Shown in pieces: positions 1-64,000 of a stretch of 64,000 nucleotides of DNA. Origin of the DNA: Sporichthya brevicatena (GTDB lineage: Bacteria > Actinomycetota > Actinomycetes > Sporichthyales > Sporichthyaceae); contig NZ_BAAAHE010000020.1 in assembly GCF_039525035.1 (NCBI RefSeq), positions 40,483 to 104,482 on the forward strand, given 5' to 3'. The notes beneath the pieces were generated by a model. The model ran no database searches and was not told the DNA's origin. It was given only the letters and a program-made list of their open reading frames with translations. Position numbers and translations under genes: made by a program. The stretch's first letter is position 1. Every line of letters begins with the position of its first letter.

Positions 1-264
1 GGCGCCGTCGGCGTACACCACATCGGCGCTCCGCATCGCGGCTACGTAGTCGTCGGACTTGCGGTGGCGCAAAGCGCCGACGTGAGCTGCAAAGACTAGG
101 ACGGGTTCGGGCGGGGACGAAGCCGCGGCGCTCGCGCGTGCCCGAGCCAGATGCAAGGCGAGCTCTGTTTGTGTCAGGTCAGCGATCGACATCTCGTAGA
201 TGTCCACTCGCGGCATTGTCTCGAGATTCCGTCCGGTGTCGGTGCCGGCTTCTTTCGCTGTCAT
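1..264 (-). CDS. WecG/TagA/CpsF-family glycosyltransferase, N-terminal part (runs off left edge)
   Basis: Only the first 88 codons lie in the window. The peptide has the N-terminal plan of the WecG/TagA/CpsF family: a short beta strand (PRVDIYEMSIADLT), then PVLVFAAHVGAL and, before the edge, the signature ADVVYADGA. Members transfer a hexose or N-acetylmannosamine to a polyprenyl-diphosphate-linked sugar on the cytoplasmic face during exopolysaccharide or wall-teichoic-acid assembly. The ATG (complement of 262-264) overlaps the flippase stop by four bases (ATGA), so the two are translationally coupled and form the tail of the operon led by the tyrosine autokinase. The catalytic region is outside the window, so the substrate cannot be judged. 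Confidence 0.75.
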   Translation of the reverse strand, partial: MTAKEAGTDTGRNLETMPRVDIYEMSIADLTQTELALHLARARASAAASSPPEPVLVFAAHVGALRHRKSDDYVAAMRSADVVYADGA

Positions 265-1568
265 TTGTCACCACCACTCAGATAAGAACGCTTCCGATCG
301 ACTCGCCTTTCGATGACGCAGACAACGGCGGCGAGTGCCACATATGTCGCCGAACAAGCTGCCGCAGCGCCTTGTGCGCCGTAGCGCGATGCGAGAAAGG
401 CTGTGAGGATGCCTTCCACGGCAAGGCCCATCATCAGGACCAGCGACGGGGTCCGGCTTTCCCCGAATGCGGAAGCCTCCATGACCCACAGTCTCACAAC
501 GACGAAAGCGAGGACGCCGGGGATGAGCCAAAGCATGGCTCGGTAAGAATCGACGTATTCCACGCCGAGTAGAATTTTCACGGCCGCGTAGCCGAACACG
601 CAGGCCCCGAGGGCTAGCGCCGCTGTGACGACAAGACAGTCGCGCCTCGCGGCAGCCCGCGCCATCTTTCGCTCGTCATACGGCTGTCCTACGAGGGAAG
701 GGAAGAGGACGACCGACTTGGCGCTCGCATACATCCATATGCACTCGGCGGCCATCAGGCTTATTGAGTAAATTCCCACCTGGCCCGCGTCCGAAAATAT
801 GCCAAGCAGTACCAGGTCCGCTCTGTAGAGAAGCAGCAGCAGCATCGCTGCCGTCCAGGTCTTCAACGTCGACCGGAACAATGCGTCGCGACGCAATCGC
901 TGGCAGACGACTACAGCGGTGACCGTCTCGCGTTGGCGATTCGCGATGGTCCTCACCGCGACGAGGATCGGGAGAGGACTCACGCATGCAGTTACAACAG
1001 TGGCGTGCCAGTCACGAGTCCAGATTGCGACTGTCGCAGTTAGCAGGGGCGGGATCGCAGTCCAGAACGTTCGTTCGATCGCGAGCCGCGAGAACAGGCC
1101 CTCAGATTGGCGGCGCGCGGCGTGATGCTCCGCGGCGACCTGCGTGCACGCGGCGAGCGCAGCAATCCCAGCGAGACCGACGAGTCCGCTGGCATCAAGA
1201 TCTGCGAGCCCCGAGTGTCCTAAGAGCCCCACTGTTCCCGCGCCGGCAAGCAGACAGGCCGCTATTAGCGCAAGGCGGACTGCCGTGCCCGCCCCTGCGT
1301 AGGGCTGACCGGCGCGGGCGGCTCGCACGATGTATTGGTTCGTACCTAGCAAGCCGCAGTAGGCGCCGATCGCTACAACCACCATCGACGCAGAGACCAA
1401 ACCGCGGCCCTCGGGACCAAGCACTCGCGCCGTGATGACGGCGCACAAGCTCAAGCTGGCTACTGCCGCTCCCTGCGAAGCCAGGAGCGCGAACTCGGCT
1501 CGCCGGTGTCTAGGCAGACGCTCTGACGATGTGACGCTCGGCGATATGCCGAGCGTGGAACCAGACAT
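261..1568 (-). CDS. Polysaccharide flippase (Wzx/MATE-like, oligosaccharide exporter)
   Basis: A 435-aa, strongly hydrophobic protein with about twelve predicted membrane segments. Its first hydrophobic stretch carries the family pattern ITARVLGPEGRGLVSASM, typical of polysaccharide-biosynthesis (Wzx/RfbX) flippases in the MOP superfamily. These proteins move lipid-linked oligosaccharide units across the cytoplasmic membrane. It lies three bases after the tyrosine autokinase stop and overlaps the downstream glycosyltransferase start by four bases. The composition is clearly less GC-rich than the kinase gene (for example 721-780 is about 53% GC), consistent with the variable, exchangeable part of a polysaccharide locus. 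The family call is firm; the exported sugar is unknown. Confidence 0.8.
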   Translation of the reverse strand: MSGSTLGISPSVTSSERLPRHRRAEFALLASQGAAVASLSLCAVITARVLGPEGRGLVSASMVVVAIGAYCGLLGTNQYIVRAARAGQPYAGAGTAVRLALIAACLLAGAGTVGLLGHSGLADLDASGLVGLAGIAALAACTQVAAEHHAARRQSEGLFSRLAIERTFWTAIPPLLTATVAIWTRDWHATVVTACVSPLPILVAVRTIANRQRETVTAVVVCQRLRRDALFRSTLKTWTAAMLLLLLYRADLVLLGIFSDAGQVGIYSISLMAAECIWMYASAKSVVLFPSLVGQPYDERKMARAAARRDCLVVTAALALGACVFGYAAVKILLGVEYVDSYRAMLWLIPGVLAFVVVRLWVMEASAFGESRTPSLVLMMGLAVEGILTAFLASRYGAQGAAAACSATYVALAAVVCVIERRVDRKRSYLSGGDK

Positions 1569-1571
1569 CGA

Positions 1572-3242
1572 CTAGGCCGTGGGTCGAGTGGAAGCGTCGG
1601 GGCGCTTGCCGGTGGTGATGACGACGACCTCGTCCGGAGTTGCTACGGAGGCGGACTGCTGCCCGTTGCGCGATGCCGGGACGAACGGCGTCTCGGCGGG
1701 GGCTGGGACCGGAGTCTCGACCCAGTCGACGACGCCGTTCGACGTCATCGCGCCGCCGGCGGCGCGGAGCAAGGTCTCGGCCTCGGAGACGTTGCCGGCC
1801 TGCTGGGCCTCGATCGCCTTGCGGGTCCGGGGCGTGCGGAGCTTCCCGGCCTGGACCTTCATCGACGACTGCAGCCCACTCGACACCACGGTGCCGGGAG
1901 AGGCGGAGTAGCCGTACTCGTAGTAGTAACCGCCCTTGCCCTTCGAGCGCGGGGCCATCGTGAGGATGACGCCGAAGACGTTCGCCGAGACCCGGTGCAG
2001 GGTGTCGGCGGCGGCTCGGACCTGGTCGAGGGTCACCTTGCCGTGGCGCGCGATGAACAGCGCGCCGTGGCACTGCGCGGTGAGCACGGCCGCGTCGGCG
2101 ACCGGCAGGGTCGGCGGGGCGTCGAAGAGCACGACGTCGTAGTTGCGGCCGAGCTCCTCGAGCACGTCGCCCATCTGGCGCGAGGCCAGCAGCTCGCTCG
2201 GGTTCGGCGGCAGCGGGCCGCTGCCGAGGAAGTCGAACAGTCCGTCGCCCCACGGCTGGATCGCCGAGGCCAGCGGGAGCTGACCGGTCAGCACGTTGGT
2301 CAGGCCGACGGCGTTGTCCAGGCCGAGCAGGTGTGCGGCTTTGGGCCGGCGCAGGTCCGCCTCGACGAGAGCGACCCGCGCGCCGCCCTGGGCCAGTGCG
2401 ATCGCGAGGTTCGCACTCGTCGTGGTCTTGCCCTCCGACGGCAGCGAGCTCGTGACCACGATCAGCTTCGCGGTGTTGTCGAGGTCGACGTACTGCAGGT
2501 TCGTCCGCAGCTGACGGAAGGACTCGGCGAGACCCGACTGCGGGGCGTCGAAGACGACGAGCGGGTTGGTCTTGATGTCCGGGTCGAACGACGTCGCGCC
2601 CATGACCGGGGCTTCGACCAGCGCCGAGAGCGCGTCCGTGGTCTTCATCGAGCGGTCGAGCGTGTGGCGCAGGACGGCCAGGCCGACACCGAGCATCGCG
2701 CCGAGCACGATGCCGAGCGCGAAGTCACGCGCGGGCTTCGGCGAGACGGGCGCCTCGGGCAGCGTCGGGGTCTGCACGATCTTCGCGGTGACGGCGGGCG
2801 TGCCGCCGGCGACGGGCTTCTCGACCTCGTTCACCAGCGCGACGAACTCGCTCGAGGCGATCTGCGCGATGCGCTGCGCGCGCTGCGGCGACGGGTCGGT
2901 GACGGAGATGGTGAGCAGGACGGTGTCCGGGCGGGCGCTCGCGCCGAGCTTGGCGCTGCCGAGCGGAGCGCCGAGTTGCTGCTCGACCTGCTCCTCCATC
3001 CGGCGGCCGGTCGCGAGCTCGGTGTAGGACTTGATCTTCTGCTCCGAGAGCAAGCTGCCCTGGTAGGCCTTGGTGACGTCGTCGCCCAGGTCCGTGGTCG
3101 CGATGAAGAACGTCGCGCTCGTCGAGTACTGCTCGGTCGCGAGGAAGGCGTGGGCGCCGGCGCCCGTGACGCCGAGGATGAGGCCGAACACCACCAGCAG
3201 CCAGCGTTCGCGGAGCACCCGCACGTAGTCCTGGAAGGTCAC
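1572..3242 (-). CDS. Polysaccharide chain-length determinant / bacterial tyrosine autokinase (Wzz-BY-kinase)
   Basis: A 556-aa inner-membrane co-polymerase fused to a BY-kinase. It has an N-terminal Wzz domain with TM1 around residues 13-33, an extracytoplasmic loop, TM2 around 173-193, then a cytoplasmic P-loop kinase. Visible motifs are Walker A SSLPSEGKTTT (265-275), Walker A' VEADLRR (293-299) and Walker B VVLFDAP (370-376). A tyrosine cluster YYYEYGY sits at 439-445, the usual autophosphorylation site. Unusually, the chain continues about 110 Pro/Thr/Ala-rich residues past this cluster, which normally lies at the very end. It heads the minus-strand operon autokinase-flippase-glycosyltransferase and diverges from the first Hsp70-like gene. 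Role: control of polymer length and export of a surface polysaccharide. Confidence 0.88.
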   Translation of the reverse strand: MTFQDYVRVLRERWLLVVFGLILGVTGAGAHAFLATEQYSTSATFFIATTDLGDDVTKAYQGSLLSEQKIKSYTELATGRRMEEQVEQQLGAPLGSAKLGASARPDTVLLTISVTDPSPQRAQRIAQIASSEFVALVNEVEKPVAGGTPAVTAKIVQTPTLPEAPVSPKPARDFALGIVLGAMLGVGLAVLRHTLDRSMKTTDALSALVEAPVMGATSFDPDIKTNPLVVFDAPQSGLAESFRQLRTNLQYVDLDNTAKLIVVTSSLPSEGKTTTSANLAIALAQGGARVALVEADLRRPKAAHLLGLDNAVGLTNVLTGQLPLASAIQPWGDGLFDFLGSGPLPPNPSELLASRQMGDVLEELGRNYDVVLFDAPPTLPVADAAVLTAQCHGALFIARHGKVTLDQVRAAADTLHRVSANVFGVILTMAPRSKGKGGYYYEYGYSASPGTVVSSGLQSSMKVQAGKLRTPRTRKAIEAQQAGNVSEAETLLRAAGGAMTSNGVVDWVETPVPAPAETPFVPASRNGQQSASVATPDEVVVITTGKRPDASTRPTA

Positions 3243-3625
3243 TGGATCCCCCGTCGTCCGCGGCGGCCGGCTCGGAGACCGGCCAAGCTGTTGCAGGCTA
3301 GCGCCGCTGGTGTTGATGTGACAGATGTGACGACAGTGCGTGGTATGTCTGCCACGGTCGCTCCCCTACGACGGTGTGCCTCGAACGCGAAATCCGCCCG
3401 ATGTGCGCGCAGGACCAACCCTGATCGATCCGGCCGGAACGGGCCATTTCGGCGTCACCCGAACGGCCCAAGATCAAACGGACATACAGCGGAGGGGAAC
3501 GGACGGAGGTAGCACCTCGTCTCACCGCTCACGCAGACCTATCGTCTGCTGCGGGGACCGGTTTGCCTCTCGGGGCGAGAACCGGACGGAAGATGCGGCG
3601 GGGGCCGCGTCTTCAGGGGGGAACG
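3243..3625. promoter_or_regulatory. Divergent intergenic region, autokinase operon / Hsp70-like 1
   Basis: 383 bases without a gene, necessarily holding promoters in both directions. It contains a direct repeat around 3315-3335 (GATGTGAC twice, nine bases apart), a CAAGATC word at 3469-3475, a 13-mer GTCACCCGAACGG at 3454-3466 and an 11-mer CAAACGGACAT at 3475-3485. The two longer words recur (the second inverted) in the Hsp70-like 2 / iniB-like intergenic region. I cannot identify -35/-10 boxes with confidence. A G-rich ribosome-binding site (about 3616-3621) precedes the ATG at 3626. Confidence 0.5.
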
Positions 3626-5260
3626 ATGACGTACCGGCTCGGCATTGACCTGGGCACGACCTTCACGGCTGCCGCCGTGCTCCGCGCGGGGGGACGCCCG
3701 GAGCCGTTGGTGCTGGGGTCACGGTCGGCCGCCGTGCCGTCGGTCGTCTTCCTCGGCCCCGACGGCAAGGTCCTGTTCGGCGAGGCCGCCGAGGACCGCG
3801 CCCCGGACGCGCCCGAGCGCATCGCCCGCCACTTCAAGCGCCGCATCGGTGACGAGGTTCCGCTTGTCCTCGGCGCCACCGCCGCCGACCGCGTCGAGTG
3901 CTACGCCCACGACCTCGCCGCCGCGATCATCGCCTGGGTCGTCGCCGTCGCCACCGCCCGCGAGGGCGAGCGGCCGGCCGAGATCGCCGTGACCCACCCG
4001 GCGTCCTGGACCCGCCGCAAGATCGACCTCCTGCTCGGCGCGCTCGCCGCGCAGAACCTGCCGCCGGTCACCCTGATCACCGAGCCCGAGGCCGTCGCCG
4101 TGGGCTACGCCGGCACCGGCCTCATCGCGCACCCCGCGACGCTCGCGGTCTACGACCTCGGCGGCGGCACGCTCGACGTCGCCATCCTCACGACCTCCGA
4201 CGACGGCCGCTTCACCCGCGTCGGCGCCGCCGCCGGCCTCGACGGGCTCGGCGGCATCGACTTCGACGACGCCGTCCTCAAGCGCGTGCTCGACGCCGTT
4301 GACGCGGAGTCCTGGGCCGGCCTCGACGGCTCCGACGTCACGCCCGAGGTCCTGCGCGCACTCGCCCAACTGCGCGCGGCGAGCGTCGCCGCCAAGGAGA
4401 CGCTGAGTACTCAGCCGACCGCCTCGGTCTCGGTGCTGTTCGACGGCGAGACCGTCACCGTCCCCCTCGAGCGCGAGACCTTCGACAGCCTCATCGCCGA
4501 CAAGATCGGCCAGTCCGTCGCCTTCTTCGTCGACGCCATCGCCTCCGCCGGCTACGGCGTCGAGAACCTGACGGCAGTCCTGCTCACCGGCGGTTCGGTG
4601 CAGATCCCGCTCGTGACGGAGATGCTCGCCGACGACCTGCCCGAGGGCATCACGATCCTGCGCGCGGTCGACCCCAAGGCGATGGTCGCCGCCGGCGCCG
4701 TGCTCTCGCTCGCGGCTCCGATGGCCGTCACCGCTCCGGCTCCGCGGCGCGGCTCCGACCTCGCGGTCGCGCAGGCTCGGGCCTTCTTCGACTCCCGGAC
4801 CGCGGCGGCCTCGATTCCGGCCGCCCGTAGCGGTGGGTCCGAGGACACGCCCGTCGCGGCGGCTGCGGTCCCGGCGGCCGCGGTGGCGGCCGGTGGCCCG
4901 CCCGCGACCCCGCCCCTGATCCCGGCCGCTCCGAGCCCGTCGCTCGACGACGCCCCGGCGCCGCAGAAGGTCCCGACCCCGCGGACGCCCGAGACGATGC
5001 CGGACGAGACCGTCCCGATCGTTCCGGCCCCGCGCCGGCGCCTGCTCACCTGGCCCCGCGCCGCGGCCGCCACGGTCGTCGCGGCGGCGGTTCTCGTGGG
5101 CGGTGGCTTCTGGCTCCGGGCCGAGAGTCCGACCGTCCCGCCGGCCGCCCCGACGTCGACGAGCGACTCCCTCGGCACGTCGACCGCCCCGGACGACAAG
5201 CCGGCCAAGGCCGCGAAGCCGAAGAAGCCGAAGGCGACCGCGTCCAACGACACGCCCTGA
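3626..5260 (+). CDS. Hsp70-like ATPase 1, membrane-anchored, no substrate-binding domain
   Basis: A 544-aa protein. Residues 1-365 form an Hsp70/actin-type nucleotide-binding domain: phosphate-1 GIDLGTTFT (6-14), phosphate-2 VYDLGGGTLD (175-184), adenosine motif LLTGGSVQIPLV (319-330). After it there is no beta-sandwich substrate-binding domain or lid. Instead come about 100 Pro/Ala-rich residues, one membrane segment around 475-497 and a short Lys/Thr/Pro tail, predicted outside. So it is a membrane-tethered ATPase, not a classic chaperone. The ATG at 3626 is chosen over one at 3563 because it has a G-rich ribosome site and puts the phosphate-1 loop at its normal place. Two paralogues are in this window, both next to IniB-domain genes; this copy is next to the autokinase operon. 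The client is unknown. Confidence 0.85.
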   Translation: MTYRLGIDLGTTFTAAAVLRAGGRPEPLVLGSRSAAVPSVVFLGPDGKVLFGEAAEDRAPDAPERIARHFKRRIGDEVPLVLGATAADRVECYAHDLAAAIIAWVVAVATAREGERPAEIAVTHPASWTRRKIDLLLGALAAQNLPPVTLITEPEAVAVGYAGTGLIAHPATLAVYDLGGGTLDVAILTTSDDGRFTRVGAAAGLDGLGGIDFDDAVLKRVLDAVDAESWAGLDGSDVTPEVLRALAQLRAASVAAKETLSTQPTASVSVLFDGETVTVPLERETFDSLIADKIGQSVAFFVDAIASAGYGVENLTAVLLTGGSVQIPLVTEMLADDLPEGITILRAVDPKAMVAAGAVLSLAAPMAVTAPAPRRGSDLAVAQARAFFDSRTAAASIPAARSGGSEDTPVAAAAVPAAAVAAGGPPATPPLIPAAPSPSLDDAPAPQKVPTPRTPETMPDETVPIVPAPRRRLLTWPRAAAATVVAAAVLVGGGFWLRAESPTVPPAAPTSTSDSLGTSTAPDDKPAKAAKPKKPKATASNDTP

Positions 5261-5303
5261 CGGGTCGTCAAGTTCACCCGATCGGCGTAATCGCGCTACG
5301 AAG

Positions 5304-5332
5304 AAGTCCGGGCCCCGTGGGGGCCCGGACTT
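5304..5332. terminator. Bidirectional hairpin terminator
   Basis: Perfect 13-bp stem AAGTCCGGGCCCC / GGGGCCCGGACTT with a 3-base loop, between the convergent ends of Hsp70-like 1 and the small secreted protein. It ends in TT then GG, so it lacks a long U tract, as is common in actinobacteria. Confidence 0.8.
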
Positions 5333-5365
5333 GGTCGTTCGTGGGTGGATTTGTCGGCCGGTGGA

Positions 5366-5755
5366 TCAGCGGCAGGCCTTCTTCTTGCCGATGAACAGGT
5401 CGGTCAGGACGGTCAGCTTCGAGGACTTCCCCCGCACGACGAGGGTGGCACCGCACTTGTACTTGCGCGGGATCGTGACCTTGCTGGAGAAGCCGCCCTT
5501 GCCGTTCGCCTTGAACGACTTGAGCGTGTCCCGCTGCTTGCCCTGACGGAGCTTGACGACGATCTGCTCGCGTGCCTTGAACTTGGTCGCCTTGAGCGTG
5601 ATGGTGGCCCCCCGCCCGGGGTTGGGCTTGGAGACGGTCACCGTCGGCTGGGGTGTGTAGGGGGCGGGTACTGCCTCCGCGGGCGCGGCACCCACCGTCC
5701 CCAGGCCGATGGCCGTGGCGGTCGCGATTGCGCAGACGCTCTTCGTCCAGTTCAT
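5366..5755 (-). CDS. Small secreted protein, PYT-type domain family (1 of 3)
   Basis: A 129-aa protein with a Sec signal peptide (residues 1-28, cleavage near AEA-VPA) followed by one compact all-beta domain. The mature start PAPYTPQP, a central NPGRG, a cysteine (KYKCG) and a final cysteine (KKKAC) align by eye with the proteins at 7851-8390 and 8629-9306. The spacing suggests a conserved disulfide. This copy lacks the C-terminal membrane anchor of the other two and is very basic, so it is probably released or held by charge in the wall. The ATG at 5753-5755 has an upstream G-rich site and a proper signal peptide; the much longer open frame upstream is GC-driven read-through. Not a family I can name; function unknown. 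Confidence 0.75.
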   Translation of the reverse strand: MNWTKSVCAIATATAIGLGTVGAAPAEAVPAPYTPQPTVTVSKPNPGRGATITLKATKFKAREQIVVKLRQGKQRDTLKSFKANGKGGFSSKVTIPRKYKCGATLVVRGKSSKLTVLTDLFIGKKKACR

Positions 5756-5854
5756 GTGTGCCCCCTTGTAGGCGCACCACGGGCGCGTGGTGCGCCGGAT
5801 CTGTTGGTGCTGGACCGTAGGGCAAGATCGAATAGCTGAGCAACGGATGCACGG

Positions 5855-7651
5855 GTGAGGCACGGGGGTCGGAAGGTGCGGAGATCGGCACGCCGATTGC
5901 GGCGACGACACCCGCGTCGCTGGCGCGCGTTGCAGCTGGCTGTGGTCGGCGCCGTGGTCCTCGGCGTCCTCGGCGTCGTGTGGCTCGGCGTCACCGCGAT
6001 GATGGCGCGCAGCGAGCTGAACAAGGTCCGCGCCGGCGCCCCGCAACTGCGCGCGCAACTGCTCGCGGCCGACATCCCGTCCGCCACCGCGTCCGCTGAT
6101 CTGATTGCACGTCAGGCTACGCGTTCCCACAAGTTGACGAGTGGTCCCGCGTGGGCGGTGATCAGTCGCATCCCGGTCCTCGGCGACCCGTTCGAGACGG
6201 CGCGCGGCATCACCGGCGTCGCGAACGAACTCGGCCGCAACGCGCTGCCGGAACTGGTCGAGGCGGGCACGACGATCGACCCGTCCGCGCTCCGCGGAGC
6301 GGACGGCCGCATCGACATCGCAGCCCTGCAGCGCATCACCCCGGCCCTTGACTCCGCGGCGGCCTCCATCGACCGCGCGATCGCGCGAACCGAGCGGCTT
6401 CCCGCCTCGACGTACCTGCCGGCCGTCGACGACGCCCGCGTCGACCTCCTCGACGAGCTGCGCCCGTTGGCCCATATGGCTGAAGCTTCGCAGCAGGCTG
6501 CGCAGCTGCTGCCGCCGATGCTCGGGTCCACCAAGCCGCAGACGTACTTCCTCGGCTTCCAGAACAACGCCGAGGCCCGGGGGACCGGCGGCCTGCCCGG
6601 CGCGTTCGCGATCGTCAAGGCGTCGAAGGGGAAGATCGACTTCGTCGGGTTCCACAACGACGACGAGCTGAGGGGCGTCACCGCCAAGGTTCGGTTCGAC
6701 TCCGAGTACGAGGAGCTCTACCGCAACGCGGCCACGAAGACGCTGTTCCTCAACAGCAACCTGTCGCCGCACTTCCCTTACGCCGCGGCGATCTGGGCCG
6801 ACATGTGGCGCCAGCACTCCGGCCAGCGCGTGGACGGCGCGATTGCCGTCGACCCCGAGGTGCTCAGCTACCTGCTCGCCGTCACCGGGCCGGCGAAGCT
6901 GCGCGACGGGACGCAACTGAGCGCCGCCAACGTCGTCGAGCTGACCCAGAGCACGGCCTACAACCGCTTCGCCGACGACAACGCCGCGCGCAAGCGGTTC
7001 CTGATCGAGATCGCGGCCGCCGCGGCCGACAAGGTGATCGGGTCGGTCGACGACCCCGTCGAGCTCGCGCGTGCCCTCGCCCGCGCCGCGGACGAGCGCC
7101 GGCTGCTCGTGTGGAGCGCGAACAAGGACCTGCAGACGCTCATCGAGAAGACCGAGCTCTCCGGCGCCGTCCCCGTGACGAACGCGCCCTACGTCGGGCT
7201 GACGATCATCAACGAGGGCGGCAACAAGCTCGACTACTACCTCGACCGCGCGCTCACCTGGCAGCGCGGCGCCTGTGGGGAGGACCGTCCGGTCACCGCG
7301 ACCGTCCGCCTCACCAACACCGCCCCGGACGGGCTCTCGCCCTACGTGACGTCGCGTTCGGACGACCCGGGCTACCCGATCAAGCCCGGTGACCACCGGG
7401 TGACGATCTTCTACGCCGCGACCTCGGGTGCGGTGCTCACCTCGGCGACGCTCGACGGCAAGCCCGCCGGCGTCTCCGCCGGCAAGGAGCGCGGCCACCC
7501 GGTCTTCATCGTCGACGTCGAGCTGCCCCGCGGGAAGCCGCGCACGGTCGTCCTGAACATCGACGAACCCCACCGCGCGGGGGAGCCCATCGTCTTCCGC
7601 CAGCCCCTGGTCCGCGACCTCGCCCTGGACGTCCGCGACACCCCCTGCTGA
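5855..7651 (+). CDS. DUF4012 domain-containing membrane protein
   Basis: A 598-aa protein. A very basic N-terminus is followed by one membrane segment (about 24-46), then a large extracytoplasmic region. The segment containing FLGFQNNAEARGTGGLPGAF and the later region around FLNSNLSPHFPYAA are the recognisable core of DUF4012, an actinobacterial family often found beside exopolysaccharide genes, with no assigned biochemical role. The GTG at 5855 is used here; another GTG at 5876 has a G-rich stretch eight bases upstream and may be the true start, shortening the protein by seven residues. It sits among secreted-protein genes about 2.6 kb from the polysaccharide operon, fitting an envelope or polymer-attachment role. 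Family call firm, function unknown. Confidence 0.8.
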   Translation: MRHGGRKVRRSARRLRRRHPRRWRALQLAVVGAVVLGVLGVVWLGVTAMMARSELNKVRAGAPQLRAQLLAADIPSATASADLIARQATRSHKLTSGPAWAVISRIPVLGDPFETARGITGVANELGRNALPELVEAGTTIDPSALRGADGRIDIAALQRITPALDSAAASIDRAIARTERLPASTYLPAVDDARVDLLDELRPLAHMAEASQQAAQLLPPMLGSTKPQTYFLGFQNNAEARGTGGLPGAFAIVKASKGKIDFVGFHNDDELRGVTAKVRFDSEYEELYRNAATKTLFLNSNLSPHFPYAAAIWADMWRQHSGQRVDGAIAVDPEVLSYLLAVTGPAKLRDGTQLSAANVVELTQSTAYNRFADDNAARKRFLIEIAAAAADKVIGSVDDPVELARALARAADERRLLVWSANKDLQTLIEKTELSGAVPVTNAPYVGLTIINEGGNKLDYYLDRALTWQRGACGEDRPVTATVRLTNTAPDGLSPYVTSRSDDPGYPIKPGDHRVTIFYAATSGAVLTSATLDGKPAGVSAGKERGHPVFIVDVELPRGKPRTVVLNIDEPHRAGEPIVFRQPLVRDLALDVRDTPC

Positions 7652-7665
7652 GTCCCCGCCTGCAC

Positions 7666-7725
7666 TGGAGATGACATCTCCACTCGGATTCGCCGTTTTC
7701 CTTGGAGATGTCATCTCCAAGGAAA
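7666..7725. repeat. Two palindromes of the GGAGATGWCATCTCC family
   Basis: Two short palindromes between the convergent DUF4012 gene and the second small secreted-protein gene. The first (7666-7682) is TGGAGATGACATCTCCA. The second (7697-7725) has the same core with T at the centre and arms of 14 bases. The same core occurs three more times at 62056-62147, so this is a dispersed element that may also act as a terminator. Confidence 0.7.
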
Positions 7726-7850
7726 GGGGTTCACGTTTCGGGGCTGGGGGCGGACGCGCGGGCGCCCCCTCCGCCGAGAGATCGTCCCGACGGAGGGGGT
7801 GGCTGTAGCGGCAGCCGCCGCGGGCCTGACGGCGGGTCAGGCCGCGGGGC

Positions 7851-8390
7851 TCAGTAGCGGTACGACTTGCGTCGGCGGGCGAGGAAGCCCGCACCCGCGA
7901 CGACGGCCAGGCCGGCGGCCGCGGCGGTCGCGACGGCGGGGGAGGACGTGCCCGACCCCGTCGACGGGGCGGCGAGCAGCGTCGGCTCGAGCGTCCGCTC
8001 GGTGGCGGTCTGCGCCCCGCACAGGTTGAGGCCACCGATGAGCATGCTCGACGTCGCCACCGAGCCCGACTCACGTCCCGTGGCCGTGAGCGTCTGCTCG
8101 CACAGGACGTTCTTCGGCAGCATGACGACGCCGGTCGCCGTGCCGTCCGACTTCGCCTGGAGGGTGCCGAGCGGCAGGTCCATGCCGTTCAGGGTGATGT
8201 CGATGAGCTCACCGGTCGCGAAGTTCAGGACCGTGACCGTGATGGAGCCGCCGAGGATCGGGTTGAACAGATTGATCTGCAGCAGCGGGTCCGGCGTGTA
8301 CGGCGCAGCCGTCGCCGGGGCCGCAGCCGGGATCGCGAGCGCGGTGGCGCTGCACACTCCGGCGAGAACGGCGCGTGTGGTCGTGCGCAT
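7851..8390 (-). CDS. Secreted, C-terminally membrane-anchored PYT-type domain protein (2 of 3)
   Basis: A 179-aa protein with a signal peptide (about 1-27, ending ATA-APYT), a PYT-type domain containing FNPILGG, the cysteines of NVLCE and LNLCG and an IGG before the second cysteine, then a Ser/Thr/Gly stretch, one hydrophobic segment and the positive tail ARRRKSYRY. The layout resembles a wall-sorted protein, but there is no LPXTG motif, so a simple membrane anchor is the safer reading. The ATG at 8388-8390 is chosen because an AAGGGG site precedes it and it starts a proper signal peptide. Same orientation as its paralogue at 8629-9306, and probably the product of a duplication. Function unknown. 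Confidence 0.75.
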   Translation of the reverse strand: MRTTTRAVLAGVCSATALAIPAAAPATAAPYTPDPLLQINLFNPILGGSITVTVLNFATGELIDITLNGMDLPLGTLQAKSDGTATGVVMLPKNVLCEQTLTATGRESGSVATSSMLIGGLNLCGAQTATERTLEPTLLAAPSTGSGTSSPAVATAAAAGLAVVAGAGFLARRRKSYRY

Positions 8391-8628
8391 GGCGGAATGC
8401 CCCTTCGCAATGGGCCCGCGTTGTCCGCCTTGGGCCCCCGTGCGGCGGACGTTAGTGAGGGCCGGAGTACGCGCGCGTTTCCTCACGCTCTTCCGGGCCC
8501 GACGAGATAAACCGTTTCGTCACGGGATGTCCGGGTTGTCCAGCCAGTTCGGAAGCACAACCCGTGATCGAAAGATCACCGAAACGGACTAACCCTCTTT
8601 TGTCGGTCGCGCCGAATCTGTCGGGACG
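8391..8628. other. Intergenic region between the two anchored secreted proteins
   Basis: Upstream region of the 7851-8390 gene on the minus strand. It contains several TGTCCG words (around 8423, 8527 and 8536) and an ATCACCGAAACGG stretch near 8572-8584 resembling the word found upstream of Hsp70-like 1 and iniB-like 1. I see no gene in it. Confidence 0.4.
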
Positions 8629-9306
8629 TCAGGTGTTGCGGCGTCCTCGCGTGCACAGGAAGCCGACCCCGCCGGTGACGGTCAGGCCGAGCAGCAGGGC
8701 CGCGGCGACCTGGCCGGGGGCGTCCTGGGTCAGCGTCGCGCTGTGGGCGACGTTGCCCCATCCGGTGTGACCCTCGCCGACGTTGCCGCTGCCGGTGTTG
8801 TCCTCACCGAGGTTGCCCTCGCCGGTGTTGCCCTCGCCGGTGTTGCCCTCGCCGATGTTCCCGTTGCCGGTGTTGCCCTCGCCGATGTTCCCGCTGCCCG
8901 AGTTGCCGGAGCCGAGGTTGCCGCCCGGGTTCGAGCTGCAGCCGTCCCGGCCACCGATGACGATCTGCGTGGACGCGACGAATCCCGACGTCAGGCCCGT
9001 CGCGACGATCTCGTGCAGGCAGTGCGCCGACCACGGCAGCTGCACGCGCTTGCTGGCCTCGCCGTCCTCGTCGGTCTTGAGCGAGCCGAGCGGGACCGGG
9101 TCCGAGTGCAGTTCCAGTTCGACGGTCTCGGAGGGGGCGAAGCCGAACAGGTCGACCCACACGATGCCGCCGATGGGCGGGTTGTAGGGACCGACCACGA
9201 CCTCGGGGTCGTCGGTGTACGGGTGGGCCGCTGCGGTCGCGGCGCCGGCCAGGGTCAGGGTCGCCGCGGCCACGAGAGCGGCGAACGCGGTGCGCGTCGG
9301 TGACAC
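8629..9306 (-). CDS. Secreted, membrane-anchored PYT-type domain protein with NxGxGN pentapeptide repeats (3 of 3)
   Basis: A 225-aa protein. A signal peptide (about 1-26) is followed by the PYT-type domain (HPYTDDP, NPPIGG, cysteines in SAHCL and RDGCS), then about 58 residues of five-residue repeats of the form G-x-G-N-x (GEGNTGEGN and variants), a hydrophobic segment and the tail CTRGRRNT. The repeat matches the NXGXGNXG pattern of mycobacterial PPE-MPTR proteins and pentapeptide-repeat-like coils, although there is no PPE domain. The GTG at 9304-9306 is chosen because GGGAGG lies at the right distance and it opens the signal peptide; the longer frame lacks both. Likely a surface protein with a repeat stalk; function unknown. 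Confidence 0.78.
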   Translation of the reverse strand: MSPTRTAFAALVAAATLTLAGAATAAAHPYTDDPEVVVGPYNPPIGGIVWVDLFGFAPSETVELELHSDPVPLGSLKTDEDGEASKRVQLPWSAHCLHEIVATGLTSGFVASTQIVIGGRDGCSSNPGGNLGSGNSGSGNIGEGNTGNGNIGEGNTGEGNTGEGNLGEDNTGSGNVGEGHTGWGNVAHSATLTQDAPGQVAAALLLGLTVTGGVGFLCTRGRRNT

Positions 9307-9678
9307 GGGGCCTCCCTCGGGGGCTCGGGGCTGCGATGTCCGCTTTGCCCGGGTGGCGCGGGACGCTAGTTGATCAGCGAGGCGGGTGTGACTGGCTCCC
9401 CTGCGCGGTTCTGTCCGGGTATGTCCGGATTCCGACGCTTGTGGTGAGCCCTGAGGCATCCGACGGTCTGTGACCAGAAATCACCGGAATGGCCGAATGC
9501 TGACCGATGGTTCTGATGAGGCGTCAGGAGCTCTGGGAGGCGACGGCCCTATTCGTCCGCCCGCTGACGTTGTGGCCCCACCTTTGCGATCTGTGCGCCC
9601 TGATTTGGGCGATCACGCCGGAATCGCGTGCTTACCTCGAACGGCCGGGATCAGCCCGGCCTCGGGAGGGAGTGCGCA
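9307..9678. promoter_or_regulatory. Divergent intergenic region, secreted protein 3 / DUF4184 protein
   Basis: 372 bases. It holds TGTCCG words near 9333 and 9418 and ATCACCGGAATGG near 9480. A GGGAGGG ribosome site (9664-9670) serves the GTG at 9679. No gene or terminator recognised. Confidence 0.4.
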
Positions 9679-10407
9679 GTGCCGTTCACGGTCAGCCACG
9701 TGGCCGTCGTGCTGCCGCTGACGCGGACGCCACTGCCGGCGTCGGCGCTCGTGATCGGGTCGATGGTGCCGGACCTGCCGGTCCACCTCGCGCACCGGCC
9801 GACGGAGATCACCCACTCCTGGAGCGGACTGGTCGGCCAGGACCTCGCGATGGGTCTCGCCGGCTGGGCGCTCTGGCACGGGCTGCTCGCGGCGCCCGTC
9901 CTCGCGGGGGCGCCGGCGGCCGTGCGGGCCCGCGCGGCCGGGGTCCGGATGGGGCTGGGCAACCGGCTCCGGGACGTCCGGGAGCTCGGCCTCGTCGTCG
10001 TCGCGCTGCTGCTCGGCTCTGCGCTGCACGTGCTGCTCGACTCGTTCACCCACGTCGACCGGTGGGGCACCTCGCTGGTCCCGGCCCTGAACGAGACCTA
10101 CGCCGGGCACGCCGGCTACTCCTGGCTGCAGTACGGCGGCAGTGTGCTCGGGCTCGCCGTCGTCGGCGCGGTGCTGCTGCGCGCGTGGCGCGGTCCCGGC
10201 CAGTCCTGGACGCTCGTCATCGCCAGCGCCGCCACCGTCGGCGGGCTGCTCGGCCTGCACGGCGCGGTCAGCTCCGGCGACCTGCGGACGATCGCGTACT
10301 ACGCGGTCACCCGGGCGTCGGCGGCGCTGCTCGCGACCGTCCTGGTCCTCGCGGCGGCCTGGCACCTCCGGCGGGCACTACTGCCGCCGGACCGCGTCTC
10401 GGCTTAG
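9679..10407 (+). CDS. DUF4184 family membrane protein
   Basis: A 242-aa integral membrane protein. The start VPFTVSHVAVVLPL and the following IGSMVPDLP match the DUF4184 family, whose members begin MPFTxSHPAAVLPL. The early His and the Asp, plus a second conserved LHVLLDSFTH stretch, recall the metal-dependent membrane hydrolase (YdjM/YfhO-like) superfamily; that link is my inference. Five to six membrane segments are visible. The GTG at 9679 has a strong GGGAGGG site at the correct spacing, so the ATG at 9628 is rejected. It converges on Hsp70-like 2 with only 15 bases between stops, leaving no room for a separate terminator. Confidence 0.8.
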   Translation: MPFTVSHVAVVLPLTRTPLPASALVIGSMVPDLPVHLAHRPTEITHSWSGLVGQDLAMGLAGWALWHGLLAAPVLAGAPAAVRARAAGVRMGLGNRLRDVRELGLVVVALLLGSALHVLLDSFTHVDRWGTSLVPALNETYAGHAGYSWLQYGGSVLGLAVVGAVLLRAWRGPGQSWTLVIASAATVGGLLGLHGAVSSGDLRTIAYYAVTRASAALLATVLVLAAAWHLRRALLPPDRVSA

Positions 10408-10422
10408 GAGCCGGCCGCCGAA

Positions 10423-12156
10423 CTACTTCGCCGCGCGCGGGGCCGAAGCGACCTTCATGTCCTTCACCGGCTGGTCGGTGATGGCCGGGGTCGCGGGGTT
10501 CCACGCCGTCGCGCCGACGAAGATCGCCGCCGTCAGGGCCGTGAGCGCCAGCGAACGGCGGACGCTGACGAGCGAGCGCCAGGTCCAGCCGGCCTGCAGG
10601 GCCTCGAGCTCGACGTCGTCGACCGCGGAGAAGAGCTGGTCCTCGAGCGCCGGGCGCGGCGGGGGCAGGGTCTCCGCGCTGCGGACCGGGGCGGGGGCGT
10701 CCTCGACGAGGAGCGCCTCGACCGACCGGACCGCGCGGGCCGGGATCACCGCACGCGGGACCTCGGCGACCATCGCCGCCGGGGCCTCGGACGGCGCCGC
10801 CGGACGCGGAGCGACGGGCGTCGCGACCGCGATCCCCTCGAGCCCGACCACCTCGGGGCGACGGGCACCCCGGCGGGGACGGATCGGCTTGCTGCTCGGG
10901 CCGGTCGGCGTCGGGAGCGGGATCGCCGGGGCCGCGGGGGCCTCGGCGACCGGTGCCTCCGGGGCAGCCGCGACCGCCTGAGCGGCAGCCTTGGGCTTGC
11001 GAGCAGCGGTCTTCACGACCTGCTTCGCGGCGGCGAGCACCGGCGCCGGGGCGGCGGGCGAGGCCTCACCGAGCGCGAGGACCGCACCCGCGGCGACCGC
11101 GGTGGCGGGGGTGGCGGGGGTGGCCCCACCGGCGCGGACCACCGGGCGCTGGAACTGACGCGAGACCAGCTGGGTCACGAGCGGGATCCGGGCCGAGCCG
11201 CCGATCGTCAGGACGGCGGCGAGGTCCGCCGCCGCGACGCCGGCATTCTCCAGCACGGAGTCGAGGACGTCGACGGTCGCCTCGAGCGGGCCGGCGATCA
11301 GGCCTTCGAGCTCGGACCGGGTCAGGCGCACCGAGCCGGCGATGCCGGGCAGGGCGACCTTCACGGTCACGGCGGTTTCGGTGGACAGCTTCTCCTTGGC
11401 CGCGACGCACGAGGCGCGCAGGGTGGACAGGGCGGCGCCGGTCTCGGCGTCCTCGGCGTCGAGGGCGGCGAAGGCGGTCTGCTGATCCGGCGTCAGGCCC
11501 GAGACGACGTGCGCGAGGACGAGGTCGTCGAAGTCCGCGCCGCCGAAGTCGGCGAGCTCGGCGGGCCGGCCGAGGACGGACCAGGTCTGCCCCGCCTCGT
11601 CGAGCTGGACGACCGCGGCGTCGAACGTGCGGCCGCCGAGGTCGTAGATCGCGAGCTTCGTGCCGGGCGCGTAGGCCGCGTCCTGCGCACCCAGCGCGGC
11701 GGCGGCGACGGGCTCGGCGACGAGGGTCGCGTTCGCGACGCCGGCCTCGGCGAGGGCGGCGGCGAAGAGCTCACGCTTGTGCGGGCCCCAGGTGGCGGGG
11801 TGCGTCACGGCGACGGCGTCGGGCGCACGGCCCTCCTGCACGCTCGCCTGGTCGACGACCCATGCGACGAGGTCCGCGGCGACGCGGTGCGCGGCGGAGG
11901 CCGCCCCGACGGCCGGGATCATCGGCGTCTCGTCGCCGATCCGGCGCACGAACCCGCGCAGGACACGCTCGGACTCCGCGGCGGCGACATCCGCCACGGC
12001 GTGGCCGTAAAGACGGGCTCCGTCCGTGCCGATGTAGACCACGGACGGCACCACCGCGGAGTCAGCGCCGAGGGAGGAGCCGCCGGCTCCACCGTCCCGC
12101 GCGATCGTCGCGGCCGTATATGACGTTCCCAGGTCCACGCCCAGTCGGTAACCCAC
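10423..12156 (-). CDS. Hsp70-like ATPase 2, membrane-anchored, altered phosphate-2 loop
   Basis: A 577-aa protein. Residues 1-370 form the Hsp70-type nucleotide-binding domain: GVDLGTSYT at 6-14, adenosine motif TIGGSARIPLV. There is no substrate-binding domain. A long Ala/Pro-rich linker leads to one membrane segment near the C-terminus (roughly 530-552, ALTALTAAIFVGATAW) and a short external tail. Unusual: the phosphate-2 loop reads YDLGGRTFD where Hsp70 proteins have DLGGGTFD. This is one GGC-to-CGC change (codon near 11634), which could lower or abolish ATP hydrolysis. It is divergent from the 1586-aa IniB-like gene with 535 bases between, implying shared control and a functional link with the repeat protein. 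Confidence 0.85.
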   Translation of the reverse strand: MGYRLGVDLGTSYTAATIARDGGAGGSSLGADSAVVPSVVYIGTDGARLYGHAVADVAAAESERVLRGFVRRIGDETPMIPAVGAASAAHRVAADLVAWVVDQASVQEGRAPDAVAVTHPATWGPHKRELFAAALAEAGVANATLVAEPVAAAALGAQDAAYAPGTKLAIYDLGGRTFDAAVVQLDEAGQTWSVLGRPAELADFGGADFDDLVLAHVVSGLTPDQQTAFAALDAEDAETGAALSTLRASCVAAKEKLSTETAVTVKVALPGIAGSVRLTRSELEGLIAGPLEATVDVLDSVLENAGVAAADLAAVLTIGGSARIPLVTQLVSRQFQRPVVRAGGATPATPATAVAAGAVLALGEASPAAPAPVLAAAKQVVKTAARKPKAAAQAVAAAPEAPVAEAPAAPAIPLPTPTGPSSKPIRPRRGARRPEVVGLEGIAVATPVAPRPAAPSEAPAAMVAEVPRAVIPARAVRSVEALLVEDAPAPVRSAETLPPPRPALEDQLFSAVDDVELEALQAGWTWRSLVSVRRSLALTALTAAIFVGATAWNPATPAITDQPVKDMKVASAPRAAK

Positions 12157-12691
12157 TTGTCAGCCCCCCCAGCTGTCCCCCTGCTACCCCTTAGAGGGGA
12201 CCACGGCCCGTTTGGTTGCCTGTCGGGGTTTGCTGAATGGAGACCGTGCGTATTCGCACACCGCCGGGATCGCTGCTGAAAGCGCCGGCCTGAGCCGTTG
12301 CGGCCAATTGTGGCGGAATGTCCGTTTGTTTCCCGGAGGGCGCCGAATTGGCACCCTGACCGGACGGAAAGCTCGTTACCGAGAGTCACCCGAACGGGGG
12401 AACTTGCCTTTGGGCGGTTAGTTCCCGGCTTCGTCCGATTTGCCGACCCCATATTGCCGACAGGCCTCCGACCAGCGGCTTTGCGCGTTCTTGACAAGGG
12501 TTATCGCCGATGGTGGCCTGTCACCCGCGAACCCCCTAATCGCCGATTGGGGGGTGTCGTGAGAGCCCCTAAGGTCCAAGCCGAGCATTGGGGAACAGGC
12601 CCGATGGACGGCTCCAGTGAATTTCTAACGTGATCAGAAGAACCGGTCCGGTGTGGATCGGTCACGCTGACAAATTGGTGGGGGAGCCGGC
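12157..12691. promoter_or_regulatory. Divergent intergenic region, Hsp70-like 2 / IniB-like 1
   Basis: 535 bases without a gene. It contains GTCACCCGAACGG (12385-12397), shared with the Hsp70-like 1 upstream region. It also has ATGTCCGTTTG (12318-12328), and GTCCGATTTG (12433-12442) shared with the regions upstream of the genes at 25605 and 36374. An imperfect palindrome CCCCCTAATCG-CC-GATTGGGGGG lies at 12532-12554. A consensus TTGACA is at 12491-12496, but I find no good -10 at the right distance. A GGGGGAG ribosome site precedes the ATG at 12692. Confidence 0.5.
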
Positions 12692-15600
12692 ATGGCAACA
12701 CCTTCGTTGCTCGAATGGATCATGGATCTGCTGCGCGACAACGACGCGCGCACCGCCTTCAGTCGGAACCCGGAGGCCGCGCTGACGGCTGCCGGCTTCT
12801 CGGCCCGCTGCGGCGCTGAGGTCCAGCAGGCGCGTCTCGCGCTCGCGGACAACCCGTGCATTCAGGAGGTCAAGGGCGTCACGATCCTGCCGCCCGGTGG
12901 CCAGGTCGGCGGCGTGGACCTCGACCCGGACGACGCGGTCGGTCAGATCATCAACATCATCAACAACTACACCTACACCGCCGGCGACATCACCAACACC
13001 GGCGACGGTGCGGTGCAGCAGGGTGACGGCAACGTCAACGCCCCGAACAACAGCGGCGTCGTGAACACCGGTGACGGGAACGTCATCAACAACGGCGACC
13101 AGAACGGCAACACCGGGACCATCGTCAACGGCGACGGCAACACCGTGAACAACGGTGGCCTCATCGGTGGCGACCTCATCGGTGGCGACCTGATCGGTGG
13201 CGACCTGCTCTCCGGCATCCTCAGCCCGGGTGGGGACCTGCTCTCCGGGATCCTGAGCCCCGGCGGGGACCAGAACATCCTCGGCAACCTCGGTCTGCTC
13301 AACGGTGGCCTCGTCAACGGCGGCCTGCTGAACGGCGGCGTCGTCAACGGTGGCCTGCTCACCGACCTGATCGACGGTGGCCTCCTCAACGGCGCGCTCA
13401 ACGGCCTGCTGGCCGGCGGCCTGCTCAACACCGTCGGCACGGGCAACACCGGTGGCCTCACCGGCGTCCTCGGCGGCGACATCCTCGGCAACGTCCTGAA
13501 CATCGGGAACCTGCTCAGCCCCGGTGGTTCCGTGAGCGGCGGCGGCATGGACGGCCTCGGCGCCCTCGGCATCGGCGACACCGCCAACGGTCCGGGGAAC
13601 GACAACAACTCGCTCATCGGCGGCGTCGCGCTCGACGGCGTCCTCGGCAACGTCCTCAGCTCCGGCGGGACGGGCCTCGACCTGGGCGGCGTGCTCAACG
13701 GCGCCGGCCTGCTCAACGGCAACGCTGTTCTCTCGGGTCTGCTCAGCGGCACCCTGAACGGCACCCTGAACGGCACCAACGTCGTCGCGCCGCTGCTGAA
13801 CGGTCTCGACGTCGGCCTGCTCAACGAGGTCAGCCCGAACGTCTTCGCCCCGCTGCTCAACGGTGCGCTCACCGGTCTCCTCGGTGGCGCGGACGTCGAC
13901 GCGGACGTGGTCGGCGGCATCCTCAACGGCCTCGACGGTGGCGTCCTCAACGGCCTCCTCGGCGAGGGCGTCGGCGGGATCGGCGACATCAGCGTCCTGT
14001 CCGGCCTGCTCAACGGCGTCGGCCTGGCCGCTGCGAACGGCGTCACCGCGCCGGTCCTGAACGGCGCGCTGAACGGCGTCGCCAACGGCATCCTGAGCCC
14101 GGAGATCCTCACCGGCGTCCTCGCGGGCGTCGGCACCGGCGACATCGGCGTCGACCTGCTGAGCGGTCTGCTCGGTGGCGACAACGACGTCCTGTCGAAC
14201 CTGATCACCGGCGACACCGCGCTGCTGTCCGGCCTGCTCGCGGGTGTGGGCGTCGGCGACATCGGCGTCGACCTGCTGAGCAACCTCGTCGGCGACGTCG
14301 CCAACGGTGCGCTCAGCCCGGTCATCATCCCGACGCTGCTGAACGGCATCACCGCCGGGATGATCGACACCGACATCCTGACCGGTCTGCTCTCGGGCAA
14401 CGTCGTCTCGCCGGCGCTGCTCAACGGTGTCCTCAGCGGCATCACCTCCGGCGTGTTCACCGGCGACGTCCTGTCGGACCTCATCACCGGTGACACCGCC
14501 GTCCTCAGCGGCATCACCGCGGGTCTGCTGCAGGGCATCACCACCGGCGACCTGGGCGTCAACCTGATTCCGCAGCTGCTCAACGGCATCAGCCCGACGC
14601 TGCTCAACGGCATCGGTGTGGGTGCGTTGAACGACGTGCTCGGCGGTGGCGTCAACGTCGTGCCGGCGCTGCTCAGCGGCATCACGACCGGAGACCTGGG
14701 CCTGCTCAACGGCCTGCTGGTCGGCGTCGCCAACGGCGACAACGCGATCCTGAGCGGTCTGTTCAACGGCGTCGCCAACGGCGTCCTGAACCCGCAGATC
14801 GTGACCGGCCTGCTCACCGGCGACCTCGCCATCGTCCCGGCCCTGCTCAACGGCGTCTCCGGCGGCGACATCGGCGTGGGCCTGCTGAACGACCTCGTCG
14901 GCGGGATCGCCGCCGGCGACATCGGCGTCAACCTGCTCCCGGCCGTGGTCAACGGCGTCCTCGGCGGCGACAACGACCTGCTGAACGGGATCCTGGGCGG
15001 CGACATCATCGGCGACATCACCTCGGGCGACATCACTGACGTTCTGTCAGGGATCAACGTCCAGGGCGTCACGGCGGCCATCGCGCCGGCCGTGACGATC
15101 GTCCCGACGCTCATCGGTGGCCTCGCCACCGGCGACATCTCGCCGGCGATCCTGACCGACCTGATCGGCAGCATCACCACCGGTGCGGTCGGGGCCGAGC
15201 TGCTGACCGACCTGGTCGACCTGGCCACCGGCAACATCGCGCCGGACATCCTGACCGACGTGGTCGGCGGCATCACCGGCAACGTGATCTCGCCCGAGAT
15301 CGTGACGACGCTCCTGAGCGGCATCGTCGGCAACGCGATCGCCCCGTCGATCCTGACGGACCTGATCGGCGACGTCACCACCGGCGCCGTCTCGCCGGAG
15401 GTCGTGACGACCCTGCTCAACGGCATCGTCGGCAACACGATCTCGCCGACGCTCGTCACCGGGCTGCTCAACGGCGTCACCGCGGGCCTGTTCGACACGG
15501 ATGTCCTGACCGACCTCGTCGGTGGCCTCACCACCGGCGACATCACGCCGGAGATCCTGACCGACCTGCTCAACATCGGCGCCCTCGCGGCGCCGGTGAC

Positions 15601-17452
15601 CGTGGTGCCGGCTCTGCTCAACGGCATCGTCGGCAACACGATCGCGCCGGAGATCCTCACGGACCTGGTCGACGCGGTCGTCGGTGGCACGCTCTCGCCG
15701 GAGATCCTGAACAACGTCCTCGGCCCCGTGCTGTCGGACAACGGCGTCTTCGCCGGCCTCGGCGACGTGCTGTCGAACAACGGCCTCGTCCTCGGTGCGC
15801 TGACCGGGACGCTGGCGAGCATCGACCCGACCACCACGGTCGGCGACCTGCTCACCGGCAACATGCTCGGCGAGCTGCTCTCGGGCAACACCCTGGGCGA
15901 CCTGCTGTCCGGCAACACGATCGACTCGATCACGGCCGCCCTGGGCGACCTCGACGTGACCACGACGGTGTCGGAGCTCCTCACCGGCGACCTGCTCGAG
16001 AACGTGCTCTCCGGCAACAACCTGCCGGTGGTCGCGAACGTGATGCCGATCGTCTCGACGGTGCTCCCGGCCGTCAGCACCGCGCTGGGCGTCCTCAACC
16101 CGGAGACGACCGTGGGCAACCTGCTCTCGGACAACCTCCTGGGCGACGTGCTCTCGGGCGATCTGCTGTCGGGCAACTTCCTCGGCCCGATCCTGGCCAA
16201 CGTCGCTCCGCTCACCACGGTCGGCGACCTGCTCGGCGGTGACCTGCTCAGCGACCTGGTCGACGGTGGCCTGCTCACCGGTGACCTGCTGAGCAACGTC
16301 ACCACGACGCTTCAGGCGCTCAACCCGACCGTGCTGGTCGAGGACCTGCTCAACGGGTCGCTGCTCGACGGCGCGACGGACCTGCTCGACCTGGACGCCG
16401 GTGTCAGCGACCTGCTGAACGGCACCGCGATCGGCGACATCCTCAACGGGAACGTCATCCCGGTCGCGGCGATCCTGCCGGCGATCAGCGCGGCGCTGAC
16501 CACGCTGAACCCGACCACCACGGTGGGCGACCTGCTCAGCGGTGACCTGCTGCCGAACCTGCTGCAGGGCAACGCGCTCAGCGAGATCCTGACCGGCAAC
16601 AGCGGTGCGATCACCGACGTCCTCAGCAACACGGGCGCGGTCTCGGACCTGCTCGACGTCAACGCCGGCCCGGTCAGCGCCCTCACCGGCACGATCGCTC
16701 CGGTGCTCACCGCGACGACCGGCCTCCTCACCGGCGACAACGGCCTGCTCGCCGGCAACGGTGGCCTGCTCTCCGGGAACGGCGGCCTGCTGTCCGGCAA
16801 CGGTGGCCTGCTCAACAACCTCCTGGGTGGCAACGGCGGGAACGGCGGCCTGCTCAACGGCCTCCTCCCGAACCAGGGCGGCATCCTCAACGGCGGCGTC
16901 GTCGACGCGGTCGTCGGGGAGAACGGCATCGCCAACGGCCTGCTCGGCGGCGACGGTGGCCTCCTCGGCACCGGCGGTGTCGGCGGGATCCTCACCGGTG
17001 ACGACGGCGTCCTGAACGGTGTCCTCGGTGGCGACAACCTCGTCGGTGGCGTCCTCACCGGTGACGACGGTGTGCTGAACGGTGTCCTCGGTGGGGACGG
17101 TGCCCTCGGCAACGTCCTCGGCGGTGAGAACAGCGTCGTCGGCGGCATCCTCAACAGCGAGGACGGCCTGCTGAACAACGTGGTCGGGGACACCAGCCTC
17201 GTCAGCGAGGTCCTCGGTGGGGACGGTGCCCTCGGCAACGTCCTCGGCGGCGACAACAGCGTCGTGGGCGGCATCCTCGGTGGGGAGAACAACGTCCTCA
17301 CCGGCGACAACGGCCTGCTGAACACGACGGTCGACGCGCTCACCGGCGACCAGGGCGTCCTGAACAACGTCGTCGGCGACGTCGACCTGCTCGACGACGT
17401 CACCGCGACCGTGGACAACATCACCGCGACGGTGACGGACACGATCCTGTAG
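12692..17452 (+). CDS. Giant IniB-type repeat protein (IniB N-terminal domain, Gly/Leu/Asn-rich repeats)
   Basis: A 1586-aa protein. Residues 1-60 match the IniB N-terminal domain seen in two other proteins here: SLLEWIMDLLRD, then AGFSARCG, with cysteines at 40 and 56. A hinge IINIINNYTYT (about 89-99) leads into Asn/Gly/Asp-rich repeats (GDGNxVNN type) to about 150. About 1430 residues of short degenerate repeats follow, built on LLNG, LLSG, ITTGDIG and GDLLSGN with a 10-16-residue rhythm, and almost no charged or aromatic residues. I saw no cysteine after 56 and no signal peptide or membrane segment. The periodicity suggests a beta-solenoid or beta-roll rod. Mycobacterial IniB (about 480 aa, Gly-rich) is the nearest known relative; its role in the wall-stress response is unclear. 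Export route unknown. Confidence 0.82.
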   Translation: MATPSLLEWIMDLLRDNDARTAFSRNPEAALTAAGFSARCGAEVQQARLALADNPCIQEVKGVTILPPGGQVGGVDLDPDDAVGQIINIINNYTYTAGDITNTGDGAVQQGDGNVNAPNNSGVVNTGDGNVINNGDQNGNTGTIVNGDGNTVNNGGLIGGDLIGGDLIGGDLLSGILSPGGDLLSGILSPGGDQNILGNLGLLNGGLVNGGLLNGGVVNGGLLTDLIDGGLLNGALNGLLAGGLLNTVGTGNTGGLTGVLGGDILGNVLNIGNLLSPGGSVSGGGMDGLGALGIGDTANGPGNDNNSLIGGVALDGVLGNVLSSGGTGLDLGGVLNGAGLLNGNAVLSGLLSGTLNGTLNGTNVVAPLLNGLDVGLLNEVSPNVFAPLLNGALTGLLGGADVDADVVGGILNGLDGGVLNGLLGEGVGGIGDISVLSGLLNGVGLAAANGVTAPVLNGALNGVANGILSPEILTGVLAGVGTGDIGVDLLSGLLGGDNDVLSNLITGDTALLSGLLAGVGVGDIGVDLLSNLVGDVANGALSPVIIPTLLNGITAGMIDTDILTGLLSGNVVSPALLNGVLSGITSGVFTGDVLSDLITGDTAVLSGITAGLLQGITTGDLGVNLIPQLLNGISPTLLNGIGVGALNDVLGGGVNVVPALLSGITTGDLGLLNGLLVGVANGDNAILSGLFNGVANGVLNPQIVTGLLTGDLAIVPALLNGVSGGDIGVGLLNDLVGGIAAGDIGVNLLPAVVNGVLGGDNDLLNGILGGDIIGDITSGDITDVLSGINVQGVTAAIAPAVTIVPTLIGGLATGDISPAILTDLIGSITTGAVGAELLTDLVDLATGNIAPDILTDVVGGITGNVISPEIVTTLLSGIVGNAIAPSILTDLIGDVTTGAVSPEVVTTLLNGIVGNTISPTLVTGLLNGVTAGLFDTDVLTDLVGGLTTGDITPEILTDLLNIGALAAPVTVVPALLNGIVGNTIAPEILTDLVDAVVGGTLSPEILNNVLGPVLSDNGVFAGLGDVLSNNGLVLGALTGTLASIDPTTTVGDLLTGNMLGELLSGNTLGDLLSGNTIDSITAALGDLDVTTTVSELLTGDLLENVLSGNNLPVVANVMPIVSTVLPAVSTALGVLNPETTVGNLLSDNLLGDVLSGDLLSGNFLGPILANVAPLTTVGDLLGGDLLSDLVDGGLLTGDLLSNVTTTLQALNPTVLVEDLLNGSLLDGATDLLDLDAGVSDLLNGTAIGDILNGNVIPVAAILPAISAALTTLNPTTTVGDLLSGDLLPNLLQGNALSEILTGNSGAITDVLSNTGAVSDLLDVNAGPVSALTGTIAPVLTATTGLLTGDNGLLAGNGGLLSGNGGLLSGNGGLLNNLLGGNGGNGGLLNGLLPNQGGILNGGVVDAVVGENGIANGLLGGDGGLLGTGGVGGILTGDDGVLNGVLGGDNLVGGVLTGDDGVLNGVLGGDGALGNVLGGENSVVGGILNSEDGLLNNVVGDTSLVSEVLGGDGALGNVLGGDNSVVGGILGGENNVLTGDNGLLNTTVDALTGDQGVLNNVVGDVDLLDDVTATVDNITATVTDTIL

Positions 17453-17469
17453 TCCAGCAACACCTCCGG

Positions 17470-17500
17470 CGGCCCCACCCTCCTCGCGAGGGTGGGGCCG
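17470..17500 (+). terminator. Intrinsic terminator of the giant IniB-type gene
   Basis: Perfect 12-bp stem CGGCCCCACCCT / AGGGTGGGGCCG with a 7-base loop, starting 18 bases after the stop codon, followed by a moderately T-rich stretch. Confidence 0.8.
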
Positions 17501-17511
17501 TCGGCGTTTCC

Positions 17512-17572
17512 ACCCCCGCAACGTCAGCGGGATCGCGCCTCATAGCGCTCGATCCCGCTGACGTTGTGAGGG
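17512..17572. repeat. 61-bp palindromic repeat, copy A (left flank of nuclease-like gene)
   Basis: Copy A of an element that recurs at 18551-18611 in the same orientation, 56 of 61 bases identical by eye. It is itself an inverted repeat: AACGTCAGCGGGATCG (17520-17535) pairs perfectly with CGATCCCGCTGACGTT (17550-17565) around a 14-base loop. Confidence 0.85.
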
Positions 17573-17633
17573 TTGCGAGACTTGTCCACAGGGGGAGTGG
17601 CGGACACAGGAAGATCCCCCACGATGCGGGGCC

Positions 17634-18584
17634 ATGTCCCACACCCGCGCGGACCGGATCGCCCGACGGGCTGCCATCGAGGCGGTCGCGAGCCGGCAGG
17701 GAAATCTCATCGGGCGTCGGCAGCTCTATGCCCTCGGCGTGACGCGCAGCGAGGTGCGCGCGGAGATCGTCGCCCGGCGATGGCGACGGCGCGGCTGTCA
17801 GTGCATCCAGGTCGGGGACGCCGGCGACGCGACTCCCTACTGGCGGGCCGTCCTGGAGGTCGGGCCGACGGCTGTGGTCGACGGCGTCAGCGCACTGATC
17901 TTCGCCGGCCTGCGGACGATCAGCTCGGCGGAGATTCACATCGCGGTCCCTCAGGGCGCCTGGTACCGCCGCTGCAAAGGCGTCCGCGTGCACGAGACGC
18001 GGCGCTTCCGTGAGGTGGACGTCGTACGCGGCGGCCTCCCGCGCACGGCGCCGGCGACCGCCGCGGTCCACGGTGCGCTGTGGGCGCGTACCGACAACGA
18101 GGCGGCGCTGTTCGTCATCGCCTCCGTGCAGCAGGGTCTCGTCGCGGTGCCGCAGCTCGTCGACGCCGTCGCTCTCATCAAGCGCGACAAGCGCCGCAAG
18201 CTGCTCAAGGGCTTGCTGATCGACGTCAGCGACGGCATCGAGTCGATCGACGAACGCGCGTTCGCGAAGGTGTGCCGGGACCGCGGGATTCCCAAACCGG
18301 ATCGTCAGGTGGTGGCCCGACTTCCGTCGGGGCGCGTCCGCTACGACAACTACTGGGGCGACGTTCTCGTCGTCGAGATCCATGGCGCCCAGCACCTCGA
18401 CGTCGCGATGACGACGCGGGACATGCTCAAGCTGAACGCCGCCTCGATGGACGGTCGCGCCGTCATCCAGATCCCCAACTTCGCGATCCGGACGAACCCG
18501 GATCCGTTCCTCGACCAGATCGAGTCCGTCCTCGCCGCCAGGGCTTACAAACCCCCGCAACGTCAGCGAAAGCGCGCGTCATAG
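17634..18584 (+). CDS. DUF559/Vsr-like nuclease-fold protein with N-terminal AbiEi-like winged helix
   Basis: A 316-aa protein. Residues 1-60 look like the winged-helix domain of AbiEi-type proteins (RRQLYALGVTRSEVRAEI). The C-terminal third (about 220-305) has the DUF559/very-short-patch-repair endonuclease pattern, with a D-then-E-x-H core in YDNYWGDVLVVEIHGAQH and the strand AVIQIPNF. Such proteins are common, variably distributed actinobacterial genes of unknown role, possibly linked to defence or mobile DNA. The gene is bounded by two near-identical 61-bp palindromes; the second supplies its last 11 codons and the TAG stop. It interrupts an otherwise consistent run of repeat-protein genes, so it is probably an insertion. 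Only a weak ribosome site precedes the ATG at 17634. Confidence 0.7.
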   Translation: MSHTRADRIARRAAIEAVASRQGNLIGRRQLYALGVTRSEVRAEIVARRWRRRGCQCIQVGDAGDATPYWRAVLEVGPTAVVDGVSALIFAGLRTISSAEIHIAVPQGAWYRRCKGVRVHETRRFREVDVVRGGLPRTAPATAAVHGALWARTDNEAALFVIASVQQGLVAVPQLVDAVALIKRDKRRKLLKGLLIDVSDGIESIDERAFAKVCRDRGIPKPDRQVVARLPSGRVRYDNYWGDVLVVEIHGAQHLDVAMTTRDMLKLNAASMDGRAVIQIPNFAIRTNPDPFLDQIESVLAARAYKPPQRQRKRAS

Positions 18585-18611
18585 CGCTCGATCCCGCTGA
18601 CGTTGCGAGGG
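18551..18611. repeat. 61-bp palindromic repeat, copy B (overlaps 3' end of nuclease-like gene)
   Basis: Direct repeat of 17512-17572 with five differences. Stem CGCAACGTCAGCG (18556-18568) / CGCTGACGTTGCG (18595-18607). The inner stem is partly lost because GGGATC became AAAGCG. The gene's stop codon lies in the loop at 18582-18584. Confidence 0.85.
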
Positions 18612-18764
18612 GGACCGGGGGCCCTAGTGCGATCTTCACGTCCCCCTAGTGATCACGAGGCGCACCCGCCAAATCCCCGATGGAACAAGGGCTTCGCTCC
18701 GTGATCGTGAAGTGCAGACGCGGTGACCGACACCCACCGCGCACTACGGGGAGGTTCTACCGGC

Positions 18765-20933
18765 ATGTCCATCTTCGACGGGATTCCTGGCTTCCGCATC
18801 GGCCTCGGGGCCGGTGACGCGGACGAGGAGTACGAGTTCGAGTTCGGCCTCGGCGACGAGCCCGGCGCCGACGCCCTCCGCCTCGGCACGCCCATGCTGG
18901 GTGACGCCACTGGATTCCTCCGGGCCGGCATCGCGATCGCGAACCCGCTCAGCGGGGGCTTCGGTGACCTGCCGAACCTCAACGACGTCCTGCCCACGAT
19001 CCCGGACCTGGCGGGCGTTATCCCTGCCATCCCGGCGCTGCCGGACATCTCGCCGGAGATCCTCAACGACCTCGCGGTGACGGTGACCGACCTCGTGGGT
19101 GACGTCAACGTCCTCCCGAACCTGACCGAGCTCCCCGCGCTGCCGGACGTCACCGCGGTGCTGGGTGTGGTCGCGAACATCCTGCCGGGGCTGAGCCTGC
19201 CGGTGCTGCCGGGCGAGCCGAACCCGGGGACCCCGGGTCTGCCCGACCTCGGTGGACTGGTCGCGGTGCTGCCGGCGCTGGGCGAGATCGTCCCCGCGCT
19301 GACCGAGCTCCTGCCGGCGCTGCCGGGGATCGTCCCGGCCCTGCCCGAGCTGCTGCCCGCGCTGGGTGAGATCGTGCCGGACCTGCCCGCACTGCCGGAC
19401 ATGACCGCCGCCCTGGACGTGGTCACGAACATCCTGCCGGGCCTGGTCCTGCCGGGTCTGCCCGGACTGCCGGGCCTGCCGACCCCGGGGGCCCCGGGCC
19501 TGCCCGAGCTGGGTGACCTGCTCTCCGTGCTTCCGACGGTCACTCAGATCATCCCCGCGCTGGGTGAGATCGTCCCTGGCCTCCCGGCGCTGCCGGCGCT
19601 CCCGGCCCTGCCCGACATCACCGCCGCCCTGGACGTCGTCACCAACATCCTCCCGGGCCTGGTCCTCCCCGCCCTGCCGTCGCTGCCGTCGCTGCCGGTG
19701 CTGCCGGGCGAGCCGAACCCGGGAACCCCGGGCCTGCCCGAGCTCGGTGACCTGTTCGCGGTGCTGCCGGCGCTGGGCGAGATCGTCCCCGCGCTGACGG
19801 AGATCCTGCCGGCGCTCGGCGAGATCGTCCCGGACCTTCCGGCGCTGCCGGACATCACCGCGGCCCTGGACGTGGTCGCCAACATCCTGCCGGGTCTGGC
19901 ACTGCCGGGCCTGCCGGCGCCGGGGGCGCCGGGTCTGCCGGAGCTGGGTGACCTGCTCTCCGTGCTTCCGACGCTGACGCAGATCGTCCCGGCCCTGGGC
20001 GAGATCCTCCCCAGCCTCCCGGCCGCGCCGGCGCTGCCGGACATCTCCGCAGCGCTGGACGTGGTCGCGAACATCCTCCCGGGCCTGGCGCTGCCGGGTC
20101 TGCCGACCCCGGGGCTGCCCGGGCTGCCGGACACCACGCCGCTCCAGCAGGTGATCGGGACGACCTTCAACGCGGCCGGGGGCTTCGTGGCGACGACCGC
20201 CGCGGCGGCCGAGTCCCTGATCGAGACCACCTTCGCCTCGGCGGGGGAGTTCGTCGACCACGTGCCGGCGGTGACCGACGTCGTGGGTGACCCCACGTCA
20301 GTTCTCGGCATCGTCGACGGTGTTCTCGGGCTGATCCAGCTGCCGAACCCCAACCCCGGCCCGCTGCCGCCCGACCCGAACCCGCTGCCGGGCCTGCCCG
20401 GGCTGCCGATCCCGGCGCTCGGCGACGTCCTGAACCTGCTGCCGCAGCTGAACCTGCCGCTGCCGGTTCCGGGTGGCCCCGTGCCGCTGCCGATGCCGCT
20501 CCCCGAACTGCCGCTGCCCCCGGAGATCGCGGGGATCGTCGACGGCACCCTCACCGCGACGTCGACCCTCGTCGCGGGTCTCGTGGAGACCGTCGAGATC
20601 GCCGGCGCCGAGGCGACCACCGCTGTGGCCGGGACCGGGGCTGCGGCGACCGCCGCGGTCGGCGAGCTCGGTGACGACCTCACCAGCAAGCTGCTCGGCA
20701 CGAACACGATGGTCAGCGACGTTCTGACGCAAACTCAGACGACGGTCAGCACCATCGTCCCGCTCCACGACCTCGACCACCCGCAGGCTTTTGTCCAGAA
20801 CACGCTGGCGAACCTCGGGCTGGCCGAGCCCGTCTTCACCACCCAGTCCACTGGTCTGACCGAGCCCGTCGAGGAGCTGCTGCCGGTGACCTCCGGCGTA
20901 CTCGACACCGTGAGCGGCCTCGGCCTGCTCTGA
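18765..20933 (+). CDS. Leu/Pro-rich modular repeat protein
   Basis: A 722-aa protein I do not recognise. An acidic N-terminus (MSIFDGIPGF..., about 1-60) precedes at least five copies of a module whose core is ALPDITAALDVVTNILPGL, at roughly 55-80-residue intervals. Each core is followed by proline-rich turns (GLPGLPTPGAPGLPELGDL) and a PALGEIVPAL stretch. Residues from about 470 are less repetitive and Ala/Thr-rich; a Pro-rich block follows, then a C-terminal region with no anchor. No signal peptide. The ATG at 18765 is chosen because GGGGAGG lies ten bases upstream; the GTG at 18723 has none. It sits between IniB-type and Gly/Leu repeat genes, suggesting a related surface or scaffold role. 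Predicted fold uncertain: amphipathic helices separated by Pro turns. Confidence 0.72.
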   Translation: MSIFDGIPGFRIGLGAGDADEEYEFEFGLGDEPGADALRLGTPMLGDATGFLRAGIAIANPLSGGFGDLPNLNDVLPTIPDLAGVIPAIPALPDISPEILNDLAVTVTDLVGDVNVLPNLTELPALPDVTAVLGVVANILPGLSLPVLPGEPNPGTPGLPDLGGLVAVLPALGEIVPALTELLPALPGIVPALPELLPALGEIVPDLPALPDMTAALDVVTNILPGLVLPGLPGLPGLPTPGAPGLPELGDLLSVLPTVTQIIPALGEIVPGLPALPALPALPDITAALDVVTNILPGLVLPALPSLPSLPVLPGEPNPGTPGLPELGDLFAVLPALGEIVPALTEILPALGEIVPDLPALPDITAALDVVANILPGLALPGLPAPGAPGLPELGDLLSVLPTLTQIVPALGEILPSLPAAPALPDISAALDVVANILPGLALPGLPTPGLPGLPDTTPLQQVIGTTFNAAGGFVATTAAAAESLIETTFASAGEFVDHVPAVTDVVGDPTSVLGIVDGVLGLIQLPNPNPGPLPPDPNPLPGLPGLPIPALGDVLNLLPQLNLPLPVPGGPVPLPMPLPELPLPPEIAGIVDGTLTATSTLVAGLVETVEIAGAEATTAVAGTGAAATAAVGELGDDLTSKLLGTNTMVSDVLTQTQTTVSTIVPLHDLDHPQAFVQNTLANLGLAEPVFTTQSTGLTEPVEELLPVTSGVLDTVSGLGLL

Positions 20934-20992
20934 GTCAGACCCCTCGGGGACCGGTCCGCCGGCCCCCGAGGTCAGGGCCGCCCGTGCGGCCG

Positions 20993-21033
20993 AAAGGGCC
21001 CCGTCCACTCCCCCCACCTGGACGGGGCCCTTT
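20993..21033 (+). terminator. Intrinsic terminator of the Leu/Pro repeat gene
   Basis: Perfect 15-bp stem AAAGGGCCCCGTCCA / TGGACGGGGCCCTTT with an 11-base C-rich loop and a short T run, about 60 bases after the stop. Confidence 0.88.
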
Positions 21034-21177
21034 CCTGTGCCCGCGAGGGCACGTGCGAATTTCATAGCGGAAAGGTCCACCTTTCCTTTCGGACAGGGTG
21101 GATGAGGACCGTCACGGCCCCGAATTGGGAATGTCACTGCGCGGCCCTAGTGAGGCCGTCACATCTCCCTAATGACA

Positions 21178-21215
21178 GCAAGATCCGTTAGGTGCCGACC
21201 CCGATTGGATCTTGC
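21178..21215. promoter_or_regulatory. Inverted repeat GCAAGATCC-N20-GGATCTTGC
   Basis: Nine-base perfect arms with a 20-base spacer upstream of the Gly/Leu repeat gene. A comparable CAAGATC/GATCTTG pair lies at 25453-25484 upstream of an IniB-domain gene. Candidate protein-binding site; no factor can be assigned. Confidence 0.35.
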
Positions 21216-21398
21216 GCTCGCATCCCTACTTTCGATTCAGGGACGCAACGGCCCCACCAACCACCGCTGCGTCGCCAGTGAGAACGACGTCTGCTCTGCA
21301 TTTACGGGGCGATTCGGTCATCACGCTCGACCTGATCGACACAGAGATCTGACACCTGCGCGGGACCCCTTCCCCGCCGTAACTGGAGGCACCCACCC

Positions 21399-23099
21399 AT
21401 GGCTTTTCCTGAGGACATTCTCGCGCCGGTCGACGGTGTCGTGGACACCGCGATCGGTCTGACCGGTCTGACGGCCACGGTGCCGGCTCTGGCCCTGCTG
21501 ACCGAGCTGTCGGCCCTTGGTCAGGTGACCGACGTCTTCGACACCGTGAAGGACACGCTGCAGTCCGTCGGTTCGCTGGCGTCCGGCATCACTGCCGCGA
21601 CCTCTCCGACCGGCCCCCTGGGTGCGGTCAACACCGCGGTGACGGGCGTCTACAACGCCGCGACCACCACGCTCGCCACCGGCCCGCTGAACGCGGCCGT
21701 CACGTCGGTCGTCACGGCTGCGAACCAGCTGCCGGTCGACCAGATCACCAGCGCGGTCGAGGGTGCTCTCGGCACCGCGGGGATCGCCACCGCGCTCGTT
21801 CCGACGGTCACTGGGCTCGTCGGCGGCATCGTGCCGGTCCCCGGCGTGGACGGGATCGTCGGTGGCGTCACCGGTGCGCTGGGCGTCACCGGGGCTCTCC
21901 CCGACGTCTTCGACGCCGTCAACGACCTGCACCAGACCGTGACCAACACGCAGGCCGGCCTCCTCAGCCCGCTCACCGGCGGTCTGCTCTCCACCGTTGG
22001 CCCGCTGGCCACCATCGGCGCCGTTGCGACGGCGGTCCGGACCGCCGTGAACCCGGCCAACACCCTCGCCGAGGTCGGCGCCCTGGTGAACGCGGTGCAC
22101 GCGGTCACCAACACGACGGCCGAGCTGGCCACGGTGAACGCGCTGGTCAACTCGCTCTCCTCGACGTCGCTGAGCGCGCTGAACCCGATCGTGCCCGGCA
22201 CGACGCTCGGCTTCGTGAACCAGGTCGTCGGCGCCACCACCGACGTCGTCGACCCGGTCCTCGGTGTCGTCACCGGGGCGACCGGGGCCAGCGACGGCCT
22301 GCTCGGCGGCCTCGGTGGCCTGCCCGGCACCGAGCTGCTCGACACGCTGCCCCTCAACGACCTGCTCGGCGGCGTCCTCGGCAGCAACGGCGACCTGCTC
22401 GGCGGGATCCTCGGGCCGGAGGGCCTGGTCGGTGGCCTGCTGAACGGCGGCGTCCTCGGCGGCGAGGGTGACCTGCTCGGCGGGATCCTCGGGCCGGAGG
22501 GCCTGGTCGGTGGCCTGCTCGGCGGTGTCACCGGCGGCGAGGGTGACCTGCTCGGCGGGATCCTCGGGCCGGAGGGCCTGGTCGGTGGCCTGCTCGGTGG
22601 CGTGACCGGCGGCGAGGGTGACCTGCTCGGTGGCCTGCTCGGTGGCGTCACCGGTGGCTCGGCGAGCCCGCTCGACGGTGTTCTCGGTGAGGACGGCGTC
22701 GTCGGTGGCCTGCTCGGCGGTGTCACGGGCGGTTCGGCGAGCCCGCTCGACGGTCTTCTCGGTGAGGACGGCGTCGTCGGTGGCCTGCTCGGCGGTGTCA
22801 CGGGCGGTTCGGCGAGCCCGCTCGACGCTGTTCTCGGTGAGAACGGCATCGTCGGTGGTCTGCTCGGTGGCGTCACCGGCGGCACGGAGAACGGTGGCCT
22901 GCTGGCCCCGGTCACCGGCCTGCTCGGCGGCGTGACCGGCGGCACCGAGGGCGCGGACCCGCTGGCCCCGGTCAACGACATCCTGGGCGGCCTCACGGGC
23001 GGCACCGAGGGCTCCGACCCGGTCGGCGGCCTCCTGGGTGGCGTGCTCGGCGGCGAGAACGGCGGCCTCCTCGGCGGCCTCCTCGGCGGCGCTGCCTGA
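21399..23099 (+). CDS. Gly/Leu-rich tandem-repeat protein
   Basis: A 566-aa protein. Residues 1-300 are Ala/Val/Thr-rich, mildly hydrophobic and non-repetitive, recalling the helical parts of the neighbouring repeat proteins. From about 300 to the end are 25-26-residue tandem repeats of two kinds, DLLGGILGPEGLVGGLL and SASPLDGVLGEDGVVGGLL, each followed by GGVTGG. No IniB N-terminal domain, cysteine-based anchor, signal peptide or membrane helix is evident. The repeats are nearly identical in DNA as well as protein, so they expanded recently. It ends two tandem repeats short of a terminator shared with the convergent Hsp70-like 3 gene. Function unknown; a rod or glycine-loop-like structural protein is plausible. 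Confidence 0.72.
   Translation: MAFPEDILAPVDGVVDTAIGLTGLTATVPALALLTELSALGQVTDVFDTVKDTLQSVGSLASGITAATSPTGPLGAVNTAVTGVYNAATTTLATGPLNAAVTSVVTAANQLPVDQITSAVEGALGTAGIATALVPTVTGLVGGIVPVPGVDGIVGGVTGALGVTGALPDVFDAVNDLHQTVTNTQAGLLSPLTGGLLSTVGPLATIGAVATAVRTAVNPANTLAEVGALVNAVHAVTNTTAELATVNALVNSLSSTSLSALNPIVPGTTLGFVNQVVGATTDVVDPVLGVVTGATGASDGLLGGLGGLPGTELLDTLPLNDLLGGVLGSNGDLLGGILGPEGLVGGLLNGGVLGGEGDLLGGILGPEGLVGGLLGGVTGGEGDLLGGILGPEGLVGGLLGGVTGGEGDLLGGLLGGVTGGSASPLDGVLGEDGVVGGLLGGVTGGSASPLDGLLGEDGVVGGLLGGVTGGSASPLDAVLGENGIVGGLLGGVTGGTENGGLLAPVTGLLGGVTGGTEGADPLAPVNDILGGLTGGTEGSDPVGGLLGGVLGGENGGLLGGLLGGAA
22392..22619 (+). repeat. Coding tandem repeat, about 3 units of 75-78 bp
   Basis: Units start near 22392, 22470 and 22545. 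About 48 bases beginning GACCTGCTCGGCGGGATCCT are the same in all three copies. Confidence 0.85.
22659..22883 (+). repeat. Coding tandem repeat, 3 units of 75 bp
   Basis: Units start at 22659, 22734 and 22809 with TCGGCGAGCCCGCTCGAC; the first two units differ at only a few bases, the third is more diverged. Confidence 0.85.
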
Positions 23100-23131
23100 T
23101 AGGTAGTCAGCTAGCTGCACAGCAACAAGAC

Positions 23132-23165
23132 GAAGGGCCCCACCGCGCCGGCGGTGGGGCCCTTC
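23132..23165. terminator. Bidirectional hairpin terminator
   Basis: Perfect 15-bp stem GAAGGGCCCCACCGC / GCGGTGGGGCCCTTC with a 4-base loop, between the convergent Gly/Leu repeat gene and Hsp70-like 3. Confidence 0.88.
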
Positions 23166-23232
23166 CTTGCGTCCGGCGATAGGTGGCCTACCGGCCACAG
23201 TCAGCCGGACGCAGGGGAGGTTCCTCGAGGAA

Positions 23233-25179
23233 TTACGGCGCGGGGGGAGACTCCTCACCAGCGTCGCCGAACTCGACGGAACCGGACTCGGTCGAGGTGT
23301 CTTCCTCGACCTCTGCGGCCGGGGCGGGGGCCGCCTGCTCGGCGGGGGCCGCCTCGACGGCCGACGGGGCGGCGACGGCGTCGACCGGTGCTGCCTCGGG
23401 GGTCGTGGCCTTCGTCGGGGTCACGGCGCCATCGCTGCGGCGGGCCGTGGCCTTGCGGTCGGTCTTCGCGGGACGCTCGACGACGACGTCGTCCTCCTCG
23501 TCCGCCCGCGCCGAATCTGTCGTGGCGTCAGACGATCCGGCCGAGGCGGCCCGCGAGTCGGCACTCCCCTCCGTGCGCCCACTCGCGGATCCGCCCGCCG
23601 ACCCCGTGGCCGCGTCCGAGGAGGACGACTCCTCCGCGGCCGTCTCCTCGGCCCGCTCCCCGCGGGCCTTGTCCTTGTTCTTGCTCTTGCCGGTCTCCTC
23701 GACCTGGAGCTCGGCGTCGTCACCGACACCGGCACGGGCCTCCTGCACCGAACCGGCGGGAACGGCGTCGCCGAGGTCGAGCACGCCGAGCGACGCCAGC
23801 CCGAACCCGCCGAGCAGGATCACGCCCGCGGCGACTGTCACGACCTTGTGCGCCTTGCGCTGCGGCTTGGGCTCGGACTTCATCCGCCGTCCCTCGACGA
23901 TCTCCGCCTCCCGACCGTCGAACTTCTCGGTCGTGAGCGCGGGACGCACCGGCCGGTCGGCGGTGGTGCCGGCTGCCACCGGAGCCAGGGGAGCCACGGA
24001 AGCCGGGGCGGGGGAGTTTGCCGCCGCGGCCGCCGGAGCGACGGCCGCGGCAGCGGCCAGTCCGGCGGTGAGGGCGAGCGCGGGACGGGCGTGCCGGCCG
24101 GACTTCTCCAGGGCCAGGACGCCGCCGATCGCGACCGCGAGCTTGGGGTCGATGTCCCGCTCGAGCGGGACGCCCGGGTACCGAGCGGACAGCAGCTGCG
24201 TCACGAGCGGGATCCGCGAGGACCCACCGGTGAGCAGGATGCGGTCGAGGTTCTTGCTCGTCAGCCCCGCGGAGACCAGCGCGGCCTCGACGAAGGTGCA
24301 CGTCTCCTCGAGGGCGCCGGCGATCATCGCCTCGAAGTCGGCGCGGGTGACGCGGACGGAGGTCTGCGCCCCGCCGAGCAGGACCGGCACGGTCGCGGCG
24401 GTGTCGGCGGACAGGGCCTCCTTCGCCTCGACGCACTCACGCCGCAGGCGGGCCATCGCCGTCAGGTGCAGCGGGTCGTCGGGCTCGACGCCCGGGGTCT
24501 GCGGCCCGGCGACGCCGAGCACGTAGGCGAGCACTGCGTCGTCGAAGTCGACGCCACCGAGGTTCGGGATCCCCGTCGGGGTGCCGAGTGCGGTGAAGCG
24601 GTTGCCGGACTCCGCGCGCAGGACCGCCGCGTCGAACGTCCCGCCGCCGAGGTCGTAGACCGCGACGGCCGCGCCGGCCTCGAGCTTCCCGGCCTGTGCG
24701 TAGGCCAGGGCCGCGGCGGCGGGCTCGCTGATCATCGTGACGTCGAGCAGGCCCTCGCGGGCGAGCGCGCCGGCGAGCAGGTCCTTCTTGTGCGAGCCCC
24801 ACGCGGCCGGGACGGTGACGGCGACGGCGTCGGGCGCCCCGCCCTCCTGCTCGGCGACGCGGTCGGCGACGAGGCCGATCATCTTCGCCGCGAGGGCGTG
24901 CGCGGTGAGGCCGTCGCCGGACGTGCCGACGAGCAGCGGGGTCTCGTCCCCGATGCGGCGCTTGAACCGACGGACCACGCGGTCCGGGTCGGTCAGCGCG
25001 CGGCGCTCGGCCGCCTCACCCATGAGGACGGTGCCGTCGGCGCCCAGGAACAGGACGGAGGGCACGGTCGCGGACCGGTCGCCCAGTCGGACGACGGTCG
25101 GCGCGGACCCGGTGCCCGGGCGGTGCACCACCGCCGCGGTGTTGGTGGTGCCGAGATCGACACTGAGTCGGTAACCCAT
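23233..25179 (-). CDS. Hsp70-like ATPase 3, membrane-anchored, acidic C-terminal tail
   Basis: A 648-aa protein. Residues 1-375 are an Hsp70 nucleotide-binding domain with canonical SVDLGTTNTA (6-15), VYDLGGGTFD and LLTGGSSRIPLV motifs. Instead of a substrate-binding domain there is an Ala/Pro-rich linker, a basic stretch (KSEPKPQRKAHK), one membrane segment (TVAAGVILLGGFGLASLGVL, about 440-462) and a long external tail rich in Glu, Ser, Asp and Ala. That tail is much longer than in the two paralogues and ends in Pro-Ala-Pro. The ATG at 25177-25179 is chosen over 25218 by the G-rich ribosome site and the position of the phosphate-1 loop. It is divergent from the IniB-domain gene at 25605, repeating the arrangement of Hsp70-like 2 and the giant IniB-type gene. 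Client unknown. Confidence 0.86.
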   Translation of the reverse strand: MGYRLSVDLGTTNTAAVVHRPGTGSAPTVVRLGDRSATVPSVLFLGADGTVLMGEAAERRALTDPDRVVRRFKRRIGDETPLLVGTSGDGLTAHALAAKMIGLVADRVAEQEGGAPDAVAVTVPAAWGSHKKDLLAGALAREGLLDVTMISEPAAAALAYAQAGKLEAGAAVAVYDLGGGTFDAAVLRAESGNRFTALGTPTGIPNLGGVDFDDAVLAYVLGVAGPQTPGVEPDDPLHLTAMARLRRECVEAKEALSADTAATVPVLLGGAQTSVRVTRADFEAMIAGALEETCTFVEAALVSAGLTSKNLDRILLTGGSSRIPLVTQLLSARYPGVPLERDIDPKLAVAIGGVLALEKSGRHARPALALTAGLAAAAAVAPAAAAANSPAPASVAPLAPVAAGTTADRPVRPALTTEKFDGREAEIVEGRRMKSEPKPQRKAHKVVTVAAGVILLGGFGLASLGVLDLGDAVPAGSVQEARAGVGDDAELQVEETGKSKNKDKARGERAEETAAEESSSSDAATGSAGGSASGRTEGSADSRAASAGSSDATTDSARADEEDDVVVERPAKTDRKATARRSDGAVTPTKATTPEAAPVDAVAAPSAVEAAPAEQAAPAPAAEVEEDTSTESGSVEFGDAGEESPPAP

Positions 25180-25604
25180 GGCGCGCCAGCCCCCTTGGTC
25201 GTGGTTCAACGGGGGCAATACGACCGGAGCGACACCCGCCGGGTCGCCCTAAACCAGGACAAGATCGTTTGACCGCGAGCGCAGCAAAGGAGCCGAGGGA
25301 AGGTCCGATTTCGGGCGTTCGTGCAGGTCGGAGGCGGTTTACTACCGCTTGAACCAGTGTGACTGGTGATGTCTAGTGTGACGGTTGTTACCACTTCTTG
25401 AACACCAGTCACACGCGACACGCCGCGAATCCCCCAACGCGGGCGCGCCGGCCAAGATCCAGATCCCCCAATCCGGTGATCTTGATTTGGGGGTTTTCCC
25501 CGATCCGTCCGATTCGCCCGACTCCCTAGGTTCGGCACCACAGCGGCTCCGGTGCGGGGCCCCGAGCCCACCACCTCGGACGAATCTGACGAAGGGTCAC
25601 CCCA
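25180..25604. promoter_or_regulatory. Divergent intergenic region, Hsp70-like 3 / IniB-like 2
   Basis: 425 bases without a gene. It contains CAAGATC words at 25260-25266 and 25453-25459, and GATCTTG at 25478-25484. A 12-bp perfect inverted repeat lies at 25357-25368/25403-25414, a C5/G5 inverted repeat at 25465-25493, and GTCCGATTCG at 25507-25516, 89 bases before the start. TAGGTT at 25527-25532 could be a -10 element, but no good -35 fits. Control elements for both genes must lie here. Confidence 0.5.
25357..25414. promoter_or_regulatory. 12-bp inverted repeat, candidate operator
   Basis: GTGTGACTGGTG (25357-25368) and CACCAGTCACAC (25403-25414) are perfect reverse complements 34 bases apart. 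Each arm is also next to a related CTTGAAC word. The position between divergent Hsp70-like 3 and IniB-like 2 suits a two-dimer regulator site, for example for the IniR-like protein; that assignment is a guess. Confidence 0.4.
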
Positions 25605-26306
25605 ATGGCTACCTCCCTGCTCGACTGGATCATGGACCTGATGCGGGACGGCAGCGCCCGCGAGGCGTTCAACACGAACCCGCAGCTGTCGATGGCGTCC
25701 GCCGGCTTCACCAACGTGTGCGGCGCGGACGTCGCGGACTCGCGCACGTTCCTCTTCGACAACCCCTCGATCCGCGAGGTCGGCGGCGTCGAGCGTCCCT
25801 CGGTCGACGAGGCGGACGCGGCGGAGCACATCCGCTACATCATCAACAACTACACGATCGAGCAGCCGGCCGTGGCGTCCGACAGCTTCACCGGCCCGAC
25901 GACGATCATCGACACCCCCGAGCCCAGCAGCACGGACACGCAGTCGACCGGGATCGAGGGTGACAACAACACCGTCACCGCGAACCAGGAGAACACCGCG
26001 GACCAGAGCTCGTCGGACGACGACACGGTGACCGACTCCAGCACCAACATGGACAGCGACGCCGACAACGTCGTCACCGGCGACCACTCGGCCGGTGAGA
26101 ACCAGATCGCCGGTGGCCTCGACGACATCGGCGAGGGCCTGTCGGGCAACGACAACACGAACATCATCACCCTCGCCGACGTGGTCGACATCGAGGACTC
26201 CCCGATCCTCAACGAGTCGCTGAACCGGCTCGTCGACGACAGCCTGAACGAGGTCGCCTACAACGGCCTGCAGTCCGCGCACGACCTGATCAACATCCTC
26301 GGCTGA
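25605..26306 (+). CDS. IniB-domain protein 2 (acidic, Asn/Asp/Thr-rich)
   Basis: A 233-aa protein. The IniB N-terminal domain occupies 1-60 (SLLDWIMDLMRD, AFNTNP, AGFTNVCG, one cysteine at 39). Then come the hinge IRYIINNYTIEQ, a low-complexity acidic middle rich in Thr, Ser, Asp and Asn (GDNNTV, DQSSSDDDTV, NVVTGDHSAG), and a conserved C-terminal segment (ITLADVVDIEDSPILN, then VDDSLNEVAYNGLQ and LINILG). Its neighbour at 26548 has the same architecture, so the pair is a tandem duplication. There is no signal peptide or membrane helix. It is the first gene of the apparent iniB2-iniB3-iniA-iniC transcript. In mycobacteria iniB is likewise directly upstream of iniA. Function of the family unknown. 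Confidence 0.82.
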   Translation: MATSLLDWIMDLMRDGSAREAFNTNPQLSMASAGFTNVCGADVADSRTFLFDNPSIREVGGVERPSVDEADAAEHIRYIINNYTIEQPAVASDSFTGPTTIIDTPEPSSTDTQSTGIEGDNNTVTANQENTADQSSSDDDTVTDSSTNMDSDADNVVTGDHSAGENQIAGGLDDIGEGLSGNDNTNIITLADVVDIEDSPILNESLNRLVDDSLNEVAYNGLQSAHDLINILG

Positions 26307-26430
26307 CACTCGCGAGATCTGCCGAAGCTCGACTCCCGAGCTACCTCGCGGAGGGGAGCATCTCGTCCGGCGCGCGTCACCCGTGTCGCGCCGATCTCAA
26401 GGCGCGCGTCGACGAGGTGTGTGGGGTATG

Positions 26431-26461
26431 GCCCCGCCCCGGCGGCCCACCGGGGCGGGGC
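26431..26461 (+). terminator. Hairpin between iniB-like 2 and iniB-like 3 (attenuator-like)
   Basis: Perfect 12-bp stem GCCCCGCCCCGG / CCGGGGCGGGGC with a 7-base loop and no T tract. A related hairpin follows iniB-like 3. Probably a partial terminator or mRNA-stabilising 3' structure within the operon. Confidence 0.6.
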
Positions 26462-26547
26462 GATCCCGACCAGCCAGCGCAGCATCCGGCCCGACCGGGC
26501 CCCATCAACCAACAGCCAGCACCACAACCTGAGGAAGGGTCACGGAA

Positions 26548-27240
26548 ATGGCCATCACCCTGCTCGACTGGATCGCCGACCTGATGCGCAACGCCGGCGC
26601 CCGCGAGGCGTTCGCCGCGCAGCCGCAGCTCGCCATGGCGTCCGCCGGCTTCACGCAGTCCTGCGGCTCCGGCGAGGTCTCCCCGGCGTTCTACCCGGCG
26701 GACACCAGCTTCCGCGAGGTCCAGGGCGTCTCGGTGCCCGACACCGTCCAGGACGTCACGTACGTCGAGTACGTCATCAACAACTACACGTACACCACGC
26801 CGGCCGTCTCCACCTCGGAGTTCACCGGCCCGACGACCATCATCGACAACCCGGAGCCCAGCAACACCGAGACCCAGGGCGCCAACATCGAGGGCGACGG
26901 CAACACGGTCGACGCGAACCAGTCGAACACCGTCGACCAGAGCTCGAGCGACGACGACACCACGACCGACGAGAGCACCAACACCGACCAGGACGCCGAC
27001 AACGTCGTGACCGGCGACCACTCGGCCGGTGGCAACCAGATCGCCGGCGGCATCGACGACGTCGGTGAGGGCATCTCGGGCAGCGACAACCTGAACGTCA
27101 TCACGCTGGCGGACGTCGTCGACATCGAGGACTCGCCCATCCTCAACCGCAGCCTCAACGACGCGGTCGACGACAGCCTCAACGAGGTCGGCTACAACCT
27201 GCTCCAGAACGCCGAGAACCTGATCAACATCCTGGGCTGA
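26548..27240 (+). CDS. IniB-domain protein 3 (paralogue of the preceding gene)
   Basis: A 230-aa protein, same plan as IniB-domain protein 2: N-terminal domain with TLLDWIADLMRN, AGFTQSCG and cysteine 39, hinge VEYVINNYTYTTP, an acidic Thr/Asp/Asn middle with FTGPTTIIDNPEPSNTETQG, and the same C-terminal block (ITLADVVDIEDSPILN, VDDSLNEVGYNLLQ, LINILG). The middle and C-terminal parts align almost without gaps. The intergenic sequences after both genes are also similar (a CATCTCG box, a GTGTCGCGCC box and the GC-rich hairpin), showing the duplicated unit included the 3' region. A GAGGAAGG-like site precedes the ATG. Confidence 0.82.
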   Translation: MAITLLDWIADLMRNAGAREAFAAQPQLAMASAGFTQSCGSGEVSPAFYPADTSFREVQGVSVPDTVQDVTYVEYVINNYTYTTPAVSTSEFTGPTTIIDNPEPSNTETQGANIEGDGNTVDANQSNTVDQSSSDDDTTTDESTNTDQDADNVVTGDHSAGGNQIAGGIDDVGEGISGSDNLNVITLADVVDIEDSPILNRSLNDAVDDSLNEVGYNLLQNAENLINILG

Positions 27241-27332
27241 CGGCAACGCCTCAGGAGGGGACATCTCGACGTATTCCGTGTCGGTCGTGTCGCGCCAGAT
27301 CCCCCGACACGCACCCGTCGAGGTGAGAGGAT

Positions 27333-27365
27333 CGGCCCCGTCCCGGGTTCACCGGGGCGGGGCCG
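27333..27365 (+). terminator. Hairpin between iniB-like 3 and iniA (attenuator-like)
   Basis: 14-base arms CGGCCCCGTCCCGG / CCGGGGCGGGGCCG with a 5-base loop and one G-U wobble. It lies 86 bases before the iniA start and could reduce read-through into iniA-iniC relative to the iniB-type genes. Confidence 0.55.
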
Positions 27366-27450
27366 CCGCCTGCGCGGACCGGGTCGCGGACTTACCGTGG
27401 CTCGGGGCGCCTGTGGGGGCGGTCGTGAAGACCAGGGTCAGGAGAGGTAC

Positions 27451-29295
27451 GTGCCGGCACCCGAAGCGGTGATCCAGACGGTCGACGAGGCGCTGCGCAT
27501 GGTCACGGCGCGCGGCCGCACCGACCTCGCGGCACGCCTGCGCAAGACCAAGGACCGGCTCCACGACGACCGCATCCGTGTCCTGGTCATCGGGGAGTTC
27601 AAGCAGGGCAAGTCCCAGCTGGTGAACGCCCTGGTCCGGGCCCGGGTCTGCCCCGTCGACGACGACATCGCCACCTCCGTCCCGACGGCCGTGTACTACT
27701 CCGAGACGCCGGTCGTGACGCTGGTGAAGGAGGAGCCGGGCGCGGATCCCGACGACGAGTCACGTCCGGTGCGCACCGAACGCACCGAGGCGAGCCTGGA
27801 GGACATCCAGCGCTTCGTGACCGAGATGGGCAACCCCGCGAACCGCGAGGGGCTCAGCCACGTCGAGGTAGGACTGCCCACGCCGTTGCTCCAATCGGGT
27901 CTTGAGCTCGTGGACACTCCGGGCGTCGGTGGTCTCGGGTCCGTCCGCGCCACCGCGACCCTCGCAGCCCTGCCCGGCGCCGACGCCGTCCTCCTCGTCT
28001 CCGACGCCGCGCAGGAGTACACCGCCGCGGAGCTCGAGTTCCTCAAGCACGCGGTGAAGCTGTGCCCGAACATCGCCTGCATCCTGACGAAGATCGACCT
28101 CTACCCCGAGTGGCGGCGCATCTACGAGCTGAACCAGGCGCACCTGACCAAGGCGGGCATCACGGCCCAGCTGATCCCGGTCTCCTCGGTGCTGCGCTGG
28201 CACGCGCTCGACCGCAACGACAACGACCTCAACATCGAGTCCGGCTTCCCGGTGCTCGCGACGATGCTGACGAACACCGTCGGCCAGGCGGAGCTGCTGG
28301 TGCGGCGCGCGGTCGCGAACACCGTGGCCGGCGTGGCCGAGCAGCTCGCGCGGGGTCTGCAGTCCGAGCTCGGCGTCCAGGAGCACCCGGAGACCGTGCA
28401 GTCGACGGTCACCGACCTGCGTGCGGCCAAGGAGCGGATGGCCGCCCTGCGTGACCGGTCCGCCCGCTGGCAGCAGACGCTCTCGGACGGCGTCGCCGAC
28501 CTCGCCGCCGACATCGACTACGACCTCCGCGACCGCATGCGCGACATCCAGCGCAACGCCGAGGAGGAGATCGACGTCCTCGGCGACCCCGCCGTCGTGT
28601 GGGTCGAGTTCGCCCCGTGGGTGGAGGAGCAGGTCGCGGCCGCGACGTCGGCCAACTTCGTCTGGGCGAACGAACGCGCCCGCTACCTGGCCGCGCTCGT
28701 CGCCGAGCACTTCGCGGAGGACGGTCAGCTCTCGCTGCCCGACCTCGACGTCGACTCCGGCGGGTCGATGCAGGCCGTCCGTCCGATGTACCTCTCCGAC
28801 GAGGGTGACCCGAGCCTCGGCGAGCAGGCCCTGATCGCCGTCCGCGGCGGTTACATCGGAACACTCATGTTCGGCATGTTCTCCACCTTCGCGGGGATGG
28901 CTCTGCTGAACCCGTTCTCGGTCGGCGCCGGTCTCCTGCTCGGTGGACGTACGCTGCGGGAGGAGAAGAAGCGCTTGCTGCAGCGCCGTCAGGCGGAGGC
29001 GAAGAACGCTGTGCGTCGATACACCGACGATGTGACCTTCCACGTCGGGAAGGACTCGCGCGACATGCTGCGCCGGGTCCAGCGTCAGTTGCGCGACCAC
29101 TTCACGCAGGTGGCCACCGAGCTCGAGACGTCGCTGCAGGACTCGCTGAAGGTCGCCGAGGCCGGCGCCCGCACCAACGCCAAGGACCGCGAGGCCCGGA
29201 TCGGTGAGCTCAAGCGCGAGCTCGCCGGCGTCGCCGCGCTGCAGAAGCAGGCTCGCGACCTCGTCGCCGTCGCCGCGAAGGCGGGTGCGGTGTGA
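27451..29295 (+). CDS. iniA: Dynamin-like GTPase, IniA type
   Basis: A 614-aa bacterial dynamin-family protein. G1 P-loop GEFKQGKSQ (49-57), a switch threonine in TSVPTAVYY, G3 LVDTPGVGG (153-161), G4 LTKID (212-216). A helical stalk follows, then a hydrophobic hairpin around 465-500 (YIGTLMFGMFSTFAGMALL) with a basic end, which would dip into the membrane, and returning coiled-coil helices to the end. Mycobacterial IniA (640 aa) has this layout and shows membrane-fission activity in the published structural work; it is induced by wall inhibitors. The GTG at 27451 is chosen for its AGGAG site six bases upstream. It overlaps the iniC start by four bases, so the two GTPases are co-translated and may act as a pair. 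Confidence 0.87.
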   Translation: MPAPEAVIQTVDEALRMVTARGRTDLAARLRKTKDRLHDDRIRVLVIGEFKQGKSQLVNALVRARVCPVDDDIATSVPTAVYYSETPVVTLVKEEPGADPDDESRPVRTERTEASLEDIQRFVTEMGNPANREGLSHVEVGLPTPLLQSGLELVDTPGVGGLGSVRATATLAALPGADAVLLVSDAAQEYTAAELEFLKHAVKLCPNIACILTKIDLYPEWRRIYELNQAHLTKAGITAQLIPVSSVLRWHALDRNDNDLNIESGFPVLATMLTNTVGQAELLVRRAVANTVAGVAEQLARGLQSELGVQEHPETVQSTVTDLRAAKERMAALRDRSARWQQTLSDGVADLAADIDYDLRDRMRDIQRNAEEEIDVLGDPAVVWVEFAPWVEEQVAAATSANFVWANERARYLAALVAEHFAEDGQLSLPDLDVDSGGSMQAVRPMYLSDEGDPSLGEQALIAVRGGYIGTLMFGMFSTFAGMALLNPFSVGAGLLLGGRTLREEKKRLLQRRQAEAKNAVRRYTDDVTFHVGKDSRDMLRRVQRQLRDHFTQVATELETSLQDSLKVAEAGARTNAKDREARIGELKRELAGVAALQKQARDLVAVAAKAGAV

Positions 29296-30992
29296 TCCTT
29301 CGCCGCAAGAACAAGAAACGCGCGGCGGAAACGGACGAGACGGCGACCTCCGGCGTTCCCGCCCAGGCCACCCCCGCCGGTCCGCTGCCCGGCTCCGCTC
29401 CGCTCGAGCCCCCGACGGCTGCGGCTCCGGATGCGCCGCCGGCTCCGGTCGAGACGCCGGCCGCCCCGGTCGCGCGGGAGACGCCGGTCCCCGCGGCGCG
29501 GTCGCGGATCACGCCGGCGTCGACGGACATCTGCGACCAGGTGCGCGCCGTGCTGCAGCAGGCCGCGGAGGTCTACGCCGACCACCCCGAGGAGGCGGAG
29601 CGGATCGAGGCCCACCTCGACCGGCTCGACTCCCCGGTCCGGATCGCCATCGCCGGCAAGGTGAAGGCGGGCAAGTCGACGCTGTTGAACGCGCTCGTCG
29701 GCGAGATCATCGCCCCCACCGACGCGGGGGAGTGCACCCGCATCGTCACCTGGTACCGCAACGCCCAGGCGCCGCGGATCGTCATGCGGCGCAAGGACGG
29801 CGAGGCCGCGGACCTGCCGATCGTCCGGCACAACGGCAAGCTCGAGCTCGACCTGCTCGGCGCCGCGCCCGAGGACGTCGACCGCCTCACCGTCGACTGG
29901 CCCTCCGGTGACCTCTCCTCGATGACGCTGATCGACACCCCGGGCATCGCGTCCGCGTCGGCGGAGGTGTCCGCGCGGACCGAGGCGCTGCTCACCCCCG
30001 ACGAGGAGCAGGGCGCCGCCGACGCGATCGTCTACCTGATGCGGCACGTGCACGCCGACGACGTCGGGTTCCTCGAGGCCTTCCACGCCCACGCGGCGAT
30101 CGGGTCCTCCCCGGTGAACACCGTCGCGGTGCTCTCCCGGGCGGACGAGATCGGCGCCGGCCGCGTCGACGCGCTGCAGTCCGCGCGCGCGATCGCGTCC
30201 CGGCTGCGCGGCGAGGAGAAGATCCGGTCGCTGTGTCAGACCGTCGTCCCCGTCGCGGGTCTGCTGGCCGAGACGGGACGGACGCTCCGTCAGTCGGAGT
30301 TCAACGCGCTCGCGAAGATCGCCGCCGCGGACCGTGACTTCGTCGACGCGATGCTGCTCTCCGCCGACCGCTTCGGGCGCGAGCTGCCCGAGGGCTCGCC
30401 GGACCTGCCGTCGGCCGAGGTGCGCCGCCGGCTGCTCGAGCGGTTCGGGCTCTTCGGCGTCCGGCTCGCGCTGCCGCTGATCCGGCAGGGCATCACGGAC
30501 TCGACGGCGCTGTCGGCGGAGCTCGTCCGTCGCTCCGGGCTGGAGGAGCTGCGCGAGGCCCTGACCGCGCTGTTCACCGAGCGCGGTGACCTGCTCAAGG
30601 CGCGGTCGGCGCTGATGGCGCTGGACTCGATCCTGCGTTCCACGCCGCTGCCCGAGTCGGAGATGCTCTTCGCGCAGGTCGAGAAGATCTCGTCCGGCGC
30701 GCACGAGTTCGTCGAGCTCGGCCTGCTGGGGTCGTTGCGCACTGGTGCCGTCGTGCTCCCCGCGGACCAGCGCGCCGAGGCCGAGCGCCTCCTCGGCGGG
30801 ACCGGTCAGGCCCAGTTCGTGCGCCTCGGCCTCCCGCCGGAGGCGACCCCCGACGAGATCCGCGACGCCGCCACCGACGCGATGGGCCGCTGGCGCCGCC
30901 GGGCCGAGAACCCCGCCTCGACCCGCCCCGTCGCCGACGCCGCCCGCGTCATCGTCCGCACCTGCGAGGGCATCATCGCCTCCCTGCCCTGA
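29292..30992 (+). CDS. iniC: Dynamin-like GTPase, IniC type
   Basis: A 566-aa protein. A Pro/Ala-rich, basic-starting extension of about 75 residues, absent from mycobacterial IniC as I remember it (about 490 aa), precedes the GTPase domain: G1 AGKVKAGKST (121-130), a switch threonine in GECTRIVTWY, G3 LIDTPG (213-218) and G4 LSRADE (around 285). The C-terminal half is helical with no obvious membrane hairpin, unlike IniA. In mycobacteria IniC is the cytosolic partner gene of iniA. The GTG at 29292 overlaps the iniA stop (GTGA). The operon ends here, followed by the large palindrome at 31011-31058 that separates it from the convergent regulator. Confidence 0.85.
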   Translation: MILRRKNKKRAAETDETATSGVPAQATPAGPLPGSAPLEPPTAAAPDAPPAPVETPAAPVARETPVPAARSRITPASTDICDQVRAVLQQAAEVYADHPEEAERIEAHLDRLDSPVRIAIAGKVKAGKSTLLNALVGEIIAPTDAGECTRIVTWYRNAQAPRIVMRRKDGEAADLPIVRHNGKLELDLLGAAPEDVDRLTVDWPSGDLSSMTLIDTPGIASASAEVSARTEALLTPDEEQGAADAIVYLMRHVHADDVGFLEAFHAHAAIGSSPVNTVAVLSRADEIGAGRVDALQSARAIASRLRGEEKIRSLCQTVVPVAGLLAETGRTLRQSEFNALAKIAAADRDFVDAMLLSADRFGRELPEGSPDLPSAEVRRRLLERFGLFGVRLALPLIRQGITDSTALSAELVRRSGLEELREALTALFTERGDLLKARSALMALDSILRSTPLPESEMLFAQVEKISSGAHEFVELGLLGSLRTGAVVLPADQRAEAERLLGGTGQAQFVRLGLPPEATPDEIRDAATDAMGRWRRRAENPASTRPVADAARVIVRTCEGIIASLP

Positions 30993-31010
30993 TCTGCGAC
31001 CTCTTCGTCA

Positions 31011-31058
31011 AAAAAGGGTGTCACCCCTTACTGCGCAGTAAGGGGTGACACCCTTTTT
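31011..31058. repeat. 48-bp perfect palindrome, family P1 copy 1 (likely bidirectional terminator)
   Basis: The left half (31011-31034) begins AAAAAGGGTGTCACCCCTTA and ends at CTGC; the right half (31035-31058) is its exact reverse complement. It lies between the convergent ends of iniC and the IniR-like gene. An extra half-site AAAGGGTGTCACCCC follows at 31067-31081. Copies occur at 34021-34066 and 51043-51098. Confidence 0.9.
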
Positions 31059-31102
31059 GGCGCCAGAAAGGGTGTCACCCCCACTGTGACGGGTGAGGCT
31101 GA

Positions 31103-33763
31103 TCAGGCGTCGTTGTCGAGGGCGGCGCGGAGCTGGGAGAACAGCTCGCCGCGGCTGCCGGCGCCGAGGCGCTGGCGCATACGGGCGACGTGGTGCTCGA
31201 CGGTCTTCGCGGAGATGAACAGCCGCTCGCCGATCTCCTTGTACGTCAGGCCCGTGACGAGCAGAGCGGCGACCTCGCGCTCGCGCTCGGAGAGGCTGAC
31301 CCCGCTCGACGAGGAGGACGACGAGGTCGGCGCGGAGTCCCCCGGACGGCTGGGGGAGGGGAAGGTCGGCGTGTCGGCCGGGAGGTCCAGGCCCGCGGCC
31401 TCGACCGCGACCGAGCCGGCGGCGGCCGGACGCAGCGAGCGGGCGACGCTCATCAGCGCCGACATCACCTGGCGGTCGCCGGTGCGGACGGCGGCCTGGC
31501 CGGCGAGGCGGGAGGCGTCCCAGGCGTGGCCGATCGAGTGCAGACGCCGGGCCGCGGCCTCGACCTCGGTGGCGTCGACCTGACCCGCCATCACGCGCAT
31601 CCACGACCGCGCCGCCGCGGCGAGGACCGCCGCCTGCGGGTAGGACGGGGCCGCTGTCTCGAGCACAGCGATATGTGACTCGGCGTCAGCCGGACGGTCC
31701 GCCAGACTCGCGGCCTGGACGGCATACCAGTGCATCGGGGTCGCCCACAGCGCCGGCTGGCCGAGACGGTCGAGCAGAGCCCACGCCTCGGTGAGGTGCG
31801 GACGGATCCAGCTCTCCTCCTGCAGTCGCGCCGCGGCGACGGCGAGCTCGCCGACGGCGTGCAGCGCGAACAGGTCGACGGGGTGGCGGACGATCGCCTG
31901 CCGCGCCCGCTGCCACGCGGTGGTCAGCGCGCCGAGGTCGCCCTCGCGGCGGGCGAGCCCGACCTCGATGGCGGCGGCGGTCAGTTCCTCGCGGGGCTCC
32001 AGGGCGCCGCCGCCCGGGCCGGCGGAGGCGACGAGAGCGCGGGCGGCGTCGAGGTCGCCCCGCTGCATCGCGGTCCAGGCCTGCAGGAGGCGGTAGCGCG
32101 ACATCGCCGGCTCCCCGCCGAGGCGGACGGCGACCGCCCGGCTCAGCACGGACTCGGCGACGTCGAACTCCCCGCAGTTCAGCGCGACGATCGCGGCGAG
32201 GGCGGCGGGGGTGTCGGGCATCAGGGTCCGCTCGGCGGCGGGTTCGAGCAGCATCGCGGCGCGGGCGAGCAGCGAGAGCGCGAGGCTCGGCGTCCCCGTC
32301 ACGCTCTCCAGGACGCCCTCGGCGAGCAGGGTCTCGACCCCGTCCGACAGCGTCGGTGCCGGCAGCAGGCCGTGCTCGAGGGCGGCGCGCGCCCCGGGCA
32401 GGTCACCGACGCCGAGCAGCGCCGGCACCGCGAGCACGGGCGGCTCGCCGGTCGTGTTGGCCCACCAGCGGTAGAGCTGCGCGGTGCGGCTGAGCATGCC
32501 GCGGGTCGCGAGGACGGTGGCGGCGACCGCGACGGCGACGTCGCGGTCGGGAGCGTTGGCGTCGGAGATCGCGACGTCGGCCAGGCGCAGCGCGGTGTTC
32601 AGGTCGCCGACGAGCGCGCTCGCGCGGCCCAGCTTCGCGGCGACGGACGCGATCGGAACCCCCGCCTGCACGGCGGCGGCGTAGAGCTTGACGGCCTCGG
32701 TCGGCGTCGGGGCCTCCCCGGCACCGGCGGCGAGCACGGCCCCGACCTCGGGCCCGGTCATCCCCGCCCCGGCGAGCGCGCGGGCGTGCTCGAGCATCGA
32801 ACCGCCGCGGCGGTGGACGGCGGTGACCCAGCCGGTCCGCATGGCCTGGATGCGCATCGGCGGCGCGAGGGTGAGCAGCGCGTGCCGGGCGAGCGGCAGC
32901 AGCGCACCGGTCTCGGTCAGCAGCCCGCTCGCGCGCGCCACCTCGGCGGCGTGCTCGACGGACGCGGGCTCGGAGTTCAGGACGTCGGCCAGCACCTGCG
33001 GGTTCAGCTCCGCCCCGACGGCGAGCGCGAGCAGCAGGCTCAGTGGTTCGGGCCCGAGGGCGCTCAGGTCCAGACGCAGGAGTTCGAGGACGCTCGTCGG
33101 GATCTTCGCCGGCGCCCAGCCCGCGTGCCCCGGCCCGTCGGGGACGAGCCCGGCGGCGCACAACGCGGCGGCGAGGGCGTCGACGAGCTTCGGCGTCCCG
33201 GCGGTCTGCTCGTAGACGAACGCGGCGAGCGCGGCGCTGCCGGCCCCGGTGCACAGCCCCTCGACGCGGGCCGTGACCTCGGCCCGCGAGAGCCGCCCGA
33301 GCACGATCGGCGCCCGCTGGCGGCCGAGCGCCGCGGCGAGGGCGTCGACGTGCGGCAGGTCCGGCCCCGGACGCGTCGCGACGACGATGCGCTGGCGGCC
33401 CGCCTCGACCATCCGGCGCAGGTCGAGGAGGACCTCGTCGGGCAAATTGCGGGCGTCGTCGATGAGGAGGACGGCGTCCTCCGGCGGCGGCCAGGCTGAC
33501 GCGTCGCGGTGCACCGTCGCGCCGGCGGTGGAGTAGATGGAGGCGAGCGCGTCGAGCATCGCCGTCTTGCCGGTGCCCCCGCGCCCGACGATGACGCCGA
33601 CCAGCGGGCCGGACGGGTCGGCCGCGGCGTCCGCGCAGAGCGCGACGGCGGCGTGCGAGCCCGAGAACGTCGCGTTCGGATTCCGCGGCGCCGTGAGCGA
33701 GGACGCGGAGCCGCGCGAACCGGGACCGGGAACCCGGGCCGATTGAGCGCTGGCCTGAACCAC
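31103..33763 (-). CDS. Large P-loop ATPase / LuxR-type regulator, IniR-like
   Basis: An 886-aa protein. N-terminal AAA/STAND-type ATPase: Walker A GRGGTGKT (60-67), Walker B AVLLIDD (97-103). A long helical, TPR-like central region follows, then a LuxR/GerE helix-turn-helix at about 815-875 (LSEREREVAALLVTGLTYKE, then SAKTVEHHVARMRQRL). This is the LAL/MalT-type layout: ligand sensed by the central repeats, ATP-driven assembly, DNA binding at the C-terminus. From memory, the mycobacterial activator of iniBAC, IniR (Rv0339c in M. tuberculosis), has the same architecture and is adjacent to iniB, so this gene next to iniC is its likely counterpart. The GTG at 33763 has a GGGGG site seven bases upstream; an upstream start at 33847 would add 28 unlike residues. 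Confidence 0.82.
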   Translation of the reverse strand: MVQASAQSARVPGPGSRGSASSLTAPRNPNATFSGSHAAVALCADAAADPSGPLVGVIVGRGGTGKTAMLDALASIYSTAGATVHRDASAWPPPEDAVLLIDDARNLPDEVLLDLRRMVEAGRQRIVVATRPGPDLPHVDALAAALGRQRAPIVLGRLSRAEVTARVEGLCTGAGSAALAAFVYEQTAGTPKLVDALAAALCAAGLVPDGPGHAGWAPAKIPTSVLELLRLDLSALGPEPLSLLLALAVGAELNPQVLADVLNSEPASVEHAAEVARASGLLTETGALLPLARHALLTLAPPMRIQAMRTGWVTAVHRRGGSMLEHARALAGAGMTGPEVGAVLAAGAGEAPTPTEAVKLYAAAVQAGVPIASVAAKLGRASALVGDLNTALRLADVAISDANAPDRDVAVAVAATVLATRGMLSRTAQLYRWWANTTGEPPVLAVPALLGVGDLPGARAALEHGLLPAPTLSDGVETLLAEGVLESVTGTPSLALSLLARAAMLLEPAAERTLMPDTPAALAAIVALNCGEFDVAESVLSRAVAVRLGGEPAMSRYRLLQAWTAMQRGDLDAARALVASAGPGGGALEPREELTAAAIEVGLARREGDLGALTTAWQRARQAIVRHPVDLFALHAVGELAVAAARLQEESWIRPHLTEAWALLDRLGQPALWATPMHWYAVQAASLADRPADAESHIAVLETAAPSYPQAAVLAAAARSWMRVMAGQVDATEVEAAARRLHSIGHAWDASRLAGQAAVRTGDRQVMSALMSVARSLRPAAAGSVAVEAAGLDLPADTPTFPSPSRPGDSAPTSSSSSSSGVSLSEREREVAALLVTGLTYKEIGERLFISAKTVEHHVARMRQRLGAGSRGELFSQLRAALDNDA

Positions 33764-34094
33764 GCGTTTGCCCCCGTTTTCGATGCCAGTTGGTGCGGCG
33801 GTCGCCGACCCCGCCCCGCGGTCACCCCACGACCACCGTGGGTGCAACGGTCCAGGGGTTCGGACGCTGGATCAAGAAGACTGGTTCCGACGTGAACCTG
33901 CCTCACGCCGATTCTGTCTCTCGAGTAACACCAAACCCACGCGACACGCGTTCGCTTTGCGTTGCGTCCCTGACATCGCCGCGGCTGGGAGCCGGCTGAA
34001 CGCCGCCTGTGCCGATGTCAAAAAAGGGTGTCACCCCTTACTGCGCAGTACGGGGTGACACCCCTTGGTGAGGGGGGCCGCCTAGCGTGGGGGC
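33764..34094. promoter_or_regulatory. Divergent intergenic region, IniR-like / PH-domain pair
   Basis: 331 bases without a gene, less GC-rich than its surroundings. It includes palindrome P1 copy 2 near its right end (34021-34066). No promoter boxes assigned. Confidence 0.45.
34021..34066. repeat. Family P1 palindrome, copy 2 (slightly degraded)
   Basis: The left half is identical to copy 1 (AAAAAGGGTGTCACCCCTTA and CTGC). The right half has one A-to-C change in GCAGTACGGGGTGACACC and ends CCTT instead of a T run. Here it lies between divergent genes, 29 bases before a start codon, so it is not simply a terminator. Confidence 0.88.
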
Positions 34095-34598
34095 ATGGAC
34101 CCGTTCGCGCTCGAGGACCGGTGGACCCCGGTCTCCCCCCGGCTGCGGTCGCTCCGCCTGACGGTGCTGACGGGCGTCCTCGGGACGCTCGCGCTGCTCG
34201 CGGGAGCCGCGGGGGTGCTGATGGCCGTCCTCGACGACCCGGGGCCCGGGCTGATCGGGGCCGGAGCGGCGCTGGTCGTCCTCGGCGGGCTCTACCTGCT
34301 CGGCCGGCGGCTGATCCGCCGCAACTACGAGGCCTGGGGGTACGCGGAGCGGGACGAGGACCTCCTCGTCGTCCGCGGCTGGCTGTTCCGCCGGCTCGTC
34401 GTCGTCCCCTACGGCCGGATGCAGTTCGTCGACGTGACGGCCGGGCCGCTGGAGCGCCGGTTTCACCTCGCGACGGTGCAGCTCCACACCGCCGCCGCGG
34501 CCTCCGACGCCCGGATCCCCGGCCTGCCCCCGGACGAGGCCCAGCGCCTCCGCGACACCCTGGCCCGCCTCGGCGAGGCCCGGTCGGCGGGCCTGTGA
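34095..34598 (+). CDS. PH-domain membrane protein (YdbS-like)
   Basis: A 167-aa protein. Two membrane segments (about 20-42 and 50-68) precede a bacterial PH domain of the bPH2/YdbS type (DEDLLVVRGWLFRRLVVVPY, GRMQFVDVTAGPLERRF, LATVQLHTAA). YdbS-like proteins are usually encoded as a pair with a larger YdbT-like protein, as here: the stop overlaps the next GTG by four bases. In Bacillus, YdbS/YdbT contribute to resistance to antimicrobial compounds; the biochemical role is unknown. The gene is divergent from the IniR-like regulator. The start region is G-rich but the ribosome site is poorly spaced. Confidence 0.82.
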   Translation: MDPFALEDRWTPVSPRLRSLRLTVLTGVLGTLALLAGAAGVLMAVLDDPGPGLIGAGAALVVLGGLYLLGRRLIRRNYEAWGYAERDEDLLVVRGWLFRRLVVVPYGRMQFVDVTAGPLERRFHLATVQLHTAAAASDARIPGLPPDEAQRLRDTLARLGEARSAGL

Positions 34599-35992
34599 CC
34601 GAGTTCCATCCACCCGACGCCGACTACACCCCGGCGGGGTTCCCGCCGCCGGAGCCGGTCACCGAGCCCCTGGCGCCGCCCGCGGCACCGCCCGAGGAAC
34701 CCCGGCTCGCGGCCCGGCTGCACCCGCTGACCCCGTTCGCCCGGGGCTGGGCGGCGATGATCGGCGCGACGGTGATCGCGGGCCAGGACGCGGTCCGCGA
34801 GGCGGACGTGGTCCAGATCCTGCTGATCCTCGCCGTGGTCACGGTCGCGGGCCTGGCGTTCGGGTTCTGGACGTGGTGGTTCACCCGCTACGTCATCGAG
34901 GGCGACGACCTGCGCGTGGACTCCGGGCTGCTGTTCCGCAAGAGCCGGCACATTCGGCTGTCCCGGCTGCAGGCGATCGACGTCGTGCAGCCGCTGGTGG
35001 CCCGGATCCTCGGCCTCGCCGAGCTCCGCCTCGAGGTCGCCGGCGGGGGAGCGGCCGAGGGGCGCCTGGCCTACCTCTCCGAGGACAAGGCCCGCGCGCT
35101 GCGCGCCGAGCTGCTCGCCCGGGCCGCCGGTGTCCGCCCCGACGCCCCCGAGGCGCCGGAGCAGGTCCTGGTCCGCGTCCCGGTCGCCGCGCTGATGACC
35201 TCGCTGCTGCTGACGGTCTGGGTGCCGTTGCTCGTCGTCGGCGGCTCGATCCTCATCGGCGTCGCGATCTGGCAGCGCGAGCCGGCGCTGATCTTCCCCG
35301 CGATCCCGGTCCTGCTCGCCTTCGGCACCCTCGCCTGGCGCGAGCTGGAGAGCGGCTTCGACTTCACCGTCGCCGAGTCACCCGACGGTCTGAGGCTCCG
35401 TCACGGCCTGCTGGCCCGGCACAGCCAGACCGTCCCGCCCGGCCGGGTCCAGGCGCTGCGGATCGTCCAGCCCCTGTTCTGGCGCAACCGCGACTGGGTC
35501 CGCGTCCTGATCAACGTCGCCGGCTACGCGGGCGGCAACGACGCCGCGCAGAAGTCGACGTCGGTCCTGCTCCCCGTCGCCCCGCGCGCCACGGCGCTCG
35601 GCGTGATCGGCCGGATCCTGCCCGGCGTCGACCCGGGGACGATCCCGCTCAACCCCGCCCCGCGCCGCGCCGGCCGCGCCCGCCCGTTCTGGTGGCGCGG
35701 GCTGGCCTGGGGCGCCGACGACCGGGTCTTCGTCGCGACGAGCGGCCTGTTCCGCCGCAACCTCGACGTCGTCCCGCACGGCAAGACCCAGTCCGTCCGC
35801 CTCACCCAGGGCCCCTGGCAGCGCCGCCTCGGCCTCGCGACCGTCCGGCTCGACAGCGTCCCCGGCCCGGTCGTGGTCGAGGTCGCCCACCGCTTTGCCG
35901 CCGAGGCCCGCGAGCTCACCGAGACCCAGGCCGCCCGGGCCCGCGAGGGCCGCCGCTCCGCCGGCCCCGAGCGCTGGATGGCGGGGAGCTGA
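34595..35992 (+). CDS. PH-domain membrane protein (YdbT-like, duplicated PH domains)
   Basis: A 465-aa protein. A Pro-rich cytoplasmic start is followed by two pairs of membrane segments (about 55-95 and 200-245) and three bPH2-type segments, recognisable by repeated cores: VDSGLLFRKSRHIRLSRLQA, LRHGLLARHSQTVPPGRVQA and FVATSGLFRRNLDVVPHGKT. This is the YdbT layout and pairs with the YdbS-like protein overlapping it by four bases (GTGA). The GTG at 34595 is used; the longer upstream frame is the shadow of the neighbour. Likely envelope-stress or membrane-maintenance role by family association; no enzyme motif is visible. Confidence 0.83.
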   Translation: MTEFHPPDADYTPAGFPPPEPVTEPLAPPAAPPEEPRLAARLHPLTPFARGWAAMIGATVIAGQDAVREADVVQILLILAVVTVAGLAFGFWTWWFTRYVIEGDDLRVDSGLLFRKSRHIRLSRLQAIDVVQPLVARILGLAELRLEVAGGGAAEGRLAYLSEDKARALRAELLARAAGVRPDAPEAPEQVLVRVPVAALMTSLLLTVWVPLLVVGGSILIGVAIWQREPALIFPAIPVLLAFGTLAWRELESGFDFTVAESPDGLRLRHGLLARHSQTVPPGRVQALRIVQPLFWRNRDWVRVLINVAGYAGGNDAAQKSTSVLLPVAPRATALGVIGRILPGVDPGTIPLNPAPRRAGRARPFWWRGLAWGADDRVFVATSGLFRRNLDVVPHGKTQSVRLTQGPWQRRLGLATVRLDSVPGPVVVEVAHRFAAEARELTETQAARAREGRRSAGPERWMAGS

Positions 35993-36373
35993 CGTCTCAT
36001 CAGGGCGTTGTCCTCGGCGCGAGTGGCCAGTGGGCATAGCACAGTTGAGCGTCACTCATCAAGGTTGGACACGTGTGACGTGATCCACTCGGGTGAATTG
36101 AGCGACGCATGTGGATCGGCTGCTGACAGCGACTACTGGGACGGGTGTTAACAGAGTGTCATTCACTTTGTCCGATTCGTCCCGCGATCGGGCCGCTGAC
36201 CTGCGGAAATACCTACTGTGACAGGTGGGACTTTCTGTTCTCAAAGCGACCGAAGGCCACCTATGTCCCATTGATTCGCCAAGCGCGAGCAAAGACGGTT
36301 TCCCCACGGCATATCCGAGATCTCTCCAGCAGCAGCGCTGGATAGGTGCGCCGGGAGGAAGTGGGGAACCCAT
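35993..36373. other. Intergenic region upstream of collagen-like protein 1
   Basis: 381 bases, lower in GC than the flanks, no gene that I can support. It contains GTCCGATTCG at 36170-36179, the word shared with the regions upstream of the IniB-type genes at 12692 and 25605. A GGAGGAAG ribosome site (36354 onward) precedes the ATG at 36374. An open frame on the minus strand reaching into the collagen-like gene is a shadow. Confidence 0.4.
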
Positions 36374-37018
36374 ATGAGCAAGCACATCCTGCGCGGCGCC
36401 GCGTTCTTCGGCGCCGCCGCCGTCCTCGGGGTCGCAGGCATGCAGGTCGCCACCGCGGCACCCTCCGTTCATGCCGGCGCAGCGAACCAGACCGGCTCCA
36501 GCTTCAGTCAGCTCCAGTCCGGCGAGAATGTCGCCGCCCACGGCAAGCGGGGCCCCCGTGGTCCTCGCGGCTTCACCGGTCCGCGGGGACCGGCTGGTCC
36601 GCGTGGCCCGCAGGGTGTTCCTGGGACGCCGGGTGCGCCGGGATCGCCTGGCGCGCTCATCGTCGACGTCTTCTTCCAGGGCGACGTCCAGAGCGGCACG
36701 CAACTCATGCCGTCGGGCTACGTGTTCAGTGACGGCGCCAATCCCGGGTATGACTTCCCCGGCTTCACGATCGCACCGCGTGCGTTGACGATCTCCAACT
36801 TCACCTACTGGGAGACGAACAACGCCGCTCCCGCCGCAACCAAGATCGGTCTCGGAGTGGACGACGGCACGCCGGAAGTTTTCCCGTGCATCTCGACGAC
36901 CGTTGGAGGGAGCTGCACGATCTCCGCGGTGGAGATCCCGGCCGGTGCGCGTTACTACCTCGTGGCGCTCGGGCCCTCCATCGAGACAGGCGACGTGGTC
37001 ACGTACACCATCTCGTAA
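36374..37018 (+). CDS. Secreted collagen-like protein 1
   Basis: A 214-aa protein: signal peptide (1-29, ending ATA-APS), a short linker, then about eleven Gly-X-Y triplets ([19 protein letters not shown] onward, residues about 59-93), and a roughly 120-residue C-terminal beta-rich domain with two cysteines (FPCIS, GSCTIS) and the final TYTIS. Collagen-like triplets in bacteria form trimeric triple helices on secreted or surface proteins; the globular domain probably trimerises. The gene has a paralogue 383 bases downstream and a distant one at 62246. A ribosome site GGAGGAAG precedes the ATG. No anchor is visible, so it is secreted or wall-associated. Exact role unknown. Confidence 0.8.
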
Positions 37019-37400
37019 TCGATTTGTCGGCTAGGCAGAAGATTCGTGACGCCGGTCGGCCCAGCGTCAGCTGGGTCGACCGGCTCCGCGAATACTGAGT
37101 GCTGCTTACTTCCCTCGGGTGAACTGTTGATCTTGGTCCTGTTGGGGGCCGAGTCGCTGGACCGATCGCGGGGCCGAAGCGCATTGCGACGGTTGTCGGA
37201 TTTGCGGACCCGAGTCGGCCGCATTCGACCGATTTGGTCGCACTGCAATCTGACCCGGAATCACTCCGAACCGCGCAGTTCGCACGGCATGAGGCGATTG
37301 CTCGCCGATGGCGAAGATCTCTAGCTTCTGGCCCGAGTGCCGGTGATCTTGACCCGACAGAAGGTCGGGGACGGCGGTGCTGGGGAGGAAGTGAAGCTCA
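37019..37400. other. Intergenic region between the two collagen-like genes
   Basis: 382 bases with no supported gene. It contains GATCTTG at 37129-37135 and 37345-37351, the second 50 bases before the next start. A GGGGAGGAAG ribosome site (37383-37392) resembles that of collagen-like protein 1, consistent with duplication of the gene together with its leader. Confidence 0.4.
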
Positions 37401-38018
37401 GTGCGAATCAACAGTGTCCTGCGGGGGGCGACGGTCTTCGGGGCCGCGGCGGTGATCGGGGTCGCGGGGATGCAGATCGCGAACGCGTCGCCGACCGTCA
37501 ACGCCGGGGCGGGTGAGACCAGCGCCAGTGAGACGGCCGCCGGCGACACGGCCGCGGCGGGCAAGCGCGGTCCGCGGGGTCCGCGCGGCTACACCGGTCC
37601 CCGGGGTCCGGTGGGTCCGGCCGGTCCGTCCCTGGTCAGTGGTCAGTTCCTGCCCGGCGCGAACCTTCCGGCGGGGCGCTACCGCGCCGAGGGTGTCGTC
37701 AACGTGTGGGGCGCGAACACGTTCTCCTACACCTCCGTCGCGCGGACGCTGCGGAACTTCGTGTACGTCGACTCGGCGCAGTCCCCCGCCGGCGTCGAGA
37801 TCAACATCGCGGTCGACACGACCCCGCTCGACGGGCCGGCCTCGGGCGTCACCACCTACAAGTGCGCGACGGAGCCGACGCTCACGGGCGACTTCAACGC
37901 GGCGGGCGCGACCTGCTCGATCGCCTCGATCAGCATCCCGGCCGGCGCGATCTGGTACTTCCAGACCGGCGGCGCCACCGACGAGAGCGGCGACTTCTTC
38001 TCGTACACGATCTCCTAG
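37401..38018 (+). CDS. Secreted collagen-like protein 2
   Basis: A 205-aa paralogue of the preceding gene: signal peptide (1-29), Ala/Thr/Gly linker, about seven Gly-X-Y triplets (GPRGPRGYTGPRGPVGPAG) and a C-terminal domain with two cysteines (YKCAT, ATCSIA) ending FSYTIS. The triplet region is shorter than in paralogue 1, and the globular domains are only moderately similar apart from the PAG...Y and C-terminal TIS ends. GTG start at 37401 with a GGAGGAAG site. It is followed by a strong hairpin terminator, so it is the last gene before the pantothenate cluster. Secreted structural or adhesive role inferred from the family. Confidence 0.8.
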   Translation: MRINSVLRGATVFGAAAVIGVAGMQIANASPTVNAGAGETSASETAAGDTAAAGKRGPRGPRGYTGPRGPVGPAGPSLVSGQFLPGANLPAGRYRAEGVVNVWGANTFSYTSVARTLRNFVYVDSAQSPAGVEINIAVDTTPLDGPASGVTTYKCATEPTLTGDFNAAGATCSIASISIPAGAIWYFQTGGATDESGDFFSYTIS

Positions 38019-38030
38019 GCGAGAACCCTT

Positions 38031-38068
38031 CCGACCGGCTCGGCCCCACGCGGGGCCGGGCCGGTCGG
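38031..38068 (+). terminator. Hairpin terminator after collagen-like protein 2
   Basis: Stem CCGACCGGC-T-CGGCCCC / GGGGCCG-G-GCCGGTCGG around a 4-base loop, with one T-G wobble, 13 bases after the stop. Confidence 0.75.
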
Positions 38069-38102
38069 CCGTTCCAGCCCAAGATCCTGAGACGATCACG
38101 AC

Positions 38103-39026
38103 GTGAGCTCGCTCGAACCTGGTCGACCGGGGAAGTCCGGCCGCCCCGCCCGCCTCGACGTCGGGGTGATCGGGGCCGGGAAGGTGGGGGCGGTCCTCGG
38201 GGCCGCGCTGATGCAGGCCGGGCACCGGGTGGTGGCGGCCTCCGGGGTCAGCCGCAAGAGCAAGGACCGCGCGCACGACCTCCTCGACGGCGTCGCGCTC
38301 ACCGACCCCTTCGACGTCGCCGGCAAGGCGGACCTGCTGCTGATCGCGGTCCCCGACGACGCGCTCCCGCCGCTGGTCACCGGCCTCGCGGACGGGAACG
38401 CCGTCCCCGCCGGGACCCTCGTCGCGCACACCTCGGGGCGGTACGGCACCGACGTCCTGGAGCCGCTGACCCGGATCGGGTGCCTCCCGCTCGCGCTGCA
38501 CCCCGTCATGACCTTCACCGGGACCCGCGTCGACCTCGCCCGCCTCGCCGGCGCCTGCTTCGGCGTGACCGCGCCGGAGCCGCTGCGCCCGGTGGCGGAG
38601 GCGCTCGTCGTCGAGATGGGCTCGGACCCCCAGTGGGTCGAGGAGGACAAGCGCGGGCTCTACCACGCCGCCCTCGCCAACGGCGCGAACCACCTAGTCA
38701 CGCTGGTCGCCCAGTCCGGCGCGCTGCTCGCGAAGGCCGGGGTCGAGAACCCGTCCCGGCTGCTCGGTCCCCTGCTCGGCGCCGCCCTCGACAACGCCCT
38801 GCGCTCCGGTGACCACGCCCTCACCGGCCCCGTCGCCCGCGGGGACGCCGGGACCGTCGCCGTCCACATCGAGGAGATCGCGAAGGTCTCCCCGGAGGCC
38901 GCCGCCGCGTACGTCGCGATGGCCCGCCTCACCGCGGACCGCGCCCTCGTCGCGGGCCTGCTCACCCCCGACGCCGCGTCCTCCCTGCTCGCGGTCCTGG
39001 GCAAGCGTCACCCCTTCGAGCCCTGA
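38103..39026 (+). CDS. Rossmann-fold DUF2520 protein, pantothenate-cluster oxidoreductase candidate
   Basis: A 307-aa protein. N-terminal NADP-type Rossmann motif GVIGAGKVG (residues 21-29) with ASGVSRKS at the second strand, then a helical DUF2520 C-terminal domain (YHAALANGANHLVTL, PLLGAALDNAL). The fold is that of ketopantoate reductase and other 6-phosphogluconate-dehydrogenase-like enzymes. The gene is directly upstream of panC in many actinobacteria, so it may supply the ketopantoate reductase step; this is inference from location and fold. The GTG at 38103 has only a weak ribosome site. The mRNA may be nearly leaderless, or the true start may be slightly downstream. Confidence 0.78.
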   Translation: MSSLEPGRPGKSGRPARLDVGVIGAGKVGAVLGAALMQAGHRVVAASGVSRKSKDRAHDLLDGVALTDPFDVAGKADLLLIAVPDDALPPLVTGLADGNAVPAGTLVAHTSGRYGTDVLEPLTRIGCLPLALHPVMTFTGTRVDLARLAGACFGVTAPEPLRPVAEALVVEMGSDPQWVEEDKRGLYHAALANGANHLVTLVAQSGALLAKAGVENPSRLLGPLLGAALDNALRSGDHALTGPVARGDAGTVAVHIEEIAKVSPEAAAAYVAMARLTADRALVAGLLTPDAASSLLAVLGKRHPFEP

Positions 39027-39080
39027 CCTGCGCCCAGCCAACGCACAGGTTCGTGAGTCGTCCGTCACCGCGGATCGGGA

Positions 39081-39110
39081 TTACGCGGGGATGACGGGGG
39101 CGTTTACACT
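39081..39110 (+). promoter_or_regulatory. Possible panC promoter
   Basis: TACACT (39105-39110) resembles a -10 box, with TTACGC (39081-39086) at an 18-base spacing as a weak -35, 48 bases before the panC ATG. Confidence 0.3.
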
Positions 39111-39158
39111 CGTGCAGCCACTGCACGTCCGGTACCCGACGAGGACTGGAACGAAGGC

Positions 39159-40070
39159 ATGAACTCAACCGCCCTGCTTGATGCCGCACGCCCGACGACG
39201 ACCACCCCCGTGGTGGCGCGCACCCGTGCGGAACTGAACGCCGCCCTGGCCGAGTCGGAACTCACCCGGCCCGGGCCCCGCGGCGTCGTGATGACGATGG
39301 GTGCCCTGCACGACGGGCACGCCGAGCTGATGCGCACCGCCCGCCGGGAGTGCGCCAGCGTCGTCGCGACGATCTTCGTGAACCCCCTGCAGTTCGGGGC
39401 GAACGAGGATCTCGACAAGTACCCGCGCACCTTCGAGGCCGACCTCGCGCTGTGCGCGGAGGCTGGGGTGGACGTGCTCTTCCACCCGGGCGAGGCCGAG
39501 ATGTACCCGCACGGCCGTCCGGCCACCGTGGTCACCGCCGGCCCGCTCGGCGATGACCTGGAGGGTGCATCCCGGCCCGGCCACTTCGACGGTGTCCTCA
39601 CCGTCGTGCTCAAGCTGCTGCACCTGACTGGCCCTCAGATCGCTTACTTCGGCGAGAAGGACTACCAGCAGCTGACCCTGATCCGGCAGATGGTCACCGA
39701 CCTCGACCTCGACGTCCGGATTGCGCCCGTCCCGACGGTGCGGGAGGCGGACGGGCTCGCCCGCTCCAGCCGGAACCGCTACCTCTCCGACGCCGAGCGC
39801 GCCGGGGCCCTCGCGATCTCCCGCGCGCTGCGCGCCGGAGCCGCGGCCGGTCCCCGGGGCGCCGACGCCGTGCTCGCGGCCGCGAAGGCGACCCTGGCTG
39901 CCGAACCCGGCCTGGTCGTGGATTACGTTGCGCTGCGCGACCCCGAACTAGCCCCTGCACCAGACACCGGCGAGACCCGCCTGCTGGTAGCTGCGAAAGC
40001 CGGAACAACGCGGCTGATCGACAACCTGCCCGTGCTGCTCGGTCCTCCCGTGCAGACCGCCCGGAACTGA
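39159..40070 (+). CDS. panC: Pantothenate synthetase (pantoate-beta-alanine ligase)
   Basis: A 303-aa cytosolic enzyme that joins pantoate to beta-alanine with ATP hydrolysis to AMP, the last step of pantothenate synthesis. The HIGH-like nucleotidylyl-transferase motif is MGALHDGH (47-54). [19 protein letters not shown], the active-site [14 protein letters not shown] and the KMSKS-equivalent RSSRNRYL are all present. Length is normal (about 280-310). It is followed after 15 bases by panD, which provides beta-alanine, so substrate supply is encoded in the same transcript. Confidence 0.97.
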
Positions 40071-40085
40071 AGGGACGCCGCCACC

Positions 40086-40547
40086 GTGTTCCGCACCATG
40101 CTGAAGTCCAAGATTCACCGCGCCACCGTGACGCAGGCCGACCTGCACTACGTCGGCTCGATCACCATCGACGAGGACCTCCTCGACGCCGCCGATCTCC
40201 TCGCCGGCGAGCAGGTCGCGATCGTGGACATCGACAACGGCGCCCGCCTCGAGACCTACGTGATCCCGGGCCCGCGCGGCACCGGCATCATCGGTATCAA
40301 CGGTGCGGCGGCTCGCCTGGTCCAGCCGGGCGACCTCGTCATCATCATCAGCTACATGGGCGTCACCGACGCCGAGGCCCGCGAGCTGAAGCCGAAGGTC
40401 GTGCACGTCGACGGCCGCAACAACATCGTGCACATCGACGGCGACCCGGCTGCTCCCGTCCCCGGCGACGGCGAGGACCGCGGCGACGTGCGTGGCGACG
40501 TTCTGATGAACCGTCACGCCACGGCGCCCGTGCACGCCGGCCGCTGA
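40086..40547 (+). CDS. panD: Aspartate 1-decarboxylase (pyruvoyl enzyme precursor)
   Basis: A 153-aa precursor. The self-cleavage site is YVGSITID: cleavage between Gly24 and Ser25 produces the pyruvoyl group that decarboxylates L-aspartate to beta-alanine for pantothenate. [20 protein letters not shown] and the active-site Tyr in IISYMGV are present. It is longer than the usual 115-140 residues, with a Pro/Gly/Asp-rich C-terminal tail after [10 protein letters not shown] that is variable in actinobacteria. GTG start at 40086, 15 bases after panC; the next gene follows 19 bases later. Confidence 0.96.
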
Positions 40548-40566
40548 GCCGGGCGACGGCCACGCC

Positions 40567-43113
40567 ATGAGCGGGTTGCCGCGGCGGCTCGCTGCACCGG
40601 AGCCCGGATGGGTTGCGGAGGCGGACGTCGTCGTCGTCGGGTCCGGCATCGCCGGCCTCACGATCGCACTGCGCGCGGCGAACTCCCTCGCGGAGTTCGC
40701 CGGCCGCGTCCTGCTCGTCACCAAGGACGTTCTCGCGGCGGGCTCGACCCAGTGGGCGCAGGGCGGCATCGCCGCCGCCCTCGGCCCGGAGGACAGCCCC
40801 GCCGAGCACGAGCGCGACACCCTGCTCGCGGGGGACGGCCTGTGCGACCCCGATGCGGTCCGGCTCCTCGTGACCGAGGGCCCGGCCGCTGTCCGCCGCC
40901 TGATCGCCGGCGGCGCCGTGTTCGACCTCGCGGCCGACGGGGAACTGGCCCTCGGCCGCGAGGGCGGTCATCGCCGTGACCGCATCGCCCACGCCGGCGG
41001 CGACGCCACCGGCGCGGAGATCCAGCGCGCGCTCGTCGACGGCGTCCGCGCCGACTCGCGCATCGAGGTCATCGAGCACGCCCTCGGCCTCGACCTGCTG
41101 CTCGGGGCCGACGGCGGCGTCGCCGGCCTGACGCTGCACGTCATGGGGGAGGGCCAGCGCGACGGCGTCGGCGCGATCCACGCCCCGATCGTCGTCCTCG
41201 CCACCGGCGGGCTCGGTCAGGTCTACGAGGCGACGACAAACCCGCTCGTCTCCACCGGTGACGGCATCGCGATGGCGCTGCGCGCCGGCGCGGTCGTGCG
41301 CGACCTGGAGTTCGTCCAGTTCCACCCCACCGTCCTCTGGCTCGGTCCCGGTGCTGCCGGTCAGCAGCCGCTGATCTCCGAGGCCGTGCGCGGCGAGGGC
41401 GCGATCCTCGTCGACGCCAAGGGCGAGCCGTTCATGGCCGGCGAGCACGAGCTCGGCGACCTCGCGCCGCGCAGCGTCGTCGCCAAGGCGATCCTGCGCC
41501 GAATGAACGCGACCGGCGTCCCGCACGTGTGGCTCGACGCCCGCGGCCTCGGCGCCGAGACGTGGGAGGGGCGCTTCCCGACGATCCTCGCCAAGTGCCG
41601 CGAGCACGGCATCGACCCGGTGACCGACCTGATCCCCGTCGTCCCCGCGTGCCACTACGCCTCCGGCGGCGTGCGCACCGACCTCGCCGGCCGCTCGACG
41701 ATCCCCGGCCTCTACGCCTGCGGCGAGGCGGCGTGCTCCGGCGTGCACGGGGCGAACCGGCTCGCGTCGAACTCCCTCCTCGAGGGCCTGGTCTTCGCCG
41801 AGCGGATCGCCGACGACCTCGAGCGCACGTTCCGCACCGGCCGGCCCGCCCGCCGCGAGCCGGCGAAGGACCGCCGCGAACCCGGCGTCATCGCCGGCAG
41901 CGCCCGGCGCGAGATCCAGCAGCTGATGAGCGCCGGCGCCGGCGTGCTCCGCAACCACCGTGGTCTGCGCGAGACCGAGGCCGCACTGATCTTCCTCAGC
42001 CGGTCGCACCCCGGCGAGCCGTGCGTCGAGTCCTGGGAGACGACGAACCTGCTGACGGTCGCGCGCTTCCTCGTCGCGGCCGCCGCCGAGCGCGCCGAGA
42101 CCCGCGGCTCCCACTGGCGCGAGGACCACCCCGACCGCGACGATGCCGAGTGGCTCGGTCATCTGGACTGCCGCCTCACCGACGAGGGGGTCTCGATGGT
42201 GCACACCGCGGGGCACCTCGGCGTCCCCTCCGCGCTGCTGTCGGCCGAGCTCGGCGAGGCGGGGCTCCCGGTCGCGGAGGTGCTCGACGTCGTCTCCCGC
42301 GCCTTGGCCGAGGACATCGCCCCCGGCCGCGCGGACGTCACCAGCACCGCGACCGTCCCCGCCGAGCAGCGCAGCACCGCCGACGTCGTCGCCCGCGCGG
42401 ACGGGGTCGTCGCCGGCCTGTCCGTCGCCCGTGCGGTGTTCGAGACCGTGACGCGGGGTGCGGCGCTCGTCGACCTGCTCGCGAAGGACGGCGAGCGCGT
42501 CCGCCGCGGCGACGTGCTGATGTCGGTGTCGGGCCGGACCGTCGACCTGCTCGTCGCCGAGCGGACCGCCCTGAACTTCCTGTGCCACCTCTCCGGCATC
42601 GCGACCGCCACCCGTGCCTGGGCCGACGCCCTCGCCGGCACGCGCGCCCGCGTCCGGGACACCCGCAAGACGACGCCCGGCCTGCGCGCGCTGGAGAAGT
42701 ACGCCGTGCGCGCCGGGGGCGGGGTGAACCACCGCATGTCGCTGTGGGACGAGGCCCTGATCAAGGACAACCACGTCATCGCCGCCGGGGGGATCGTCGA
42801 GGCCTTCGAGGCCGTGCGCTCGCGCTACCCGGACCTCCCGGTCGAGGTCGAGGTCGACTCCCTGACGCAGCTTCAGGCCGTGCTCGAAGCCGGTGCGGAG
42901 CTGGTGCTGCTCGACAACTTCACGCCCGATCAGATGCGTGAGGCGGTCGCCCTGAACAACGGCCGGGCGCGGCTGGAGGCCAGCGGCGGCCTGACGTTCG
43001 CCGACGCTGCCGCCGTCGCGGCCACCGGTGTTGACTACATCTCCGTCGGCGCGCTCACCCACTCGGCGCCGATTCTCGACATTGCTCTGGACCTGCGCGA
43101 GGAGTCCAGCTGA
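40567..43113 (+). CDS. Fused L-aspartate oxidase / nicotinate-nucleotide pyrophosphorylase (NadB-NadC)
   Basis: One uninterrupted 848-aa frame covering two enzymes of de novo NAD synthesis. Residues about 1-545 are NadB: FAD motif VVVVGSGIAGLTIALRAA, STQWAQGGIAAAL, EFVQFHPT, ASGGVRTDL and YACGEAACSGVHGANRLASN. It oxidises aspartate to iminoaspartate. Residues about 565-845 are NadC: SRALAEDIAPGRADVTS, RKTTPGLRALEKYAV, GGGVNHRMSLWDEALIKDNH and VEVEVDSLTQLQ. It converts quinolinate to nicotinate mononucleotide. Other actinobacteria usually have separate nadB and nadC (and nadA) genes in this position. No nadA is visible here. The summed length (540 plus 290) fits two complete domains, so the fusion seems functional. 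It overlaps coaX by one base (TGATG). Confidence 0.92.
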   Translation: MSGLPRRLAAPEPGWVAEADVVVVGSGIAGLTIALRAANSLAEFAGRVLLVTKDVLAAGSTQWAQGGIAAALGPEDSPAEHERDTLLAGDGLCDPDAVRLLVTEGPAAVRRLIAGGAVFDLAADGELALGREGGHRRDRIAHAGGDATGAEIQRALVDGVRADSRIEVIEHALGLDLLLGADGGVAGLTLHVMGEGQRDGVGAIHAPIVVLATGGLGQVYEATTNPLVSTGDGIAMALRAGAVVRDLEFVQFHPTVLWLGPGAAGQQPLISEAVRGEGAILVDAKGEPFMAGEHELGDLAPRSVVAKAILRRMNATGVPHVWLDARGLGAETWEGRFPTILAKCREHGIDPVTDLIPVVPACHYASGGVRTDLAGRSTIPGLYACGEAACSGVHGANRLASNSLLEGLVFAERIADDLERTFRTGRPARREPAKDRREPGVIAGSARREIQQLMSAGAGVLRNHRGLRETEAALIFLSRSHPGEPCVESWETTNLLTVARFLVAAAAERAETRGSHWREDHPDRDDAEWLGHLDCRLTDEGVSMVHTAGHLGVPSALLSAELGEAGLPVAEVLDVVSRALAEDIAPGRADVTSTATVPAEQRSTADVVARADGVVAGLSVARAVFETVTRGAALVDLLAKDGERVRRGDVLMSVSGRTVDLLVAERTALNFLCHLSGIATATRAWADALAGTRARVRDTRKTTPGLRALEKYAVRAGGGVNHRMSLWDEALIKDNHVIAAGGIVEAFEAVRSRYPDLPVEVEVDSLTQLQAVLEAGAELVLLDNFTPDQMREAVALNNGRARLEASGGLTFADAAAVAATGVDYISVGALTHSAPILDIALDLREESS

Positions 43114-43913
43114 TGCTGCTCACCATCGACGTCGGCAACACCCACTCCGTCCTGGGGCTGTTCGACGACAAGGAGATCGTCGAACACTGGCGGATCGCCA
43201 CCGACGCCCGCCGGACCGCCGACGAGCTCGCCGTGACGATCCGGTCGCTGCTCGACCGCTACGTCCCGCCGGGCGGGGCGCCCGAGGGCGACCTCATCAC
43301 CGGCATCTCGATGTGCTCCACCGTCCCCTCGGTCCTGCACGAGATGCGCGAGATGTTCCGCCGGTACTACCCGGACGTCCCGTCCGTGGTCGTCGAGCCC
43401 GGCGTGCGCACCGGCGTCCCCGTCCTCATGGACAACCCGAAGGAGGTCGGCGCCGACCGCGTCGTGAACTCCCTCGCGGCCGCCCACCTCTACGGCGGGC
43501 CGTGCATCGTGGTCGACCTCGGCACCGCGACGACCTTCGACGCCGTCAGCGCCCGCGGGGAGTACATCGGCGGCGCGATCGCCCCCGGCATCGAGATCTC
43601 CGTCGAGGCCCTCGGCTCCCGCGGCGCCCAGCTCCGCAAGGTCGAGCTCGCCCGCCCGCGCTCGGTCATCGGCAAGAGCACCGTCGAGGCCATGCAGGCC
43701 GGCATCCTCTACGGCTTCGCCGGCCAGATCGACGGGATCGTCGAGCGCATGGCCGCCGAGCTCTCCGACGACCCCGACACCGTCACCGTCGTCGCCACCG
43801 GCGGCCTCGCGACGATCATCCTCGCCGAGGCCTCCACCATCGACGTCCACGAGCCCTGGCTCACCCTCGTCGGGTTACGCCTCATCTACGAGCGCAACAC
43901 GCCCTCCGCGTAG
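43113..43913 (+). CDS. coaX: Type III pantothenate kinase
   Basis: A 266-aa enzyme phosphorylating pantothenate, first step of CoA synthesis. ASKHA-fold motifs: phosphate-1 IDVGNTHSVLGLF (5-17), PNPKEVGADR-like DNPKEVGADRVVN, phosphate-2 VVDLGTATTFDAV, GGAIAPGIEIS and the adenosine loop VVATGGLA. Its start overlaps the NadB-NadC stop by one base, so it belongs to the pan-nad operon, adding the step that uses the pantothenate made by PanC and PanD. Confidence 0.96.
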   Translation: MLLTIDVGNTHSVLGLFDDKEIVEHWRIATDARRTADELAVTIRSLLDRYVPPGGAPEGDLITGISMCSTVPSVLHEMREMFRRYYPDVPSVVVEPGVRTGVPVLMDNPKEVGADRVVNSLAAAHLYGGPCIVVDLGTATTFDAVSARGEYIGGAIAPGIEISVEALGSRGAQLRKVELARPRSVIGKSTVEAMQAGILYGFAGQIDGIVERMAAELSDDPDTVTVVATGGLATIILAEASTIDVHEPWLTLVGLRLIYERNTPSA

Positions 43914-44042
43914 TCCGGCGGGGCGACTGGCTGCGTTGTCGTCGTCGCCGATCCAAACCCGGGATCGGCTTCCTCCTCCGCCTTGCCATCCGCGCCGCCG
44001 GACTCCGCGGAGCCCGCACGGGCAGGGAAGTACCCTCTGCGG

Positions 44043-45524
44043 GTGATCGAGGAGAACGAACTGCCGGAGCAGATGCGGGTCCGGCGGGAGAAGCTGGAGC
44101 GGCTGCGGGCGACGGGTGTCGACCCGTACCCGGTGACCTTCGAGCGGACCGCGACGGCGGCCGAGCTCGCGGCGAAGCACACGGGCCTGGACCCCGACAC
44201 CCACACGGGGGAGACCGCCGGGGTGACCGGCCGGGTCATGCTCTCGCGGGTCGGCGGCAAGCTCTGCTTCGCGACGCTGCGGGACGGCAGCGGCGACATC
44301 CAGGTCATGCTCTCGCTCGACAAGCTCGGGCCGGACGCGCTCGCGGCCTGGAAGTCCGACGTCGACCTCGGGGACCACGTCGGCATCACCGGCGAGGTCA
44401 TCACCTCCAAGCGGGGTGAGCTCTCCGTCCTCGCCGACTCCTGGACGCTGACCGCCAAGTGCCTGCGCCCGCTGCCGGACAAGCACAAGGGCCTGTCCGA
44501 CCCCGAGGCGTTGGTCCGACAGCGTTACGTCGACCTGATCGTGAACCCGGACGCCCGCCGGATGCTCACGATGCGGTCCGAGATGGTTCGCTCTCTGCGA
44601 AACACGTTGGCCGAGGCGGGCTTTCTCGAGGTCGAGACGCCGATGCTCCAGGCCATTCACGGCGGCGCGAATGCGCGTCCGTTCGTCACGCACATCAATG
44701 CCTACGACGCGGACCTGTATCTGCGTATCGCGCCCGAGTTGTATCTGAAGCGACTCGCGGTCGGCGGTGTCGAGAAGGTATTCGAGATCAACCGCAACTT
44801 CCGGAACGAAGGCGTCGACGCGACGCACAATCCGGAGTTCACGATGCTCGAGGCGTATGAGGCCTACGGCGACTACAACACGATGGCCGACCTGACGCGA
44901 CGTCTCATCCTGAACGCGACGCGCGACGCCGTCGGAAGCACCGTCATCAACCGTGGTGGCGAGGAATTCGACATCGGCGGCGAATGGCGCACCGTCACGG
45001 TGAACGAAGGATTGTCCGAGGCCCTCGGAACCGAGATCACCGCCGACACCCCCGTCGCGGACCTGATCGCGTTGTGCCAGAAGGCGGACGTCCCGTTCAA
45101 CCCGGACTGGAACCGCGGCCAGATTGTTCTGGAGATGTACGAGCACCTGTTGGAGGAACGCACGGTTCTCCCGACGTTCTACCGCGATTTCCCCACCGAG
45201 GTCTCCCCACTGACGCGTGCTCACCGGGAAGACCCGCGATTGGCGGAACGCTGGGATCTCGTCGCATTCGGCACCGAGATCGGGACGGCCTATTCCGAAC
45301 TCATCGACCCGGTGGAACAACGCGCCCGGCTCACCGCCCAGTCGCTGCAGGCCGCCGGCGGTGACGCCGAGGCGATGCAGCTCGACGAGGACTTCCTCCG
45401 CGCCCTGGAGTACGCGATGCCCCCGACCGGCGGGATGGGTATGGGCGTCGACCGGTTGCTGATGATGATGACCGGCGCCAGCATCCGGCAGACCGTGCTG
45501 TTCCCGTTCGTCCGTCCGGAATGA
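44043..45524 (+). CDS. lysS: Lysyl-tRNA synthetase, class II
   Basis: A 493-aa enzyme charging tRNA-Lys. An N-terminal OB-fold anticodon-binding domain (GRVMLSRVGGKLCFATLRDG) is followed by the class II core: motif 1 near FLEVETPML, motif 2 FEINRNFRNEGVDATHNPEF, motif 3 GMGMGVDRLLMM. The GTG at 44043 has GGGAAG eight bases upstream and gives the normal length; a TTG at 43983 would add 20 unlike residues. The core from about 44570 to 45300 uses noticeably more A/T at third positions than either end (about 53-68% versus 72-75% GC), hinting at recombination. The stop overlaps the next ATG by four bases. Confidence 0.97.
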   Translation: MIEENELPEQMRVRREKLERLRATGVDPYPVTFERTATAAELAAKHTGLDPDTHTGETAGVTGRVMLSRVGGKLCFATLRDGSGDIQVMLSLDKLGPDALAAWKSDVDLGDHVGITGEVITSKRGELSVLADSWTLTAKCLRPLPDKHKGLSDPEALVRQRYVDLIVNPDARRMLTMRSEMVRSLRNTLAEAGFLEVETPMLQAIHGGANARPFVTHINAYDADLYLRIAPELYLKRLAVGGVEKVFEINRNFRNEGVDATHNPEFTMLEAYEAYGDYNTMADLTRRLILNATRDAVGSTVINRGGEEFDIGGEWRTVTVNEGLSEALGTEITADTPVADLIALCQKADVPFNPDWNRGQIVLEMYEHLLEERTVLPTFYRDFPTEVSPLTRAHREDPRLAERWDLVAFGTEIGTAYSELIDPVEQRARLTAQSLQAAGGDAEAMQLDEDFLRALEYAMPPTGGMGMGVDRLLMMMTGASIRQTVLFPFVRPE

Positions 45525-46030
45525 GCGTGCAGATCCGGCGCGCTCGCACCGCGGACGTGCGGGAGATTCAGCGCTTCATCGACGTCTACGCCGACGACAA
45601 GATCCTGCTGTCGAAGCCGACCGTCCAGCTGTACGAGGACGTCCAGGAGTTCTGGATCGCCGAGCGGACGACCGAGGCCGGCGCCCGGGTCGTCGGCTGC
45701 GGGGCCCTGCACGTCATGTGGGAGGACCTCGCCGAGGTCCGCACCCTGGCCGTCACCCCGGACGAGCGCGGCACCGGCGTCGGGCACCAGCTGCTGGCGA
45801 CGTTGATCGAGGTCGCCCGGGAACTCGGCGTGGCCCGCGTGTTCTGTCTGACCTTCGAGGTCGAGTTCTTCAGCCGGCACGGATTCCAGCAGATCGACGG
45901 GGTCCCGGTCGATCAAGAGGTCTACGCGCAGATTCTGCAGTCGTACGACGAAGGTGTCGCCGAGTTCCTCGACCTCGAACGGGTGAAGCCGAACACCTTG
46001 GGTAACTCCCGGATGCTGCTGACGTTATAG
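45521..46030 (+). CDS. argA: GNAT N-acetyltransferase, probable short N-acetylglutamate synthase (ArgA)
   Basis: A 169-aa GNAT-fold protein: acetyl-CoA loop VTPDERGTGVGHQLL (about 84-98) and the C-terminal FFSRHGF with QQIDGVPVD. It resembles the short actinobacterial ArgA (Rv2747 type), which acetylates glutamate at the head of arginine synthesis without the amino-acid-kinase domain of classical ArgA; the WEDLAEVRTLAV strand and LGNSRMLL end support this subfamily. The ATG overlaps the lysS stop (ATGA). The precise substrate is inferred from subfamily resemblance. Confidence 0.8.
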   Translation: MSVQIRRARTADVREIQRFIDVYADDKILLSKPTVQLYEDVQEFWIAERTTEAGARVVGCGALHVMWEDLAEVRTLAVTPDERGTGVGHQLLATLIEVARELGVARVFCLTFEVEFFSRHGFQQIDGVPVDQEVYAQILQSYDEGVAEFLDLERVKPNTLGNSRMLLTL

Positions 46031-46130
46031 ATACGTCTAAGCTGGAACGACTGAGCCGGATTGCGAGCGCGGGAAATTCCTGCTTTGCTTTTCCGCGTAT
46101 CGAACCGTTGCAGACAGGGGAATGCCCACC

Positions 46131-46457
46131 ATGGCGCAAAAGACGCTGGTCATTCTTGAGGACGACCTGGACGGCGGTGAGGCCGCTGAGACGGTTTCCT
46201 TCTCGCTCGACGGCGTCGCCTACGAGATCGATCTTTCCGCCAAGAACGCCGCGAAGTTGCGCGACGCGATGGCTCTCTATGTGGGCTCCGCCCGCCGGGT
46301 GGGTGGCCGCGCCGCCCGCGGTAAGGCGAAGGCCCGCACCGGAAACGCGCGCACTGCCGACATCCGGGAATGGGCGCGCGCGAACGGCCTCGACGTGAGC
46401 GAACGCGGGCGTATTCCCGCGTCGATCGTCGAGCAGTACGAGAAGGTTCACAAATAG
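46131..46457 (+). CDS. lsr2: Nucleoid-associated protein Lsr2
   Basis: A 108-aa Lsr2: an N-terminal dimerisation strand region (KTLVILEDDLDG, VSFSLDGVAYEIDLS), a basic linker, and a C-terminal DNA-binding domain with the AT-hook-like SERGRIPASIVEQY. Lsr2 bridges DNA and silences AT-rich, often acquired, genes in actinobacteria. The ATG at 46131 has AGGGG about ten bases upstream; the ATG at 46122 sits almost on that site and is unlikely. A terminator follows. Confidence 0.96.
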   Translation: MAQKTLVILEDDLDGGEAAETVSFSLDGVAYEIDLSAKNAAKLRDAMALYVGSARRVGGRAARGKAKARTGNARTADIREWARANGLDVSERGRIPASIVEQYEKVHK

Positions 46458-46494
46458 GACATCCGGTTCCCAGAACCGACAACGCTTCAGCTCC

Positions 46495-46529
46495 AAGGGC
46501 CCCGCACCGATGAGAGGTGCGGGGCCCTT
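46495..46529 (+). terminator. Intrinsic terminator after lsr2
   Basis: Perfect 14-bp stem AAGGGCCCCGCACC / GGTGCGGGGCCCTT with a 7-base loop, 38 bases after the stop. Confidence 0.9.
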
Positions 46530-46660
46530 GCACGTTCCGGGCGTTGTTCAGGGCAGGTAACGGCTGTGGTCCTCGCCCCTCATGCCCAGGTCCCCGGGAC
46601 TAGAGTGGCGAAGGACGGCGTTAGGCCCTCGCACGTAAAGGCCGTAGGGGAGCGCAGAAC

Positions 46661-49162
46661 ATGTTCGAGAGATTCACCGACAGAGCCCGTCGGGTGGTCG
46701 TCCTGGCCCAGGAAGAGGCCCGGATGCTCAACCACAACTACATCGGGACCGAGCACATCCTGCTCGGCCTCATCCACGAGGGCGAAGGTGTCGCTGCGAA
46801 GGCCCTGGAGAGCCTGGGCATCTCGCTGGAGGCCGTCCGCCAGCAGGTCGAGGAGATCATCGGCCAGGGCCAGCAGGCCCCGTCCGGGCACATCCCCTTC
46901 ACGCCGCGCGCCAAGAAGGTCCTGGAGCTGTCGCTGCGCGAGGCGCTCCAGCTCGGCCACAACTACATCGGCACCGAGCACATCCTGCTCGGCCTCATCC
47001 GCGAGGGTGAGGGCGTCGCCGCCCAGGTGCTGGTCAAGCTCGGTGCGGACCTCAACCGCGTCCGTCAGCAGGTCATCCAGCTCCTGTCCGGCTACCAGGG
47101 CAAGGAGCCGGCGGCCGCCGGCGGCCCCCAGGAAGGCACGCCGTCCACCTCGCTCGTGCTCGACCAGTTCGGCCGCAACCTCACGCAGGCCGCCCGGGAG
47201 GGCAAGCTCGACCCGGTCATCGGGCGCGAGAAGGAGATCGAGCGGGTCATGCAGGTCCTCTCGCGGCGCACCAAGAACAACCCGGTGCTGATCGGCGAGC
47301 CCGGCGTCGGCAAGACCGCCGTCGTCGAGGGCCTGTCCCAGAAGATCGTCCGCGGCGAGGTCCCCGAGACCCTCAAGGACAAGCAGCTGTACACCCTCGA
47401 CCTCGGCGCCCTGGTCGCCGGCTCCCGCTACCGCGGTGACTTCGAGGAGCGGCTGAAGAAGGTCCTCAAGGAGATCCGCACCCGCGGCGACATCATCCTG
47501 TTCATCGACGAGCTTCACACCCTCGTGGGTGCGGGTGCCGCCGAGGGCGCGATCGACGCCGCCAGCATCCTCAAGCCGATGCTCGCCCGTGGTGAGCTCC
47601 AGACCATCGGTGCGACGACGCTGGACGAGTACCGCAAGCACCTGGAGAAGGACGCCGCGCTCGAGCGCCGCTTCCAGCCGATCCAGGTCGCGGAGCCGTC
47701 GCTGGCGCACACGATCGAGATCCTCAAGGGCCTGCGCGACCGGTACGAGGCGCACCACCGCGTCTCGATCACCGACTCCGCGCTGGTCGCGGCCGCCACC
47801 CTGGCCGACCGCTACATCTCCGACCGGTTCCTGCCGGACAAGGCGATCGACCTCATCGACGAGGCCGGCTCGCGCATGCGCATCCGCCGCATGACCGCGC
47901 CGCCGGACCTGCGCGAGTTCGACGAGCGCATCGCCTCCGTCCGCCGGGACAAGGAGTCGGCGATCGACGCGCAGGACTTCGAGAAGGCTGCCTCGCTCCG
48001 CGACAAGGAGAAGCAGCTCCTCGCCGAGAAGTCGACGCGCGAGAAGGAGTGGAAGGCTGGCGACATGGACGTCGTCGCCGAGGTGGACGAGGAGCTCATC
48101 GCCGAGGTCCTCGCGACCGCGACGGGCATCCCGGTCTTCAAGCTGACCGAGGAGGAGTCGACCCGACTGCTCCGCATGGAGGACGAGCTCCACAAGCGCG
48201 TCATCGGTCAGAAGGAAGCCATCAAGGCCCTCTCGCAGGCGATCCGTCGTACCCGCGCCGGCCTCAAGGACCCGAAGCGTCCGGGTGGTTCGTTCATCTT
48301 CGCCGGCCCGTCCGGTGTCGGTAAGACCGAGCTGTCCAAGACCCTCGCGGAGTTCCTGTTCGGCGACGAGGACGCCCTCATCGCCCTGGACATGTCCGAG
48401 TTCTCCGAGAAGCACACGGTCTCGCGTCTGTTCGGTTCGCCCCCCGGCTACGTGGGCTACGAAGAGGGTGGCCAGCTGACCGAGAAGGTGCGGCGCAAGC
48501 CGTTCTCGGTGGTCCTGTTCGACGAGGTCGAGAAGGCCCACCCGGACATCTTCAACTCGCTGCTGCAGATCCTGGAGGACGGTCGCCTGACCGACGCCCA
48601 GGGTCGGGTCGTCGACTTCAAGAACACCGTCATCATCATGACGACGAACCTGGGTACCCGGGACATCTCCAAGGGCATCAACCTGGGCTTCGCGGCCGAC
48701 GGCAACCAGCAGACCGGCTACGAGCGGATGAAGCTCAAGGTCCAGGACGAGCTCAAGCAGCACTTCCGGCCCGAGTTCCTCAACCGCGTCGACGACATCG
48801 TCGTGTTCCACCAGCTGTTCGAGGAGGAGATCATCCAGATCGTGGATCTGATGGTCGCCAAGCTCGACGAGCGGCTGAAGGACAAGGACATGGCCATCGA
48901 GGTCACCCAGCCGGCGAAGCAGCTGCTCGCCAAGCGGGGCTTCGACCCGGTCCTCGGCGCCCGGCCCCTGCGTCGTGCGATCCAGCGGGAGATCGAGGAC
49001 GTCCTCTCGGAGAAGATCCTCTACTCCGAGCTGCGCCCCGGTCAGATCGTGATCGTGGACGTCGAGGGCGAGGGCGACGCCGCCAAGTTCACCTTCCGCG
49101 GTGAGCCGAAGCCGGTCGTCGTCCCCGACACCCCGCCGGTGGAGCTCGGCTCTACGGAGTAA
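46661..49162 (+). CDS. clpC: ATP-dependent Clp protease ATP-binding subunit ClpC
   Basis: An 833-aa Hsp100 unfoldase feeding ClpP. Two N-domain repeats ([33 protein letters not shown] twice), AAA-1 with Walker A GEPGVGKT and Walker B ILFIDE, a middle coiled coil with a UVR motif (about 425-460), AAA-2 with GPSGVGKT and [13 protein letters not shown], and the C-terminal sensor 2 GARPLRRAI. Length matches actinobacterial ClpC. A ribosome site GGGGAGCG precedes the ATG. Its last 11 bases overlap the convergent mutY end. Probable role: protein quality control and regulated proteolysis. Confidence 0.98.
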
Positions 49163-50087
49163 CACCCGGTAGACGGAACATCTCGTCGCCGGCGGCCTCG
49201 ATGAGGCCGTCGGCGACGAGTCCGTTAAGGGCCCGTTCGCGCTGCTCGGCCTGGTCCCAGCAGGTGGCGAGGACGTCGGCGGGAACGGCGTCCGGGAACG
49301 CGTCGCGCAGCACGGCGAGCAGGCGGCCGCGGACCTGGCGGTCCGTGCCGGCGTAGGTCTGGGCCTTGCGGGGCGGGCCGTCGTCGGCGGGCCGGCCGGC
49401 GGCGTGCCAGGCGCAGTCGGCGACGACGGGGCACAGCTCGCAGCGCGGGGACCGGGCGGTGCAGACCAGCGCACCGAGCTCCATCGACGCGACCGCCCAG
49501 CGGGCGGCGGTCGCGGGGTCCGCGGGCAGCAGCGCCGTCGCCATGGCGCGCTCGGCGGCGGTGATCGAGGTGCCCGGCAGCTCCCGGCCGTCGACGGTGC
49601 GGGCGAGGACGCGGCGCACGTTCGTGTCGAGCACGACGTGGCGGCGTCCGTAGGCGAAGGACGCGACCGCGGCGGCGGTGTAGTCGCCGATGCCGGGGAG
49701 CGCCTTGAGGGCGTCGTAGTCGGCGGGGACGACGCCGTCGTGCCGTTCGGTGATGGCGACCGCGGCCTGGTGCAGGCGCAGCGCCCGGCGCGGGTACCCC
49801 AGCCGGCCCCAGGCGAGGACCGCCTCGCCGGGGGAGTCGGCGGCCAGCGCGTCCGGCGTCGGCCAGCGCGTCATCCACGCCTGGTAGACGGGGAGGACCC
49901 GCACGACCGGCGTCTGCTGGAGCATCACTTCGCTGACGAGGACGGACCAGCCGTCGATGCCGGGCGCGCGCCAGGGCAGGTCGCGCGCGTTCGCGGCATA
50001 CCACTGAAGGACCTGTGAGACCAGTCGCGTTCCCGGCGTGGCTTCCGGGTCCGGCGACGAGTCCGGCCTACCGTGGCGAGCAGTCAT
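49152..50087 (-). CDS. mutY: A/G-specific adenine DNA glycosylase MutY
   Basis: A 311-aa base-excision repair enzyme removing adenine opposite 8-oxoguanine. Visible: [12 protein letters not shown], catalytic Glu in [10 protein letters not shown], helix-hairpin-helix [18 protein letters not shown], the catalytic Asp in [11 protein letters not shown] and the iron-sulfur ligands C-x6-C-x2-C-x5-C in [17 protein letters not shown]. The C-terminal MutT-like domain is reduced, giving a shorter protein than E. coli MutY (350 aa). The ATG (complement 50085-50087) overlaps the start codon of the divergent gene; an ATG nine bases upstream (50096) is an alternative. Confidence 0.93.
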
Positions 50088-50976
50088 GAACTCCATTCTC
50101 GATCCAGCCGGTGAACGGCCCTCGGCGGTGTACTGGCGTCGACGGGCGATGGTGTTCGCTGCGTTCGCGGTCGTGGTGCTCCTGATGGCGAAGGCCTGCG
50201 GCGGGGATGGGCCCGACCTGTCGAAGACCGTGGTGCAGCGGGAGGTCCCGCTCGTCTCGACCTTCACGCCGACCCCGAGAGCGACGCCAGTCCCCACCGA
50301 GGCGCCGGCCGGCGACCCCGGGGTTGCTGACGACCCGAACAACCCGTACGAGCCCGGGGGCACGCCCGCGGACCCCTGCTCCGACCCGAACGTCGCGGAG
50401 ATGGTCGGCGAGGACGGTCAGCCGCTCTGCGACGAGACCGTGACCCCGGCGACCGCCTCTCCCACCGCCGGTGCGACGGCGAGCCCGACGGCGAGCCCGA
50501 CGGTGAAGCCCACGAAGACGGCCAAGCCGACCGCGACCCCCTCGGCGTCCGCGACCCCGACCTCCGACAGCGAGGCCGCCGGCCCGAACTCGTGCGCGAA
50601 GTCGGACCTGGAGGTCAAGCTCAAGACCGACCAGCGCGTGTACTCCGGCAGCCAGAAGCCGAAGCTGTACCTCGGCGTCCAGAACACCGGCGACGTCGCG
50701 TGCCTCGTCGACATGGGCTCCAAGGCGCTGTCGATCACGATCATCTCGGGCAAGGACCGCATCTGGTCCTCCGACGACTGCCAGGGCAAGGGCACCAGCG
50801 ACGTCCGTCTGCTGAAGCCGGGTCAGACCCTGTGGGCCCGCTCGGTCTGGAGCAAGGTCCGCTCGAAGCCCGGCTGCCCGAAGGGCATGCCCACCGCGAA
50901 GCCCGGCACCTACGTGGTCGAAGGCTCCGCCGGCGGCGTCAAGGCCCGCAAGCGCGCCGTCATCGACATCAAGTAG
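50086..50976 (+). CDS. Secreted or membrane-anchored Thr/Pro-rich protein with C-terminal beta domain
   Basis: A 296-aa protein I do not recognise. A short cytoplasmic start, one hydrophobic segment (about 21-37, AMVFAAFAVVVLLMAKAC) that may be an anchor or a lipoprotein-like signal, a Pro/Thr/Ala-rich linker (about 60-180; ASPTASPTVKPTKTAKPTAT region) and a C-terminal Ig-like domain of about 115 residues with four cysteines (NSCAKS, VACLVD, DDCQGK, PGCPKG). The linker resembles glycosylated actinobacterial surface stalks. Its ATG at 50086 overlaps the mutY ATG on the other strand, so promoters of each lie inside the other's coding start. Followed by palindrome P1 copy 3. Confidence 0.7.
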   Translation: MNSILDPAGERPSAVYWRRRAMVFAAFAVVVLLMAKACGGDGPDLSKTVVQREVPLVSTFTPTPRATPVPTEAPAGDPGVADDPNNPYEPGGTPADPCSDPNVAEMVGEDGQPLCDETVTPATASPTAGATASPTASPTVKPTKTAKPTATPSASATPTSDSEAAGPNSCAKSDLEVKLKTDQRVYSGSQKPKLYLGVQNTGDVACLVDMGSKALSITIISGKDRIWSSDDCQGKGTSDVRLLKPGQTLWARSVWSKVRSKPGCPKGMPTAKPGTYVVEGSAGGVKARKRAVIDIK

Positions 50977-51042
50977 CCCGCCGGCCCGCTCGTCGGCCGG
51001 CCCGCCCGCCGCCCGCTCGGCGGCCGGCCAGGCCGCGCCCTC

Positions 51043-51098
51043 GTCAAAAAAGGGTGTCACCCCTTACTGCGCAGTAAGGGGTGACACCCTTTTTTGAC
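51043..51098. repeat. Family P1 palindrome, copy 3 (56-bp perfect)
   Basis: The longest copy: GTCAAAAAAGGGTGTCACCC... (51043-51070) and its exact reverse complement (51071-51098), ending TTTTTTGAC. It sits between the convergent stops of the Thr/Pro-rich protein and disA, so it can serve as a terminator in both directions. Confidence 0.92.
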
Positions 51099-51127
51099 AT
51101 GGCCGGCGGCGCCCGCGCCGGAGTGCG

Positions 51128-52237
51128 TCAGACGTAGCGCTCGAGGATCGAGGACTCGGCGAGGCGGGACAGGCCCTCGCGGACGGAGCGGGCGCGGGAC
51201 TCCCCGACGCCTTCCACGCGCTGGAGGTCGTCGATGCTCGCGGCGAGGAGCTTCTGCAGGCCGCCGAAGTGCTCGACGAGACGGTCGATGACGGCCGACG
51301 GCAGGCGCGGGACCTTCGCCAGCAGCCGGAAGCCGCGGGGACTGACGGCGGCGTCGAGGGCCTCCGGGCTGCCGGAGTGGCCGAGGGCGCGGGCGACGGT
51401 CGGGAGGTCGAGCAGGTCGGTCGCGGTGAGGGAGTTCAGCGCCTCGAGCGAGTCCTCGACCGTGTACGGGTTCCGGCCGGTGATCGGCGGGAGGTAGTCG
51501 CGGGCGACCTGCTGGCGATCCGGCTCGACGCCGGAGATGAGCTCGTCGAGCTGCAGGGCGAGCAGGCGGCCGTCGGTCCCGAGCTCGACGACGTAGCCCT
51601 CGATCTCGCGGGCGATGCGGCGCACCATCTCTAGGCGCTGCGCGACCGCGGCGACGTCGCGGATCGTCACGAGGTCCTCGATCTCCAGCGCCGACAGGGT
51701 CCCGGAGACCTCGTCGAGGCGGAGCTTGTACCGCTCGAGCGTGGCGAGGGCCTGGTTCGCGCGGTCGAGGATCGAGCGCGACTCCTCGAGGACGTGCCGC
51801 TGACCTTGGATGTAAAGGGCAATCAGATTCATCGACTGGCTGACCGAGATGACCGGCAGCCCGACCTGGCGGGAGACGCGGTCCGCGGTGCGGTGCCGGG
51901 TTCCCGACTCCTCGGTGGGGATCGACGAGTCCGGCATCAGGTGCACGGCCGCGCGCAGGATCTTCGTGGCATCACGGTCGAGGACGATCGCGCCGTCCAT
52001 CTTCGCCAGCTCACGCAGGCGCGTCGCGGAGAACTCGACGTCGAGCACGAAGCCGCCGGTGCACATCGACTCTACGGTCTTGTCGTGGCCGAGCACGATC
52101 AGGGCGCCGGTGTGGCCGCGGAGGATGCGTTCGAGGCCCTCGCGCAGCTGCGTCCCCGGAGCGACCGCGGCCAACGTGGCGCGCAGAAGCGCCTCGTGTT
52201 CGGCTCCCGATCGATCGGGACGCTCGATCGTGGTCAC
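51128..52237 (-). CDS. disA: DNA integrity scanning protein / diadenylate cyclase DisA
   Basis: A 369-aa octameric enzyme making c-di-AMP from two ATP and slowed by branched DNA. N-terminal DAC domain with GALIVLGHD, the catalytic [10 protein letters not shown] and the nucleotide-binding [11 protein letters not shown] helical spine follows, then a C-terminal helix-hairpin-helix domain ([20 protein letters not shown]). Length fits the family (about 360). The GTG at 52235-52237 gives the expected N-terminus; a GGGGGAG site lies almost against it, so the exact start is not secure. Downstream of radA on the same strand, the usual order in actinobacteria and Bacillus. Confidence 0.95.
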
Positions 52238-52412
52238 ACTCCCCCACCTGGCCTGCGCGGCTGCAGTCGTCCCAGCGAGTGTAAACGCCGCGACCTGCGG
52301 ATTCGCAGGACCTGGCAACTGAACGCGACCGGTTCGTCACCGACCCTTTGCGTGAACCACAACGGTTTCTGGTGCTTCTGAGCCGTTTTCACGCTCTGTC
52401 GCACACAGCCCG

Positions 52413-53819
52413 TCAGGCGCGGTGCAGGGTTCGCAACGGCACCGGAGGCTCCGGCGCGACCGCCGCGGCCCAGGCCAGCGCGAGCGTCGAGCACTCGATG
52501 ACGGCCATGCCCTTGGGCGCGGCGTCCTGGTTGCCCGGCGGGACGATCGCGCGCTTGAAGCCCAGCCGCTGCGCCTCGGCCAGGCGTCGGGCGACGCCGG
52601 TGACGGGGCGGATCTCGCCGGTCAGGCCGACCTCGCCGAGCGCGACGAGGTCGCCGGGAAGCGGCTCGTCGGTGGCGCCGCTCGCGACCGCCAGACACAC
52701 CGCCAGATCCGCGGCGGGGTCGGTGATCCGGACTCCGCCGACCGTGGCGGTGAAGACGTCGCTCTGGCTGAGCCGCACGCCGCCGCGGCGTTCGAGCACC
52801 GCGAGTGCCAGCGCGACGCGGGAGGAGTCGAGCCCGGAGCTCGTCCGGCGCGGGTTGTTGCCGATCGCCGGGCCGACGAGCGCCTGCACCTCCGCGACCA
52901 GCGGACGCCGGCCCTCGACGGTGACGGTGACGCACTGGCCGGGGATGCCCGCCGCCGTGCGGGACAGGAACAGCCCGCTGGGGTCGGGGAGCTCCTCGAT
53001 GCCGTCGTCGCGCAGACCGAAGCAACCGACCTCGTCGGAGGGGCCGTAGCGGTTCTTCACGCCGCGGACCATGCGCAGCCGGCCCGTGCGTTCGCCCTCG
53101 AAGTGGAGCACGACGTCGACGAGGTGCTCCAGCACCCGCGGGCCGGCGATGCTGCCGTCCTTGGTGACGTGGCCGACGAGCACCGTCGTCATCCCGCGGT
53201 CCTTCGCCAGCCGCGTCAGGCCGGCGGCGACCTCGCGCACCTGCGTGACGCCGCCCGCGCTGCCCTCGGCGTCGGCGGTCGCGATCGTCTGGACGGAGTC
53301 GACGATCAGCAGCGCCGGGTCGACCTCCGTCACGTGCTCGGCGACCGCGCCGAGGTCGGTCTCGGCGGCGAGGTAGAGGGTCTGCTCGAGGGCGTTCACG
53401 CGGCCGGCGCGCAGGCGCACCTGGGCCGCGGACTCCTCGCCGGTGACGTAGAGAACCTTCGCGCCCGTCCGCGCGAACCGGGCCGCGACCTCGAGCAACA
53501 GCGTCGACTTGCCCACCCCGGGCTCGCCCGCGAGCAGGACGACCGCGCCGGCGACGAGGCCGCCCCCGAGCACCCGGTCGAGCTCACCGACCCCGCTCGG
53601 CGTCGACTTCGCGTCCTCGGCGCTGATCTCGGCGATCGGCAGCGGCGTCGACCGGGGGACGATCCGCCCACCCGTCCGCCGCGTCGTCCCCGGCGCGGCG
53701 ACGACCTCGTTCATCGAGCTCCACGCGTGGCACTCCCCGCACCGGCCGACCCACTTCGCCGTCTGCCACCCGCACTCGCTGCACCGGTACGCCACCCGGG
53801 ACCCCGTCGCCTTCGCCAT
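52413..53819 (-). CDS. radA: DNA repair protein RadA/Sms
   Basis: A 468-aa branch-migration ATPase. An N-terminal C4 zinc finger (CSECGWQTAKWVGRCGEC), a RecA-like core with Walker A GEPGVGKS and Walker B LLIVDSVQT, the RadA-specific loop KNRYG (usually KNRFG), and a C-terminal Lon-protease-like domain (VGEVGLTGEIRPV form: LGEVGLTGEIRPVTG). The ATG at 53817-53819 starts just before the zinc finger. It probably forms an operon with disA, 175 bases downstream, with no hairpin that I can see between them. Confidence 0.95.
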   Translation of the reverse strand: MAKATGSRVAYRCSECGWQTAKWVGRCGECHAWSSMNEVVAAPGTTRRTGGRIVPRSTPLPIAEISAEDAKSTPSGVGELDRVLGGGLVAGAVVLLAGEPGVGKSTLLLEVAARFARTGAKVLYVTGEESAAQVRLRAGRVNALEQTLYLAAETDLGAVAEHVTEVDPALLIVDSVQTIATADAEGSAGGVTQVREVAAGLTRLAKDRGMTTVLVGHVTKDGSIAGPRVLEHLVDVVLHFEGERTGRLRMVRGVKNRYGPSDEVGCFGLRDDGIEELPDPSGLFLSRTAAGIPGQCVTVTVEGRRPLVAEVQALVGPAIGNNPRRTSSGLDSSRVALALAVLERRGGVRLSQSDVFTATVGGVRITDPAADLAVCLAVASGATDEPLPGDLVALGEVGLTGEIRPVTGVARRLAEAQRLGFKRAIVPPGNQDAAPKGMAVIECSTLALAWAAAVAPEPPVPLRTLHRA

Positions 53820-53895
53820 GCTTCGAACACTAGTTCGCACCCCCGACAATCCCCGGCAGGCGCGCCCTCGCCACCCCTCCGCCGGCCCCGACGCT

Positions 53896-53972
53896 CCGCT
53901 CATGCATGAGCAGGTGGTCGAAATTCGGACATGGCGCGCCCGATTTTCGACCACCCGGTCATGCATGAGCGG
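53896..53972. repeat. Long imperfect inverted repeat between radA and purC
   Basis: Arms of 29-30 bases: the left arm starts CCGCTCATGCATGAG and ends GGTGGTCGAAAT; the right arm (53943-53972) is its reverse complement with about three mismatches. Each arm also contains the small palindrome CTCATGCATGAG or most of it. It lies in the divergent radA/purC intergenic region. Possible mobile palindrome or regulatory hairpin. Confidence 0.8.
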
Positions 53973-54018
53973 GGTGCCTGGTGAAGCGGGGCGGCGGGGG
54001 CGGGGGAGGATGGGCGAC

Positions 54019-54858
54019 GTGGAGCTTCTGCATTCGGGCAAGGTGCGTGACGTCTACCTCGACCCGGGGACCGACGAGCTGATCCTGGTGGCATCGGACC
54101 GGATCTCGGTCTACGACGTGGTGCTGCCGACGCCGATCCCCGACAAGGGGGCGATCCTGACGCAGCTGTCGCTGTGGTGGTTCGAGCAGCTGGCGGGGAT
54201 CGTGCCCGACCACGTGGTCTCGGCCACGGACGTCCCGGCGGAGTGGGCGGGGCGGGCGATCCGGTGCAAGCGGCTGCGGATGGTGCCCGTCGAGTGCGTC
54301 GCACGCGGGTACCTCGCCGGCTCCGGGACGACGCAGTACCGGCAGACCGGCGCCGTCAGCGGGGTGCCGCTGCCGCCCGGGCTGGTCGAGGGCTCGAAGC
54401 TGCCCGAGCCGATCTTCACCCCGACGACGAAGGCCGCGGTCGGCGACCACGACGAGCCGATGACGCTGGAGCAGGTCCGCGAGCAGGTCGGGCCGCAGCT
54501 CGCCGACGAGCTCGTCGACGTGACGATGCAGATCTACCGCCGCGGCGCGGACCTCGCCGCCGAGCGGGGCGTCATCATCGCCGACACCAAGATCGAGCTC
54601 GGGCTCGACGAGCACGGGAAGCTGACGCTGGGCGACGAGCTCCTGACACCGGACTCGTCGCGGTTCTGGCCCGCCGACACCTGGGAGCCGGGGCACGCGC
54701 AGCCGAGCCTGGACAAGCAGTTCGTCCGCGACTGGGCGGCCGGCACGGGCTGGGACAAGAAGCCGCCGGCACCGCCGGTCCCCGACGACGTCGTCGCCGC
54801 GACGCGGGCCCGCTACGTCGAGGTCTACGAGCGGCTGACGGGGAAGCCCTGGGCGTGA
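54019..54858 (+). CDS. purC: Phosphoribosylaminoimidazole-succinocarboxamide synthase (SAICAR synthase)
   Basis: A 279-aa ATP-grasp-like enzyme joining aspartate to CAIR in purine synthesis. LHSGKVRDVYLDPG at the N-terminus, ILVASDRISVYDVV, VECVARGYLAGSG, the IADTKIELGLDEHGKL region and TPDSSRFWPADTW are diagnostic. The GTG at 54019 has GGAGG nine bases upstream; an ATG at 54010 directly abuts that site and is less likely (it would add MGD). The stop overlaps the next GTG by four bases. Confidence 0.96.
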   Translation: MELLHSGKVRDVYLDPGTDELILVASDRISVYDVVLPTPIPDKGAILTQLSLWWFEQLAGIVPDHVVSATDVPAEWAGRAIRCKRLRMVPVECVARGYLAGSGTTQYRQTGAVSGVPLPPGLVEGSKLPEPIFTPTTKAAVGDHDEPMTLEQVREQVGPQLADELVDVTMQIYRRGADLAAERGVIIADTKIELGLDEHGKLTLGDELLTPDSSRFWPADTWEPGHAQPSLDKQFVRDWAAGTGWDKKPPAPPVPDDVVAATRARYVEVYERLTGKPWA

Positions 54859-55598
54859 GCGGGGCCTACCCCGGCGCGATCCCGAGCCCGAACATCTGGG
54901 ACTACCCCGAGATCTACGAGGTCGAGAACCGGGCGGTCGACCCGGATCGCGTCATCGAGGCCGCGATCGCCGAGCTGGTGGCCCAGTCCCGCGCCGGTCT
55001 GCTGGGCGGCGACACCACCTGGGGGCACGTCCTCGACGTCGGCTGCGGGAACGGCTTCCACCTGCCCCGGCTGGCCGAGGTCGCGAAGCGCGTCACCGGC
55101 GTCGAGCCCCGCGCGTCCCTCGCCGCCGCCGCCCAGCACCGCACCCGGCACCTGAGCAACGTGACGATCCGTCAGGGCGTGGCGCAGGACCTCCCCGTGC
55201 CGTCCGGCTCCGTCGACGTCGCCCACGCCCGCTGGGCCTACTTCTTCGGCCCCGGCTGCGAACCGGGTCTGCGGGAGATCGACCGCGTCGTCCGTCGCGG
55301 CGGCCTCGCCGTCTTCCTCGACCATGACTCGACCCGCTCGGAGCTCGGACGCTGGTTCGCCGACGGCCTCGCCGTCGACGGCATCCCGCGCGACGTCGGC
55401 ACCTACGAGCGGTTCTGGGCCCGGAACGGGTTCGCCCGCCGGTCCCTCGACATCCGCTGGCAGTTCGAGAACGCCGAGGACCTCGCCGCCGTGCTCCGCA
55501 TCGAGTTCCCCGCCGAGACCGTGCTCCGCGCCCTCGCCGAGATCGGTGACCGCCTCGAACTCGAGGCCGCCGTCAACCTGTGGTTCCGCCGGTACTAG
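54855..55598 (+). CDS. SAM-dependent methyltransferase (class I)
   Basis: A 247-aa protein with motif [16 protein letters not shown] (about 57-71), the acidic residue of motif II in VTGVEPR, and post-motifs [20 protein letters not shown] and [14 protein letters not shown]. Its substrate cannot be told from sequence. The GTG overlaps the purC stop (GTGA), so it is co-translated with purC. The last 26 bases overlap the end of the convergent Ppx/GppA gene. Confidence 0.85.
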
Positions 55599-56550
55599 CG
55601 GCCCACGCGACCCCGTCCTCGGAGTCGTTGAGGTGGTCGAACCACCGCAGGACAAGGCCCTCGCGCAGCGCCCACGGACAGATCGTCAGCTGCGGGACCG
55701 AGAACAGGTCCATCGCCGCCTCGGCGACGACGGCGCCGGCGAGGAGCTGCTCCGCCCGGCCGACCGAGACCCCGGGCAGGGCGGCGCGCTCCGCCGCGGG
55801 CATCGTCGCCATCCGCCGCGTCCACTGCACGACGTCGGTGTGCGCGAGGGTCCGCCGGACGTAGAGCCCCTCCGCCGACGGAGCGGCGCCGGCCATCCGC
55901 GCGAGCTGCTTGAACGTCTTCGACGTCGCGACGGCGAGGTCCGGCGGCCCGTAGCGCAGCAACGGCCCGGCCACCCGCGCGATCTCGGCGCGCACGTGCT
56001 TGCGCAGCGCGGTCACCTCCTCCTCCGGCGGAGGGTCGGCGGTGAACCAGTGACGGGTCAGCCGTGCGGCGCCGAGGGGGAGCGAGGTCGCGGTGTCGGG
56101 CTCGGAGTCGATGCCGGTCGCGAGCTCGAGCGAACCACCGCCGATGTCGAACAGCAGCATCCGCCCGGCGGACCATCCGAACCAGCGCCGCACCGCGAGG
56201 AACGTCAGCCGCGCCTCGTCGCCGCCGTTGAGCACCTCCAGCGTGACGCCGGTGCGCCGGAGCACCTCGGCGAGCACGGTCTCGCCGTTGGGCGCCTCGC
56301 GGATCGCGGACGTCGCGAACGCCATCACCGACTCGACGCCGGCGTCGGAGGCGACGGTGGCGGACTCGGCCACGGCGTCCGCGAGCGCCGCGATGCCGTC
56401 GTCGGTGATCCGCCCGTCGGGGTCGAGATGGTCGACGAGCCGCAGCTCGATCTTGTGCGAGTGCGCGGCCCACGGACGAGCGCCGGGGTGGGCGTCCATG
56501 ACCAGCAGGTGCACGGTGTTGGAGCCGACGTCGAGCACCCCCAGTCGCAT
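55573..56550 (-). CDS. Ppx/GppA-family phosphatase (exopolyphosphatase / pppGpp phosphatase)
   Basis: A 325-aa ASKHA-fold enzyme: phosphate-1 [12 protein letters not shown] (5-16), FATSAIREA, phosphate-2 [12 protein letters not shown] and the adenosine-like ATSKTFKQL region. Only the two-domain Ppx/GppA core is present, with no C-terminal HD domain, as in short actinobacterial Ppx proteins (Rv0496 type). It hydrolyses polyphosphate or pppGpp; which one cannot be decided here. ATG at 56548-56550. In mycobacteria the same neighbourhood includes a TIM-barrel isomerase gene (Rv0498), as found here at 61194. Confidence 0.9.
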
Positions 56551-56610
56551 GAGGCCGACGCTACCGCGGCGAATACGTGGCGAGGCGGTGGAAGCACCTA
56601 GTCTTGGCGG

Positions 56611-57501
56611 ATGCCCGAGGTAGGTCTTGATTTCCCGCGTGCGTGGGCGGAGTTCCCCGACCCCGACAACCCCGACCAGATCTTTCGCTGCGACCTGACC
56701 TGGTTGACGTCGAACTACCGCTGCATCTTCGGCAACGGCTGCCAGGGGATCGTCGAGGGCCGCGCCTCCGACGGCTGCTGCTCGATGGGCGCGCACTTCT
56801 CCGACAAGAAGGACATCAAGCGGGTCCAGAAGTACGTGGACCAGCTCACCGACGAGACCTGGCAGTTCCGCAAGGTCGGGCTGAAGAAGGGGATCGTCGG
56901 CAAGGGCCCCGACGGTGACCCGATGACGCTGCGGCACAAGGGCGCCTGCGTCCTGCTGAACCGCCCGGGCTTTCCCGGGGGCGAGGGGTGCGCCCTGCAC
57001 GGGCTGGCGCTGCGCAACGGGATGAACCCGCTGGAGACCAAGCCCGAGGTGTGCTGGCAGCTCCCGATCCGCCGTTCCTACCGGTGGGTGGACCGCGTCG
57101 ACGACACCCGCTACCTCGAGATCACGATCACCGAGTACGACCGCCGGGGCTGGGGCCCGGGCGGCCACGACCTGCACTGGTACTGCACGTCGGCCACCGA
57201 GGCGCACCAGTCGCACGAACCGGTGTACGTGCACTCGGCGCCGGAGCTCCGCGAGCTGATGGGTGACGCCGCCTACGAGGTCCTGGCCGAGATGTGTCGC
57301 GCCCGGGAAGCCGCGCCGCACCCGATCGCGCCGCACCCGGCGTCGGAGCCGTTCCTGCTGCAGATCACCAAGAACCCCTACGCGGTCGAACCGGCGCCCG
57401 TTCCCCGCCCGCGCGCGAAGAAGGTCGACAAGCCTGGGGTGAAGAAGCTGAACAAGCCGGCAACCAAGACGAAGAGCAAGAAGGCGACCGAAGAACTCTG
57501 A
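56611..57501 (+). CDS. Conserved Cys-rich actinobacterial protein with Lys-rich tail
   Basis: A 296-aa protein of a conserved actinobacterial family I know only as hypothetical. Residues 26-150 hold seven or more cysteines: [41 protein letters not shown]. The arrangement resembles YkgJ/DUF3109-type cysteine-cluster proteins that may bind zinc or iron. A later LHWYCTSA adds another. The C-terminal 45 residues are a Lys/Pro-rich tail ([14 protein letters not shown]), which may bind nucleic acid or the membrane surface. ATG at 56611. Converges on the response regulator with 7 bases between stops. Function unknown. Confidence 0.75.
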
Positions 57502-57508
57502 CGGTTCG

Positions 57509-58162
57509 TCAGGGCGCTAGTCCCGACTGCATGGCGAACACGACGAGCTGAGCCCGGTCGCGGGCGCCGAGTTTGATCATCGCCCGCCCGACGTGGGTGC
57601 GGACGGTGGCAGGGGAGACCACCAACGCCGCGGCGATCTCGTCGTTGGACGCGCCGGTCGCGACCCAGCCGGCGATCTCCTTCTCCCGGTCGGTGAGCAG
57701 GTGCAGCTGCGGGTGCGGAGTGCCGGCCCCCGAGCGACGGACGCCGAACTCCTCGATCACGCGCCGCGTGACCTCGGGGGAGAGCAGCGACCCGCCGTCG
57801 GCGACGACCCGGATCGCGCGCAGCAGCTCGGTCGGGTCCGAGTCCTTCACCAGGAACCCGCTCGCCCCCGACGACAGGGCGGTGAACACGTACTCGTCGA
57901 GGGAGAACGTCGTCAGCATGACGACGCGCGTCGCGGCCAGGTCGGGGTCCGCGGTGATGTCCGCGAGGACCGCCAGCCCGTCCTGGCCCGGCATCCGGAT
58001 GTCGAGCAGGACGACGTCCGGCCGCGTCCGCCGCACCGCCTCCAGCGCGGCCACGCCGTCCTCGGCCTCGGCGACGAGCTCGATGTCGTCGGCGTCGTCG
58101 AGCAGGACGCGCAGCCCCATCCGGACCAGCGCCTGGTCGTCCGCGATCGCGACCCGGATCAC
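57509..58162 (-). CDS. NarL/FixJ-family response regulator
   Basis: A 217-aa regulator. The receiver domain has the acidic pocket IADDQ (6-10), phospho-acceptor Asp in [10 protein letters not shown] (about 54) and the Lys of FLVKDSD. A LuxR-type helix-turn-helix follows ([33 protein letters not shown]). Its GTG start overlaps the histidine-kinase stop by four bases. The operon order ABC ATPase, permease, kinase, regulator is a common actinobacterial drug or peptide-stress module, in which the regulator controls the transporter. Confidence 0.92.
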
Positions 58163-59358
58163 CGCGGCTCCTGCGCCGGCAGCCCGGCCGGAAGAACCGC
58201 CGTCACCGTGAAGCCGCCCCCGGCGGCCGGGCCCGCGGTCAGCGTCCCGCCGACCGCGGCGGCGCGGGCGCGCATCCCGCCGATGCCGCCGCCCTCGGGG
58301 CCGGGGGTGCCGGTGCCGTCGTCGGCGACGGCGAGCCGCAGCTCGCCCGGCGTCCACGTCGTCGTGACGCGGACGCGGTGCGCGTCGGCATGGCGCAGGA
58401 CGTTCGTCAGCGACTCCTGCACGATGCGGTACGCGGCGTGGTCGACGGCGGGGCTCACGGCACCAGCCTGCCCCGTCGTCGTCAGATCCACCGCGACCCC
58501 GGCCCGGCCGATCCGTTCCGCGAGCGCCGGCAGGTCGGCGAGGCCCGGCAGCCCCGGGGTCAGGGGAGCGTCGGCGGCGCGCAGGGTGTCCAGCGTCGTC
58601 CGCAGGCCGTCGAGGGCCTCGGTGCTCGCGGCGCGGATCTCCTCCAGCGCGATGCGCGCCTGCTCCGGCTTGCGGTCGAGCACGTGCAGCGCGACCCCGG
58701 CCTGCATCGCGATCACCGCGAGCCCGTGCCCGGCGACGTCGTGCACCTCGGCCGCGATGCGCAACCGCTCGGCGTCGACGGCCCGGTCGGCCTCCTCGCG
58801 CCGGGTGCGCAGCCGGACCTCGTGCCGCTGCCCGACGACGACACCGATCGCGAACGGCACCACCAGCCACGTCGGGCCGACGATCAGGCCGACCGTCGCC
58901 GAGTCGTCGGGCTCGCGGGCGAAGCGGACGACCAGACCGGTCGTGACGATCGCGAGCAGCAGGACCCCGGGCGGGATCGAGCGGGAGAGCGGCAGCGACG
59001 CCGCCATCGACGCGGTGACGATCGCGAGCGCGATCAGCACCGGCCCGAACGCGTAGCCCGACGCGGTGTAGACCGCGACCGCGGTGGCCGACGCGACCGC
59101 CGCGGGCACTGGCGCGACCCGGCGGAACACGAACGGCAGCGCGGCCAGCGAGGCGAGCAGGAACCCGCCGACGTCGATGCCCCGCAGCGCGTCGTCCTGG
59201 CCGGAGGCCGCACCGGCGGTGCCGGCGAGGACGAAGACCATCAGCGGCACCGTCAGCAGGATGTCGAGCGCCGGCGGCCGCCTCCTGCACTGGTCCACGC
59301 CCCGACCGTAGGCGCCGGGGCGTGGTGCCGTCACGGCTGCGCCGTTCGACGCGTTCAT
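58159..59358 (-). CDS. Sensor histidine kinase (HisKA_3 type, NarX-like)
   Basis: A 399-aa protein. Five or six N-terminal membrane segments (about 28-160), a short coiled region, then HisKA_3 with the phospho-acceptor in AAEVHDVAGHGLAVIAMQAG and an HATPase domain (VQESLTNVLRHADAHR, VADDGTG, GGGIGGMRARAAAVGG). The sensor part is almost wholly membrane-embedded, so it probably senses the bilayer or its partner transporter. The ATG at 59356-59358 overlaps the permease stop (ATGA). Couples directly to the response regulator. Confidence 0.9.
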   Translation of the reverse strand: MNASNGAAVTAPRPGAYGRGVDQCRRRPPALDILLTVPLMVFVLAGTAGAASGQDDALRGIDVGGFLLASLAALPFVFRRVAPVPAAVASATAVAVYTASGYAFGPVLIALAIVTASMAASLPLSRSIPPGVLLLAIVTTGLVVRFAREPDDSATVGLIVGPTWLVVPFAIGVVVGQRHEVRLRTRREEADRAVDAERLRIAAEVHDVAGHGLAVIAMQAGVALHVLDRKPEQARIALEEIRAASTEALDGLRTTLDTLRAADAPLTPGLPGLADLPALAERIGRAGVAVDLTTTGQAGAVSPAVDHAAYRIVQESLTNVLRHADAHRVRVTTTWTPGELRLAVADDGTGTPGPEGGGIGGMRARAAAVGGTLTAGPAAGGGFTVTAVLPAGLPAQEPR

Positions 59359-60134
59359 GCCACGTCCCGGCGGGTGAAGACCGTGCCCGCGACGGCCGCG
59401 GCGAGGACGCCGTAGACCGCGCTGGTCGCGAGGGCCTGCCCCGCGGAGACGTCGTCCCGCCCGCCGGCGACGAACGTCTCGAGCAGCAGGCCGGGGAAGA
59501 CGGCGTTCGCGCCGTTCCACGCGTCGGCGAGGATGTGCTCGAACGGCCCGGCCCACGCGATGCCCACCGCGAGCGCGATCGGCACCGAACGCACCACGAC
59601 CGCGAGCGCGGTCCCGAGCAGCGCGTAACCGGTCACCCAGATCAACACGGTGCCGTAGTCACCGAACGCGGCGGTGAGGGCGGCGCCGCTGGTCCAGGCC
59701 GAGGCGTCGATGCCCTGGCCGCCGGCGAGCACACGTGCGGTCGTCCAGCCGAGGACCTCGGCGATCGCGAGCAGCACCGCCGCGGACGCGAGCAGCGCCG
59801 CGAACTTGCCGGCGAGCAGACGCAGGCGGTCGGGCTGGCGCAGCACCATCGTGCGCACGTTGCCGCGGGAGAACTCCGCCGCCGTCGCGCCGGTGAACAG
59901 CACGAGGACGAAGAACCCGGCGAACGCGAGCGCCGTCGCGAACGCCTGCGTGCCGCCGCCCGCGGCGGCGAGTTCGTCGACGCTCAGGCCCGGGCCGCGC
60001 GCCGGTCCAGGCTCGGCCGCGGCGACCAGCAGGGCCGTCGCGCCGATCGAGAAGACGGCGGTGACGGCGAGCGCGAGCAGCACCGTGCGGCGCCGCCAGA
60101 GCTTGATCAGTTCGAAGCGCAGGGCGCGGGTCAT
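59355..60134 (-). CDS. ABC transporter permease (ABC-2 type)
   Basis: A 259-aa protein with six membrane segments. It starts MTRALRFELIKLWRRRTVLL, a typical ABC-2 export permease N-terminus, and contains EFSRGNVRTMVLRQP, the coupling-helix-like segment of this family (compare bacitracin/gliding-type permeases). It overlaps the ATPase gene upstream and the kinase gene downstream by four bases each. The exported substrate is unknown; antimicrobial peptide or lipid export is typical. Confidence 0.87.
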   Translation of the reverse strand: MTRALRFELIKLWRRRTVLLALAVTAVFSIGATALLVAAAEPGPARGPGLSVDELAAAGGGTQAFATALAFAGFFVLVLFTGATAAEFSRGNVRTMVLRQPDRLRLLAGKFAALLASAAVLLAIAEVLGWTTARVLAGGQGIDASAWTSGAALTAAFGDYGTVLIWVTGYALLGTALAVVVRSVPIALAVGIAWAGPFEHILADAWNGANAVFPGLLLETFVAGGRDDVSAGQALATSAVYGVLAAAVAGTVFTRRDVA

Positions 60135-61081
60135 CGGGAGCTTCCTTCCACCTGGGCGAGGTAGTGGGCCTCGAGGTCGGGACGGCGCACGGCGAGTTCG
60201 GCGAGGACGATCCCCTCGCCGATGGCGGCCCGGTTGACGGCCACCGCGACGGCCCGCGCGTCCCCGCGCGGCACCGGGATCAGGACCCCGTCACCAGTCG
60301 CGGAAACGTCCTCGCCGCCGCGCTTCGCCAGCTCGACGAGCCGGCTCAGGTCGGTGGCGTCCGCGGGCGTCGCGAAGACCTGCGGGACGGCCTGGGCGAG
60401 GAAGCCGGCCGTCGGGCCCTGGTACAGCAGGACACCGCGGTCGAGGACGAGCAGCCAGTCGCAGATCTGCTCGAGGTCGCCGAGCAGGTGCGAGGAGACG
60501 AACACCGTCCGCCCGCCGCCGGCGGCGCGGGCAACGAGCTCGCGCATGTCGCGCATGCCGACCGGGTCGAGGCCGTTGGACGGCTCGTCGAGGATCAGCA
60601 GCTCGGGGTCGCCGAGCAGCGCGGCGGCGATCGCGAGGCGCTGCTTCATGCCGAGGGAGTAGCTGCGGAAGCGGTCGCGGCCGCGGTCGCCGAGGCCGAC
60701 GAGCTCCAGCAGGCCGGGGACCGCGGCGGCGTCGTGTCCGCCGAGGGCCGCCAGCGCCCGCAGGTTCTGCTCGCCGGTCAGGCCCGGCCACAGGGTCGGA
60801 CCGTCGATCAGGGCGCCGACCCGGCCGAGGTACGCGCCGGGGTCGGCCAGCGGCGCGCCCAGCACGGTCCCGGTCCCCGCGGTCGGGCGGACCAGGCCGA
60901 GCAGCGTCGCCATCGTCGTCGTCTTGCCCGCGCCGTTCGGGCCGACGAAGCCGGCCACCACCCCGCGCGGGATCTCGAAGGACAGGGCGTCGACCACGGT
61001 CCGTGCGCCGGAGCCGCGCCCGTAGGTCTTGGTCAGCCCGGTCACGCTCACGGCCGGGGTGCCGGGAATCGTCGTCGTCAT
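60131..61081 (-). CDS. ABC transporter ATP-binding protein
   Basis: A 316-aa ATPase. Walker A GPNGAGKTTT, a Q-loop-equivalent stretch reading ALIDGPTLWPGLT (no clear glutamine), signature SYSLGMKQRLAIA (with LGMKQ for the usual LSGGQ), Walker B LLILDEPSNGLDP, and the switch His in FVSSHLL. The degenerate signature LGMKQ is normal for the BcrA/drug-export subfamily. The ATG at 61079-61081 is used; 22 upstream residues of the open frame lack a ribosome site. First gene of the four-gene operon. Confidence 0.92.
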   Translation of the reverse strand: MTTTIPGTPAVSVTGLTKTYGRGSGARTVVDALSFEIPRGVVAGFVGPNGAGKTTTMATLLGLVRPTAGTGTVLGAPLADPGAYLGRVGALIDGPTLWPGLTGEQNLRALAALGGHDAAAVPGLLELVGLGDRGRDRFRSYSLGMKQRLAIAAALLGDPELLILDEPSNGLDPVGMRDMRELVARAAGGGRTVFVSSHLLGDLEQICDWLLVLDRGVLLYQGPTAGFLAQAVPQVFATPADATDLSRLVELAKRGGEDVSATGDGVLIPVPRGDARAVAVAVNRAAIGEGIVLAELAVRRPDLEAHYLAQVEGSSR

Positions 61082-61193
61082 GGGATCCAGAGTCGCGATC
61101 GTGAGCGTCTCCGGCGTCCGCGTGTGAGCGGCTTCGCGCCTACGCAATCCGACGTACCCGGCACGCTCCGAGCGGGCCGCCTACGCTTGTCCC

Positions 61194-62045
61194 ATGACCG
61201 CTGGGGAGACCGCAGTTCCCCCTGCCCGAGGTGTGCAGGTGCCAGACGCCAAGGTCTGCCTGTCCACGTCCTCGACCTACCCCGAGTCGACCGGGGCCGC
61301 GTTCGAGATGGCCGCCAACCTGGGCTTCGACGGGATCGAGGTCATGGTCGGCGTCGACCCGGTCAGCCAGGACGCCGACGCCCTGCGCCACCTGTCCGAG
61401 TACCACCAGATCCCGATCATCGCGATCCACGCCCCCTGCCTGCTGATCACGCAGCGGGTGTGGGGAACCGAGCCGTGGGTGAAGCTCGACCGGGCCCGCG
61501 AGGTGGCCGAGCGCCTCGGGGCGGAGACCGTCGTCGTCCACCCGCCGTTCCGCTGGCAGCGCGACTACGCGAAGGCGTTCGAGGCCGGCCTCGCGTCACT
61601 CGCGGAGGAGACCGACATCGCCTTCGCGGTCGAGAACATGTACCCCTGGCGCGCCCGCGGGCGTGAGGTGAAGGCCTACGCGCCGGACTGGGACATCGTC
61701 GACCGCGACTACCCGCACGTGACCCTGGACCTGTCGCACACCGCCGTCTCGCACTCGGACCCGCTGGCGATGATCGACGCCCTCGGCGACCGGCTGCGCC
61801 ACCTGCACATGGCCGACGGGTCGGGGTCGAACAAGGACGAGCACCTGATCCCGGGCCGGGGCACCCAGCCGTGCGCCGAGGTCCTGGAGGCCCTCGCCCG
61901 CCGCGGGTTCACCGGCAACGTCGTGCTCGAGGTGAACACCCGCCGCTGCTCCAACCGCCGCGAGCGCGAGGCCGACCTCGCCGAGGCCCTCGCGTTCACC
62001 CGGCTCCACCTCGCCGCCGCCGTGGAGCTCGACCGCGACCGCTGA
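61194..62045 (+). CDS. Sugar phosphate isomerase/epimerase-like TIM-barrel protein
   Basis: A 283-aa protein of the xylose-isomerase-like TIM-barrel superfamily (AP endonuclease 2 family). Barrel landmarks: [70 protein letters not shown] and VLEVNTRR. The His, Glu and Asp ligands needed for a divalent metal are in place. It is close to mycobacterial Rv0498, a gene next to the exopolyphosphatase there as here, but of unknown substrate. ATG at 61194; divergent from the ABC operon. Confidence 0.83.
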
Positions 62046-62055
62046 CCCCGCGCAC

Positions 62056-62147
62056 TGGAGATGTCATCTCCACCGCGAGGGGCCCGGTTCGTTGGAGATG
62101 TCATCTCCACCGCGAGAGGCCCGGTTCGTTGGAGATGTCCTCTCCAA
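62056..62147. repeat. 2.5 tandem 37-bp units carrying the GGAGATGTCATCTCC palindrome
   Basis: TGGAGATGTCATCTCCA at 62056-62072 and 62093-62109, and a one-base variant at 62129-62147. Units start 37 bases apart and the segment between (CCGCGAGGGGCCCGGTTCGT) is also nearly identical. It follows the isomerase stop by 11 bases and belongs to the same family as 7666-7725. Confidence 0.88.
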
Positions 62148-62245
62148 CGGGGGTGTGGTGTCGTATTTCGGCGAGAAGTCGGCGCTAATCTCCGGACTCA
62201 CGTCCGAGCGGACGGATCAGGCTGTCGTCTGCCGGAGGTGTTGCG

Positions 62246-62884
62246 GTGCGTGTTCGTCGTCGTGTTGCTGTGGTGGTCGGCACGGTCACTGCCCTGGGAG
62301 TCGTGGGGGCGGGGTTCGCCTACGCCGCGACCAGCGCGACCACGCAGGTGAAAGCGTGCGCGAAGAAGTCGGACGGCACGCTGCGCCTGGCGAACAAGTG
62401 CAAGTCGACGGAGAAGTCCGTGAAGTGGGCGAAGACCGGCCCCCAGGGCCCCGCCGGCCCGCGCGGTGCCACCGGCCCCGCCGGTCCGAGCGAGGTCCGC
62501 GTGTTCAACGTCCCCTCGAACGGCGCGCCCGTGGCGTCGACCCCGTCCGCGACGTTCACCCTCCCGGCCGGTGTCTGGATGCTGCGTTCCGACGTGCGGA
62601 TCGGCGCGACCGGCGTCGACAAGTCGGTGTACTGCCTGTTCAGCATCAACGCCTCGAACAAGGGGCAGACCTTCGCCACCTTCATCTCGGCGCTGCCCGG
62701 CGGTGCCACCTCCGTCTCCACGGTGCTGCCGGTGTCGGCGACGGTGAATCTCAGCCAGTCGACGCCGCTGAACCTCGCGTGCGGCCGGGAGGGCGCCGCG
62801 ACGATTCTGGTCAGCCAGATCACGGCGACCCGGGTCGGGAGCGTCACCCCCGCGCTGCCGCCGCAGACGTTCGCGACCCCCTGA
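62246..62884 (+). CDS. Secreted collagen-like protein 3
   Basis: A 212-aa protein. Signal peptide (1-27, FAYA-ATS), a basic Lys-rich segment with two cysteines (KACAKK, NKCKS), about six Gly-X-Y triplets (TGPQGPAGPRGATGPAGPS, residues about 64-82) and a beta-rich C-terminal domain with two cysteines (YCLF, LACGR). The triplet stretch is shorter than in the pair at 36374-38018. The N-terminal segment resembles domains in other actinobacterial collagen-like proteins. GTG at 62246 with AGGTG upstream; another open frame overlapping it is a shadow. Secreted; role unknown. Confidence 0.75.
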   Translation: MRVRRRVAVVVGTVTALGVVGAGFAYAATSATTQVKACAKKSDGTLRLANKCKSTEKSVKWAKTGPQGPAGPRGATGPAGPSEVRVFNVPSNGAPVASTPSATFTLPAGVWMLRSDVRIGATGVDKSVYCLFSINASNKGQTFATFISALPGGATSVSTVLPVSATVNLSQSTPLNLACGREGAATILVSQITATRVGSVTPALPPQTFATP

Positions 62885-62902
62885 CCGCTGCCTGACGGGG
62901 TC

Positions 62903-63865
62903 TCAGACCCCGTCGGGGAAGTACGGCGCGGTCCAGCCGAGGTAGCGGGCGTTCCAGCGTTCGTCGATCGTCCAGGCCGGGACGATGCTGATCCGGCCCG
63001 GCGTGACGATGTCGTTGCTGGCGACGTAACCGTTGCCGAGCGAGAGTGCGACGTGGCCCGCGCGCTTGCCGGTGTCCCAGAACATCAGTGCGCCGGCGGG
63101 GGCGTTGCGCTCGCGGTGGTGGCGCAGGCCGCCGGGTGTGAACAGCCAGTGGTCGATCGCGTACCGGGTGCCTGCGTGGTCCCAGCCGTACGCCTGGGCG
63201 GTGAAGTTCAGGCACAGGTTCAGCCAGCCGTAGTCGCCGGCCATCGAGCGGGCCCACGCGACCGCGGACGCCGGGGTGCGCGGGTTCGGCACCGGCGTGT
63301 ACAGCGAGCGCGAGGAGTTCGCGACGCCGAGACCCTTCGCGTACCTCGGCGTCCGCGCCTTGATCTCGGCGATGTACTCGCGGGTCACCGGTAGCTGCGC
63401 GAGGCCGCCGACCTGGTTCAGCCGCTTCCAACCGAGCCGGTACGCGGCGAGGGCCAGTGACAGCCGGTCGCCGGGCAGGTTCGACTGCACCGCCTGCGTG
63501 TAGTAGGTGCACAGCATCCGGGCCTGGGTGTCGATCGCGTCCCAGGAGTCCAGCGGGCTGTTGGTCCCGTCGCCGTCCGCGTCGCGGCCCCAGGCCTGCC
63601 ACATGCGCATGGAGAGCTGGGCGAGGCCGAGCGTCCCGTTCGGACCCTCCTTGAGGGGGTCCCACCCGCTCTCGACCTCGATGAGCGCCGCCTGCATCCC
63701 GGCCGGGAAGTGGGGGCAGGTGTAGGACGCGTCCGCGAGGGCGGCGTGGAAGCGCGCCGGGGTGGCGCCGGTCTCGGCCGGTGCGGCCGACGCGACGCCG
63801 AAGATCCCGGCGATCAGCGGCAGCACCGCACCTCCGACAACGGCGGCAACGCGCCGGTAGCGCAT
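62903..63865 (-). CDS. Secreted peptidoglycan hydrolase: lytic-transglycosylase-like plus NlpC/P60 or CHAP-like
   Basis: A 320-aa protein with a signal peptide (1-28). Residues about 50-150 resemble the lysozyme-like SLT fold: ALIEVESGWDPLKEGPNGTL, with Glu as candidate acid, and GLAQLSMRMWQAWG. The C-terminal region (about 205-320) has a Cys in LNLCLNFTAQAYGW and a His in GHVALSLGNGYVASND with a preceding APAGALMFWDT, the layout of a Cys-His peptidase of the NlpC/P60 or CHAP type. Probably cleaves glycan strands and stem peptides in the wall. The ATG at 63863-63865 is chosen because AAGGAG lies just upstream and it opens the signal peptide. Converges on collagen-like protein 3 with 18 bases between. 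Confidence 0.8.
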   Translation of the reverse strand: MRYRRVAAVVGGAVLPLIAGIFGVASAAPAETGATPARFHAALADASYTCPHFPAGMQAALIEVESGWDPLKEGPNGTLGLAQLSMRMWQAWGRDADGDGTNSPLDSWDAIDTQARMLCTYYTQAVQSNLPGDRLSLALAAYRLGWKRLNQVGGLAQLPVTREYIAEIKARTPRYAKGLGVANSSRSLYTPVPNPRTPASAVAWARSMAGDYGWLNLCLNFTAQAYGWDHAGTRYAIDHWLFTPGGLRHHRERNAPAGALMFWDTGKRAGHVALSLGNGYVASNDIVTPGRISIVPAWTIDERWNARYLGWTAPYFPDGV

Positions 63866-64000
63866 GACGGGCTCCTTGCTGGTCGTACGACGTGCGTCCC
63901 CGCCGCGGGTGGCGGAAGGCGAAATCGTACGAATCGGTCTCATGATCGTGCCGGGTTTCGGGTTTTGCGCAGGTCAAAGTCTGTCTTCCGGGGGTCGTCG
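63866..64000. other. Upstream region of the hydrolase gene, to the window edge
   Basis: 135 bases. I looked for a ydaO/c-di-AMP-type leader, known upstream of some actinobacterial wall hydrolases, and could not see its conserved core. No gene is visible. Confidence 0.3.

Follow-up and report, generated by a model that had tools for sequence, protein, structure and literature searches.

Why should an actinobacterium of a group not known to make mycolic acids, unlike the mycobacterial hosts of iniBAC, carry an enlarged relative of that operon, and why should ATPases of the Hsp70 type be interspersed with it? The operon is well known for its response to cell-wall drugs in mycobacteria, and the literature consulted treats it in mycobacteria only. 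The question is raised by a stretch of 64,000 nucleotides from Sporichthya brevicatena (contig NZ_BAAAHE010000020.1, positions 40,483 to 104,482 of the forward strand), here called the window. Its ini cluster brings together three Hsp70-type ATPases devoid of a substrate-binding domain (SBD), three IniB-domain proteins, two further proteins of low complexity, the pair IniA and IniC, and a homologue of IniR (Table 1). As a tentative answer, which we prefer while holding it slightly more apt to be wrong than right, we propose an enlarged envelope-stress locus in which an SBD-less Hsp70, predicted to be membrane-tethered, would control the assembly of an IniB scaffold predicted to be cytosolic, while IniA and IniC would reshape or reseal the membrane.

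Layout of the locus

The first-pass annotation had listed this gene content, which profile searches bear out; the layout likewise agrees with its remark that two Hsp70 genes out of three each diverge from an IniB-domain gene. One such unit joins an ATPase site without its lysine to a giant Gly/Leu-rich IniB (Hsp70-like 2 and IniB1), the other an intact ATPase site to an acidic IniB (Hsp70-like 3 and IniB2), and the gene of Hsp70-like 1 adjoins no IniB gene. Scanning the window against Rfam at the gathering threshold gave no match.

Table 1. Features of the ini locus and its surroundings, in positions of the window
Feature	Position	Strand	Evidence and description
Hsp70-like 1	3626..5260	+	PF00012 1.2e-34; NBD, one predicted TM, outer tail of ~47 residues
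Third protein fitting the 'PYT' label	5366-5755	-	
DUF4012 protein	5855-7651		
Secreted proteins fitting the 'PYT' label	7851-8486 and 8629-9459		
Hsp70-like 2	10423..12156	-	PF00012 1.5e-32; NBD, one borderline predicted TM, outer tail of ~30 residues
IniB1	12692..17452	+	NF038175 44.9 bits; IniB N-terminal domain and Gly/Leu/Asn-rich tail
AbiEi-like gene	17634-18584		PADLOC AbiEi match 9e-15
Leu/Pro-rich 736-residue protein	18723..20933	+	without known domain
Gly/Leu-rich 566-residue protein	21399..23099	+	without known domain
Hsp70-like 3	23233..25179	-	PF00012 1.1e-44; NBD, one predicted TM, outer tail of ~184 residues
IniB2	25605..26306	+	NF038175 51.5 bits; N-terminal domain and acidic D/S/N/T tail
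GC-rich hairpin after iniB2	26431..26461	+	z -2.3 (whole gap)
IniB3	26548..27240	+	NF038175 30.1 bits, below cut-off; IniB2 paralogue
GC-rich hairpin between iniB3 and iniA	27335..27363	+	z -2.8 (region)
IniA dynamin-like GTPase	27397..29295	+	PDB 6j72 IniA E 4.2e-129; Dynamin_N 6e-20
IniC dynamin-like GTPase	29292..30992	+	Dynamin_N 2.1e-11
Two-way terminator-like hairpin between iniC and IniR-like gene	31009..31060 (ends approximate)		z -6.7
IniR-like ATPase with LuxR HTH	31103..33847	-	NF038181 445.5 bits, E 4e-133; GerE 7e-16
bPH_2 (PH) protein	34028-35992		

Linkage across actinobacteria

Sixty named actinobacterial loci, those where iniA has 8 kb or more of sequence on either side, were drawn from the best 80 of 571 relatives and hence lean towards close IniA; a phylum-wide sample of 296 genomes acted as a counterweight, its searches scoring the best few candidates per genome (4 or 22 in most, 6 for the Hsp3-type ATPase domain, or NBD, that of Hsp70-like 3). 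Within 10 kb of iniA, all 60 named loci have IniC, an IniB domain and an SBD-less Hsp70, 59 have IniR, and 59 have the whole set together. Gene order differs among loci, several arrangements being found, and when 1215 called genes were clustered without labels, these five families again proved to be shared most widely; for the most shared of the extra families (28 loci), one member compared with Pfam gave no match. The first-pass annotation had taken these families for one linked system and had named the comparison of neighbourhoods beforehand as a possible refutation; linkage is conserved, and that refutation fails.

In the phylum-wide sample, Hsp3-type NBDs (E<=1e-45) occur in five of the 296 genomes, and all eight copies among the best six candidates per genome lie at ini loci, while in 16 loci fetched around other Hsp70 matches neither IniA nor IniC nor IniB is matched. 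This exclusive location, with the linkage in 60 loci, makes the SBD-less Hsp70-type ATPase a core part of the ini system, beyond the mycolic-acid groups too. Arthrobacter, Pseudonocardia and Sporichthya are not known to make mycolic acids. The sample has 14 IniA copies in 12 genomes at E<=1e-40, a count that excludes 15 other genomes with matches between 1e-20 and 1e-26, and for 11 copies a non-DnaK Hsp70 lies on the same contig, no more than 10 kb away. Genome G278 has iniR, Hsp70 and iniB at the end of one contig, iniA and iniC beginning another; the stretches fetched for two other copies (G235:C33 and G050) contain no non-DnaK Hsp70.

One might regard the Hsp70-like gene as a neighbour inherited along with the rest, devoted to envelope proteostasis in general and without any specific role in IniBAC function. 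SBD-less Hsp70 matches do occur elsewhere in some genomes, some Mycobacteriales have a canonical dnaK in the flank next to iniC, and a Pseudonocardia draft locus (L064) has iniB, iniA, iniC and iniR with no Hsp70 gene in the 5.8 kb that precede its first iniB. The linkage nevertheless survives several gene orders, across families and classes, and the location of the Hsp3-type NBD speaks further for specificity, so that we hold this explanation to be improbable.

The surroundings fare differently. DUF4012, 'PYT' and PH proteins are present around the locus, as had been said, yet they are no conserved core: together with a DUF4184 protein and the genes of the two further low-complexity proteins, they find matches only in Sporichthya or its family and not in other named loci. 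The third 'PYT' protein was absent from the earlier list, and a search for a domain of that name in Pfam and NCBIfam did not find one.

Hsp70-like ATPases and the regulator

In all three Hsp70-like proteins the PF00012 match stops near position 370 of a profile that has 599, which indicates that the substrate-binding half is missing; neither the interdomain linker motif of DnaK nor a substrate-binding domain was found in them. Membrane anchoring had been claimed for all three, and each has a predicted C-terminal hydrophobic stretch, convincing in Hsp70-like 1 and 3 (19-residue mean hydropathy 1.95 and 2.19) and borderline in Hsp70-like 2 (1.59). Such a stretch (mean hydropathy at least 1.5) follows the NBD in 79 of 82 non-DnaK Hsp70 rows, a count that left out eight rows without a GGxxRxP-type motif and entered one gene twice for L053/L135 and another twice for L138/L139; of the three exceptions two are cut genes and one scores 1.45. 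The proteins are predicted to be membrane-tethered, with Pro/Thr/Ser-rich tails that would span the wall.

The six DnaK catalytic residues examined are all present in Hsp70-like 1 and 3, and in 63 of 86 ini-linked NBD rows; in Hsp70-like 2 the equivalent of K70 is V, and Mycobacteriales copies (Mycobacterium-like and Rhodococcus copies examined) have degraded sites. An NBD tree, from which nine short NBDs were left out, groups ini-linked Hsp70s together (6 label changes against 22.8 in shuffles, 0 of 500 as low). Related copies of Hsp70-like 1 in G296 and G297 (L155, L170) are not within the part of the ini surroundings that was examined.

What, then, would these ATPases act upon? They might be wall-stress sensors, the wall tail sensing damage and the cytosolic NBD holding or releasing the IniR-type activator, in the way that partner proteins hold regulators of the MalT type, with IniB, IniA and IniC as output only. 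Hsp70 and iniR are indeed co-directional neighbours in Micrococcales and Mycobacteriales, and the Hsp70 gene comes first, next to iniR, in 33 loci of the order H+R+B+A+C+ and 11 of the order R-H-B+ (8 of them Mycobacteriales); a role in binding only would fit the degraded sites of Mycobacteriales, and a mirror tree of 62 of the 80 loci gives a weak Hsp70-IniR partial correlation (0.13; 35 of 500 permutations as high). Against this, Sporichthya and most Pseudonocardia loci keep Hsp70 and iniR apart, with Hsp70 divergent from iniB, Sporichthya has three Hsp70-like genes for one IniR-like gene, and IniR of M. tuberculosis, from the part of the report available, appears functional without an Hsp70-like gene (PMC5760070). 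We consider the sensor rather unlikely, while noting that the same mirror tree lends no support to the coupling of Hsp70 and IniB (partial r -0.05 once IniA/IniC distances are removed; 370 of 500 permutations as high). A strict matching of Hsp70 and IniB copy numbers was considered and dropped, several Pseudonocardia loci having two or three IniB and one Hsp70.

IniB proteins and their tails

Three IniB-domain proteins had been announced: two pass the 40-bit cut-off of the N-terminal domain profile (NF038175), and the third, under it, aligns over 33 of 49 positions and is 68% identical to IniB2. The same profile found nothing better than E 0.09 in the rest of the genome. An AlphaFold2 model predicts a helical fold for residues 1-90 of IniB2, for which a fold search of the PDB gave no match under E 0.001; a resemblance of the N-terminal domain to SonA/LigA (borosin-binding domain) may be taken as a lead only. 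The tails are without a confident structure prediction, the model of the IniB1 tail being uninterpretable (mean pLDDT 41).

These tails avoid lysine and arginine. IniB1 runs through 1525 consecutive residues without either, the 736- and 566-residue proteins through 588 and 352, and the median content of 112 IniB tails is 1.43%, against 12.2% in IniA, 13.7% in IniC and 10.1% in IniR from these loci. Among the 309 genes called over 400 kb of G298, not one contains such a run of at least 200. The avoidance is not universal, since the repeat proteins close to the place of iniB in G086, G113 and G031 are more divergent and in part contain lysine. Pfam and NCBIfam gave no family match at E 0.01 for the 736- and 566-residue proteins, the first of which has a clear match only in G298, the second only in Sporichthya loci. 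All 14 loci whose IniB tail is rich in Gly/Ala/Leu/Val/Ile have a K70-less Hsp70, against 6 of 58 other loci, where it is paired with other tail types; two lineages, Mycobacteriales and Sporichthya, account for the association.

On which side of the membrane do these proteins lie? The first-pass annotation placed IniB and the repeat proteins outside the cell, as makers or guardians of a layer that the ATPases would assemble, and secreted PYT-type proteins are indeed close by. A hydropathy scan, however, found no signal-like N-terminal stretch in IniB1-3 or the 736-residue protein, and the moderately hydrophobic start of the 566-residue protein is without a charged n-region. As a folded helical domain is moreover predicted at their N-terminus, the IniB-domain proteins are expected to be cytosolic. 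In an outer layer they would have the Hsp70 NBD across the membrane from them; we therefore regard the surface layer as unsupported and very improbable.

Dynamins, IniR and hairpins

IniA matches the IniA structure 6j72 over residues 25-610, and iniC starts four bases before the end of iniA. P-loop and DxPG motifs are GEFKQGKS and DTPG in IniA, GKVKAGKS and DTPG in IniC; among the named loci from the best 80 of 571 relatives, the P-loop is found in 79/79 IniA and 78/78 IniC, DxPG in 75/79 and 78/78. PADLOC models also align LeoBC with IniA (6e-14) and LeoA with IniC (1e-17), which, with the AbiEi-like gene, could evoke a dynamin-based anti-phage system. Leo matches, ranging from 1e-9 to 1e-17, are plausible for any bacterial dynamin and may reflect the common fold, the match to true IniA is of quite another order (Table 1), and the AbiEi-like gene is unmatched in other named loci; such a system is scarcely credible here.

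The IniR-like protein is homologous to IniR over residues 66-911, at a score that does not reach the equivalog cut-off of 750 bits. A hairpin at the iniB-iniA junction is common in other genera: the sequence after iniB reaches z<=-2 in 61 of 73 loci, a level attained by 27 of 130 other co-directional junctions (52 of 182 were not used). L053, the sole Sporichthya locus counted, scores +1.2 over 110 bases, its stem beginning only at base 107. The idea that iniB1 and iniB2 have an upstream operator in common was rejected, an 18-mer scan giving only matches with three mismatches, about chance by hand estimate; no IniR site is claimed there.

A possible mechanism

The scaffold reading that we prefer would unfold as follows. 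Under wall stress the IniR-like ATPase would switch the operon on, as IniR does in mycobacteria according to the part of the source available (PMC5760070), and the hairpin would permit an excess of IniB over IniA and IniC. With its ATPase domain inside the cell and its Pro/Thr/Ser-rich tail in the wall, the Hsp70-like protein could report on the state of the wall or anchor to it, and its ATP cycle would start or dissolve an IniB assembly on the inner face of the membrane. At this assembly the dynamins would cut or seal the membrane; IniA cuts membranes in vitro, as the available part of one report has it (PMC6715688). Contact between Hsp70-like protein and IniB is what we infer.

A wider proposition, distinctly unlikely in our eyes, is that the ancestral ini system was a membrane-repair machine of scaffold, Hsp70 and dynamins, older than the mycobacterial outer membrane. 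Where the membrane was damaged, an SBD-less Hsp70 anchored in the wall would have driven the building and dismantling of an IniB scaffold poor in Lys/Arg, with IniA and IniC cutting and sealing there; in Mycobacteriales the ATPase would have become a pseudo-ATPase, which M. tuberculosis would have lost.

Comparison with known systems

The cycle of clathrin coat, Hsc70 and dynamin likewise joins a repeat scaffold to an ATPase of the Hsp70 type and to dynamins. This is analogy only: no homology of IniB to clathrin was seen, the Hsp70-like protein lacks a substrate-binding domain and its contact with the scaffold is conjectural. DnaK and other Hsp70 chaperones share the ATPase domain and its motifs, whereas the ini proteins have, in place of linker motif and substrate-binding domain, a predicted TM and a P/T/S-rich tail.

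New here are the predicted wall-spanning ATPase tails, the Lys/Arg-poor IniB tails, the post-iniB hairpin and the degraded Mycobacteriales ATPase sites; the first three, the hairpin as one that would set the IniB:IniA ratio, are singled out as testable. The results make the Hsp70-type ATPase a regular ini partner, extend the system to groups not known to make mycolic acids and offer non-pathogenic hosts for the study of its parts. An earlier hint is a one-sentence remark, in the part of the report available, on a 'dnaK-like gene' beside iniR of M. smegmatis, the only species for which it is named there, M. tuberculosis appearing to be without it (PMC5760070). That gene resembles ours as an Hsp70-type gene at an ini locus; Hsp70-like 1 and 3 of Sporichthya differ from the Mycobacterium-like and Rhodococcus copies in their undegraded active sites. 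With mycobacterial iniBAC and IniR (Rv0339c-Rv0343 type), Sporichthya shares IniA and IniC in order, IniB-domain genes upstream and an IniR homologue nearby; it differs in its SBD-less Hsp70-type partners, its three IniB-domain proteins and an IniR-like gene that lies after iniC and scores under the equivalog cut-off.

Linkage of an Hsp70-type ATPase with the ini genes

The ini system at the S. brevicatena locus counts an Hsp70-type ATPase among its core members, and it is this membership that is its new element. We scanned named genomes with an alignment of 16 IniA proteins as the query and, out of 571 relatives, fetched the 80 best together with flanks of up to 10 kb; 79 lie outside Sporichthya, and in 60 of these iniA is flanked on either side by 8 kb or more. 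Within 10 kb of iniA, these 60 loci (from the best 80 of 571 relatives) all carry IniC, an IniB domain and an SBD-less Hsp70, and 59 also carry IniR, so that the five parts stand together in 59 of 60; the missing IniR, in L079, was not found by tblastn either. At least one part is absent from 16 of the 19 shorter loci, the absent side being mostly lost to a contig end, and no Hsp70 lies in the 5.8 kb upstream of the first iniB in a Pseudonocardia draft (L064). The genera include Pseudonocardia, Lentzea, Arthrobacter and relatives, Agromyces, Georgenia, Cellulomonas, Rhodococcus and Williamsia. The order Hsp70, iniR, iniB, iniA, iniC on a single strand is seen in 33 loci; in 12 the Hsp70 gene is divergent from iniB with iniR located 3' of iniC; in 11, of which 8 are from Mycobacteriales, iniR and Hsp70 are jointly divergent from iniB; and Microbacterium displays a rearranged order. 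Linkage that is kept through rearrangement argues for function. Label-free clustering of 1215 called genes ranked these five families highest by number of loci (79, 61, 55, 52 and 48 of 80, the next family reaching 28), counts that are incomplete as the gene caller overlooks some genes.

The reverse test, in which the Hsp3 ATPase domain was compared with a 296-genome phylum sample (six candidates scored per listed genome), found 8 copies in 5 genomes, three of them the window's own and all at ini loci, at E<=1e-45, a threshold too strict to reach the diverged Mycobacteriales copies. For 5 genomes drawn at random, a hand calculation that ignores kinship puts the probability of all of them belonging to the 12 that have a strong IniA at about 4e-8. 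In the genome that contains the window, and likewise in its relative G298, whole-genome PF00012 matches (E<=1e-10) comprise one DnaK, one short match that we label MreB-like, and three at the ini locus. No IniA, IniC or IniB match was present at 16 loci fetched around other Hsp70 matches. Several Mycobacteriales loci (L110, L118, L120, L124, L132, L147, L148) have a canonical dnaK on the iniC side, inside the fetched flank. IniA-like paralogues at L150 (G235:C33) and L152 (G050:C107) had no iniB, iniC or Hsp70 match in the stretch fetched; the G235 copy has M where the P-loop lysine is expected.

Content of the locus

In this genome of 5.2 Mb (89 contigs), the IniA of which is 99% identical to that of G298, the locus is flanked by a polysaccharide/BY-kinase pair on one side and a DUF2520-panC-panD-nadBC-coaX-lysS block on the other. 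The interval holds iniA, iniC, an iniR-like gene, two low-complexity genes and three genes each for Hsp70-type ATPases and IniB-domain proteins. The gene list and coordinates of the first-pass annotation agree with the window, and its proposal of one system is well supported by linkage across actinobacterial loci. The surface-layer role it gave to the repeat proteins is not supported, and the PH, DUF4012 and PYT genes that it described as surrounding the locus are local additions.

Features of the ini locus and of its surroundings
Feature	Coordinates	Strand	Remarks
Hsp1	3626-5260	+	
Third small secreted protein	5366-5755	-	APYTP motif; related to 7851-8486; also in G298; between Hsp1 and DUF4012 gene
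Secreted-looking protein	8629-9459	-	pentapeptide_2 repeats, C-terminal hydrophobic stretch
Hsp2	10423-12156	-	
IniB1	12692-17452	+	
Strong hairpins	17453-17633		directly 3' of IniB1; region z -7.0
AbiEi antitoxin-like gene	17634-18584	+	weak DUF559 match; between IniB1 and 736-residue repeat gene
Hsp3	23233-25179	-	
IniB2	25605-26306	+	
IniB3	26548-27240	+	
iniA	27397-29295	+	
iniC	29292-30992	+	
iniR-like	31103-33847	-	
Two look-alike proteins	36374-37018, 37401-38018	+	beside locus; signal-like starts, short collagen-like G-x-y stretches

The ATPases

The DnaK-type part of these proteins ends with the ATPase domain: when Hsp3 is compared with DnaK chains of the PDB, the matches end near residue 355, with one at 403. 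Next come a linker that often contains Arg/Lys, a single hydrophobic stretch, and a tail that is some 30-300 residues long and, in most of the examples listed, rich in Pro/Thr/Ser. The stretch has a mean hydropathy of at least 1.5 in 79 of 82 non-DnaK rows, some values (Paenarthrobacter, for example) being barely above it; of the other three, one has 1.45 and two are genes truncated where the contig or the fetched stretch ends. As a signal peptide is absent, the ATPase domain is predicted to be intracellular, with the tail extending into the wall. The six catalytic positions D8, K70, E171, D194, T199 and D201 (E. coli DnaK numbering) are all kept in 63 of 86 rows at ini loci, including Hsp1 and Hsp3. 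Hsp2 has V at K70, and several positions are lost in Rhodococcus, Williamsia, Mycobacterium-like genomes, three Pseudonocardia and one Cellulomonas. In the tree the three window copies fall inside a supported set in which 64 rows are linked and 3 are not; the Mycobacteriales copies stand apart, intermixed with unlinked paralogues, which leaves a single origin of all linked copies unsupported.

The IniB proteins

The structural model of IniB2 has one confident domain (residues 1-90, block pLDDT 83-96), in which four helices are followed by a short strand, then by another helix and finally by a strand at the conserved NNY motif; residues 103-195, mostly below pLDDT 50, are likely to be largely disordered. 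This layout returns in IniB1 with lower confidence. The SonA borosin-binding domain recurs among PDB chains, a resemblance too weak for any claim of a shared fold. The tails are poor in Lys+Arg (median 1.43%, n=112, maximum 7.1%, none at all in 17) as compared with 10-14% for the IniA, IniC and IniR proteins encoded alongside them; the longest Lys/Arg-free run is 1525 residues in IniB1 and 1823 in a Rhodococcus IniB, whereas the 309 genes that were called across 400 kb of G298 have at most 163. Some tails are acidic (D/S/N/T), commonly with a repeated DSFN-like motif, and others are Gly/Ala/Leu-rich giants, some of which show a period of 2 in hydropathy. An Hsp70 that lacks K70 is present in all 14 loci with a tail of at least 60% G/A/L/V/I, while Hsp70 is intact in 52 of the remaining 58 loci and not in 6, an association that comes from only two lineages. 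Sporichthya holds both pairs, intact Hsp3 divergent from acidic IniB2 and V70 Hsp2 from giant IniB1. In more distant ini loci the IniB-like proteins have diverged, some with lysine. At two diverged loci outside the class (L144, L151), repeat proteins at or near the iniB place have lysine-containing acidic repeats.

A hairpin after iniB

The stretch of 110 bases that follows the stop codon of iniB folds more stably than shuffled sequence, z being -2 or lower in 61 of 73 loci and -3 or lower in 52; the corresponding counts are 10 and 2 of 80 within iniA and 27 and 17 of 130 at other co-directional junctions. Stems of 9 or more pairs occur in 51 of the 73, at a median 28 bases 3' of the stop codon, and in 3 T-rich sequence comes next. 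In the window, GC-rich hairpins follow both iniB2 and iniB3, and the counted Sporichthya locus (L053) scores +1.2 because its stem starts late. The hairpin is predicted to let IniB exceed IniA and IniC, an excess that the IniR paper suggests from its RNA-seq (PMC5760070).

A possible mechanism and the known iniBAC system

We tentatively propose that IniB would form a stress-induced scaffold on the inner face of the membrane, controlled by the wall-anchored Hsp70-type ATPase, with the dynamins IniA and IniC acting on the membrane. Among the competing readings the strongest, that the ATPase is a sensor for IniR, seems somewhat less likely; gene order favours it in two of the orders seen, and a mirror-tree test gives no favour to the pairing of Hsp70 with IniB. 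Both may hold. In the literature searched, which included only a minority of subscription papers and no preprints from bioRxiv, we found no report of conserved ini-Hsp70 linkage, nor any on IniB/Hsp70/dynamin in actinobacteria, 'IniB N-terminal domain-containing' proteins or transmembrane Hsp70 with dynamin; matches for iniBAC outside mycobacteria concerned other topics. On IniB with DnaK and IniR only PMC5760070 was found. The proposed model joins what is published on the known system: IniR is an activator of iniBAC with trehalose as an activating cue, M. smegmatis has a dnaK-like gene next to iniR (PMC5760070), iniBAC affects envelope permeability (PMC13413693), and IniA with GTP cuts membrane in vitro (PMC6715688).
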